From Calothrix sp. HK-06 (GTDB lineage Bacteria > Cyanobacteriota > Cyanobacteriia > Cyanobacteriales > Nostocaceae), in assembly GCF_001904745.1 (NCBI RefSeq), contig NZ_MRCD01000081.1, positions 1 to 40,643 on the forward strand: DNA of 40,643 nt, read 5' to 3'. A model generated the notes under the pieces. It did not search any database. It saw nothing but the letters and a program-made list of their open reading frames with translations, and was not told the DNA's origin. The position numbers and the translations under genes are program-made. Positions 1-40,643 of the stretch are shown here, in pieces; position 1 is the first letter of the stretch; the number at the start of each line of letters is the position of its first letter.

Positions 1-2303
1 ACACTACTTACCATTATATCCCCACCCATTAACTTCGCATACTCTCGACTAATCGCTAACCCTAAACCTGTTCCTTCCATCGACTGACGACCAAGTTGTG
101 TTTGCACAAATGGATTAAATAATTTCTCTAGGTCTTCAGACGCTATTCCATACCCTGTATCTATCACTTCAAAAACTAAATGCTGCTTATTATCTATATC
201 ATAATCAAAATTTAAAGATTCTGGCGCCTGCTTTGAAGGTTTACGCTCATATTTTCTTCTCAACATTTTATAATATCTATATCTCTGACCAAATAAACTT
301 TGATATAAAGTTTTAGGTAAAATAGTCTGCTTCGTAAAAAAATAATTCTTTATACTTTCTTGTAACACAGTAAATGAATTTCCGTGCAATTTTTTTTCTT
401 GATTAGTAGTACATACATTTTGTTGTGAAGCCAGTTGTGATTTAATCAAATTTGATATTTCTGCTGTTTGTAACTTGACTCGTAAAGTTACACCCCCATA
501 GCTTGTAAATTTGATTGCGTTACCTAATAAATTAATCAAGATTTGACGTAGTTTACTTTCGTCAGTAATTATGTACTGTGGAATATCACCAATTAATTCA
601 AAGTTAAAATTTAAGTTTTTACTGTTAGCACGCAGTTGCAACATTTTATATATGGCATCTAGTAATGCGTACAAATCAAAGGCACGCTCTACTAACATTG
701 TTCTACCTGCTTCTATTTTAGACATTGATAGTACATCATTTATTAATTCCAATAAATGTTTACCACTGCGGTTAATAATTTCGATATGCTGTCTTTGGTC
801 TAATGTTAATTTTTCTTCACGTGCTAAAATTTGACTAAAACCTAGAATTGCATTCAGTGGAGTACGTAATTCATGACTGATGTTGGCTAAAAATGCACTT
901 TTGGCTTTGTTTGCTGACTCTGCTTCTTGTTTTGCAATTTCTAGTGCTATATTCTTTTCTACAAGCTCTTGAGTTCGTTCTTTCACTTTCAATTCTAGGT
1001 TACTAGCGTAGTTCGCTAAAGCTTTGTGTGATAACTGCAATGAACGCACCAGTAAATACAGCTTACTTCCAAGAGTTGCGCTAGTCAGTCCTAATAATGG
1101 TGCTACTACATTTACCCACCAACCACTAAGAAATAGCGAGTACGTACTAAATAAAAGACTTAGGATGGCGCCGGGTAATAGTATACTAGTTGTAAATACT
1201 AGCGAGCTCGACTGCGTAGCAATTTCACTTACTCTATGCTTCTTGAAGTAAAATCTATTTAATCTAATTTTGACTCCCCACCCAATCGTAGCACCTACAC
1301 TTGACCAAAAGAATATCCATAACCATCCTAACTGTTCAGATATTCCTCGTAACAGTTGTCTGTCATCTAATGCTGCACTTAATATTTGACTTGTTAAGTC
1401 TGCGTGTAATTCAACACCTGACCAAGCAGTATTTACGTCACGAGTAAAAGGAGTATAAAACCTTTCACTCAAGCTTTCAGCTACTGAACCAACTAAAACG
1501 ACCTTGCCTGCCATTAAGTTTGAAGGTACACGATTTTCGAGTACATCTAATAAAGGTATTTTGGTGACAGAGGAATGTGAGTTGCGAAAATTTGCTAAAA
1601 TTTGATATCCTCCCACATCCACACGCACAAAACCCCCTTCACTATCCTCCATTGGTACAAATTTGGCTTTTCCCAGTTTCAGAGCTTCTTTTTGCCCGTC
1701 ATGAATTTGTTTAATATTTTGCTTTTCTAAGTAAGTTAACGCTAACTTTGCTCCTAATGTCAAATAAGTTTTAGTTTTACTCTTATCTCTTACCGCGAGT
1801 AGATAGCGTCTGACTTTACCATCGCTTTCTAATACTAAATCACAAGCCGCAATTTGGTCACGTGTCGCAAGTACAGGTGGTGGTTCAACGACTGGCCCGT
1901 TATTATTACTTAATATTTTTTGAATTCCAATCAAATTTGGTGTAGACTCATATACGTCTAATAGCTCTTGATGACCTGGTTCTACGGGCAAGTTGCGATA
2001 TAAGTCTAACCCAATCACTGCTGGTTGCTGGTGTTTAATTTTGTTAAGCAATTTCGCAAGTGTTCTGTCGTCAATAGGCCAGCTTTTGAAACGCGAAATA
2101 TCATTCTCATCAATAGTGACTATGACAATGCGGGAGTCTGCTAGTTCTCCTGGACGTGCTGCAAACCACTGGTCTAACATCGCGCATTCCATAAACTGCA
2201 AGGCGCCTGTTAGTTGTAAACTAATGATTGTCAGCGTCACAAACACCGAAGTCATTTCAATGCCACGATACCGCAGAATCTGTATTTTCAACTTTTTCCA
2301 CAT
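1..2303 (-). CDS. CHASE2-domain sensor histidine kinase (partial, C-terminus off window)
   Basis: Membrane sensor kinase expected to autophosphorylate a histidine in response to a signal sensed by its CHASE2 domain. I translated the minus strand from ATG at 2303; the frame stays open to the window edge. A first membrane helix lies near residues 17-33, followed by a CHASE2 domain (DSRIVIVTIDEND near its start, to about residue 310). Hydrophobic segments follow at about 340-440, then a coiled linker. The H-box reads SHELRTP (His477), the N-box NLLGNAIKF (Asn595), G1 DTGYGIA (Asp715) and G2 GTGLGL (about 746). The 120 residues between N- and G1-boxes are longer than usual, implying an insert of roughly 80 residues. 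The start lies 32 bases after the DUF928 stop, so it is probably the last gene of the 7302-to-1 operon. A receiver domain beyond the edge cannot be excluded. No clear Shine-Dalgarno site is seen. Confidence 0.88.
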   Translation of the reverse strand, partial: MWKKLKIQILRYRGIEMTSVFVTLTIISLQLTGALQFMECAMLDQWFAARPGELADSRIVIVTIDENDISRFKSWPIDDRTLAKLLNKIKHQQPAVIGLDLYRNLPVEPGHQELLDVYESTPNLIGIQKILSNNNGPVVEPPPVLATRDQIAACDLVLESDGKVRRYLLAVRDKSKTKTYLTLGAKLALTYLEKQNIKQIHDGQKEALKLGKAKFVPMEDSEGGFVRVDVGGYQILANFRNSHSSVTKIPLLDVLENRVPSNLMAGKVVLVGSVAESLSERFYTPFTRDVNTAWSGVELHADLTSQILSAALDDRQLLRGISEQLGWLWIFFWSSVGATIGWGVKIRLNRFYFKKHRVSEIATQSSSLVFTTSILLPGAILSLLFSTYSLFLSGWWVNVVAPLLGLTSATLGSKLYLLVRSLQLSHKALANYASNLELKVKERTQELVEKNIALEIAKQEAESANKAKSAFLANISHELRTPLNAILGFSQILAREEKLTLDQRQHIEIINRSGKHLLELINDVLSMSKIEAGRTMLVERAFDLYALLDAIYKMLQLRANSKNLNFNFELIGDIPQYIITDESKLRQILINLLGNAIKFTSYGGVTLRVKLQTAEISNLIKSQLASQQNVCTTNQEKKLHGNSFTVLQESIKNYFFTKQTILPKTLYQSLFGQRYRYYKMLRRKYERKPSKQAPESLNFDYDIDNKQHLVFEVIDTGYGIASEDLEKLFNPFVQTQLGRQSMEGTGLGLAISREYAKLMGGDIMVSS

Positions 2304-2335
2304 ATACAAAGCAAGAGTGTTGGGGAAGTGAAAAT

Positions 2336-3100
2336 TTAATTTGCCGTTGCCACTATATTTAAACTCAAACCAACCGAAGTTAATAACTCTGTCCAAGTTC
2401 GTGCGAGTTGCGAGTTGTGTGGTTCTTTTTGCTGAAGTTCCATCACTGTTGCAACTGCATCATACCAGTATCCATTTCTGGCGTATAAAGATATACGTTC
2501 GACTAAATTCGCTTTGATTAATTTATTTTGCAAATCCTGACTCAACTGTGTATACTCTATCCAACCTCCAACTACTATGTCTGACGTTCGGTCTTCTGGG
2601 TTACAAGCTAACGCAAATGACCAGTAATAAGGCTGATTTTTGACTAAAGACAGCGCCGATGGTAATTTAATTGCAATAAAACCTTTACTGTTTTCTACTG
2701 ATATATCTGTCTGATATACCCCATTCATTTTCTCATCAAATAAGCTAAACTCTGCTACTTTCGCGTTAGTTTTCGGTAAATATACATATAACACTGGGCG
2801 CCCTTCATGAGATAATCCAACATGTTTACCCGGAGTCAAAGCAGTTAGGGTTTTAGTTCTAGCTTGAATTGAAGAACTACAAGAAAGCATATCACTACGT
2901 GAACCTCCACCTGCTGTCCCACCACGAGGTGCATCTTTTCGTGGTGGTGGTTCAAAACTTACCGTAGTTAACCCACTCACACCACCCACCTCACTAGGAG
3001 TTACTGCATTAACTGATGATATCGATAATGGTAGGGTGACTGTTGCCGTTAAGCACCCTATTACTAATTTACACCCGCATGTTTTTGTTAGAAAATCCAT
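2336..3100 (-). CDS. DUF928 family secreted protein
   Basis: A 254-residue protein of the cyanobacterial DUF928 family; its biochemical role is unknown. It has a hydrophobic N-terminal segment ending near SSVNA (about residue 33) that looks like a signal peptide. A Gly/Pro/Arg-rich linker follows, then the core with the LTPGKHVGLSHEGRPV stretch and YYWSFALAC, typical of the family. The C-terminal part (YARNGYWYDAVATVMELQ) is helical, as in other members. It lies 44 bases after the CHAT gene and 32 bases before the CHASE2 kinase, all on one strand. From family knowledge, DUF928, CHAT and CHASE2 genes often sit together in cyanobacteria. That suggests a shared envelope signalling function, but this is inference. 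Confidence 0.85.
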   Translation of the reverse strand: MDFLTKTCGCKLVIGCLTATVTLPLSISSVNAVTPSEVGGVSGLTTVSFEPPPRKDAPRGGTAGGGSRSDMLSCSSSIQARTKTLTALTPGKHVGLSHEGRPVLYVYLPKTNAKVAEFSLFDEKMNGVYQTDISVENSKGFIAIKLPSALSLVKNQPYYWSFALACNPEDRTSDIVVGGWIEYTQLSQDLQNKLIKANLVERISLYARNGYWYDAVATVMELQQKEPHNSQLARTWTELLTSVGLSLNIVATAN

Positions 3101-3144
3101 ATACCTTTAGTATCTTTTTTTATATCTATCCAATTATGTATTTT

Positions 3145-5727
3145 CTATAGCCAATTGCCAACTAGTATAAAACTTGCCCAGTAATAAGGATGTTTGTATT
3201 CTTCACTCTTCATTAACTCAAGTTGCGCTTTCTGCAAAGCTTCCGCTCTTGTGGCACCAGAATATAACTGTTTGTAAAAAACATTCATAAACACTGGTGT
3301 ATACTCATCATTGATTTGCCATAGCGATGCTAAAACACTACGCGCACCCGAATGTGCTGCAACTCCCGCTATTCCTAATGCCGCAGAATCATCTCCAGAA
3401 GCTGTTTCACAAGCGCTTAGTATTAATAACTCTATTGGACTGGCGCCTTGTAAATTCCGGTCGGCAATTAATGAGTTTAACATGTTAATATCAAGCTGCT
3501 CATTCCATGTTTGAATATAAGTACCCGTAACATTAGAACTAAATTGACCGTGTGTAGCTAAGTGTATTACTGAATACTTCTTATATAAATTATTCCGTAA
3601 ATTCTCTATTGTAAAATTCTGATTGAGCAATACCTTGGTTGGAACCAAAGCGCGAATACTTCTAATTTCTTGCTCAACTCCTGGTAACGGTGATAAATTT
3701 TGGTTTGGTAAAGTCACTCCTCCTGCCAAAACCTTGATTTTATCTTTATGTAAAACTCCTGCTTTAAACAACTCTAAACTAGGCGCCACAGCAAGAGCAT
3801 ATTTTTCAATCAAATATTGTGTACCATCATGTAATGCTGCCATCGGTATATTCCGCAATGAACCATCCAGCACAAATACCAACGTTTTTATCTCGTGAAG
3901 AGTTAAAATCTCAGCAGCAGGTTTGATTAACCAGTCATATAATTGTTGAGCAATCAATAACCGTTCGCGTTCAAACGAAGTTTGTCTTTGCGAGTGTCGC
4001 ATTGCTTTAATAGCAGTTTCGACTTGTGCGGCAGTCTTCAAAGTCGCATAATGACGTAAAGGTTGGTTAGGAAGCGAAAGAATAACTTCGAGACGGTCTT
4101 TTAAGATAATAGGGTATATTACAGCGGCATTTGTATCAATTTGTTCAATCGAAATTGGTTGACCGTTTAAACAAGCTTGGCGAAAATAATTAGCAAGTTC
4201 TGCCATTTGCAACGCTTCGATGATTTCACGTGCAAACACTAATTTTGATTGTTGCTGTTTTAACGCAATATCTGGAACATCCTGCAACAGTAAATCTACT
4301 AATTCTCTGTAAATAGGTTCAACACTTTCGCGAAATGATAACTGAACATCTTGATTAATGCCTACCAAGTCTTGACGAAGTGTCTGTAAAATATGATATG
4401 CTTCTGTATAATTACTTATGGCTTTTTCAGTATTACCTTGTGCTTTAAAAATTCGTCCTAGTTGCCATTCCCACTGATACGCAATATCAGCAGCTTTTAA
4501 TGAACGTGCTTTCTCTAAAGCAAGAGTAGTAAGTTTAATCGCATTTTGCCACTGTTGAGTTTGTTCATATAAACCTGCCAAACGTCCCAAAGCTATCGAT
4601 TCAGTACGAGGATGTCCCAAAGTTTGAGCATCTTTATAAGCGTTTGCTAATAACTGTGCTGAAATATTTAAATAATCTTCCTTGATATTCCCTTGTTGAT
4701 TCGTATGTACTGATGATTCTTGTAAGCTTTTCATTTTAATTAAGTCTGAAGCTAACTCAATTTGGGCGTATACTTTAGTTTGGCTGAGTGGGTAGTTAGG
4801 TAATAACTCAGTATAAATTTGTTTTAATAGCTTTTGAGCATCGCTATAGCGGTCAAGATGTACGAGAGTTTTCAGCTCATAAACACTCGCTTGTAGTCTA
4901 ACGGGGCTATTTGCAACGGCGCCTTTTTGGTAAAATTCTAAAGCGGTCGTTGGTTGACTTTGATCTTCGGCAAGTCTTCCCAAATTGAGTAGTATCATAG
5001 ACGCTTGTGGATGTAACTGCATCGCACTTGCAATTTTGTAGCTTTGCATATTGACTTCATTTGCACCAACATAGTTACCTATAACTCGTAACAAATTACC
5101 CAAATTCATTAGTGCAGTTACTTTCAACTCCGAGTCAGGTTGTGCTGATAGTGAAGTTTGTACATGCTCAAGAATATTTTTCGCACGTAAAAAATATCCT
5201 AACACTTGTAAAGCACGTGCAGAATTCAACTGCGTCCCAATAACACCCATAACATCATGACTTTTTCTGTAATATTTTTCTGCTTGTTGAAAAGCATCAA
5301 GAGCAGATTCAGTATTACCCAGGTTAAATAATAACTCACCTTGATTATTCAAAACACAGGCGCCTATTTTTAAATTAACAACCTTCCCGTTATCGTAAAT
5401 TAACTGCTTTGCTTGGGATATAGAAGACTCAGCCAAAACTAACTGTCCATTTTGCTGATAAGCTAAAGCTAAGTAAGAAAGCATCAAAGCTTGAGATTGT
5501 TTATCATGATTATGCTCATAGCGATGAACAGCATAACTCCAAACACGAATCGCGTCATTATAGAGTCCCGCAGAATAAAACACCTGTCCATTCATCAACG
5601 AATTTGATACAGATGCTGTTACGGTGCCACTAAAAATGATAAATAATGTAACTATATTAATTACAACAAATAAACGTAACCATCTACGTAACTTCATAAA
5701 CATGAACTCATAGTTAGGGTGCATCAT
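3145..5727 (-). CDS. TPR-repeat CHAT domain protein (caspase-like)
   Basis: An 860-residue protein with N-terminal TPR repeats and a C-terminal CHAT domain, a caspase-fold peptidase domain. The first ATGs at 5727 and 5724 are followed by a better start at residue 11 (ATG at 5697), which opens a signal-anchor-like segment (MKLRRWLRLFVV then hydrophobic). TPR units run from about residue 45 to 450 (for example ALDAFQQAEKYYRKS and AISNYTEAYHIL). The CHAT domain shows the catalytic pair in HLATHGQF (His726) and LSACETASG (Cys773), followed by the usual ASLWQIND and C-terminal WASFILVGNW. The catalytic residues are intact, so protease activity is plausible. It is the second gene of the TPS/CHAT/DUF928/CHASE2 cluster, 111 bases after the exoprotein stop. 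The partner substrate is not evident from sequence; the TPS exoprotein is a candidate. Confidence 0.9.
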   Translation of the reverse strand: MMHPNYEFMFMKLRRWLRLFVVINIVTLFIIFSGTVTASVSNSLMNGQVFYSAGLYNDAIRVWSYAVHRYEHNHDKQSQALMLSYLALAYQQNGQLVLAESSISQAKQLIYDNGKVVNLKIGACVLNNQGELLFNLGNTESALDAFQQAEKYYRKSHDVMGVIGTQLNSARALQVLGYFLRAKNILEHVQTSLSAQPDSELKVTALMNLGNLLRVIGNYVGANEVNMQSYKIASAMQLHPQASMILLNLGRLAEDQSQPTTALEFYQKGAVANSPVRLQASVYELKTLVHLDRYSDAQKLLKQIYTELLPNYPLSQTKVYAQIELASDLIKMKSLQESSVHTNQQGNIKEDYLNISAQLLANAYKDAQTLGHPRTESIALGRLAGLYEQTQQWQNAIKLTTLALEKARSLKAADIAYQWEWQLGRIFKAQGNTEKAISNYTEAYHILQTLRQDLVGINQDVQLSFRESVEPIYRELVDLLLQDVPDIALKQQQSKLVFAREIIEALQMAELANYFRQACLNGQPISIEQIDTNAAVIYPIILKDRLEVILSLPNQPLRHYATLKTAAQVETAIKAMRHSQRQTSFERERLLIAQQLYDWLIKPAAEILTLHEIKTLVFVLDGSLRNIPMAALHDGTQYLIEKYALAVAPSLELFKAGVLHKDKIKVLAGGVTLPNQNLSPLPGVEQEIRSIRALVPTKVLLNQNFTIENLRNNLYKKYSVIHLATHGQFSSNVTGTYIQTWNEQLDINMLNSLIADRNLQGASPIELLILSACETASGDDSAALGIAGVAAHSGARSVLASLWQINDEYTPVFMNVFYKQLYSGATRAEALQKAQLELMKSEEYKHPYYWASFILVGNWL

Positions 5728-5818
5728 CTCTTAAGTATCGTTACCATTACAACAGCAACCTTACGTACTTACGCGATATCACTATTAAATTATGTACGTA
5801 ATAACACTTATAAAACTG

Positions 5819-5833
5819 AAAAACCGGGTTTCT
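5819..5833. repeat. AAACCGGGTTT palindromic repeat, copy 1
   Basis: Short palindrome (AAACCGGGTTT with flanking TCT) just downstream of the exoprotein gene. The same motif occurs at 13655-13669 and 13707-13721. It is probably a dispersed intergenic repeat; it could form a small hairpin between the exoprotein and CHAT genes. Confidence 0.6.
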
Positions 5834-5838
5834 GTAAC

Positions 5839-7302
5839 CTATCCGTTACATCCGTCCATCATCCGTTGCCAGTTTGCTTTATGACTCGCAACAAGTTTAA
5901 TCACACCATTCTCAACTTCCCACGCAGTTGCTTCCACAAGTTCATGTTGTGTAGATACATTAGTCCCTTGATTATCTTTAACCTCGTTAATATGGCGCCA
6001 GTCTATCCAACCAGAGTTGACGCTCAAAGCTTCTGTTGTATTCAATGGTAAACCACCACGTCCAACAATAACAAAGCGATTTGTGGTAGCTTGGTTTGAA
6101 CAAGTTTGATTAATTTGCTTTGACACATCTACTATAGATGTGGGTAACTGAGTCACACCTCGATTTGGGTCGATATTTAAAGTCGTAATATTGATGTTAC
6201 GATTACTCGCAGCAGGAGATGTCACCAAGATATCGCTGCGTCCTGTTGGGGAACGACGTTTTTCTAGACCAAAGATAGCATTACTGGATATTCTAATTTT
6301 TCCACCGTTATCTTGCATCACGTTCGTGGTAATATCATTATCGCCATTTGGGTTGACTAAAATAAACCCTGCTTCAATATTAATATTGGCGCCATTACCT
6401 TTTCCTGTGGATACAGTAGAAATAGTCGCATTCTGACGCAACGTTAACAAACTCGAAGCGTACACATTCACATTTCCACCTTCTGTGATTGTTTTTGCGC
6501 TGACTATTCCTCCTTCAATTGTCAGGTTATCTGTGATTAATTGCAAGTTACCACTGGTGCCACTTCCTTGACTACTCACACTAACTTTAGCTTTATCATT
6601 TATCATCAATTTATTCGTTGCTTCTACAGTAATATCACCACTACTAGTTATATTCCCTGTAATTGTGATGTTATTTGCCGTCAAACTCAAATTTTGAGCA
6701 GATAAATTAGCATCAACTTGAATATTCCCAGCCGAACCCCACTGTACACCAATAGGTGCCGATATATGTAGTAAAGAACGATTATCAACGTCTTTTACAC
6801 CATGTGGAAATTTCCAAGACTCAGCAGTACTCAAATATAACGACCCTTTAATATCGAGTGCAGCATTTTTACCCAAGTAAATTCCATTTGGGTTAAATAA
6901 ATATAAATTAACATTACCTGCTGTGCGTATTAAACCATTGATATTAGAGATATCACGTCCTGTCACCCGCATAATAATATTATCTACCCTAGGAGCATTG
7001 TCAAAATAAACGCTTTCTCCATTTTTCACCGAAAACTGTAAAAAACTGTGAAATAAATTGGCGCCTGTTTGAGTTCCACCTGTAATGGTAATATTTTGAT
7101 GTTGGGATGTAACGATTGAATTATTGGGAAGGGTTGCATCAGGAACAACTTGCGCTTGTACTGCTGTAATACACAGACTCATATGAATCACGTTTAACAT
7201 GACTTGACATATATTATTTGCAACAGTAGTTATACTCACAGCACACTCATCAAAATACTGCAAGTCAAAAATAACACAGAATGGTCTGACCCCCCACCCC
7301 AA
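5839..7302 (-). CDS. Short filamentous-haemagglutinin-type TPS exoprotein
   Basis: Exported beta-helix protein of the two-partner secretion (TpsA) type. The frame opens at 7302, but ATG at 7200 (residue 35) gives the better signal peptide, ending at TAVQA before QVVPDATLPNNS, which is the usual start of the mature TPS domain. That choice leaves 453 residues. The TPS domain is marked by TGGTQTGANLFHSF and NPNGIYLG. Only a few beta-helix repeats follow, so the protein is much shorter than the two paralogues at 30835-36250. The C-terminal module (VGRGGLPLN, then EATAWEVENG) is shared with them. The last ten codons lie in a 32-base repeat that recurs downstream of parB. First gene of the CHAT/DUF928/CHASE2 cluster. 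No outer-membrane TpsB transporter is present. Confidence 0.87.
   Translation of the reverse strand: MGWGVRPFCVIFDLQYFDECAVSITTVANNICQVMLNVIHMSLCITAVQAQVVPDATLPNNSIVTSQHQNITITGGTQTGANLFHSFLQFSVKNGESVYFDNAPRVDNIIMRVTGRDISNINGLIRTAGNVNLYLFNPNGIYLGKNAALDIKGSLYLSTAESWKFPHGVKDVDNRSLLHISAPIGVQWGSAGNIQVDANLSAQNLSLTANNITITGNITSSGDITVEATNKLMINDKAKVSVSSQGSGTSGNLQLITDNLTIEGGIVSAKTITEGGNVNVYASSLLTLRQNATISTVSTGKGNGANINIEAGFILVNPNGDNDITTNVMQDNGGKIRISSNAIFGLEKRRSPTGRSDILVTSPAASNRNINITTLNIDPNRGVTQLPTSIVDVSKQINQTCSNQATTNRFVIVGRGGLPLNTTEALSVNSGWIDWRHINEVKDNQGTNVSTQHELVEATAWEVENGVIKLVASHKANWQRMMDGCNG
5841..5872 (-). repeat. 32-base ACGGAT-type repeat, copy 1
   Basis: A 32-base sequence (plus strand begins ATCCGTTACATCC and ends CCGTTGCCAG) that matches 11848-11879 at 28 of 32 positions, all four differences being transitions. 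A degenerate inverted copy lies at 11780-11809. This copy encodes the last codons of the exoprotein gene. Short heptamer-like iterated repeats are known in cyanobacteria; membership of a named family is not established. Confidence 0.75.
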
Positions 7303-7403
7303 TAATTAAAGTAGGAAAAGTGATTTTGGAGAAAATATTTTAAGATAGAAGTGGTATAACCAAATATATCGTTATATTTTTTATCTAGTTATATATACTT
7401 AAT

Positions 7404-8807
7404 ATGAAAGTTAGGCGCCTAAAAATAAAGAATTTCCGTGGTTTGAGTGATTTGGAGTTGAATTTTGAGGTTCAGGAATCAGCCGTGTTAGTTGGTGTTA
7501 ATGGTGTTGGGAAGTCTAGTATTTTAGATTGCTTGACAATTTTATTATCGCAGTTTACTGGGCGCCTGCAAGATTCTTTGTCAATGCGGTTTTTTGACGA
7601 CAAGGATATTATGAACGGGCGCCAGTCGTTAGAGTGTGAGATTACAATAGTCGAAGGTGAGCGTGAAATTAGTTGGTCATTGCAAAAAGAGCGTCCATCG
7701 TCAGTTCACGATGTTAGAAGTACAGGGATGAAACGCTTAGAAGCAATCAAGTCTATACTATATGATGTAAATGAAGAACAACTGCAAGCGTTAAGTCAAA
7801 AGCGTAATGAGTTAAGCAAAGCACTGCAAGCTGTAAGTGTTGCACTAGATTTTATCGAAGGAGAGGGTGATAATCAAACACTGCCTTCTTTACAAGCATA
7901 TGTAGATGAGTTAGTAACTGGACTAAGTACAAGTAATATAAACTTACCCGTTATAGTATCTTACCCTGTCAACCGTGCGGTTTTAGAAATGCCCTTAGAT
8001 ATGACGCAGGAGAATATATTTAGTCAAGTTAACGCATACGACCAAGCACTAACAGGTGGGAGGATAGACTTTAAAGGTTTTTTTGAATGGTTTAGGAACC
8101 GTGAAGATTTAGAAAACGAACAGCGACGTGATAACCCAGACTATCGAGATATACAGTTAGAGACAGCACGAAATGCAATTTCTTCATTACAACCTGATTT
8201 TACCGACTTGCATGTGGTTCGTGCGTCACTGCAAATGATGGTTAAAAAGCAGGGTCAAGAACTTGTAGTTAACCAACTTTCAGACGGAGAAAAATGTTTG
8301 CTAGCTTTGGTTGGTGACTTAGCAAGACGACTAGCAACAGCAAACCCATACTTAGATAATCCACTCCTGGGTGATGGAGTAGTGCTTATCGATGAAATAG
8401 AACTACATTTACATCCCAAATGGCAACGAGAAATTATTCCTGCATTAAAAAGGACATTTCCCAACTGTCAATTTATCGTTTCTACCCACTCTCCGCAAAT
8501 AGTCAGTTATATCAAACCCGATAACATCTACATTATTACCGCAACACCCGATGGTGTGACATTACAGCAACCAGAAAACTCGTTCGGTCGGGACAGCAAT
8601 CAAATTTTAGAAGATTTAATGGGTGTATCAGAACGTCCGCAACAAATCAAAAACGGTTTAAGCGACTTATTTAAATTAATCGACCAGGGTCACTTAGAGA
8701 CAGCGAAACAACTACGTCAAAATCTTGCAACACAAATAGGAGAAGATGACCCCGAATTTGTGCGTGCAGATGTATTAATTCGACGCAAGGAAATATTAAA
8801 TCGATGA
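7404..8807 (+). CDS. ptuA: Septu-type ATPase PtuA (AAA/ABC-like)
   Basis: A 467-residue ATPase of the OLD/RecF-like AAA_15/21 group, proposed as the ATPase subunit of a Septu anti-phage pair. The N-terminus reads MKVRRLKIKNFRGL, with a Walker A motif GVNGVGKSS at residues 31-39. A long middle region carries coiled-coil-like helices (about 110-150). The ABC-type signature LSDGEK lies at 292-297, Walker B LIDE at 328-331 (Asp330, Glu331) followed by IELHLHP, and the switch STHSPQIV near 360. The stop overlaps the next start by four bases (ATGA at 8804), indicating translational coupling with the HNH gene. That pairing supports PtuA over a lone RecF-like ATPase. No reverse transcriptase is nearby, so a retron Ec78-like version is not indicated. 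Confidence 0.85.
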   Translation: MKVRRLKIKNFRGLSDLELNFEVQESAVLVGVNGVGKSSILDCLTILLSQFTGRLQDSLSMRFFDDKDIMNGRQSLECEITIVEGEREISWSLQKERPSSVHDVRSTGMKRLEAIKSILYDVNEEQLQALSQKRNELSKALQAVSVALDFIEGEGDNQTLPSLQAYVDELVTGLSTSNINLPVIVSYPVNRAVLEMPLDMTQENIFSQVNAYDQALTGGRIDFKGFFEWFRNREDLENEQRRDNPDYRDIQLETARNAISSLQPDFTDLHVVRASLQMMVKKQGQELVVNQLSDGEKCLLALVGDLARRLATANPYLDNPLLGDGVVLIDEIELHLHPKWQREIIPALKRTFPNCQFIVSTHSPQIVSYIKPDNIYIITATPDGVTLQQPENSFGRDSNQILEDLMGVSERPQQIKNGLSDLFKLIDQGHLETAKQLRQNLATQIGEDDPEFVRADVLIRRKEILNR

Positions 8808-9448
8808 AATATATTCAAAAAAATCAAGAACCGCGAAGTTTGACCGATTGGAATCAAAAGCTAGGTGGCAGGATAAAAGATTGGAAGTCCTTTAATAAAT
8901 CGGTCAAAAACGACGTTTATGAATCTTTGTTGAAAGAGCAGGGGTTTATTTGTGCTTACTGTAGTCGTCCTATTATTCGCACAAACTGCCATATTGAACA
9001 CTACCGTCCAAAAAGCGTTTACAAAGAATTAACTTTTGCTTATACCAACCTAATTGCATCGTGTCAAGGAGAAGACGAGAGAAAACCGCGTACACCCGTA
9101 CACTGTGGACATAAAAAAGGCGCCTGGTATGATGAGGAGTTAATGGTATCACCCTTAGACCCTGGATGTGAGACATATTTTAGATATACAGGGTCAGGGG
9201 AAATAGCACCAGCACAAGGAGTCAAGGAAGAAGCAGCGCAAACAACTATTAATAAACTTGCCCTAGATATAGATAAACTAAGAAGACTGAGGAGAACAGC
9301 GATAGACACAGCTATACAAATAAGTGAAGGATTAGAAGAGGTAGAAATACAGCAACTAATTCAAGGATACCAAAAACCAGATAATAATGGGCGCCTGACC
9401 CCGTTTTGCGACGTAATAGTATATACACTGCAAAAATTTGTGCTATAA
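8804..9448 (+). CDS. ptuB: Septu-type HNH endonuclease PtuB (TIGR02646-like)
   Basis: A 214-residue HNH nuclease, the likely effector of the PtuA/PtuB pair, expected to cut nucleic acid when the ATPase complex is triggered. The HNH core is visible as CAYC (Cys50, Cys53), then HIEH (His63-His66) followed by YRPK, and an Asn in YTNL (Asn82). Further cysteines (Cys87, Cys101 in HCGHKKG) could complete zinc binding. The C-terminal half is helical (LDIDKLRRLRR). The length matches the TIGR02646/PtuB family. It overlaps ptuA by four bases and is followed after 58 bases by an unrelated ABM gene. The catalytic motif is intact, so the system may be functional. Confidence 0.86.
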   Translation: MKYIQKNQEPRSLTDWNQKLGGRIKDWKSFNKSVKNDVYESLLKEQGFICAYCSRPIIRTNCHIEHYRPKSVYKELTFAYTNLIASCQGEDERKPRTPVHCGHKKGAWYDEELMVSPLDPGCETYFRYTGSGEIAPAQGVKEEAAQTTINKLALDIDKLRRLRRTAIDTAIQISEGLEEVEIQQLIQGYQKPDNNGRLTPFCDVIVYTLQKFVL

Positions 9449-9506
9449 AAGTGCAAATTGCGAAGTATTGCTAAATGCTAAGTGCTAATTGAAAGGAGAT
9501 ATAACA

Positions 9507-9821
9507 ATGATACTTGAAGCAGTAATGCTGAACGTAAAACCAGGGATGGAAAATAAATTTGAATTAGCATTTAAACAAGCATCAAAAATTATATCTCTAA
9601 TAGATGGATATTTATCGCACGAACTACACCGCTGTATAGAAGTCAAAGGTAAATACTTATTACTAGTGCAATGGGAGAACTTAGAAGCACATACATCTGG
9701 GTTTCGAGAATCTCCCAAATACGAACAATGGAAAAAAATATTACATCACTTTTACGACCCATTCCCTACAGTAGAACACTTTCAACTCGTAGAAAGTAAA
9801 ACTAAAAATCCAGACTACTAG
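9507..9821 (+). CDS. Antibiotic biosynthesis monooxygenase (ABM) domain protein
   Basis: A 104-residue ABM-fold protein. The frame extends upstream to a TTG at 9489, but ATG at 9507 is preceded by a strong ribosome binding site (AAAGGAG at 9491-9497, 9 bases before the ATG), which fixes the start. The dimeric alpha/beta-barrel family is recognisable from MILEAVMLNVKPG, then the IDGYLSHEL segment and YLLLVQWENLEAH. Members include quinol monooxygenases and small haem-degrading or stress proteins; the substrate cannot be told from sequence. It may be cotranscribed with ptuAB, but its function does not obviously fit defence. Confidence 0.8.
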   Translation: MILEAVMLNVKPGMENKFELAFKQASKIISLIDGYLSHELHRCIEVKGKYLLLVQWENLEAHTSGFRESPKYEQWKKILHHFYDPFPTVEHFQLVESKTKNPDY

Positions 9822-9921
9822 CAACGAAGCATCTAAGATTGTCATGCATCAGAACGACGAATTTTTTTTTCACATAAGTAAGGTGCGTGAAGAATTAGCT
9901 TTAATATATAATAGGCGCCCC

Positions 9922-9959
9922 GTAGAGACGTGATTAATTACGTCTCTACATTGTTTTTT
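9922..9959 (+). terminator. Hairpin with T-tract between ABM and parA genes
   Basis: Perfect 10-base stem: GTAGAGACGT at 9922-9931 pairs with ACGTCTCTAC at 9940-9949, with an 8-base loop, followed by a T-rich tract (TTGTTTTTT). It fits an intrinsic terminator for the ptuAB/ABM transcript. The GTAGAGACGT arm also resembles a dispersed cyanobacterial palindrome, so it may be a repeat acting as a terminator. A GGCGCC site lies just upstream at 9914. Confidence 0.75.
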
Positions 9960-10055
9960 GGTTAAATTAAAAATTATTACTAAAATCAGTTGTAATAAAT
10001 CCCATCGAGCGGTACAATCACCATTTGTCTAATGCAAATGTTCTAACTTAAAACA

Positions 10056-10823
10056 GTGTCCACAACTCGTATTCTGGCTTTATTTAACCAAAGTGGAGGC
10101 GTTGGTAAAACAAGTTTAACCATGAACTTGGGTTATCACCTTGCACAAAGGAAAAAAAACCGTGTCTTACTTGTAGACATGGATCCCCAAGCAAGTCTAA
10201 CTACTTTCATGGGTTTAGACCCTGATTCATTAAACAAAACTGTATATGAAGCAATTGTTGGAGAAGAGGATTTACCTATATATCCCGAACTGATTCACAA
10301 TATGGCACTGGCACCTGCTAATATCAACTTGAGTGCAGCGGAACTTGAGTTGGTTTCTGCTTTAATGCGAGAAATGCGTTTAAAAAATGCATTGGCGCCA
10401 ATATTAGATAATTACGATTACGTTCTAATCGATTGTCCACCATCTTTAGGTATTTTGAGTGTAATTAGTTTAGTAGCTGCGACTCATGTATTAGTTCCAA
10501 TTCAATGTCAATTTAAATCATTTCAGGGAACTGATTTATTACTCAAAACAGTCGCAGCATTAAAAAAAGGCGCCAATCGACAATTAGCTATTGCCGGATT
10601 CATTCCAACAATGTATGATTCCCGTACTGCTCAAGAAAGCAGAACTAGTAAAGCAATTTTTGAACAGTTATCACCCCTTGCCACGGTCTTTGACCCGATA
10701 CCAAAAACAATTGCATTTGCCGACGCTAGCGAAGCGCGACTACCTATTGCTTTATCTAGTCCTAAAAATCCCGCCGTTGAAGTTCTCAAAAAAACAGCAT
10801 CCAAATTAGAGAAACTCAAGTGA
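10056..10823 (+). CDS. parA: ParA family partition ATPase
   Basis: A 255-residue ParA/Soj/MinD-type ATPase that moves plasmid or chromosome copies together with ParB. The start codon is GTG at 10056. Walker A is NQSGGVGKT (residues 11-19). The usual signature lysine before GG is a serine here. Walker A' reads VLLVDMDPQ (about residues 38-46) and Walker B VLIDCPPS (about 124-131). The rest follows the family pattern (ATHVLVPIQCQFKS). It overlaps parB by four bases (GTGA), a classic operon arrangement. The lack of a long N-terminal HTH makes it the short (type Ib/Soj-like) form. Whether the replicon is a plasmid or the chromosome cannot be decided from this window. Confidence 0.9.
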   Translation: MSTTRILALFNQSGGVGKTSLTMNLGYHLAQRKKNRVLLVDMDPQASLTTFMGLDPDSLNKTVYEAIVGEEDLPIYPELIHNMALAPANINLSAAELELVSALMREMRLKNALAPILDNYDYVLIDCPPSLGILSVISLVAATHVLVPIQCQFKSFQGTDLLLKTVAALKKGANRQLAIAGFIPTMYDSRTAQESRTSKAIFEQLSPLATVFDPIPKTIAFADASEARLPIALSSPKNPAVEVLKKTASKLEKLK

Positions 10824-11779
10824 AAACCAAAAAAGAACTACCCTACACAAGTCAACTCAAAGGAGTAGCCGCTTTACTCAGTAACCAAAGCGGTGCCTTT
10901 GAAGACGAAGTTCAAGAAATCAAAACCAACAGCGTCCCCATTTCTCAAATTAACTTACCACCTTCCCAACCGCGACACTATTTTGACGAGCAAAAGCTAT
11001 ATGAACTGGCTCGCTCAATCGAAAAATTTGGAGTCCTCGAACCATTATTAGTTAGACCACTAGCTAATAACAGATACGAGTTAATTTCTGGAGAAAGGCG
11101 CCTGCGAGCCTCCAAAATTGCCGAACTCACAGAAGTTCCGGTTAACATTCTCGACTTAGACGATTACACCACCGCTCAAGTCCGTCTCGTCGAAAACCTT
11201 CAGCGCGAAGACCTTAACCCAGTCGAAGAAGCGAGTGCGATAATTTCACTTCTTGCAATACAACTTCACAAACAAGAAAGTGAAATTACAAGCCACTTCT
11301 ATAAAATGCGTAATGCATGTGACAGAGGTGACGATTCCCAGAAGGAAAACGTTTTCTCCCAACCAGAGAGTATAGCAATTCAAGAACTCTTCAAAACTAT
11401 AGGGCGCCTGACCTGGGAATCATTCATTAAAGTTCGTTTACCATTACTCAACTTACCAGATGACGTATTAAAAGTACTCAGTAGTGGTAAATTAGAATAT
11501 ACAAAAGCGCTAGCAATATCTAGAATAAAAGACCCAGAACAGCGAGCATCATTATTAGAAAAAGCAGTTGCCGAAGATTTATCATTGTCAGCAATAAAAA
11601 ATCTGATTCGCGAACTATCGGCGCCTGCAACAAACAATAATGAAACAGCAACCCTTAAAGAACGTTACAAAACCCTGTCAAGCCAATTTCTCAAAGCAAA
11701 ATTGTGGGACAACCCCAAAAAGCGTAAACAACTAGAAAAAATGCTCGCGACTATCGAAAACATGCTAAACGAAGACTAG
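10820..11779 (+). CDS. parB: ParB/Spo0J family partition protein
   Basis: A 319-residue ParB-type CTP/DNA-binding clamp protein; starts with GTG overlapping the parA stop. The N-terminal ParB domain shows the LPPSQPRHYF stretch (about residues 46-55), the ENLQREDLNPVEEA motif and the catalytic-type box SGERRLRA (about 90-97). The central HTH region diverges: after the ENLQRE motif there is a low-similarity stretch (about residues 150-190) rather than the compact ParB HTH. The C-terminus is Lys/Glu-rich. An imperfect inverted repeat starts at the base after the stop (11780), making it a candidate cis-acting site for this protein. Confidence 0.87.
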   Translation: MKTKKELPYTSQLKGVAALLSNQSGAFEDEVQEIKTNSVPISQINLPPSQPRHYFDEQKLYELARSIEKFGVLEPLLVRPLANNRYELISGERRLRASKIAELTEVPVNILDLDDYTTAQVRLVENLQREDLNPVEEASAIISLLAIQLHKQESEITSHFYKMRNACDRGDDSQKENVFSQPESIAIQELFKTIGRLTWESFIKVRLPLLNLPDDVLKVLSSGKLEYTKALAISRIKDPEQRASLLEKAVAEDLSLSAIKNLIRELSAPATNNNETATLKERYKTLSSQFLKAKLWDNPKKRKQLEKMLATIENMLNED

Positions 11780-11879
11780 CAACGGATAGAACGGATGTAA
11801 CGGATGGGTTATTTTATAGAACAAAATTTGTTTCTAACTGATAAATTATCCGTTATATCCATTTATCATCCGTTGCCAG
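11780..11879. repeat. Inverted repeat of ACGGAT motifs after parB (copies 2 and 3)
   Basis: Two about 30-base arms: 11780-11809 carries CAACGGAT, ACGGATGT and AACGGAT in series. 11848-11879 carries the reverse complement (ATCCGTTATATCC to CCGTTGCCAG). A roughly 38-base AT-rich spacer separates them. The right arm matches 5841-5872 at 28 of 32 bases. Several ACGGAT units spaced 7-10 bases apart directly after parB resemble iterated protein-binding sites, so a centromere (parS-like) role is possible. A plain dispersed repeat or transcription terminator is the alternative. Confidence 0.65.
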
Positions 11880-12060
11880 TCTACCTTAAGATAGTAAGCA
11901 TAGTTACTTACCTCTCCCAAAGATAGTAATTTAAATTAACTAAAGACTGATTACATAATCATTTACAAAGGTACATAATCTAGCTCAATAGCAGTGCTGA
12001 GGTGGCATTTTTCGCATATCCTGCTTTACCACTTCTTTATTAAACAAATACTTAAAAAAT
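11880..12060. other. Spacer between parB repeat and amylase gene
   Basis: About 180 bases of AT-rich DNA with two short AAGATAGTAA-like words (about 11887 and 11921). It presumably contains the amylase promoter. No convincing gene, -35/-10 pair or ribosome binding site could be fixed by eye. Confidence 0.4.
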
Positions 12061-13542
12061 ATGACCGCAGTAAATGGTGTGATGATGCAATACTTCCACT
12101 GGTATACACCAGAGGATGGTAGTTTATGGAAACAAGTCGCCGAAAATGCCGAAGAATTAGCGAAAATTGGTGTAACATCACTTTGGTTACCTCCTGCTTA
12201 TAAAGGTACAGGTGGTGGAATGGATGTTGGTTATGGTGTTTATGATTTGTTTGACTTAGGTGAGTTTGACCAAAAAGGGTCTGTGCGGACAAAATACGGA
12301 ACTAAAGAAGAGTATTTGCACGCGATTAAAACCGCACAAAAATTAGGTATTAGAATATATGCTGATGCTGTATTCAATCATAAAATGGGCGCCGACCATG
12401 AAGAAGAAGCAGAAGCAACGCCCTTCAATCCAGACAACCGTGGTGATGTAGTTGGAGAATATCAAAACATTAAGGCTTGGACACATTTTACTTTCCCAGG
12501 TCGCAATGGTAAATATTCCACTATGGAATGGCATTGGTGGCACTTCGATGCAATCGATTACAATGCTTACAATGGCGAAGCAAACGCAATTTATTTACTT
12601 AGAGATAAACAATTTGACCACAACGTTGATTTAGAAAAAGGCAATTTTGACTATTTGATGGGTTGTGATTTAGATATGGACAACCCAGAAGTCAAAGGAG
12701 AGTTAAAGTATTGGGGTGAGTGGTATTTAGATACTACCAATGTTGATGGCTTTCGCTTTGATGCTGTAAAACATGTATCATCAAATTTCTTTTTAGAATG
12801 GTTAGAGCATGTCCGCAATTATGTACAGCGTGAAGTTTTTGCAGTTGGTGAGTATTGGTCATATGATGTAGAGGCTTTACATCACTTTATTTCTGTCACT
12901 AATGGTAAGGTAACATTATTTGACGCGCCTCTTCATTACAACTTCCACGTCGCTAGTAAATCAGGCAATAACTACGATTTAAGAACAATCTTTGATAATA
13001 CATTAGTACAGCAACAACCTACTTTAGCTGTAACTCTAGTAGATAATCATGATTCTCAGCCTTTACAGTCTTTAGAGTCAGTCGTTGAAGCTTGGTTTAA
13101 ACCATTAGCATATGCGTTAATCTTACTGCGTCGCGATGGATATCCATGCATATTTTATCCTGATTACTACGGCGCCCATTACAAAGACTATGCGAATGAT
13201 GGAAATGAGTACGAAATTTGGATAGATAGTCATAAGTGGTTAATTGATAAATATTTATTCGCGCGTCAAGCATACGCATACGGCGACCAGTATGATTACT
13301 TTGACCATGCAAATACAATTGGTTGGACTAGACTAGGTGACGAAGAGCATCCAGGTGGAATGGCAGTTGTAGTCAGTAACGGTAGTGAAGGTACTAAGTA
13401 CATGGAAGTCGGACAACCTAACCGTACTTATATAGATATTACCGAACATATCAGTGAACCTGTTACAACTAACGAAGAAGGTTGGGCAGAATTCCGTTGT
13501 CCTGCGGGTTCAGTCTCGGTATGGGTTCCTCAAGAAGCGTAG
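12061..13542 (+). CDS. Cytoplasmic alpha-amylase (GH13)
   Basis: A 493-residue glycoside hydrolase family 13 alpha-amylase that hydrolyses alpha-1,4-glucans such as glycogen-derived oligosaccharides. It has no signal peptide, so it acts in the cytoplasm. The four conserved regions are present: I DAVFNH, II GFRFDAVKH (nucleophile Asp234), III VGEYW (acid/base Glu264) and IV VDNHDSQ (Asp331). The N-terminal MMQYFHWY and the length match bacterial liquefying-type (GH13_5) amylases. The C-terminal domain (AGSVSVWV) is the usual beta-sandwich. Single-gene unit with a hairpin terminator at 13574-13601. Confidence 0.93.
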   Translation: MTAVNGVMMQYFHWYTPEDGSLWKQVAENAEELAKIGVTSLWLPPAYKGTGGGMDVGYGVYDLFDLGEFDQKGSVRTKYGTKEEYLHAIKTAQKLGIRIYADAVFNHKMGADHEEEAEATPFNPDNRGDVVGEYQNIKAWTHFTFPGRNGKYSTMEWHWWHFDAIDYNAYNGEANAIYLLRDKQFDHNVDLEKGNFDYLMGCDLDMDNPEVKGELKYWGEWYLDTTNVDGFRFDAVKHVSSNFFLEWLEHVRNYVQREVFAVGEYWSYDVEALHHFISVTNGKVTLFDAPLHYNFHVASKSGNNYDLRTIFDNTLVQQQPTLAVTLVDNHDSQPLQSLESVVEAWFKPLAYALILLRRDGYPCIFYPDYYGAHYKDYANDGNEYEIWIDSHKWLIDKYLFARQAYAYGDQYDYFDHANTIGWTRLGDEEHPGGMAVVVSNGSEGTKYMEVGQPNRTYIDITEHISEPVTTNEEGWAEFRCPAGSVSVWVPQEA

Positions 13543-13573
13543 AATTATCAAGTTTAAATTTAAGCTAATTCTT

Positions 13574-13601
13574 GAGATGTGGTAAACCACGTCTCTTTTT
13601 T
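13574..13601 (+). terminator. Intrinsic terminator after alpha-amylase
   Basis: A 9-base stem, GAGATGTGG (13574-13582) with CCACGTCTC (13587-13595), one G-T pair, loop TAAA, then six T residues. It lies 31 bases after the amylase stop and fits a classical Rho-independent terminator. Confidence 0.88.
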
Positions 13602-13654
13602 ATGTCGGAGGGTATATGCTGGTGCCCAATTATTTAATTCAAAATTGAGAAGTT

Positions 13655-13721
13655 AGAAACCCGGTTTCTTTATCGACATCTTGTAATAAAAGCAAAAATT
13701 GTATATAAAAACCGGGTTTCT
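13655..13721. repeat. Two AAACCGGGTTT-type palindromes
   Basis: AGAAACCCGGTTTCT at 13655-13669 and AAAAACCGGGTTTCT at 13707-13721, each nearly self-complementary. A third copy is at 5819-5833. They lie between the amylase terminator and the SDR start and are likely a dispersed short repeat. They may also pair with each other. Confidence 0.65.
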
Positions 13722-13744
13722 TTAATATTTACTTTTTTAATAAT

Positions 13745-14521
13745 ATGAAGCTCTTAAATAAAGTTGCAGTTATAACTGGCGGTGGTTCTGGAATTGGGCG
13801 TGCTACAGCAGTTTTGTTAGCCTCAGAAGGAGCAAAAATTGCGATTATTGACCGTAATATTGAAGCAACAGATGAAACAGTTAGTAAAATTCAACATGCT
13901 GAAGGTATAGCCATAGCTATTGGCGCTAATATTGCCGATGCCAATCAAATGCAGCAAGCATTTCAAAAAATTGTTAATGAGTTTGAAAGAATTGATATAT
14001 TATTTGTGAATGCAGGTATTAATGGAGTATGGGCGCCAATAGAAGATATTGAAATCGACGAGTGGCAACAAACAATCGATATTAATTTGAACGGCACCTT
14101 TTTAACTTTAAAATACGCAGTACCTCATCTCAAAAAACAAGGTGGCTCAATTATAATTACATCATCTATTAATGGTACCCGCAGCTTCCGAAAAGTAGGC
14201 GCCACGGCATATGCATGTACCAAATCGGCTCAAGTAACTTTAGCAAAAATGTTAGCACTCGAACTAGCGGCTAATCAAATTCGAGTAAATGTAATATGTC
14301 CAGGTGGAGTACTAACAGGTATTGAAGAAAGCGTTACCAAACGTCACTTAGATTGGATACCAAATTTAAGCGAATTTATCAAAGATAATATTCCTTTAAC
14401 AAAAAATACTGCCCTCGGTAGCGAAGATGTTGCAGAACTTGTATTATTCCTAGCATCAGACGCATCTAGATATATTACAGGTACCGAAGTCTGGATTGAC
14501 GGTGGAGGTTCTTTATCTTAA
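13745..14521 (+). CDS. Short-chain dehydrogenase/reductase (SDR)
   Basis: A 258-residue classical SDR oxidoreductase using NAD(P)(H). The Rossmann glycine motif GGGSGIG lies at residues 12-18. The FVNAGI segment corresponds to the NAG motif (about 88-93). The catalytic residues are Ser140/Ser141 and Tyr156 with Lys160 (YACTK). The C-terminus reads YITGTEVWIDGGGSL, typical of the FabG-like branch. An acidic residue at the end of beta2 (IIDRN) favours NAD(H) over NADP(H). The substrate cannot be predicted. The preceding spacer holds two small palindromic repeats; no ribosome binding site is obvious. Confidence 0.88.
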   Translation: MKLLNKVAVITGGGSGIGRATAVLLASEGAKIAIIDRNIEATDETVSKIQHAEGIAIAIGANIADANQMQQAFQKIVNEFERIDILFVNAGINGVWAPIEDIEIDEWQQTIDINLNGTFLTLKYAVPHLKKQGGSIIITSSINGTRSFRKVGATAYACTKSAQVTLAKMLALELAANQIRVNVICPGGVLTGIEESVTKRHLDWIPNLSEFIKDNIPLTKNTALGSEDVAELVLFLASDASRYITGTEVWIDGGGSLS

Positions 14522-14526
14522 ATATT

Positions 14527-14629
14527 TGTCATGCTGAACCTAGTGAGGCATTGAGGCATTTAGTGTATACAATGAGATTTTAGATTTTACCTTGCGGGAA
14601 AACTCCGTTTACCTATGCTGGGAATGACA
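14527..14629. repeat. TGTCAT...ATGACA palindromic intergenic element
   Basis: Element of about 103 bases beginning TGTCATGCTGAACC and ending GGGAATGACA, inverted ends. It shares its left end with 23494-23591 (TGTCATGCTGAACG). It fills most of the gap between the convergent SDR and CHAT-receptor genes and may serve as a bidirectional terminator or be a MITE-like dispersed repeat. Confidence 0.65.
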
Positions 14630-14646
14630 GTCAATCGGCACCTATA

Positions 14647-17469
14647 CTAAATAGGTTTAAAATCATACCTAGGTTGACCGTCTTTGTCCGTGCTAATCTT
14701 TTCAACTCTGCCAATGACGCCAAATTTAGAGTTTTCATCAATTTTACGGTCGCCATCTTTAAATCTGATACCGTCATTAAAGGCGCCTTTTGCAGAGAAA
14801 TTAAGAGCAGATATAATTTTTTGCAAATCTCGACGAATATCTTCTTTTGAGTTTTGTAACTGCTGACTTGTTTTTAAAGCTTTGACAATTACTTGAGTTG
14901 CATCATACGTTGTTGCAGTACGCCAGTTAATAGGAGCATTACCCCAAAAAGCTTGTGCTTGTTGTTCAAATTGAGTTGGCTGTTGACTTCTTAACCAATG
15001 TACGGCAATAACTAAATTTTTCGCTTTGTCGTTCAGCTTTAAAGTTTCTGAGCTATACATTGTATCTCCACTCAAAGTTTGAATGTCATCACTATCGTCC
15101 AACGCTTTTAATAAATTTAATGATTTGCCAAAATTTGTAGAATCTGGTATTATCAGTAACGCTTTAGCTTTACCTCTAATAGCATTTACGCAATCTTCTG
15201 GGTTAAATGCATTACTATCAAATATACATTTTCTATTGTCATCAACATAAAATCTATTCAATTTATCATTATTTAACTTGTCTAGAAAATCTTGTCGATA
15301 AAGCCTACTGTAATCGTAGTTGCTACTAAAGGCAATAGCAATGTTTTTATTAATATTATTTTTCCAGTAGTTAAATAATGCGTCAATAGCAACCATATCA
15401 TTTGCTGGTGTCCGAAAAATATATTCGCCTAAAACATACGGACGACGTTTATTCTCTGAGTCTCGAACGGCAGTACTAACAGGAGATATTGCCACTATGT
15501 TCTTATCGTAGACATTACCCGCTTTAACTGTTGTGGTACTAGTTGAATGACCGATGACCGCTAAAAAATCAAGAGTAACTATTTCTTGAGCTACTTTTAC
15601 AGCTAAATCTTCTTTATTTCCATCAGCAAAAATTGCTACTTGTAGCATTCTACCTCTTATTCCTTTTGCACAGTTTACTTCGTGTTGGACTTGTGCAACT
15701 CCTCGCAATATTTCTAACGCCATATCGGGTGTACTAGTTTTATCAAAGCTAATTGGTGTAACAACGGCTATTTTGAGAGGGTCATTTTTAGATTCTGGTA
15801 GATTGCATTGATTTTTAGCAATAGCAAGTTTTTTGCCAAGTGATTCGACGTTGTTTGAATAGTTTTCTTTAGGATAATAGCTTATAGCATTATTTAAATA
15901 TATCCTTGCTTCTGGGTCATTCGGATTTTCTAAAAGTGATTTTGAAAAATAGTTAATAGCTTCATCTAATTTCGTTGTTGCTTCTCTAACATTGTTGGAT
16001 AATAAGTTGACAGCTTCTCCAAAAGCTTTGGCACCGTTTTCTCTAGTTGCGTTATTATTTATAACGGTAAAAAACTTTTGCCCATAGCTTGATAAACTTA
16101 CTTGTGTTGTTGGTGCCTGAGTTGATGGAATATTAGATGTAGTTGATGAGATATTAGATGTTTGGCTTGGTGTTTTAATAGTCGCTATCGGTGGTGGAGA
16201 TGCCTTATCCTTATCTGTTTGAAATTTGATAGGATTCTGTAAAATTAAAATTAATGCAAGCGTAATTAGTGCTATTAAAGTCAATAAAAACTTTTTACGA
16301 TAAGAAATACTGCCAATAAAGCGTTTAAAACTAAATAACCATGAGAAAATATATAACTTGTTAGACCATCGTAATGGTTCCGCGTTACGATTTTGATAAA
16401 TAACGGGTAGCCAAGAAGCACATGGGTAACGACCTTCTAATGCTTCTAAACGTTCACAAGCTTCTCTGACAGCTGAATATAATGATTTTCCTGTAGTAAA
16501 AGACTCTAAGAAATATTGTAAAAATTTACGTGCGACTTCATCGGGCACCAGTTCACGCATGACAATAATTTGCGGTACTTTAACGGTATCTAACACTGCC
16601 GCTAAACCAAGTCCATCACAAGAATTAAAAATTGCTAACTTTAAACCCTTGCTAACTGCTTTTTTTAAACTTTTCTTTAAATCTCTCAGCGATAAATGCT
16701 CTGTATCATTAATCGCTAACTCTCCACTTTTCAACCCAGGATAGCTAGAACTGTGACCAGCAAAAAATAATACATCCCATTTTTGGTTCCACAGCTTGTT
16801 ACTTAATTCTTCTCTAGTTGGTTTTGTGAGTTGCGTAACTTCTGCTCCCTTCGCTTTCAAATTATCTAATAATTTCTTATCTTTTTTTAACTCCAGCCCC
16901 TCATCGCTACCACCAAACACAGCTAATATCTTCACTGGATATCTTAGCGGTGGATTTCCTGGAGTATCTTGAAGACTTAATGCAAAATATGTATTTTCTC
17001 GATTTTCAAATAAATCCCACAAATGCCAAGGCAACCTTTTCAAGCAAGCAACATCTGAAGAGGCATTTCCAATTTGCGTACTATTCTGAATATTATCAAA
17101 TTGAAATATAACTCTGAATTCATCGCTTTTAAAAGTGTTTTCTATTTTCAGCCTTATTTCTTGCCAGCTAAATTGAGACAACCATATAATAAAGCTATCT
17201 TCCAGCCTATCTGCTGCTGCGTGACAATCTTCAACTAACGAACAATTCGTTATTTGAGCAGATGGCATCGTAATTGGAGAGAAATTAAAGGCGCCTCCCA
17301 ATTGATGGTACGATGTCGCAAACTCCTCATATAACTTCGGTAGCTCTGGCGCCACAGGTACTTGATAATGATAATCAAAATCATTTGTTCCCTTACGGAT
17401 GCGTAAATTTACTTTAAATCCTCCATGAAAGCTGCCGCTACTAACGATAACTATAGCTAAGCTACTCAT
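14647..17469 (-). CDS. CHAT domain fused to membrane helix and ABC-type ligand-binding domain
   Basis: A 940-residue fusion. The N-terminal half (no signal peptide) ends in a CHAT caspase-fold domain with FFAGHSSS (His239) and FNSCDGLG (Cys284), the catalytic pair. One strong membrane helix follows at about residues 391-411. A Ser/Thr/Pro-rich linker and a TPR-like stretch (AINYFSKSLLENPNDPEA, about 495-515) come next. The C-terminal part from about 565 is a type I periplasmic-binding (LivK-like) domain, with KIAVVTP, AVIGHSTSTTT and VAISPVSTA. The expected topology places CHAT in the cytoplasm and the ligand-binding domain outside. This suggests a ligand-gated transmembrane caspase-like receptor; that is inference. 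Single gene, upstream of which lies about 390 bases of AT-rich DNA. Confidence 0.87.
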   Translation of the reverse strand: MSSLAIVIVSSGSFHGGFKVNLRIRKGTNDFDYHYQVPVAPELPKLYEEFATSYHQLGGAFNFSPITMPSAQITNCSLVEDCHAAADRLEDSFIIWLSQFSWQEIRLKIENTFKSDEFRVIFQFDNIQNSTQIGNASSDVACLKRLPWHLWDLFENRENTYFALSLQDTPGNPPLRYPVKILAVFGGSDEGLELKKDKKLLDNLKAKGAEVTQLTKPTREELSNKLWNQKWDVLFFAGHSSSYPGLKSGELAINDTEHLSLRDLKKSLKKAVSKGLKLAIFNSCDGLGLAAVLDTVKVPQIIVMRELVPDEVARKFLQYFLESFTTGKSLYSAVREACERLEALEGRYPCASWLPVIYQNRNAEPLRWSNKLYIFSWLFSFKRFIGSISYRKKFLLTLIALITLALILILQNPIKFQTDKDKASPPPIATIKTPSQTSNISSTTSNIPSTQAPTTQVSLSSYGQKFFTVINNNATRENGAKAFGEAVNLLSNNVREATTKLDEAINYFSKSLLENPNDPEARIYLNNAISYYPKENYSNNVESLGKKLAIAKNQCNLPESKNDPLKIAVVTPISFDKTSTPDMALEILRGVAQVQHEVNCAKGIRGRMLQVAIFADGNKEDLAVKVAQEIVTLDFLAVIGHSTSTTTVKAGNVYDKNIVAISPVSTAVRDSENKRRPYVLGEYIFRTPANDMVAIDALFNYWKNNINKNIAIAFSSNYDYSRLYRQDFLDKLNNDKLNRFYVDDNRKCIFDSNAFNPEDCVNAIRGKAKALLIIPDSTNFGKSLNLLKALDDSDDIQTLSGDTMYSSETLKLNDKAKNLVIAVHWLRSQQPTQFEQQAQAFWGNAPINWRTATTYDATQVIVKALKTSQQLQNSKEDIRRDLQKIISALNFSAKGAFNDGIRFKDGDRKIDENSKFGVIGRVEKISTDKDGQPRYDFKPI

Positions 17470-17863
17470 ATTACATATACGTATTAAAAGGCACAGGCAT
17501 TTTGGAGAGATTTATATCTTAATAATATGTTCTCATTTTATAAACATATTGTGTTGCTGTAGCTATTTCCTGAGCCTAGATTACGTATTTTCAAGAAAAG
17601 TGAGACTGTATTGTCAACGTTTCTTGATAATTATGAGAGATAACACGTAGTAATTAATTTAGAAATATTAAGTGATTGTAGACATTTTGGGCATATTTAG
17701 CTGTTGATAGCGTTTTGTTTATTCTTGATATTGTTTAATGTTATACAAAAGCATATACCAGTTTATCAACCACTTGTCAAGTATATCAATGTATATTTAT
17801 TAACAATGATTTGTAAAAACTCTCTTGTGGAGCAGGCAAAGATGCCTGCTCATTCCATTTCAA
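17470..17863. other. 394-base AT-rich spacer with one hairpin
   Basis: No gene is supported in either strand. It should contain the promoter of the CHAT-receptor gene near its left end and the 3' region of the peroxidase gene at its right end. The only structure seen is the hairpin at 17830-17851. Confidence 0.5.
17830..17851 (-). terminator. Hairpin downstream of peroxidase gene
   Basis: Perfect 8-base stem GAGCAGGC (17830-17837) with GCCTGCTC (17844-17851), loop of six, 12 bases past the peroxidase stop. On the minus strand the T-run follows about ten bases after the stem rather than at once, so it is a likely but not ideal intrinsic terminator. Confidence 0.6.
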
Positions 17864-19327
17864 CTAACCAATAGGATTCACATCATCAACAAACTTGAGC
17901 ATATCAGCCATTGTAAATGTACCGTTCACCTTAGCAGGTAATGTTGGTTTCCATTCAGGGTTACGTGCTATAAACGAACTACTATCAGCTTCTAGCAATC
18001 CAACAAACACCTCGGCCAAAATACGACTTCCTACTTGACCTAAACGCAAACCTTTACCTTGAACTTGCGCTTCTTTGAGAATGTAATACCATAAAGGTGA
18101 TTCTACGTGGAAATTGTGCTTTGCTGCAACGGCACCGTCTTTACCTTGAGAGATTTCAGCAGGAGATAAAGGTTTGAATCTCATGAACCGAGCAACACTT
18201 TGACCTGATGGTAAGCCCATACTACGACCGCGTAACAAATTTCTAACACTCAAAGAAGTAGGTGCCGGAATGTTTGGTATATCTTTGAGAGGGTCAACTA
18301 AAGATGTGTCTAATTTGCGACTAGGATTAATTGCTACATTTGCATCGATATCAAAGAATCTTCTCCAGTCAATAATCCAGTCACTAGGAACAGGAACATT
18401 TATGCCGCCGTTTCGGTTGGATTTAGCAGTAAAAGTAAATAATAAACCCAGTGTTGCGGGTGTCACTCCACCAGGAAGGGAAGTAAAAACTCTGTTGTAA
18501 TCATATACCGCGCGTATCATACTGTGTCCGAGACGGAAAGCAGCCACAGAAAATTCTACAGGAATAAAAGGTTGCTCTTTAAATTTAAAGAATCTTCTAC
18601 CGTTTTTTAACACAGACTCTAATTGGTCTTTGTCAATGACATGCGCGAGGAAGTCAAAGAGTACTATCCACTGGTAATGCCAAATAACTAACTCTCTTGC
18701 TTGCTCAAAAATTGGTTTATCTATAGAATGAAGTGCTTTGATACTACCATCTCTCAAACCTGCAACAACTTTATTATGAAACTTCAAAAAAGCTAAATGA
18801 AGCTGTGCCACAATTAAGTTCTCATCGTTACGTGAATCACCAAGAATTGCTAAACCGCTTTTTACGCGCGGTAAATCATTAGGGAACCCAGGTGGAATGT
18901 TAGGGTCTCCTCCTCCTTGTGAAGTTTCGCCAATTAAAAATAAGCTAGGGTCATCTAGACGATAAAGATAAGGCTGTGCTAAAGGTCCTGAACCATATAT
19001 ACTATCAAGGTCTAGCATTGGAGTGCGAAAGTTTCTTACAGCCAATGGGTCAACTAAAACTTCTTGTAAACTGCTTGTATCTAAAGTAATGTCATGGTCT
19101 ATAAATTGACCAAGGTAAGTATATCCTGCTGGAACTTGATTATTATCGCCTTCTGGTAATTCTGGATTTGGGTCAATCATTGCATTACCCAATTCAGTTA
19201 GCTTTTCCACGCTGGGAGTAAAAGCAGGAAGTCGAGGGAACAATCTGCCAAATTTACCTGTTTGAGTGAACTCTCCTAGAGGTTGATTTTCTCCATTGCG
19301 AGCGCTGAAACCGTGTCCTCTTGCCAT
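17864..19327 (-). CDS. Animal-type haem peroxidase (peroxidase/cyclooxygenase superfamily)
   Basis: A 487-residue haem peroxidase related to peroxinectin and lactoperoxidase-like bacterial members, oxidising substrates with hydrogen peroxide. The distal motif GQFIDHD (73-79) gives the covalent-haem-type Asp77 and the distal His78. Asp79 fits the calcium site. The proximal His is in RLGHSMIR (His268). There is no classical signal peptide (start MARGHGFSARNGENQ), so it is either cytoplasmic or exported by a type I/unknown route. It is nearly the length of the catalytic domain alone, with no added adhesion repeats. The gene stands alone with a hairpin after it. Confidence 0.88.
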   Translation of the reverse strand: MARGHGFSARNGENQPLGEFTQTGKFGRLFPRLPAFTPSVEKLTELGNAMIDPNPELPEGDNNQVPAGYTYLGQFIDHDITLDTSSLQEVLVDPLAVRNFRTPMLDLDSIYGSGPLAQPYLYRLDDPSLFLIGETSQGGGDPNIPPGFPNDLPRVKSGLAILGDSRNDENLIVAQLHLAFLKFHNKVVAGLRDGSIKALHSIDKPIFEQARELVIWHYQWIVLFDFLAHVIDKDQLESVLKNGRRFFKFKEQPFIPVEFSVAAFRLGHSMIRAVYDYNRVFTSLPGGVTPATLGLLFTFTAKSNRNGGINVPVPSDWIIDWRRFFDIDANVAINPSRKLDTSLVDPLKDIPNIPAPTSLSVRNLLRGRSMGLPSGQSVARFMRFKPLSPAEISQGKDGAVAAKHNFHVESPLWYYILKEAQVQGKGLRLGQVGSRILAEVFVGLLEADSSSFIARNPEWKPTLPAKVNGTFTMADMLKFVDDVNPIG

Positions 19328-19491
19328 AATTTATACCTTATCATTGATGTTTGATTTTTACTTATTCGTAGTATCTTGCAATCAACAAGGTATTGTCGGT
19401 ACCCTTTTGGGTGCTATTTATGACAATGTGGCGCCATATAAACAAAGCAAGCTTTGGCAGGCTATATTTGTATAACTGTTATTATTTTTGC

Positions 19492-20049
19492 GTGAAGATG
19501 CAAAATCGTTATTATCTGCCTCCTGCTTTTTTTATTCGACGCGCACGTTCGAGGGACAAATGGAAGATTAAACAATTATTGCTAACGTGGAATGAGGCTA
19601 ATAATATTTTGCCCATCAATTTTTACTCGTTGGCACTGATTTTATTGTGTTGTGTATTTTTATGGTTCAACGCGATTGTATTTGCACTTCTTATCTTTAT
19701 ATATTTGTTATATGAAGTTAGATTAAAAGATTATTCAGATTTTTGGGTTATCGATTATAATGGCGCCGTAGTTGGTTGTGCTGAATTACGTGTCTTTAAA
19801 AAATATTCCTTAATATTTAATCTTTGTGTGAAAAAAGAATATCGGCGCCAAAAACTAGCATCATGTATGATTGAGCATTTAATTTTAGAAGCAAGAGAAC
19901 CCATTTATTTATCTTGTTTCAAAGAATTAATACCCTTTTACACTCGCTTTGGTTTCATAGTCATCTACCCAGACGCATTACCCGAAGGCTTACAACTAGT
20001 ACTAGGAGCAACACCAGGGGCGCCAGTAGTCCCCATGAAACTAGGATAA
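19492..20049 (+). CDS. GNAT family N-acetyltransferase with hydrophobic insert
   Basis: The open frame begins at 19393, but the GTG at 19492 or the ATG at 19498 (183 residues) is the likelier start because the upstream part has no family resemblance. The protein has an N-terminal IRRARSRD segment. A long hydrophobic stretch follows (about 43-71), enough for one or two membrane helices. The acetyl-CoA-binding core follows (VVGCAELRVF, then YRRQKLASCMIEHLI in place of the canonical R/Q-x-x-G-x-G/A loop). The C-terminus is FYTRFGF. The embedded membrane segment suggests membrane attachment. The acceptor substrate is unknown. Three GGCGCC sites fall in the gene. Confidence 0.78.
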   Translation: MKMQNRYYLPPAFFIRRARSRDKWKIKQLLLTWNEANNILPINFYSLALILLCCVFLWFNAIVFALLIFIYLLYEVRLKDYSDFWVIDYNGAVVGCAELRVFKKYSLIFNLCVKKEYRRQKLASCMIEHLILEAREPIYLSCFKELIPFYTRFGFIVIYPDALPEGLQLVLGATPGAPVVPMKLG

Positions 20050-20076
20050 CTCCTAAACACCCTCGTAATAAGCACT

Positions 20077-20730
20077 TCAGCGCTTCCCTTCATACTCTCC
20101 CTCCCTTAACCAACACATAAAACCATACACAGCCAAAAACAATAAAATCACATATAATAATGCAACAAACTTAACCCCCTTAACATAATAAAGCCAAACC
20201 CCAACACCATCCACAATTATCCAATAAAACCAGCTTTCCAACCTCTTAAGCGCCATTAACCACATAGCAGAAAAACTCATAATAGTAGTAAGCGCATCCA
20301 AAAAAGGAAACGAAGCTTTCTCAGGAAACAAAGCCGGAACCAACAAATGCACTCGACTTATCAAAGCACCCAATGCAAATGCAACTCCCACAGTTATTGC
20401 AGCAACTAAAAGAATTCGGCGCCACTCACTATATTTAATCCTCAAAACTTTACCAGTATCCTTCAAAGGCGTACTCCAACGCCACCACCCATACACACTA
20501 ACAATAATAAAATACAATTGCTCCAACATATCCGAATACAACCGGATTTGAAAGAAAAGCACCATATATAAAACCGAACTGACAATCCCAACAGGCCAAT
20601 TCAGCATCTTTTGTTTAGCAACAAGCCAAGTTGCCCACAAATATAAAATTGTTCCAATAAACTCAATATAGCTCATTGGATACCCAATCACCTCAAAGGC
20701 AATATTATTAATACTCAAAAAATCTAGCAT
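20077..20730 (-). CDS. pnuC: PnuC-type nicotinamide riboside/mononucleotide transporter
   Basis: A 217-residue polytopic membrane protein of the PnuC family that imports a vitamin B3 precursor, usually nicotinamide riboside. Seven or so hydrophobic segments are visible. Family marks include IEFIGTILYLWATWLVAKQ, LNWPVGIVSSVLY, the aromatic YGWWRW motif and the C-terminal WIIVDGVGVWLYY. It follows the nadR-like gene by 12 bases on the same strand, which supports cotranscription and a joint salvage pathway to NAD. Confidence 0.92.
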   Translation of the reverse strand: MLDFLSINNIAFEVIGYPMSYIEFIGTILYLWATWLVAKQKMLNWPVGIVSSVLYMVLFFQIRLYSDMLEQLYFIIVSVYGWWRWSTPLKDTGKVLRIKYSEWRRILLVAAITVGVAFALGALISRVHLLVPALFPEKASFPFLDALTTIMSFSAMWLMALKRLESWFYWIIVDGVGVWLYYVKGVKFVALLYVILLFLAVYGFMCWLREGEYEGKR

Positions 20731-20742
20731 TTAATCTAACAT

Positions 20743-21753
20743 TTATAGATAATCAACTATATTACTGTATTTTCTATATTGACCCAATACATTTTTAACA
20801 TACTGAACGCGCTCATCAAGATTCCCACATAAACGAAAAAATGGAATCTTCCTAATAATCAACTCACTCTCAATTTGTCTTTGAAATATTTTGCGGTTTG
20901 CCTCTCCTGAACGGTCATAAGTATCATCATACGGAATATCATCCGAACAAACAAACACCAAATCATAACGTGATGCCGATTCAATAGCAAGTTGCACCAA
21001 CTCCGGCGCCGCTGTATTATGGTAATATAACGAAAAATGATAAGTAGTTAGTATGTTTGTATCTGTAAATAAAAATTGATTCGCTCGACGTAATAAAGCT
21101 TCTTCTCGTTCTAAATGACCTTGTGCAATCTCTACCAATTGCATCAACGAAAGTCTTCTATTAACTTGATGCTCTTCCCAATACTCGCGTCCATGCTCCG
21201 GCATCCACAAAGTATTATACTCTTGAGCTAACTGTGATGCAATCGTTGTTTTGCCAGTTGAAGGGGCGCCAAGAAAAACTACATTAGTAATCAAATCACG
21301 ATATACTAATGGATGTAAATAAGAACGACATGCATAAGCATCTTCTCTGATTTGAGTAGCCGAAATAGGCACAGTATTACGCTCACAATCGATAAGTCTA
21401 TTTATGGCGCCAAGCGCTTCACTAACATGTTCACCGTAAAATTCGCTACTATAAAAATGTGTAATCTTCCGCCCTGCTAACTGCTCGATAATATAATCTT
21501 CGTGCATTTTCTTAATTTCAGGAGTAAGTCCAATTTCACTTGGCCCATCCCAAGCTTCAATAACCTCAACACTAGGATAAATAGAACGTAACCAATTAGC
21601 ACGAACAGCAAGAGGAATATTAGTAACTTCAGGAGAATCATAAATCATTACAACTACCTCATTCATTTCTAAAATGGCAGTCTCAATGACAAACTGATGT
21701 CCCTTATGAAGAGGAGCATATTTACCTAGTGTTAACCCACATCGACTGTTCAT
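20743..21753 (-). CDS. nadR: NadR-like NMN adenylyltransferase/ribosylnicotinamide kinase
   Basis: A 336-residue two-domain enzyme for NAD salvage. The N-terminal nucleotidyltransferase domain has HKGH (residues 16-19) and the ISATQIR motif (130-136). The C-terminal kinase domain has a Walker A GAPSTGKTT (162-170). It lacks the N-terminal HTH repressor domain of enterobacterial NadR, so it is an enzyme only. With PnuC it would phosphorylate incoming nicotinamide riboside and adenylate NMN. It is divergent from the dienelactone-hydrolase-like gene, with 35 bases between start codons, so the two promoters must overlap the coding starts. Confidence 0.9.
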   Translation of the reverse strand: MNSRCGLTLGKYAPLHKGHQFVIETAILEMNEVVVMIYDSPEVTNIPLAVRANWLRSIYPSVEVIEAWDGPSEIGLTPEIKKMHEDYIIEQLAGRKITHFYSSEFYGEHVSEALGAINRLIDCERNTVPISATQIREDAYACRSYLHPLVYRDLITNVVFLGAPSTGKTTIASQLAQEYNTLWMPEHGREYWEEHQVNRRLSLMQLVEIAQGHLEREEALLRRANQFLFTDTNILTTYHFSLYYHNTAAPELVQLAIESASRYDLVFVCSDDIPYDDTYDRSGEANRKIFQRQIESELIIRKIPFFRLCGNLDERVQYVKNVLGQYRKYSNIVDYL

Positions 21754-21788
21754 TGGTATATTATTAAACTACTTATATACTAAACATC

Positions 21789-22631
21789 ATGCCAGAAATC
21801 ACGCGACGCGTTCACGGAGTGTCCCGCAGGGAATTTATTGTAACTGCTACCCTCGCTACAGGTTTTGCGCTCGCAGTGCAACCTATTTCAGCCAAAGTTA
21901 TTACTACCAATACAAAAGGACTAATAGCAGGCGCCGTGAAAATTCCAGTTGCAGATGGAGAAATACCAGCTTACCGCGCTCAACCCAGTAAAGGTACAAA
22001 TTTTCCTATAATTTTAGTAATTCAAGAAATCTTTGGTGTTCATGAGCATATTCAAGATGTAACTCGTCGCTTTGCAAAATTAGGATATCTTGCCATAGCT
22101 CCAGAACTATTTATACGTCAGGGTGATGTATCGAAGTTGAGTAATATCGAAGAAATTCGCCCAATAGTTGCTAAAGTTCCAGATGCTCAAGTACTATCTG
22201 ACCTTGATGCTACTGTAAATTGGGCTGTAAAGTCTTCTAAAGGGAATGTTTCAAGATTAGGAATTACGGGTTTTTGTTGGGGTGGTAGAATAACATGGTT
22301 ATATGCTGCACATAATCCTAAAGTTAAAGCTGGAGTTGCATGGTATGGGCGCCTGGTAGGAGATAAAACAGAAATTACCCCACAACATCCCCTTGATATC
22401 GCATCTAAACTAACCGTTCCAGTTTTAGGATTATATGGGGGTAAAGATACGGGTATTCCTTTAAACACAGTCGAGCAAATGCGCGCACAGTTGAATAATA
22501 AATCTAAAATAATTGTCTACCCTAATGCACCACACGCCTTTTTTGCTGATTATCGTTCATCATATCGTGAGAAGGAGGCAAAAAATGGTTGGAGACAGCT
22601 TCAAAAATGGTTTAAACAAAATGGGTTATGA
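21789..22631 (+). CDS. Tat-exported dienelactone hydrolase family protein
   Basis: A 280-residue alpha/beta-hydrolase of the dienelactone hydrolase family. The N-terminus has a twin-arginine motif SRREFI (about residues 12-17) followed by a hydrophobic stretch ending near QPISA, so it is likely exported folded by Tat. The catalytic triad is visible: Cys163 in GFCWGG, Asp220 in GGKDTG and His249 in APHAFF. The family opens lactone rings from aromatic degradation, but many paralogues act on other esters. The next gene, convergent and overlapping by six bases, is a DOPA 4,5-dioxygenase-like protein, which would fit aromatic ring cleavage; the link is suggestive only. Confidence 0.9.
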
Positions 22632-22964
22632 ACTAATTCGTCGAAGAAACTCGACATTTAACTCTAACTTATTACCCAACCACAAAGCGTGTTTCGTGTG
22701 GTCTGCGACATCATCACCTGTGCTTGGATGAACGAGTATATCTAAATCTTCTCGGTTTAACATTAACCAAGGAACAACTTGAGCAAAGTGTTCACATGCA
22801 AAGGCAACTTGATACATTGACTTTGGATGTGGGCCAATCGGTTTCTCGTGCCAACGTCCTAATACTACCTCAAAATTGGCGCCTAACCCTTCACGTACAC
22901 GTGCTGCTGCATCATGAGTTTCGGGGTCAAAGTAAACATGTGCGTGAAAACCAGTAATTTCCAT
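22626..22964 (-). CDS. DOPA 4,5-dioxygenase family protein
   Basis: A 112-residue protein of the DOPA 4,5-dioxygenase (plant/fungal-like extradiol) family. The metal/substrate motif is GFHAHVYFD (residues 5-13). Histidines recur in [11 protein letters not shown] (about 37-47) and LVHPSTGDD, and the spacing is typical. Bacterial and cyanobacterial members open catechol rings, as in betalamic-acid-type chemistry. The C-terminus overlaps the 3' end of the dienelactone-hydrolase-like gene by six bases in convergent orientation. Confidence 0.88.
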
Positions 22965-23106
22965 AGCTTCTTTTTGATGCTTTCTGTTTATGCTAATACA
23001 TTTGGCTAGCTTTTATATTTACTGTGGAAATGACGTAGCCGATTATTATAATTTCTTAAAATTATGGCTGTAATAGAAGCCCGACAAGGGTTTTAAGCTG
23101 ATTTTT

Positions 23107-23466
23107 TCAGAAATTTAGCACGCTAAGTACGCAAGAGCCGAAAATATTTAATCGATTATGAATTTCATTCTCAAAAACAGGTACCAAATCTAAGTTATGA
23201 CAATATCCATCGATTATTAACTCTAGCGGGTAAAAGCTCCAGCATTCAAATGCCCAACAAAAATCTTCATAGTCACCAATTATTATACTACCGTTTTTCC
23301 ACTGGTATAACTCTCGAATATCTTGAGGTAATTGTAAAGGTAAATCTTCTATAAGTTCGTTGATTTCTGCTTCAGTTAAACCTGGTTGTAAAAGTGCAAC
23401 GTGAGATGGATAATTTTTTTGTAGCCAACTTAGTATTTTATCTAATGCATTTGTTAAGTCTGACAT
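23107..23466 (-). CDS. SMI1/KNR4 (SUKH) family protein, possibly truncated
   Basis: A 119-residue SUKH-fold protein. The family pattern is clear: PGLTEAEINEL (about 27-37), LPQDIRELYQWKNG (about 47-60) and then an acidic/aromatic stretch including WSFYPLELII. Many SMI1/KNR4 members are 150-190 residues and continue beyond the segment where this one stops (IFGSCVLSVLNF). It may therefore be C-terminally truncated or frameshifted. In bacteria these proteins are often immunity or nuclease-inhibitor components. No toxin gene is beside it, so its function here is open. Confidence 0.75.
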   Translation of the reverse strand: MSDLTNALDKILSWLQKNYPSHVALLQPGLTEAEINELIEDLPLQLPQDIRELYQWKNGSIIIGDYEDFCWAFECWSFYPLELIIDGYCHNLDLVPVFENEIHNRLNIFGSCVLSVLNF

Positions 23467-23493
23467 ACAAGTTTTTATTTCAATTTACAATAA

Positions 23494-23591
23494 TGTCATG
23501 CTGAACGTAGTGAAGCATCTAAAAAGCTTGAAAGTTAAAGAGATTCTAGCCTTCGGCAAATGCTTCGCATTACGCTGCGCTCAGAATGACA
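23494..23591. repeat. TGTCAT...ATGACA palindromic intergenic element
   Basis: Element of 98 bases starting TGTCATGCTGAACG and ending GCTCAGAATGACA, with inverted ends. It ends eight bases before the purB 3' end and fills the purB-SUKH gap. Related copies: 14527-14629, and partial ones near 9840 and 30257. It is likely a dispersed repeat. Confidence 0.7.
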
Positions 23592-23598
23592 GTTTATG

Positions 23599-24894
23599 TT
23601 AAATTCCTAGTCTTTGATATACCTCATCTAGATGTTGAAGGTGGTGCTGTGGGTTAAAACAAGCTTCAATTTCTTGTGGTGATAGTTTTTCTTTTACTCG
23701 TGCGTCTTGAGTAATTAAATCACGGAAGTTACCGTCAAGTTTATTCCATGCGGTATGAGCATTTTCTTGCACTATTTTATATGCTTCTTCGCGTCGCACT
23801 CCTTTTTCTACTAATGTAAGCATGACTCTTTGACTAAATACAACACCCCCGTAACAATTCATGTTTCTAGCCATGTTTTCGGGATATACGAGTAAGTTCT
23901 TTACTAGCTCGGTCATTTCTACAAGCATAAAATGCGTTATTATACACGCATCTGGTAACATAACTCGTTCTACTGAACTGTGAGATATGTCGCGTTCGTG
24001 CCAAAGTGCAACGTTTTCTACTGCTGCTACTGCGTAACTACGAACCATTCGTGCCATTCCTGTTAAACGTTCTGAGCGAATAGGGTTACGTTTATGTGGC
24101 ATTGCTGAAGAACCTTTTTGTCCTTTAGAAAAATATTCTTCAACTTCCAGGACATCGGTTTTTTGCAGGTTACGAATTTCTACTGCAAATCTTTCAATAG
24201 ATGCTGCGAGTAATGCTAGTTGCTGTACGTATTCTGCGTGTATATCTCGCGATACCACTTGTGTTGATGCTGCATCTGGTCGAAGTCCCAATGACTCACA
24301 TGCTAATGCTTCTACGCGCGGTTCTATATTCGCATACGTACCAACGGCGCCAGATATTTTACCAACGGCGATATTTTTGCGGACGCTTTGTAAACGCTCT
24401 TGGTTACGTAATGCTTCTGCTAACCATCCCGCTAATTTAAAACCAAATGTCATTGGTTCAGCGTGGATTCCATGCGAACGTCCTATCATTACTGTATAAC
24501 GGTGTTCGCCTGCGCGTTTACGAATTGCTTCGATTAAATCCTCTAGGCGCCGTAATATTAAATCTAAACTCGCCACCATTTGTACTGCTAATGCTGTGTC
24601 CAGTACATCGGAACTTGTCATGCCGAGGTGGATGTAGCGTCCAGCATCACCAACATATTCGTTAACATTGGTTAAAAAAGCAATCACATCGTGGCGGACT
24701 TCTGCTTCAATTTCGAGGATGCGTTCGGGGTCAAAATTAGCTTTTGCTTTAATTTCGGCAACTGCCTCACGCGGGATATAACCCAACTGAGCTTGTGCTT
24801 CACAAACGGCAATTTCTACCTGTAGCCAAGTTTGAAACTTGTAGGCATCAGTCCAAAGGGCGCCCATTTCGGGCAAGGTATAACGTTCGATCAC
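23599..24894 (-). CDS. purB: Adenylosuccinate lyase
   Basis: A 431-residue fumarase/aspartase-superfamily enzyme that removes fumarate from SAICAR and adenylosuccinate in purine synthesis. Conserved features are LGMTSSDVLDTA (about 90-101), GRSHGIHAEPMTFG (about 139-152) and the signature loop SSAMPHKRNP (about 262-271) with the catalytic serine. It starts MIERYTLPEMG, as in most bacterial PurB. This is the clearest housekeeping gene in the window and suggests that at least this part is chromosomal or a large replicon. Confidence 0.96.
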   Translation of the reverse strand: MIERYTLPEMGALWTDAYKFQTWLQVEIAVCEAQAQLGYIPREAVAEIKAKANFDPERILEIEAEVRHDVIAFLTNVNEYVGDAGRYIHLGMTSSDVLDTALAVQMVASLDLILRRLEDLIEAIRKRAGEHRYTVMIGRSHGIHAEPMTFGFKLAGWLAEALRNQERLQSVRKNIAVGKISGAVGTYANIEPRVEALACESLGLRPDAASTQVVSRDIHAEYVQQLALLAASIERFAVEIRNLQKTDVLEVEEYFSKGQKGSSAMPHKRNPIRSERLTGMARMVRSYAVAAVENVALWHERDISHSSVERVMLPDACIITHFMLVEMTELVKNLLVYPENMARNMNCYGGVVFSQRVMLTLVEKGVRREEAYKIVQENAHTAWNKLDGNFRDLITQDARVKEKLSPQEIEACFNPQHHLQHLDEVYQRLGI

Positions 24895-25052
24895 GGTCCG
24901 CCATTGATTACAACGTTATATTTTACCACAGAGGCACAGAGGAGTAGAGGTTATTGAGGTTTGGTTTCAAAATGTACAGATTTTCTAGTTAATCGTTTCT
25001 AACATTACGACCAATAATGAATGCACTATATTAACGCTTCATCAATTGGTGT

Positions 25053-26405
25053 ATGTTTGATACAAATTTGCCTGATGGACCGAGTATGCCAACTTTGTTA
25101 CGTCAGATGAAACTGGTATTTCAGCCTTTGAAATATCTAGAGGATTTTGCGAAAATATACGGAGATAATTTTACTATTAAAAACAAAAGTGGTAATCATA
25201 CTGTTTACTTTAGTCACCCAAAGGCATTAGAAGAAATCTTTACTGCTGATGCAAGTAAGTTAGATGCTGGAAGCGAAAATCAAATTTTAAAGTATCTTTT
25301 TGGTTCTAACTCGGTTGTCATATTAGATGGTACACCCCATCGAAACCAACGCAAGTTACTGGTGCCTCCTTTTCATGGTGATAGAATGCGTGCATATGGC
25401 GCTACTATTCAAAGCATTACTCAACAAGTAATTAACTCCTGGCAAGATACAAAACCCTTCAACGTTCATAATGCCATGCAGGAAATTACTATACGTATAA
25501 TTTTACGAGTTGTGTTTGGCTTGGATGAAGGAACGTCTACCGAAAAGCTGCGTCGAAGCTTGATATCGCTTTTAGAATTAGTCGGTTATCCGGTAGTTTC
25601 TGGCGCCTTACTATTTAAATTTTGGAAAAAAGATTTAGGTATATGGAGTCCTTGGGGTAGAATTATTCATTTAATCAAACAGGTGGATGAATTAATTTAT
25701 AACCACATCGAAGAAACTCGCAAAAACTTTGACCCTAACCGTAAAGACATTTTAAGCTTAATGATGACCGCGCGTTATGATGACGGTCAACCAATGACAG
25801 ATGAAGAATTACGTGATGAATTGGTAACATTACTTGTAATCGGACACGAAACAGTCACATCATCTTTAGTATGGGCATTATCTTGGGTTGATACATTACC
25901 AGAAGTGCAACAAAAACTACAAAACGAACTGTGTCAAAACAAACTTGAAGCATCAGAACTTGCAAAACTTCCTTATTTAACAGCAGTTTGTCAAGAAACG
26001 TTGAGAATATGTCCAGTTGGCACAACTTGCTTTAGTCGAATTGTTAAATCTTCTTTAAATATTACGGGATATGAATTACCACCCAATACCTTAATCATTC
26101 CTAATATTTATCTTGCACACCATCGCGAGGAAGTATACCCCAACCCCAAGCAATTTATTCCAGAACGTTTTTTAGAACGGCAATTTTCACCTTACGAATA
26201 TCTGCCTTTTGGTGGTGGAAACCGTCAATGTATTGGCATGGCATTTGCAATGTACGAAATGAAAATTATTCTCGGCACCATTTTCACCCAATATAAAATT
26301 TCATCTTTAAAACGGCGCCCTGACAACAGTCACATCAAACCAGTGCGTCGAGGTTTAACAATAGTAGTCCCCCCCAAAACACAAATGCAAGCCACACCCA
26401 GATAA
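25053..26405 (+). CDS. Cytochrome P450 (CYP110-like)
   Basis: A 450-residue soluble-type P450 monooxygenase. The I-helix motif is IGHETVTSS, the K-helix ETLR, the PERF meander PERFLERQF, and the haem-binding loop FGGGNRQCIG with Cys393. The sequence pattern matches the CYP110 family, widespread in filamentous cyanobacteria and acting on fatty acids or terpenoid/alkaloid-like compounds. The actual substrate is unknown. No redox partner gene is nearby. It is convergent with the unknown gene at 26487; the gap holds a 40-base perfect palindrome. Confidence 0.93.
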   Translation: MFDTNLPDGPSMPTLLRQMKLVFQPLKYLEDFAKIYGDNFTIKNKSGNHTVYFSHPKALEEIFTADASKLDAGSENQILKYLFGSNSVVILDGTPHRNQRKLLVPPFHGDRMRAYGATIQSITQQVINSWQDTKPFNVHNAMQEITIRIILRVVFGLDEGTSTEKLRRSLISLLELVGYPVVSGALLFKFWKKDLGIWSPWGRIIHLIKQVDELIYNHIEETRKNFDPNRKDILSLMMTARYDDGQPMTDEELRDELVTLLVIGHETVTSSLVWALSWVDTLPEVQQKLQNELCQNKLEASELAKLPYLTAVCQETLRICPVGTTCFSRIVKSSLNITGYELPPNTLIIPNIYLAHHREEVYPNPKQFIPERFLERQFSPYEYLPFGGGNRQCIGMAFAMYEMKIILGTIFTQYKISSLKRRPDNSHIKPVRRGLTIVVPPKTQMQATPR

Positions 26406-26414
26406 TATATATTT

Positions 26415-26510
26415 TATATTTCAGCATACTCGCGTACCTGTCATGAGTCGCGAACGTTAACGTTCGCGACTCATGACAATGGGGGACTATATCTCAGCAT
26501 ATTCGCGTAC
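26415..26510. repeat. 40-base perfect palindrome flanked by duplicated gene end
   Basis: Positions 26439-26478 are an exact 20+20 palindrome (left half TGTCATGAGTCGCGAACGTT). On either side is the same 23-base sequence: 26415-26437 and 26488-26510 (21 of 23 identical). The right copy is the 3' end of the 26487-26960 gene. The arrangement looks like an insertion that duplicated its target, or a duplication around a palindromic element. The palindrome could also act as a bidirectional terminator for the convergent genes, although it has no T-tract. Confidence 0.85.
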
Positions 26511-26960
26511 ACGTTCCCATCCCCAACGCCAAGCAGTTTCCACTAGTAATGACTTACCATTGAGAAACAAAATAAACTCCTTGCCGTTTTCGTAACAAAC
26601 ATCAGCAACAAGCTGGTTACGAACATCATACCCCCACATTTTAGCGGCACCGTTCCACCATTTTTGCCCAATAGACTGTACATCTGGTTTATCAAAATAT
26701 TCAGGATGCCAATGCGAAGGTTTCCACTGTCGCTGCAACGCACTAATTAATACAGCGTTGGGAAACACTTCTTTATCATGTTCCTTCAACCATAATATAT
26801 ACTCAATAGCACTTCTAAACGCATCTTCTAATCCATACGTACAACCGGAGAGCGCATCGCAAACTTCTTGATTACTAAAATCTACCCCCAACGCTATCAG
26901 TGGACGTTCGTATTGTTTGAATAATTCATACTCTATCGAATCATCTTCCCAAAAAAACAT
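26487..26960 (-). CDS. Hypothetical protein
   Basis: A 157-residue protein I do not recognise. It is acidic at the N-terminus (MFFWEDDSIEYELF), rich in tryptophan in the second half (HWHPEY, KWWNGAAKMWGYD, TAWRWGWERV), with no signal peptide or membrane helix. The open frame, ATG start and normal codon use support a real gene. Its last codons are one copy of the direct repeat that flanks the 40-base palindrome. It is divergent from the TetR gene, with 108 bases between starts that contain a palindromic operator candidate, so it may be a TetR target. Confidence 0.7.
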   Translation of the reverse strand: MFFWEDDSIEYELFKQYERPLIALGVDFSNQEVCDALSGCTYGLEDAFRSAIEYILWLKEHDKEVFPNAVLISALQRQWKPSHWHPEYFDKPDVQSIGQKWWNGAAKMWGYDVRNQLVADVCYENGKEFILFLNGKSLLVETAWRWGWERVREYAEI

Positions 26961-27022
26961 AATTATTAATTCTTACTAATTCCTTGACAAAACACAAAGT
27001 TATATTTTAACTTATAACAACA

Positions 27023-27036
27023 TCCGAACGTTCGGA
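27023..27036. promoter_or_regulatory. Candidate TetR operator, 14-base palindrome
   Basis: TCCGAACGTTCGGA is a perfect palindrome 32 bases upstream of the TetR-type ATG and 62 bases upstream of the divergent unknown gene. TetR/AcrR regulators commonly bind such palindromes in divergent promoters. The inner GAACGTTC is also found as part of the 26439-26478 palindrome arms only in broken form, so they are probably unrelated. Confidence 0.7.
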
Positions 27037-27068
27037 CTTAATGTATATATTAATAAAATCATAAAACA

Positions 27069-27692
27069 ATGAATGAGAGTGCATTACTAACATTGCCAAA
27101 GGCAGAGGGGCAAGACAGTCGAAGTAAGATTTTAGCGGTTGCGCTGAAATTATTTACAGTGAAGGGTTACGAAGGTGCCTCAATAGATGAGATTAGAATG
27201 GGGGCGGGGTTCAAATCGAAGGCAAGTTTATACACACATTTTAAGAGTAAAGAGGAACTAGCGCAAGCGTTGACAAGTGGAATATTGGGGCAAATAGAGG
27301 CTGTAATTATTGATGGTAATGATATCGCAGAACCATTAATGCGTTTTACAGTGGTGGTTCGTGGTTTAATCAAATGGGCATCATTACATCCGACGGAGTG
27401 TATTTTTCATATGATGCAAGAGCAAAAGAAACTGGTGAGTGAGGTAGAGGGTAAAGAATTATCTAAAACTGAACTGATGTTATTAGATATAGTGCAGCAA
27501 CTACGCGCACAATATCCAGTTCGACCAATTGCAACAGATGCGTTATTGAGTATGATTTTTGTGATATTAGCTCAAACGTTACTAGATGGCGCCGCATTTG
27601 GAGACATTAGTTTTGATGAGAAAGTGGAACAAATAGTATCAATATGCTTCGGTGTAGTATTTAACGAAGCTGTACCTGTTCCTAAAATTTAA
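27069..27692 (+). CDS. TetR/AcrR family transcriptional regulator
   Basis: A 207-residue regulator. The N-terminal HTH is clear: SRSKILAVALKLF (about 17-29), GYEGASIDEIRMGAGF and then KSKASLYTHFKSKEELAQ (to about 67), the recognition helix being around ASLYTHF. The C-terminal ligand domain has no recognisable signature. A 14-base palindrome directly upstream suggests autoregulation and control of the divergent hypothetical gene. Other possible targets are the downstream methyltransferase and exporter genes, but almost 400 bases intervene. Confidence 0.92.
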   Translation: MNESALLTLPKAEGQDSRSKILAVALKLFTVKGYEGASIDEIRMGAGFKSKASLYTHFKSKEELAQALTSGILGQIEAVIIDGNDIAEPLMRFTVVVRGLIKWASLHPTECIFHMMQEQKKLVSEVEGKELSKTELMLLDIVQQLRAQYPVRPIATDALLSMIFVILAQTLLDGAAFGDISFDEKVEQIVSICFGVVFNEAVPVPKI

Positions 27693-28088
27693 ACTGTTAT
27701 TTTTGGTGTATGATTTATCACCATTATTGAGGTATTAAATATTGCCAGTAAATCTGTAAAATATGCTGGCAATATTAGACATATAAGACGTACTTACTCA
27801 GTCATTTTTTGTACTGTGATTGAATTTTGATAACTCAGGGTATTTGGGGAACGAGTGATAATTTTGATACTACTGAGCATAAATAAAATAATTGTGACAG
27901 GCACCGTAATTTGTGAAAAAATGACCGGATAGCAAAGGGTTGAGACTGAATAAATAAATGTATAGTAAATAGCAATGTAACTCAGATTACTAAAATTATG
28001 TTCATAATAAGAAATTTTTCGTGATTAGCTAATCTAGTAATTTTATTTGTTAAGGTAAAAAAGTTTGCGATGGAAATAGTACTTCCTA
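27693..28088. other. 396-base spacer with a hairpin after tetR
   Basis: No gene seen. An 11-base perfect inverted repeat, AATATTGCCAG (27738-27748) and CTGGCAATATT (27766-27776) with a 17-base loop, starts 46 bases after the TetR stop. It lacks a T-run, so it may be a terminator of another type or an RNA structure. The rest is AT-rich and must hold the methyltransferase promoter if that gene is expressed. Confidence 0.55.
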
Positions 28089-28607
28089 ATGGCTCATACT
28101 AACCTTTGGTCATCTGAAAACCATGCTTTAGGCTACTTGGCTATAGCAGATACAATCCCCCATCGCACTGAGAGAGAGAAAGTGCTTTTAGAACTGGTAC
28201 CGAAAACAGTAAGAAATATTCTTGACTTGGGAACCGGTGATGGGAGGTTACTGTCTCTACTAAAAATAGATAGACCAGAGGTGGAAAGTGTTGCCGTTGA
28301 TTTTTCAGGGACAATGCTAGAAGCTGCAAAAAAACGTTTTGCTGAAATTTTTGACTTACTCAATGATGGTGGAGTTTTCTGTAACCTGGAACATGTATCA
28401 TCGCCAACACTAGCAATTCACGCATATTTTCGGAAAGCAATTGGTATTGAAGATAAGCCTGAAGACCCATCAAATAAACTTTTCGATGTGGAAACACAGT
28501 TAAATTCGCTGCGAGAAATTGGGTATACCGATGTTGATTGTTACTGGAAATGGTTGGAATTAGCTTTGTTGGTTGGGTATAAACCAAACGGAGACCCACT
28601 TAAATAA
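28089..28607 (+). pseudogene. Class I SAM methyltransferase with internal in-frame deletion
   Basis: A 172-residue frame that begins and ends like a cyanobacterial class I methyltransferase of about 220-230 residues. The SAM motif I DLGTGDG is at 46-52, and motif II reads VAVDFSGTMLEAAKKRFA. The sequence then jumps at about residue 85 (base 28341-28346) straight to EIFDLLNDGGVFCNLEHV, which normally lies some 50-60 residues later. The lost part would contain the central strands 3-4 and the FDAVVSS-type motif needed for SAM and substrate binding. The C-terminal LREIGYTDVDCYWKW is intact. It is therefore probably inactive, though the reading frame is still open. The expected length is recalled from family knowledge, not measured. 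Confidence 0.7.
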
Positions 28608-28619
28608 AGGTATTTGTAA

Positions 28620-30248
28620 ATGAATTTGATTTGGTTATTATTGCGCGCGTCACGAATACAGGTTGCAATTGCAATTCTGACGGGCTTAATTAGCGGTGGA
28701 ACTTCTGCCCGACTAATTGCGCTAATCAACAGTGCGATTAGTGGTAATTATACTCAAGATTTGGCGACGCAGTTCCCAATTTTGGCGTTAGTGGTTCTTG
28801 TTAGCAGTATAGTCTCACAAGTTCTATTAATTAAGCTATCGCAAAATGCTGTATATAAGCTTCGGTTAGGGTTGAGTGATGGAATTTTGTATTCGCCACT
28901 GCGTCATCTCGAAGAACTAGGCGCCTCAAAGTTATTGGCGACATTAACAGAGGATGTATCAACTTTATCAAGTACAGTCTACGCGATACCGTTTATTTGT
29001 GTGGATATAGCCGTCATTGTTGGGTGTTTGGCTTACATGTTATGGTTATCGGGCACAGTGTTTGCTTTTACCATCGGTTTTTTAATGATGGGAGTTGGAA
29101 GCGTTCAGATATTAATAAGTCGTGCGGATTATTTTTTGAAGCTAGCGCGTAGCGAACAAGATAATTTATTCCAGCATTTTCGTGCTATAACCGACGGTGT
29201 TAAAGAACTGAAGTTGAATGCAACACGGCGCCAAGATTTTTTCAATGAAGATTTGCAAGTAAGTGCAGCTAAATCACGCAATCAAAATTCCGCAGCACTA
29301 TTTACTTACTCAGTTTCAACGGGATGGGGAAACTTACTATTTTTTATTTTAATAGGACTACTCTTATTTACCGTACCCCAGTTTATTAGCATTGCTCCAT
29401 CTGTACTTTCCGCGTATGTGTTGACTTTGACATATATGATGCTGCCGATGCAAAGTATATTAGATAAACTTCAACAGTTAGCAAGAGCAAGTGTAGCATT
29501 AGAAAAAATACACACAATGGGGTTATCACTAGCAGCGCAGACCGAAAACAACCAATTTATACTGCACCCTATTACCCACAATTGGAATAAATTAGAACTA
29601 GAAGAAGTTACCCATACATATAGAAGCGAGAAAGAAGACAGTAAATTTACACTTGGTCCAATAAACTTAACATTTAATCAAGGCGAAGTTGTATTTATAG
29701 TTGGTGGTAACGGTAGCGGTAAATCATCGTTAGCCAAACTCATTACAGGATTATATACTCCCGAATCTGGTAAAATACGTCTAAATAACAAATTAATTAC
29801 AGACGATAACCGCGAATGGTACCGTCAACACTTTTCAGTAGTATTTTCTGACTACTATCTATTTGAACGTATTACAGGCTTAGACAGTAAATTAGCGAAA
29901 ACACAAGCAAGCGAATATTTAAGAGAATTGCAGCTAGACAGTAAAGTTGAAATTAAAGACAATAAACTATCAACTACATCACTTTCACAAGGACAGCGTA
30001 AACGTTTAGCGTTACTTGCAGCATATTTAGAAAACCGTCCTATTTATTTATTCGACGAATGGGCATCAGACCAAGACCCTATATTTAGAGAAATTTTCTA
30101 TAAACAAATTATCATGAATCTTAAGCAACGAGGTAAAACAGTGATTGTAATTAGTCACGACGACCACTTTTTTGCTGTTGCTGACCGCATTATTAAACTA
30201 GATTATGGTAAAATTGAGTACGACAACTATAACCGTGTTTATAATTAA
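28620..30248 (+). CDS. Cyclic-peptide-type ABC exporter (fused permease-ATPase)
   Basis: A 542-residue half-transporter of the PvdE/SyrD-like cyclic peptide exporter family (TIGR01194-like). About six membrane helices occupy residues 10-290 (for example IQVAIAILTGLISGG and VDIAVIVGCLAYMLW). The ATPase domain has Walker A GGNGSGKSS (362-370), signature LSQGQ (455-459) and Walker B YLFDE (to Asp479-Glu480) followed by WASDQDP, which is characteristic of this family. It starts 12 bases after the methyltransferase remnant. No peptide synthetase or obvious precursor gene is in the window, so the exported substrate is unknown; siderophore or modified-peptide export are the family's known roles. Confidence 0.9.
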   Translation: MNLIWLLLRASRIQVAIAILTGLISGGTSARLIALINSAISGNYTQDLATQFPILALVVLVSSIVSQVLLIKLSQNAVYKLRLGLSDGILYSPLRHLEELGASKLLATLTEDVSTLSSTVYAIPFICVDIAVIVGCLAYMLWLSGTVFAFTIGFLMMGVGSVQILISRADYFLKLARSEQDNLFQHFRAITDGVKELKLNATRRQDFFNEDLQVSAAKSRNQNSAALFTYSVSTGWGNLLFFILIGLLLFTVPQFISIAPSVLSAYVLTLTYMMLPMQSILDKLQQLARASVALEKIHTMGLSLAAQTENNQFILHPITHNWNKLELEEVTHTYRSEKEDSKFTLGPINLTFNQGEVVFIVGGNGSGKSSLAKLITGLYTPESGKIRLNNKLITDDNREWYRQHFSVVFSDYYLFERITGLDSKLAKTQASEYLRELQLDSKVEIKDNKLSTTSLSQGQRKRLALLAAYLENRPIYLFDEWASDQDPIFREIFYKQIIMNLKQRGKTVIVISHDDHFFAVADRIIKLDYGKIEYDNYNRVYN

Positions 30249-30834
30249 AGATTATGTGTCATGCCCAGGTAGAAGTATCTAAAAGATTTTGATACTTATT
30301 TAATTTCAGGTCATTGTTATAAGAATAATTTTGATAAAATGATAGGTGTTGTTGAACCGTTTAATGCCTAGAATAATGCGGTGCCGAAATGGTTGCAGCA
30401 TAAATATATAATACTACAAATAATAAAGCTATAACAAGTATTTATGGTTGTGTTACTACTGTCAGCTTATGGAGGTTTATGCGATTAGACAATCAAACTT
30501 TATAATATAGATAAGGTAAAAATTTTACTTGAACCAATAGAAAGATTACTTGGCATTATATTAGAAATTATGCGTGACTAATAGTCGATATTAAAAGTTT
30601 TGGTACGGTAAAGATACCAAGTATAAAATGTTGCTTGCTCTCTTGATATTTTGCAAGCAACATTTTTACCTAGTTTTTTCGACCTAATTTACACGTTTAC
30701 TACTTCTTTAACCAATACTTTATTGTTCATGAGATGACCTACTAAGAACGCGCTTTTAGATGCCTATGTACTTTATTCGGCAGATTTTTATTATGGTTAT
30801 GCTACCGGACATAATATGAGTCAATTTCTCATTC
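30249..30834. other. 586-base spacer: repeat fragment and hairpin
   Basis: No gene is supported. A fragment of the TGTCATGC repeat starts at 30257. A GGAGG followed by ATG near 30480 opens an eight-codon frame only, and a 29-codon frame ending at 30583 has no start signal. These look like noise or decayed coding sequence. A hairpin lies at 30625-30666. Confidence 0.5.
30625..30666. terminator. 14-base-stem hairpin, likely bidirectional terminator
   Basis: Perfect inverted repeat AAAATGTTGCTTGC (30625-30638) with GCAAGCAACATTTT (30653-30666), loop of 14, T-rich on the plus strand and on the minus strand (AAAA arm). It sits between the convergent exporter and exoprotein genes, as expected of a shared terminator. 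Confidence 0.72.
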
Positions 30835-33321
30835 TTAGTTCCGACTTAATCCTTGACAATCAATCTCATCATTCCATAAACTACGGCTATTATGCCCAAT
30901 ATTCGCCACCAGTTCAATATTACTCTGCTTGTTAAGAACCCAAGACTGAGCTTCAACAATTGGTAATTGCTCATTAGATGTCTCTAACTCGTTATTTTCT
31001 CTTTTACTGGCGCCACTATTATTTGCAGTCGCTCGAAAATCCTGCAAAACCACTTGACCAAGCCGCGTTGTTTTAGGGTTTTCTGGTAGTCCTCCCCTTC
31101 CTGTAACTACAAAGCGAGCATCTCCTTGGGCTGGACAACCTGCTGTAATTTGGTTTGAGGCATCGGTAAGGGTAAAGGACAATTGAGTTAATCCTCTAGT
31201 TGGGTCAATACCTTTATTTATTTGCACATTTCCTTGTAGTTCAGAAGTTTTCCCCGTAGCGGTAATATCGCTTTGGTCAGTTTGTTGTCGTCGAAACTGG
31301 GCACCAAAAAGACCTTGGGTACTAATATTAATGTTACCCCCACGTCCGTCAATTGAATTAGCGCTGATGTCGCTATTTTCAAAAGCAGCTAATACACCAG
31401 TATCGATAGTGATATTGCCACCAATGGTGTTGTTACCTGTTGCATTGGTGGTAATGCTGCTATTACGCTGCATTATAATAACATTCGAGTTGAGGGTTAT
31501 ATTACCACGTCCGCCTACTGTTGCGGCTGTTAATTTGCCTTGTGAATCAAGCAAAATTTCTCTGGCGGTAATATCAATATTGCCTGCATCGCCCGAAACT
31601 CGACTTTCCGCATTTACACTGCTGGAATCTCGGACAATTAATTTATCGGCATTGATGCTGATATTTCCTCCTCTTCCCTTGCCGAAAGTTCCACTACTGA
31701 CCGCAGATATGTTACTTTGGGTGACTTCCACACTTCCTGCATTGATTTTTACAGTCCCGCCCTGACCTGCACCAAAAGTACTTGCTGTTATTTGACCGCC
31801 GTTTTGCAGTAACAAACGAGGTGTTGTTACTTCCAAATCTCCAGCTTGACCCGCTCCTATGCTACTTGTTATTATGCCTGTGCTAATTCGAGCATTACCT
31901 GTACCTCCCAGAAAAACAGTCTTACCTCCAGTAAATTCCACAGATTCAGAGGCGTTGAGTATAATATTTCCGCTTTTTCCTGTCGATAGCGTTGTAGTGT
32001 TAGCCTGAGCATTATCTTGTAATAACAACTTGGAGGTATTAATCGTCAAGTTGCCGCCATTTCCTCCTGTTGCTCTTACACCAACACCAGTTGTTAAAAT
32101 TGAGGATTTTAGTTCTACTACACCGGAGGCATTTATTGTTATATTTCCTGAATTACCTAGTCCTTGGGTACTTGTAATCACTAGAGCGTTATTGCGAGCA
32201 ATAAATTTGCCTGTGTTAATCGTCAAATTTCCCCCATTACCATTACCACCAATAGAAACCCCAGTATACAAAGTCGTGGTACGCACGTTTGGTGTATTGA
32301 TTTGTGGGGTCACTAACACCTGCAAGGTTTGAGTAACGTCGCCAGTACCTATAAGTTCTACTGATTCAGTGGCATTTACGTTAAAGTTTCCCCCTTTAAC
32401 AGAACCTTGGGTAATTGACCCAACTCGCGCTTGCTCACTCAAAAGCAGATTCCGAGCGTTAATTTGGATTTCGCCTCCCCCTGTTCCACTGACATTGACA
32501 TCCGCCCCGCCTCTAACTTGAATATTGCCAAAGTTTGGTACGTTGACATAATCTAAATTAAAACCTAGTCGGCCAGGGGTAATATTTACCTCACCTTGCA
32601 TAACGCTACCAAGTTCGATACGTCCTCCTGGTGTGGTTGATACAGGGATGCCTTCAACAATCACAAAGGGACCACTGCTTGCGGATATCCTGCCGCTAGA
32701 TATATTGACATCTCCACCCACAAGTGCAAAAGTTCGTTGGGTTGGAACTGCAAGGTTTGAGCCATTGACAGTAATTGCTCCCGGATTTGGAGTGTTAAAT
32801 TGTAATCCTATTGGTACACTAATGGTAAGTAGAGATGTTTGATTTCCTGCGGCTAAAAACTGAGTGCCGTCAGCAAATTTTAAACCACTAGCGGTACTGC
32901 CAATAAAAGAACCGCCAATATTTAATTGAGCATTGCGTCCAAACACAATTCCGTTGGGATTGAGCAAAAATAAGTTAGCATTGCCGTTAGCTTGGATTAA
33001 ACCATCAATATTAGAGACTTTACCCCCCGTAACGCGGCTAAAAATATTTTGAACATTGGGTGTGTTATCAAAGAAAACCTTGCTGGATGTGGGGACAGAA
33101 AATTCCCTAAAGCTATGGAATAGGTTGCTACCAGCTTGCGTTCCTCCGGTAATATTGAAGGTATTGTCGTTTAGTGTAACACTCGAATTGTTTGGTAGAG
33201 TGCCATCTGGGCTAATTTGGGCATAAGCGCAGTTTGCCCACAAAAAGAATGCACAATAAAAAGTAACATTTAAGAACCAGCGGGTTCCGGTACTCTCCAA
33301 ACCAGACATTACACCCTCCAA
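30835..33321 (-). CDS. Filamentous-haemagglutinin-type TPS exoprotein (paralogue B)
   Basis: An 828-residue TpsA-type exoprotein. The signal peptide ends at ANCAYA before QISPDGTLPNNSS; the start could be M1 or M5 (33309). The TPS secretion domain contains TGGTQAGSNLFHSF and NPNGIVFG. A parallel beta-helix body follows with repeated GGNLTINT/GNITINA-like units (about 200-690). The C-terminal module is CPAQGDARFVVTGRGGLPEN, then EAQSWVLN. It is very similar along its whole length to the next gene upstream (33539-36250), differing mainly by one or two repeat units, so it is a tandem duplicate. It is likely a surface or secreted adhesin. The TpsB pore that would export it is not in the window. 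Confidence 0.93.
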   Translation of the reverse strand: MEGVMSGLESTGTRWFLNVTFYCAFFLWANCAYAQISPDGTLPNNSSVTLNDNTFNITGGTQAGSNLFHSFREFSVPTSSKVFFDNTPNVQNIFSRVTGGKVSNIDGLIQANGNANLFLLNPNGIVFGRNAQLNIGGSFIGSTASGLKFADGTQFLAAGNQTSLLTISVPIGLQFNTPNPGAITVNGSNLAVPTQRTFALVGGDVNISSGRISASSGPFVIVEGIPVSTTPGGRIELGSVMQGEVNITPGRLGFNLDYVNVPNFGNIQVRGGADVNVSGTGGGEIQINARNLLLSEQARVGSITQGSVKGGNFNVNATESVELIGTGDVTQTLQVLVTPQINTPNVRTTTLYTGVSIGGNGNGGNLTINTGKFIARNNALVITSTQGLGNSGNITINASGVVELKSSILTTGVGVRATGGNGGNLTINTSKLLLQDNAQANTTTLSTGKSGNIILNASESVEFTGGKTVFLGGTGNARISTGIITSSIGAGQAGDLEVTTPRLLLQNGGQITASTFGAGQGGTVKINAGSVEVTQSNISAVSSGTFGKGRGGNISINADKLIVRDSSSVNAESRVSGDAGNIDITAREILLDSQGKLTAATVGGRGNITLNSNVIIMQRNSSITTNATGNNTIGGNITIDTGVLAAFENSDISANSIDGRGGNINISTQGLFGAQFRRQQTDQSDITATGKTSELQGNVQINKGIDPTRGLTQLSFTLTDASNQITAGCPAQGDARFVVTGRGGLPENPKTTRLGQVVLQDFRATANNSGASKRENNELETSNEQLPIVEAQSWVLNKQSNIELVANIGHNSRSLWNDEIDCQGLSRN

Positions 33322-33538
33322 ACACTACGCTTACAATCTTACTCTGAACAAACGTATCTAAATTTTAGGCATCTTGTTTAGTAAGGGTTTCAAATTTTAG
33401 CAACAAAACTAAATAATCGACTAAATCTTTGTCTAGTAAGCATTCCACACATAAGATGCGTTTGCCCTACACAAGCATGGTAATTTGTTTAAATGCATAA
33501 TTCTGTGGGGGTTAAAGGAAGAATTTTATAAAGAAAGA

Positions 33539-36250
33539 TTAAGATTTCAACCCAGTACAATCAATCTGATTATTCCAGGAACTGCGGCTACTATGTATAT
33601 TCGCAACCAGTTCAACATTGCCCTGCTTGTTAAGAATCCAAGATTGAGCTTCAACAATTGGTAATTGCTCATTCTTAATCCCGAATTCGTTATTTTCCCT
33701 CTTACTCGTTACACTGTCATTAGCAGTAGCTCGAAAATCGTTCAAAACTACTTGACCGAGCCGTGTTGCTTTTGGGTTTTCTGGTAACCCTCCCCATCCT
33801 GTTATTATAAAGCGAGCATCTGTTTGAGCTGGACAGCCTGCTCTAATTTGGTTTGAGTAATCGGTAAGGGTAAAGGGCAATTGAGTTAACCCTCTAGTTG
33901 GGTCAAGACCTTTATTTATTTGCACATTTCCTTGTAATTCAGAAGTTTTCCCTGTAGCAGTGATGTTGCTGGTTAAGTTTGTTTGTTGTTGTGGTCGAAC
34001 TTGGAGACCAAAAAGACCTTGGGTACTGATATTGATATTACCCCCACGCCCGTCAGCAGAATTAGCGCTAATACTGCTATTCTCAAAACCAGCTAATACG
34101 TCAGTATTAATAGTGATATTGCCGCCGATGACGTTGTTAGCTGTCGCATTCGTGGTGATGCTGCTGCCACGTCGCATGATAATACTATTCGAGTTGAGGG
34201 TTATATTACCACGTTCGCCTACTGTTGCGGCTGTTAATGTGCCGTCTCGATCTAGCAAAATTTGAGGAGCGGTAATTTCAATGTTGCCCGCATTGCCATT
34301 TATTAGACTTTCCGCATTTACCCTGCCTCTATCTCGGACAATTAATTTATCAGCACTGATGCTAATATCACCTCCAGTTCCCCTGCCAAAAATTCCCCGA
34401 TTGCTGGCAGATATGGTACTTTGGCTTATACCACCATCGGGTGAGGCGCCCGTAACTTCTACGCTTTTTGCATCAATTTTCACAGTCCCGCCCTGACCTG
34501 CACCAAAAGTACTTACAGTCATTTGGGCGCCCTGTTGCACTAACAAACGAGGAGTTGTGACGCGCAACTCTCCAGCTTGAGCCACTGTTGTGCTAATTGT
34601 TGATATGTTTGTGTTAGTACCAATATAACTTATTCCAGGGAAAAAAGCAGTTTGACCTCCAGTTAATTCCACAGATTCAGAGGCGTTAAGTGTAATATTT
34701 CCGCCTTGACCATTGCCATTCGTCGTCCCCGCGAATATTCCTGCCCGGTCTCGCATAACTAAAGTTCGCGTATTCAGCGTTAAATTGCCTGCGTCTCCAT
34801 CACCAACGCTAGATGTAGATAAATTTGTAGAAGCTGCCAAAAATGGATTGATGATAATAGGTACAGAGCGAATTAACTCCACAGAGTCAGCATTGACAAT
34901 TAAATCCCCGCCTTTTCCTGTTGATAGCGTTGTAGTGTTAGCCTGACCATTATCTTGTAATAAAAATCTAGAGGTATTAATCGTCAAGTTGCCACCATTT
35001 CCTTTTCCTCCTGCACCAACACCAGTTGTTAAAACCGAGGATGTTAATTCTACTCCACCAGAGGCATTTATTGTCAGATTTCCCGAATTACCTAGTCCTC
35101 GGTTGCCTAAAATTACCCCAGTGTTATTACGAGCAATCAATCTGCCTGTGTTAATTGTCAAATTTCCAGCATTACCGGCACCAAAAGTCCCGTTATACAG
35201 ACGCGTAAAGCGCGTATCTAATAAATTGTCTGAAGTCGTCAAAGACTGCAAGGTTTGAGTAAAGTCGCCAGTGCCTACAAGTTCTACTGATTCAGTCGCA
35301 TTTATGTTGATGTCTCCCCCTGGTTGAGAACCTTGAGTAATTGAGCCAACGCCCGCTTGCTCACTCATAAGCAGATTCCGAGCATTAATTTGGATTTCGC
35401 CTCCCCCTATGCCACTCACATCCACATTTGTCGCGCCTCTAATTTGAATATTTCCTTTATTTGGTACATTGACGTAACTTAAATTAAAACCTAATCGGCT
35501 AGGGGTAAGGCTCACCTCTCCTTGGGTAACGCTACCAAGTTCGATACGTCCTCCTGGTGTAGTTGCCACTGGGGTACCTTGAACAAGCAAAAAGGGACTG
35601 CCGCCTGCGGATATTCTGGCGCCAGAAATATTGACATCTCCACCTACAAGTGCAATAGTTTGGCGAGTTGGAACTGCAAGATTTGAACCATTGACAGTAA
35701 TTGCTCCCGGATTCGCAGTGTTAAATTGTAATCCGATTGGTACGCTGATGGTAAGTAAGGGTGTTTGATTTCCTGCGATTAAAAACTGGGCGCCATCAGC
35801 AAATTTTAAACCACTGGCGGTACTGCCAATAAAAGAACCGCCAATATTTAATCTCGCATTTTGTCCAAACACAATTCCGTTGGGATTGAGCAAAAATAAG
35901 TTAGCATTGCCGTTAGCTTGAATTAAACCATCAATACTAGAGACTTTACCCCCCGTAACGCGGCTAAAAATATTTTGAATATTGGGTGTGTTATCAAAGA
36001 AAACCCTAATGGATGTGGGAACAGAAAACTCCCCAAAGCTGTGAAATAAGTTGCTACCAGCTTGCGTTCCTCCAGTAATATTGAAGGTACTACCATTAAG
36101 TGTGACACTGGAATTATTAGGTAGAGTGCCATCTGGGCTAATTTGGGCATTAGCACAGTTTGCCCATAAAGAGAAAGCACAACAAAAAGTAACATTTAAT
36201 AACAACCAGGGGGTTCCGGTACTCTCCAAACCAGGCATTACACCGTCCAA
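33539..36250 (-). CDS. Filamentous-haemagglutinin-type TPS exoprotein (paralogue A)
   Basis: A 903-residue paralogue of the 30835-33321 protein. Signal peptide to ANCANA before QISPDGTLPNNSS, TPS domain with NPNGIVFG, beta-helix repeats, and the C-terminal GWGGLPEN and EAQSWILN motifs (tryptophan replaces arginine of GRGGLP). The upstream bases also match those of paralogue B (ATTACACC then CCAAACAC and ACGCTTACAAT), so the duplication included the 5' flank. Relative to B it carries about 75 extra residues in the middle (around INPFLAASTNLSTSS), consistent with gain or loss of repeat units. Its start lies 37 bases after the HTH/AAA ATPase stop, suggesting one transcript. Confidence 0.93.
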   Translation of the reverse strand: MDGVMPGLESTGTPWLLLNVTFCCAFSLWANCANAQISPDGTLPNNSSVTLNGSTFNITGGTQAGSNLFHSFGEFSVPTSIRVFFDNTPNIQNIFSRVTGGKVSSIDGLIQANGNANLFLLNPNGIVFGQNARLNIGGSFIGSTASGLKFADGAQFLIAGNQTPLLTISVPIGLQFNTANPGAITVNGSNLAVPTRQTIALVGGDVNISGARISAGGSPFLLVQGTPVATTPGGRIELGSVTQGEVSLTPSRLGFNLSYVNVPNKGNIQIRGATNVDVSGIGGGEIQINARNLLMSEQAGVGSITQGSQPGGDININATESVELVGTGDFTQTLQSLTTSDNLLDTRFTRLYNGTFGAGNAGNLTINTGRLIARNNTGVILGNRGLGNSGNLTINASGGVELTSSVLTTGVGAGGKGNGGNLTINTSRFLLQDNGQANTTTLSTGKGGDLIVNADSVELIRSVPIIINPFLAASTNLSTSSVGDGDAGNLTLNTRTLVMRDRAGIFAGTTNGNGQGGNITLNASESVELTGGQTAFFPGISYIGTNTNISTISTTVAQAGELRVTTPRLLVQQGAQMTVSTFGAGQGGTVKIDAKSVEVTGASPDGGISQSTISASNRGIFGRGTGGDISISADKLIVRDRGRVNAESLINGNAGNIEITAPQILLDRDGTLTAATVGERGNITLNSNSIIMRRGSSITTNATANNVIGGNITINTDVLAGFENSSISANSADGRGGNINISTQGLFGLQVRPQQQTNLTSNITATGKTSELQGNVQINKGLDPTRGLTQLPFTLTDYSNQIRAGCPAQTDARFIITGWGGLPENPKATRLGQVVLNDFRATANDSVTSKRENNEFGIKNEQLPIVEAQSWILNKQGNVELVANIHSSRSSWNNQIDCTGLKS

Positions 36251-36287
36251 ACACCACGCTTACAATAGTATCAGTAGTTTTATATTT

Positions 36288-37679
36288 TTATAAAGGTACA
36301 CAAACTTTCTTTTCCAATTGTTGACAAAAATAAAGTTGATACAGTTGACAACTAGTACAAGCTTGATTTCCATCTAACTGCACTAGTCCCATACTTTCTA
36401 ATTTATAAGCCACAATCGCGTCTAGGTCTATTTTTCCAGGCGCCATTACAATTTGCTGCATAGCTGACAACAATTGCGGTTCAGCTATCAGTAGACTTAA
36501 GAGTTCTCGCAGATGCTGACTATAAATTCCAGTTGGAGTAGCAGCAGTTTTGAGCAATTCCTCTAACGTTATCTTTCTAGAGCGCAAGTAATAAAGTGCT
36601 AAAGTAATAAGATAAGGGTGCCCTCCTAACATTGCTTGTAAGGGTGCAATAAAGTGAATTGGTTTATCGCCCAAGCCGTAGCGCTGTGCCAATTCTTGTA
36701 TTTGTTCTGTGGTAAAATGTGGTAACTCAATTGTTTCTCCAACATTGAAAGGAGATTGATTTACTTTAAATTGAATGTAATTTTCAGTTGAGTGAGCCAA
36801 TACTAACCGAAGTTTTTGCCAAGTTTCAACCTGCTGTGCCATTTCGTGCCAAAATCGCAGCATCGGAAAAAAGTCCTTAACAATATTAGAATGCTCAAAA
36901 ATTTGATTGACTTCGTTAAATATTAAAACAACTGGACTATTGATTTGCTCTAGCAGATGTTCTTCAAAGTACATTTTACAGCTCACCTTGCTGCCAATAT
37001 CATCATCCCAGTAATCGTCAAGCTTGGGTATAAGATGTAATTGCCTGGTAACATTAGAGGCAAACCAACGTAAAAATTTATCAAGCGAAGTAAAGATAGT
37101 ATTGTCAGCTTCTTGAAAATCGATGTAGACGGTTTTGTATTGAGAGGCCTTTGCGTACCCAACAAGTTGGTTAAGCAGCGAGCTTTTTCCCATTCTCTTG
37201 GGGGCTTTGATACGCAGTATACATCCAGGCTGATGAATTTCCGCTAGAGCGAGCCTTTCAACTGGGGGACGATTGATGTAAAAAGGAGAGTTATAAGCTA
37301 AAGGACTACCAGGGTATTTAATCTCAGTTTCTCGTGATGAAATGGGAAAGTTATCATCTGCTATAACTCTGGTATCTATAAACTGCGGTAATTGCGTATT
37401 TTCAACCGTATTAACATAGATCCTTTCATCTAAACTATACTGCTTTAATATTAATTGAAGATTCTTTTTTGTTACTTTTATGCCTGCTTCTTGTGAAAGA
37501 CAATGCCATAAATTAGAGCCTACTTCCTTAAAGTAACTACTATTGTAGCCAGAGTTTTGTGCCATTGCTTCATAGCCTAACCCATGCCATGACTGAGTTA
37601 GTATTAATTGTTCAAGGGCAGTTAGCTGTCGTTTAAGCAAAATTTTTTCTACAACGTCTAAAGCTTGTCCTGCATTCAT
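36288..37679 (-). CDS. HTH-AAA_35 ATPase (VMAP-type N-terminal HTH)
   Basis: The frame opens at 37745, but ATG at 37679 gives the family N-terminus (MNAGQALDVVEKIL) and a 463-residue protein. The first about 90 residues match the HTH found in vWA-MoxR-associated (VMAP) conflict proteins (LTALEQLIL, YEAMAQNSGYNSSYFKEVGSNLW). The AAA-like domain (PF14516 type) has Walker A KRMGKSS (Lys165) and hydrophobic VVLIFNEVNQIFE as a Walker B variant (Asn-Glu in place of Asp-Glu). The C-terminus is a helical winged part ending in Cys-rich CTSCQLYQLYFCQQL. It is followed after 37 bases by exoprotein A. It is a paralogue of the divergent gene at 38523. A role in signalling or conflict is inferred. Confidence 0.85.
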   Translation of the reverse strand: MNAGQALDVVEKILLKRQLTALEQLILTQSWHGLGYEAMAQNSGYNSSYFKEVGSNLWHCLSQEAGIKVTKKNLQLILKQYSLDERIYVNTVENTQLPQFIDTRVIADDNFPISSRETEIKYPGSPLAYNSPFYINRPPVERLALAEIHQPGCILRIKAPKRMGKSSLLNQLVGYAKASQYKTVYIDFQEADNTIFTSLDKFLRWFASNVTRQLHLIPKLDDYWDDDIGSKVSCKMYFEEHLLEQINSPVVLIFNEVNQIFEHSNIVKDFFPMLRFWHEMAQQVETWQKLRLVLAHSTENYIQFKVNQSPFNVGETIELPHFTTEQIQELAQRYGLGDKPIHFIAPLQAMLGGHPYLITLALYYLRSRKITLEELLKTAATPTGIYSQHLRELLSLLIAEPQLLSAMQQIVMAPGKIDLDAIVAYKLESMGLVQLDGNQACTSCQLYQLYFCQQLEKKVCVPL

Positions 37680-38522
37680 AGTAATAATAATAATATGGTT
37701 TACACCTTCAATACATGATTTATACTTAGAATTATTTATATACAAATGTGAAAAGCCAAATTAATCTAGGTATCACTTATGACATTAGCTATTAAGGCAG
37801 TATTGTGAATAAATTAAAGTAGCAGTTGTAATGAAGGAAACACTTAAATTTGAATTATCCCTCCCAGATTAACCGAAACACCTTAAGCAAGTACACTAAC
37901 TAAGACCATACTTACTTAGTATTGTGCAACAAAAGTAACAATACTGATTATTGAAGCACTTTTTATTTAAATAGATATATATAAATCTCATAATATTTAT
38001 TTTAAAAATAAGCTTGTCTGAATCTATACCTACAACTTGCCAAAAAAAAATGTAAATTTCGCTTCTTTATTAATTTATTTATGTAACTTAATGCTGGTTC
38101 ATGTTGCTAAAGTATTAAAAATTCATAGTATGTTGCTCTTGTCAAGTTATAATTTTAATATTTTTATTCTATAAAAGTAATAACTTATTTGCCAGCCCAC
38201 AATGCAGCTCTTTAGTAACTTGAATAAGAATAATAGATTAATTCTAATATAGGCACCATATAAAATCTATATATGATTCATACCTACGGTAGATAACTCT
38301 TCATTTTTATTATGATAAGGCGAGCCTAGAAGAATTTTGTAAATATTAGCGCTATAAAATCTATATATGATTCATACCTACGGTAGATAACTCTTCATCT
38401 TTATTATGGTAGCACGAGCCTAGTAAGAATTTTATAATATTAGCGCTTTACCAATCATATATAATCACTTTGAAATAGAATTATTATGCACAGGCTCAAC
38501 TTCTGCACTAATTTATAAATAG
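37680..38522. other. Long divergent intergenic region (about 840 bases)
   Basis: Very AT-rich, no gene seen on either strand. It separates the starts of two paralogous HTH/AAA genes and contains a 94-base direct tandem repeat at 38259-38446. Both promoters must be here. The unusual length for a cyanobacterial divergent promoter and the tandem repeat suggest regulatory content or a decayed insertion. Confidence 0.6.
38259..38446. repeat. 94-base direct tandem repeat, two copies
   Basis: Copy 1 at 38259-38352 and copy 2 at 38353-38446, both starting TATAAAATCTATATATG and both containing ATTCATACCTACGGTAG, GATAACTCTTCAT and ending near ATTAGCGCT. Differences are concentrated in the second half. 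The copies lie 77 bases upstream of the 38523 start and could be operators or the result of slippage. Confidence 0.85.
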
Positions 38523-39893
38523 ATGCCAAGCGTTGAAGAAACCATTGAAAAATTTCAAGCGTTAATTTTGGAGAAAACTGGGAAGTCGCTCAGTTTTATT
38601 CAAAAAGTCATCCTGCGCGAATCTTTAAATCAAACTCAGACAACTTATACTCAAATCGCGCTGGAAAATAACTACTCCGAAAACTATATTAGGCAATTGG
38701 TTGCTCCGAAGTTATGGCAATTACTTTCAGAAACCCTTGGAGAGAAAGTTAACCGAACCAATTGCCGTGCTGTATTAGAACAGCGTTTTGAAATATTATC
38801 TAGTGTAAATAACTCACAAACGACTCAAATACAATCACTTGAACACGCACAATCAAGAGCAGAATATCCATTAGAGTCTCCTGAAGGAACAGTTCCTTTG
38901 GCTTCTCCTTTTTATATTGAGCGAGGCATAGAGCAAATTTGTTATCAAGAAATTATTCAACCTGGTGCATTTGTTCGCATCAAAGCTTCAAGACAAATGG
39001 GGAAGACTTCTCTAATGACAAGAATCATTAGTCACGCCAGCTTCCACAACTATAATATAGTGCGGTTAAGTTTGTACCGCGCGGAAACCAATATTTTTAG
39101 CTCTACCCAAAATTTCTTACAATGGTTGTGTGCAAATGTCAATCGCCAGTTGGGAATAAAATTAAAGATTTCTAGCTTTTGGGATGAAGATATCGGCGCC
39201 TTGATGAATGCGACTGTTTACTTTCAAGAACATCTGTTGAATCAAATATCAACTCCTATCCTGTTGGCATTAGACGAAGTTAATCAATTATTCGAGTACC
39301 CTAACCTTGCCCGTGATTTTTTAGCACTATTGCGGTCGTGGTATGAGGAAAGTAGAGATATTTCGATATGGCGAAACTTGCGAGTGTTAATTGTGTACTC
39401 GACCAATGCTTATATTAATTTACATACAAATAAAACTCTTTTCAACGTTGGTACTTCATTTGAGTTACCGCCTTTCACAAGATTGCAAGTAGAGGATTTA
39501 ACGCAGCGTCACCAGATCCAACTTACTGAGTTTGAATTTGAACAAGTAATGGAACTAACGGGGGGATTTCCTTATTTAGTGCGGTTACTGCTGTATCATA
39601 GCTCGCAACATCAGCTATCAATAGAAAATTTGAGGCGAGATGCTGCGAGCGATATCGGGATTTTTTACAAGCACTTGCATGAACTGTTATGGCATTTGAA
39701 GCAAAATCCAAACTTAGCTGCTGCTTTTAGTGAAGTTGTACTAGCACAAGCGCCAATTTTTTTAGAACAAGAGGTGGCATTTAAGCTCAAAAGTTTGGGG
39801 CTAATCAGTTTACAGGAAAGTCACGCAACTGTTAGTTGTCTGTTATACAAACAGTATTTTACCTCACATATGGCTTACATGCTAAATACGTAA
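38523..39893 (+). CDS. HTH-AAA_35 ATPase (VMAP-type), paralogue of 36288-37679
   Basis: A 456-residue paralogue of the divergent ATPase, aligned along its whole length. The N-terminal HTH reads SFIQKVILRES, then YTQIALENNYSENYIRQLVAPKLWQLLSE split by short differences. Walker A RQMGKTS includes Lys161. The Walker B-like strand is ILLALDEVNQLFE, with the canonical Asp-Glu, unlike the other copy. The C-terminal winged part ends in VSCLLYKQYF. The acidic residue suggests this copy hydrolyses ATP. AAA proteins with this HTH are linked to cyanobacterial conflict/signalling systems. No obvious effector follows before the window ends. Confidence 0.87.
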   Translation: MPSVEETIEKFQALILEKTGKSLSFIQKVILRESLNQTQTTYTQIALENNYSENYIRQLVAPKLWQLLSETLGEKVNRTNCRAVLEQRFEILSSVNNSQTTQIQSLEHAQSRAEYPLESPEGTVPLASPFYIERGIEQICYQEIIQPGAFVRIKASRQMGKTSLMTRIISHASFHNYNIVRLSLYRAETNIFSSTQNFLQWLCANVNRQLGIKLKISSFWDEDIGALMNATVYFQEHLLNQISTPILLALDEVNQLFEYPNLARDFLALLRSWYEESRDISIWRNLRVLIVYSTNAYINLHTNKTLFNVGTSFELPPFTRLQVEDLTQRHQIQLTEFEFEQVMELTGGFPYLVRLLLYHSSQHQLSIENLRRDAASDIGIFYKHLHELLWHLKQNPNLAAAFSEVVLAQAPIFLEQEVAFKLKSLGLISLQESHATVSCLLYKQYFTSHMAYMLNT

Positions 39894-39951
39894 ATCGACT
39901 CATTTATTGTGGTCAAATAATCGCGCGTTTAATCACAAGCATTCAAATAAA

Positions 39952-39978
39952 AGTCAGAAAAGTCAGAAAAGTCAGAAA
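39952..39978. repeat. AGTCAGAAA tandem repeat, three copies
   Basis: AGTCAGAAA occurs three times in exact tandem. A short low-complexity repeat after the ATPase gene. Confidence 0.85.
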
Positions 39979-39995
39979 ATTAGAATATACAGTAG

Positions 39996-40054
39996 GGTGC
40001 GTTATACCACTAAGATTTTAAAACAAAGCGCAGTGATTTGTGGTGCTACGCACC
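39996..40054. repeat. GGTGCGT inverted-repeat element
   Basis: GGTGCGTTATACCAC (39996-40010) pairs imperfectly with GTGGTGCTACGCACC (40040-40054), loop of 29 bases. TAGGGTGCGTTA-type ends are familiar as dispersed repeats in cyanobacterial intergenic DNA. It may also help terminate the upstream gene. Confidence 0.65.
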
Positions 40055-40643
40055 AGCTACATATTTATAAATGCAAGTGTACATTATGTTTAGCAGTAAT
40101 TACTCTTGCCAAGTTCTTAGGGTAGCAAAAGTAGGAAAAATATGAAAATTGAAATTAATTTCAAGTTTTGATTAAATAAAATATTCGTGACTTAGCAGCT
40201 AAAACATAAAGAAATATAAATTCATTATTTTTGTGTAAAAAGATTCCATAAAATCAAGATTAGTGTTATTATTCGATTGTCAAGACAAAGGCTTGCAAAA
40301 TTTCAATGTAAATCAATGTCAAACTGCAAAAATACTATTTTTATATAATTCAGGGCTAATCTATCACTAGTCGCGAACTAATGCGCGAAAAGTGTCAGAT
40401 TATACAAGTAACTAGCGTTGCTAGATATACAATGCATTTAACTTGCCTAGGAGAAGGCCGAACACCTACCTTGTAAATTAAGCGCTTGTAAATTCCTACA
40501 ACTGACTGCTCTTGATGTTCTGACATTCTACAGCGTTTGTTCAGGAGTAAGTTGATATTATATTGTTTAACTATTAGTTAACAATCTTAGTAAACAAAAT
40601 AATTTACTATCATTTATAACTAAATATTAGCTCAGGACTTGGA

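Follow-up and report, generated by a model that had tools for sequence, protein, structure and literature searches.

The iterated palindrome HIP1 (GCGATCGC) is found in most cyanobacteria and has been known since 1995, and to our knowledge there is no agreement on its function or origin. Some cyanobacteria carry alternate HIPs, among them GGCGCC in Calothrix PCC 7103 (and in fragments of Calothrix D253), rCCGGy in Oscillatoria PCC 10802, and GCsGC in Cyanothece PCC 7822, the latter two known from single genomes (Elhai 2015, PMC4390886). For GGCGCC, that study likewise had one genome, and it judged alternate HIPs to be sporadic rather than clade-forming. According to the same study, the methylated base had not been established for any enzyme of the GRCGYC type; Neely and Roberts (2008, PMC2413257) had shown that M.BsaHI methylates the central C of GRCGYC.

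The window considered here, meaning the whole stretch of 40,643 bases that was analyzed from Calothrix sp. HK-06 (GC 37.7%), contains exactly 55 GGCGCC sites against 1.82 expected from base composition. A maximal-order Markov estimate yields 28.5, a figure this high because the excess of the motif's own 5-mers is already absorbed in it. Neither GCGATCGC nor CGATCG occurs anywhere in the window, and Rfam and tRNA scans of it returned no matches. The sites are dispersed, with varied flanks, and 52 of the 55 lie wholly within ORFs, distributed over the codon phases as 28/15/9. Their first bases are at positions 223, 1167, 2202, 2797, 3442, 3782, 4918, 5359, 5994, 6388, 7060, 7414, 7561, 7618, 9119, 9390, 9914, 10394, 10569, 11097, 11403, 11620, 12388, 13171, 14032, 14198, 14782, 17290, 17348, 19430, 19762, 19844, 20019, 20418, 21005, 21265, 21406, 21930, 22348, 22878, 24346, 24546, 24859, 25602, 26314, 27588, 28920, 29227, 31009, 34445, 34526, 35618, 35789, 36439, and 39195. 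The exact counts bear out the original prediction, made by eye, of about 55 sites where chance would give about two (at an estimated GC of 38-40%), mostly in genes and in different frames, and of a window devoid of classical HIP1. Three of its four example positions were exact, namely, 7414..7419 and 7561..7566 (both in ORF 7404-8807, + strand) and 24346..24351 (ORF 23599-24894, - strand); the site given as 19763 really starts one base earlier (19762..19767, ORF 19393-20049, + strand).

Across the whole genome (9.99 Mb, 243 contigs), GGCGCC occurs 15,449 times, which is 1546 per Mb or about one site per 600 bases, and some 30 times more often than base composition predicts. HIP1 occurs 88 times. 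When proteins and codon usage were kept constant (408.7 kb), 527 sites were observed against 32.0 expected (z 87), and GGCGCC ranked first among all hexamers. In this first codon-shuffle null most near-misses seemed depleted, an effect of the sites themselves supplying most of the GGC and GCC codons; a second null corrects for this by excluding codons within sites from the shuffle, and it gave 751 observed against 14.4 expected (560.7 kb). That the excess is an artefact of composition, of codon or amino acid usage, or of a single repeat family is a reading with practically no chance of being right. The commonest frame is indeed phase 0, which encodes Gly-Ala (297 of 527), but the synonymous-shuffle nulls are exceeded 16- to 52-fold, the reversed control CCGCGG, of the same composition, occurs only 6 times in the genome, the sites are scattered among varied flanks, and relatives outside the genus show no elevation of the motif. 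Both nulls rule out composition, codon usage, and protein usage as the cause, so the earlier claim that codon choice does not explain the pattern holds genome-wide.

All seven species examined in the genus of HK-06, which includes PCC 7103 (G005; 17,704 sites) and Dulcicalothrix desertica PCC 7102, carry GGCGCC iterated throughout the genome (1150 to 1711 per Mb) and have nearly lost HIP1 (4 to 23 per Mb). The iteration is present in none of the 65 other family genomes examined, where GGCGCC never exceeds 108 per Mb and HIP1 never falls below 50 per Mb (535 to 7734 copies). An apparent outside case, G079, in which GGCGCC looked raised (2493) in a phylum scan of 386 genomes, was discarded after 60 kb sampled from it gave 18 sites against 19.1 expected. 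The genus of PCC 7103 and PCC 7102 has GGCGCC as its alternate HIP, and what is new with respect to the earlier literature is that its iteration is genus-wide and not sporadic.

The agreement with PCC 7103 goes beyond the same sequence in the same genus. In both, HIP1 is near-absent, GATC is depleted, as are GACGTC, GACGCC, and GGCGTC, methyltransferases of the GRCGYC type are present, and the presumed CGATCG enzyme is missing. In the sense of Elhai (2015), HK-06 shows a HIP-class motif, since the density lies within the range of about 1000 to 2000 per Mb genome-wide, the palindrome is 100% GC where HIP1 is low, and the genome encodes, by homology, a candidate methyltransferase for the sequence. 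It is not HIP1 proper, from which it differs in its core while sharing a GC-rich palindromic form, a frequency on the order of one per kb, and a link to methyltransferases. The rCCGGy and GCsGC systems are similar in combining low HIP1, another raised GC-rich palindrome, and a matching methyltransferase, and differ in their sequences and enzymes. The view of GGCGCC as a HIP-like palindrome with another core and a methyltransferase connection is thus well supported; the original prediction knew that HIP variants exist and was unsure whether this one had been described, which it had been in PCC 7103 (PMC4390886).

The enzyme in question is a C5-methyltransferase (domain PF00145) of the BsaHI/HindV type (GRCGYC), whose gene, recognized by homology, is present in 7/7 genus genomes. 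All six named congeners carry an orthologue (81-100%) between the same neighbor genes, and these six enzymes are monophyletic in the gene tree. The chromosomal gene of HK-06 itself is split over two contig ends, at the gap between C29 and C207, which counts against the explanation favored below, and an intact 328-aa paralogue lies on contig C60. As in BsaHI/HindV, the TRD of all six genus chromosomal enzymes and of the C60 paralogue places an Arg, with Gly/Ala beside it, 11 residues ahead of the TL motif (by our count, the Arg stands 10 residues before the T; nine are given in PMC2413257). The homologues outside the genus sit beside SPERRFD endonucleases: among 72 such loci (two weak loci, L193 and L194, were dropped from an overall set of 80), 50 have an RE_HindVP-type gene within 4 kb, 49 of them directly upstream (two were scanned with Pfam, PF09519, and the rest called by similarity), and the motif SPERRFD is found in 44 of 52 RE_HindVP-type members. 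HindVP was inactive in vitro (PMC2413257), so its family includes dead nucleases too. GRCGYC is wholly absent from 37 of the 72 loci (pooled O/E 0.26), and family genomes with both genes have a median of 0.55 GGCGCC per Mb (n = 12) versus 5.3 in those with neither (n = 49; p 0.001). In contrast to these restriction-modification systems, the genus has no RE_HindVP-type gene at its six enzyme loci and no PF09519 in any of its seven genomes, and the target, in one of its forms, is present in excess where those systems avoid it. These comparisons argue strongly that the cognate enzyme of the genus is a solitary BsaHI/HindV-type C5-methyltransferase (313 aa), predicted to modify the central cytosine of GRCGYC, whose restriction partner is gone. 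A solitary methyltransferase had been foreseen, as an enzyme recognizing GGCGCC; the candidate is of GRCGYC type and not specific to GGCGCC.

Other methyltransferases of HK-06 were considered as the cognate enzyme. A 658-aa enzyme (C29) was rejected: congeners G002 and G006 lack an orthologue of it, and nine pattern-free genomes among the 72 searched carry one (64-76%). A 411-aa enzyme (C229) was likewise rejected: G001 lacks a close orthologue, the frames of G002 and G006 are shortened, that of G005 contains one internal stop, and four pattern-free genomes among 72 searched have the enzyme at 77-79%. Relatives of a 370-aa enzyme (C211) occur in 7/7 genus genomes, as compared within the genus; it is a minor alternative.

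The decay of sites points to the same base that M.BsaHI methylates. In the species comparisons (only alignments of at least 300 bases and 72% identity were used), C-to-T at the central cytosine accounted for 15/20, 45/60, 16/24, 17/23, 16/25, and 2/3 of the one-step losses, and of nine one-step classes, GGTGCC plus GGCACC alone clearly exceeded expectation (162 versus 64), the other eight being at or below it. The central-base C-to-T rate was 0.040, 0.078, 0.049, 0.074, and 0.086 in G004, G005, G002, G006, and G003, compared with 0.057, 0.053, 0.054, 0.043, and 0.109 at other CpGs. The central base is therefore not consistently faster than other CpGs; what sets it apart is the protection of its neighbors and the fact that it changes almost exclusively to T. 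Outer bases within sites were substituted at 0.013-0.034 versus 0.064-0.067 at other non-CpG G/C (close species), and the synonymous wobble C of Ala GCC was kept in 109/120 cases in sites versus 173/316 elsewhere (G003, p 7e-14; counts rebuilt from rounded fractions). At the wobble C of Gly GGC, synonymous protection is weak in two of five species pairs (kept 0.848 versus 0.792 in G002, 0.829 versus 0.787 in G006). In G005 and G006, retention of whole sites is little higher than for all other hexamers, whatever their G/C content (0.786 versus 0.734 and 0.809 versus 0.752, respectively). Together with the central-base rates, these two comparisons weigh against the explanation favored below. A check for conservation of sites between relatives had been proposed, and outer bases are indeed conserved above controls, even at synonymous positions.

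Taken together, the pattern is probably best explained as a genus-specific alternate HIP that arose from the solitary GRCGYC enzyme after HIP1 was lost, through a methylation-directed bias, and that now stands between decay and protection. The lineage would have lost its GATC/HIP1 sites along with the family's conserved 434-aa methyltransferase, presumed to be DmtC from its phyletic pattern and length. The G-meC marks of the solitary enzyme may then have taken over, and a bias directed by methylation, arising most likely from mismatch repair, as Elhai proposed, and less likely from selection for the mark, would have piled up GGCGCC in the genus ancestor. No mismatch-repair nuclease that reads G-meC is known, and Elhai terms such a nuclease hypothetical (PMC4390886). 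Today, the central 5-methylcytosine would deaminate to give GGTGCC/GGCACC; since methylation should erode sites by C-to-T and the outer bases are conserved, something must also restore or protect the sites. Judging from single relatives, the gain of GGCGCC seems to require both a solitary enzyme and the loss of HIP1: G028 has lost HIP1 (535 copies) and has 11 GATC versus 474 expected (200 kb), no homologue of the enzyme, and no GGCGCC excess, and G027 has the enzyme without HindVP, 6611 HIP1 copies, and again no excess. Two further genomes, G050 and G067, count against the explanation, having a homologue without HindVP and no GGCGCC excess (G050 still avoids the motif, with 3 sites); solitary homologues outside the genus were judged by a 54-residue query plus PF09519. 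A more specific proposal is advanced tentatively, as somewhat short of an even chance: one swap of HIP in the genus ancestor for a restriction-derived methyltransferase mark, inherited by the seven species, with HIP1 loss and a solitary G-meC enzyme jointly required and the array held between central-base decay and active protection elsewhere.

The history of gains and losses bears on the competing accounts. On terminal branches, 52 losses stand against 2 strict gains, or 7 by a looser count, in a reconstruction that drew on part of each congener's contigs (columns had to include G003 and at least four ingroup species), whereas control loss/gain ratios are 0.93-1.03 for words of 0-5 G/C and 1.39 for other all-G/C words. 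This surplus of losses weighs against the favored explanation, and the array may be eroding; 35 of the 52 losses are central-base C-to-T, with no strict gain back. Many sites also go back a long way: G003 shares 183 of 245, and G001 27 of 44. All this fits an array left by a burst in the genus ancestor, with nothing maintaining it now. We nevertheless consider this mere relic unlikely, given that substitutions at outer and synonymous positions are rarer within sites than at matching bases outside them, that stretches of secondary contigs of congeners, probably plasmids, carry the motif at the usual density (44 sites in 33.6 kb, 23 in one 20-kb stretch, and 41 in another), and that DNA without an aligned homologue, as compared with retrieved stretches only, has 1.34 sites per kb versus 1.73; losses should also outnumber gains wherever the intact state is strongly favored at each position. 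Of the suggestion that a cognate methyltransferase maintains the sites, the link to an enzyme is supported, but methylation would be expected to erode the sites through C-to-T.

The protected positions could instead reflect selection, without biased repair, for a methylated palindrome kept every ~600 bases as a signal that benefits the cell across the genome, in recombination, nucleoid order, or strand discrimination during repair, an account that deserves some weight even if we doubt it. It gains from a Gly-Ala dipeptide O/E of 1.10-1.13 in the genus versus 0.95 and 0.80 in two relative sets, and from a spacing slightly more even than that of 81 control words (gaps under 100 bases at 0.71 of Poisson versus a control median of 1.24, long gaps at 0.77 versus 1.15), which is weakly informative because all the control words are AT-rich. 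A swappable signal, wholly absent in G028, fits a dedicated reader poorly, however, and losses outpace gains. It is very improbable that transformation favors GGCGCC-bearing DNA and recombination spreads the motif: the density, the mainly genic position, and the conservation across the genus would suit an uptake signal, but six bases are short for one, and only the C-to-T class is raised, where a signal balancing plain mutation should raise near-misses generally. The creation of sites from GGTGCC by very-short-patch repair (Vsr) beside the methyltransferase is more improbable still. The central C-T exchange dominates and 2 of the 7 loosely counted gains come from GGTGCC, yet GGTGCC/GGCACC is enriched 2.5-fold and not depleted, and the 35 polarized central-base losses run the opposite way. 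Classical Vsr repair as the creator of sites is refuted, PF03852 being found in none of the 72 genomes, the seven of the genus among them (5 of 14 control genomes were positive).

These results turn a single-genome curiosity into a comparative system of seven sequenced species with GGCGCC in place of HIP1. The genus provides spectra of both gain and loss, in which sequence alone points to the methylated base, and the relatives G028 and G027 each lack one of the two presumed prerequisites. Elhai's model of mismatch repair directed by G-meC becomes directly testable in PCC 7102, PCC 7103, and PCC 7716. If the one-time swap is true, HIPs would be interchangeable products of methylation and repair bias and not signals tied to a dedicated sequence, and the genus, together with G028 and G027, would be a natural experiment showing that interchangeability.

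GGCGCC occurs exactly 55 times in the window (40,643 bases, GC 37.7%) versus 1.82 expected from base composition, as the original prediction had estimated; of four site positions it quoted, three are exact and one is off by one. Exact counting also returned zero copies of the classical palindrome HIP1 (GCGATCGC), whose absence had been claimed, and zero of CGATCG in these 40,643 bases. The sites lie mostly in genes and in different frames, as described (52/55 inside ORFs, codon phases 28/15/9), and codon choice does not explain them: with synonymous codons permuted and proteins and codon usage held constant, 527 GGCGCC were observed in 408.7 kb versus 32.0 expected (z 87, top of all hexamers), and 751 versus 14.4 in 560.7 kb when in-site codons were excluded from the shuffle. 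The whole genome (9.99 Mb, 243 contigs) confirms the observation, with 15,449 GGCGCC, 6 of the control CCGCGG and 88 GCGATCGC; GGCGCC reaches 1.73 per kb within coding DNA and 0.95 per kb elsewhere. Since spacing in the sampled stretches is a little more even than that of control words and Gly-Ala is mildly elevated in genus proteins, the pressure may extend to protein sequence.

The reading as a HIP-like iterated palindrome was well founded and concerns a known kind of feature. According to Elhai 2015 (PMC4390886), GGCGCC is the alternate HIP of the congener Calothrix PCC 7103, in which HIP1 is near-absent, GATC stands at 16% of expected, two GRCGYC-type methyltransferases are present and the CGATCG enzyme gene is broken by a deletion. 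The same paper proposes that such sites are created by G-meC-directed mismatch repair and argues that alternate HIPs are sporadic, with no persistence in clades. Among the titles and abstract openings listed on GGCGCC in Calothrix, cyanobacterial methylation, HIPs, HIP1 methyltransferases since 2016 and Dulcicalothrix methylation, mostly outside subscription journals, no follow-up on this motif was evident. Contrary to the published view, the alternate HIP is a clade trait, as GGCGCC is high in 7/7 congeners (1546 per Mb in the source genome; 1150, 1644, 1511, 1701, 1526 and 1711 in MAG C42_A2020_038, PCC 7716, NIES-4105, Dulcicalothrix desertica PCC 7102, PCC 7103 and MAG FI2-JRJ7) and low in the 65 other family genomes examined (0-530 copies each, never above 108 per Mb). 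HIP1 numbers 4-23 per Mb in the seven and 535-7734 per genome in the 65. The source species belongs to the same genus and shares about 94% identity over aligned DNA with PCC 7716, PCC 7102, PCC 7103 and FI2-JRJ7. A phylum draw of 386 genomes contained no other genome of similar GGCGCC density with comparably low CCGCGG; its dense genomes have both words elevated. G179 is a separate case. New relative to the published account are the clade-wide extent of the replacement, an enzyme family as candidate, a prediction of which base is methylated, and natural controls.

Sites also tend to be retained among congeners. GGCGCC retention against PCC 7102, PCC 7103, PCC 7716, FI2-JRJ7, NIES-4105 and C42_A2020_038 was 215/240, 243/309, 163/192, 131/162, 183/245 and 27/44, above that of other all-G/C hexamers in all six (0.67, 0.62, 0.64, 0.66, 0.48 and 0.38; all remaining hexamers 0.72, 0.73, 0.72, 0.75, 0.46 and 0.29). 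The outer bases are protected: among close species they were substituted at 0.013-0.034, versus 0.064-0.067 at other non-CpG G/C. The synonymous C of Ala GCC was kept in the site versus elsewhere in 118/119 versus 258/334 cases (PCC 7102), 143/148 versus 356/458 (PCC 7103), 91/96 versus 250/307 (PCC 7716), 78/80 versus 196/228 (FI2-JRJ7) and 109/120 versus 173/316 (NIES-4105), with p from 0.003 to 7e-14 over the five pairs (counts rebuilt from rounded fractions). For Gly GGC, whose synonymous C is the presumed marked base, that C was less protected (0.83-0.94 versus 0.76-0.81 in close species), nearly all its losses being to T.

One-step losses between the source genome and the six congeners, in the order used for retention, were central C-to-T changes on either strand in 15/20, 45/60, 16/24, 17/23, 16/25 and 2/3 cases. 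Among the nine one-step neighbour classes, only GGTGCC/GGCACC was clearly elevated (162 versus 64.3, 2.5-fold); GTCGCC/GGCGAC was at expectation (1.04) and the remaining seven were lower (0.39-0.81). This is the pattern expected from 5-methylcytosine deamination, and it predicts the central cytosine of GGCGCC as the methylated base.

A PF00145 search of the seven genus genomes, followed by clustering of some of the matches, pointed to a candidate C5-methyltransferase. An enzyme of about 313-337 aa, with the same neighbours and located after a RuBisCO-like gene, is present in all six congeners; these copies are 81-100% identical to the PCC 7102 enzyme and monophyletic in the gene tree, and additional, more distant paralogues also occur in congeners. 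In the source genome, the chromosomal gene is split between contig ends, with its N-terminal part at the end of contig C29 (L014:1-323), its C-terminal part at the start of C207 (L017:1-330) and the middle not seen. On C29, non-homologous sequence directly follows the catalytic-motif GGPP, near codon 85, and the split is either a gene disruption or an assembly break. An intact 328-aa paralogue on contig C60 (16.8 kb) branches with the chromosomal clade at 100/98 support; judging by eye from its recombinase-like genes, C60 is probably a mobile element. A DpdA-like gene (PF23859, deoxypurine-in-DNA family) at L015:7169-8047 on this contig adjoins one truncated and one intact copy of the GRCGYC-type methyltransferase.

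A homologue scan of named genomes gave 80 loci, of which 78 were analysed, 72 of them outside the genus. At 50 of these 72, a gene of one similarity cluster lies within 4 kb (49 directly upstream); two scanned members are RE_HindVP (PF09519), and 44/52 members carry SPERRFD, a motif described by Neely and Roberts (PMC2413257) as essential in R.BsaHI, a cutter of GRCGYC, with HindVP itself inactive. For influenzae Rd, the HindV strain, a passage in PMC8565308 gives a result under the standard threshold of its method. GRCGYC is wholly absent from 37/72 non-genus loci (pooled O/E 0.26), and a few other palindromes, e.g., GGGCCC, are avoided just as strongly in this mixed set. Within the family, median GGCGCC per Mb is 0.55 where both genes occur (n=12) and 5.3 where neither does (n=49; p 0.001). 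The target-recognition loop is arranged as in BsaHI; unlike in BsaHI/HindV restriction-modification, the nuclease-cluster gene was found at 0/6 genus loci and RE_HindVP in 0/7 genus genomes (24/120 genomes searched carry it). Together, nuclease neighbours, GRCGYC avoidance and loop indicate that the genus carries a gene for a solitary methyltransferase, as suggested originally, of GRCGYC type by homology.

Genomes outside the genus served as one-factor comparisons. G028 has few HIP1 (535 in 10.7 Mb) and GATC at 11 versus 474 expected in 200 kb. At the threshold applied it has no homologue of the enzyme, and GGCGCC is not in excess (1 versus 12.6 expected). Those 200 kb (L213, L277-L285) hold 7 HIP1, no other strongly raised palindrome and abundant short tandem-like words, e.g., GGAGTGGG. 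Conversely, in G027 (probably Tolypothrix brevis) the enzyme occurs without HindVP, alongside 6611 HIP1 and only 277 GGCGCC; a homologue without HindVP is also found together with HIP1 in G050 and G067, where GGCGCC numbers 3 and 71, respectively; and four homologue loci (Hassallia, Tolypothrix, Spirirestis and Plectonema) have no nuclease gene within 4 kb, HIP1, and 0-1 GGCGCC. Thus, HIP1 can go unreplaced and a solitary enzyme alone is insufficient, matching Elhai's model. Among the genomes examined, the two conditions combine only in the genus; with one genome, G028, in the HIP1-loss-only cell, a requirement for both is suggestive. A 434-aa C5-methyltransferase conserved in the family, presumed to be the CGATCG enzyme DmtC, was present in 10/10 family genomes fetched for it, including G028 and G012; none of the genus genes with which it was compared is its orthologue.

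Other palindromes also deviate. Besides GGCGCC, a second palindrome, CGCGCG, is over-represented across the genus (170 versus 33 expected in coding DNA of the source genome, L013-L032 and L237-L244; 130 in 140 kb of NIES-4105). Several restriction-type palindromes are nearly absent with protein sequence fixed (observed/expected: TTCGAA 0/125, CCATGG 0/61, TGCGCA 1/60, CCGCGG 0/27, GCATGC 1/45, CTGCAG 7/120), and the window holds 6 GATC versus 94 and 9 GGCC versus 42 by Markov estimate. G179, an order-level relative (L286-L288, L297-L314; 374 kb sampled, 54% GC), has an apparent further alternate HIP: CGGCGCCG 454 versus 18 expected, CAGCGCCG plus CGGCGCTG 433 versus 18, CAGCGCTG 2 versus 4.5 and HIP1 7 versus 8.4. 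Possible readings are a target of RGCGCY type and decay of CGGCGCCG through C-to-T changes; both sampled congeners (G106, G190) are HIP1-rich, and the tenth of the G179 genome examined held no homologue of the methyltransferases studied here. Another relative, G078 (L315), has 0 HIP1 in 20 kb and top 8-mers including CCAGGGCC and GGGCCTGG, which may represent one more alternate HIP.

With NIES-4105 as outgroup, strict single-lineage changes gave 96 sites common to all, 52 losses and 2 gains (7 gains in a looser count), while the loss/gain ratio was 0.93-1.03 for words of 0-5 G/C and 1.39 for other all-G/C words. This would fit an array that is currently shrinking, or a preference for the intact state so strong at every position that gains seldom show. 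The C-to-T share among central-base changes was higher than at other CpGs in 5/5 pairs. The central C-to-T rate exceeded that of other CpGs for PCC 7103 (0.078 versus 0.053) and FI2-JRJ7 (0.074 versus 0.043) but not for PCC 7102 (0.040 versus 0.057), PCC 7716 (0.049 versus 0.054) or NIES-4105 (0.086 versus 0.109), which slightly reduces our confidence in the best explanation. We nevertheless consider it fairly probable that, once HIP1 had been lost in the lineage, G-meC marks came from a solitary BsaHI-type enzyme, and a bias directed by methylation, for which mismatch repair is the best explanation, piled up GGCGCC in the genus ancestor. The over-representation throughout the genus, the distribution of the enzyme and nuclease genes, the spectrum of decay and the protection of the outer bases are observed; we infer methylation in vivo, a repair bias rather than selection, and this sequence of events.
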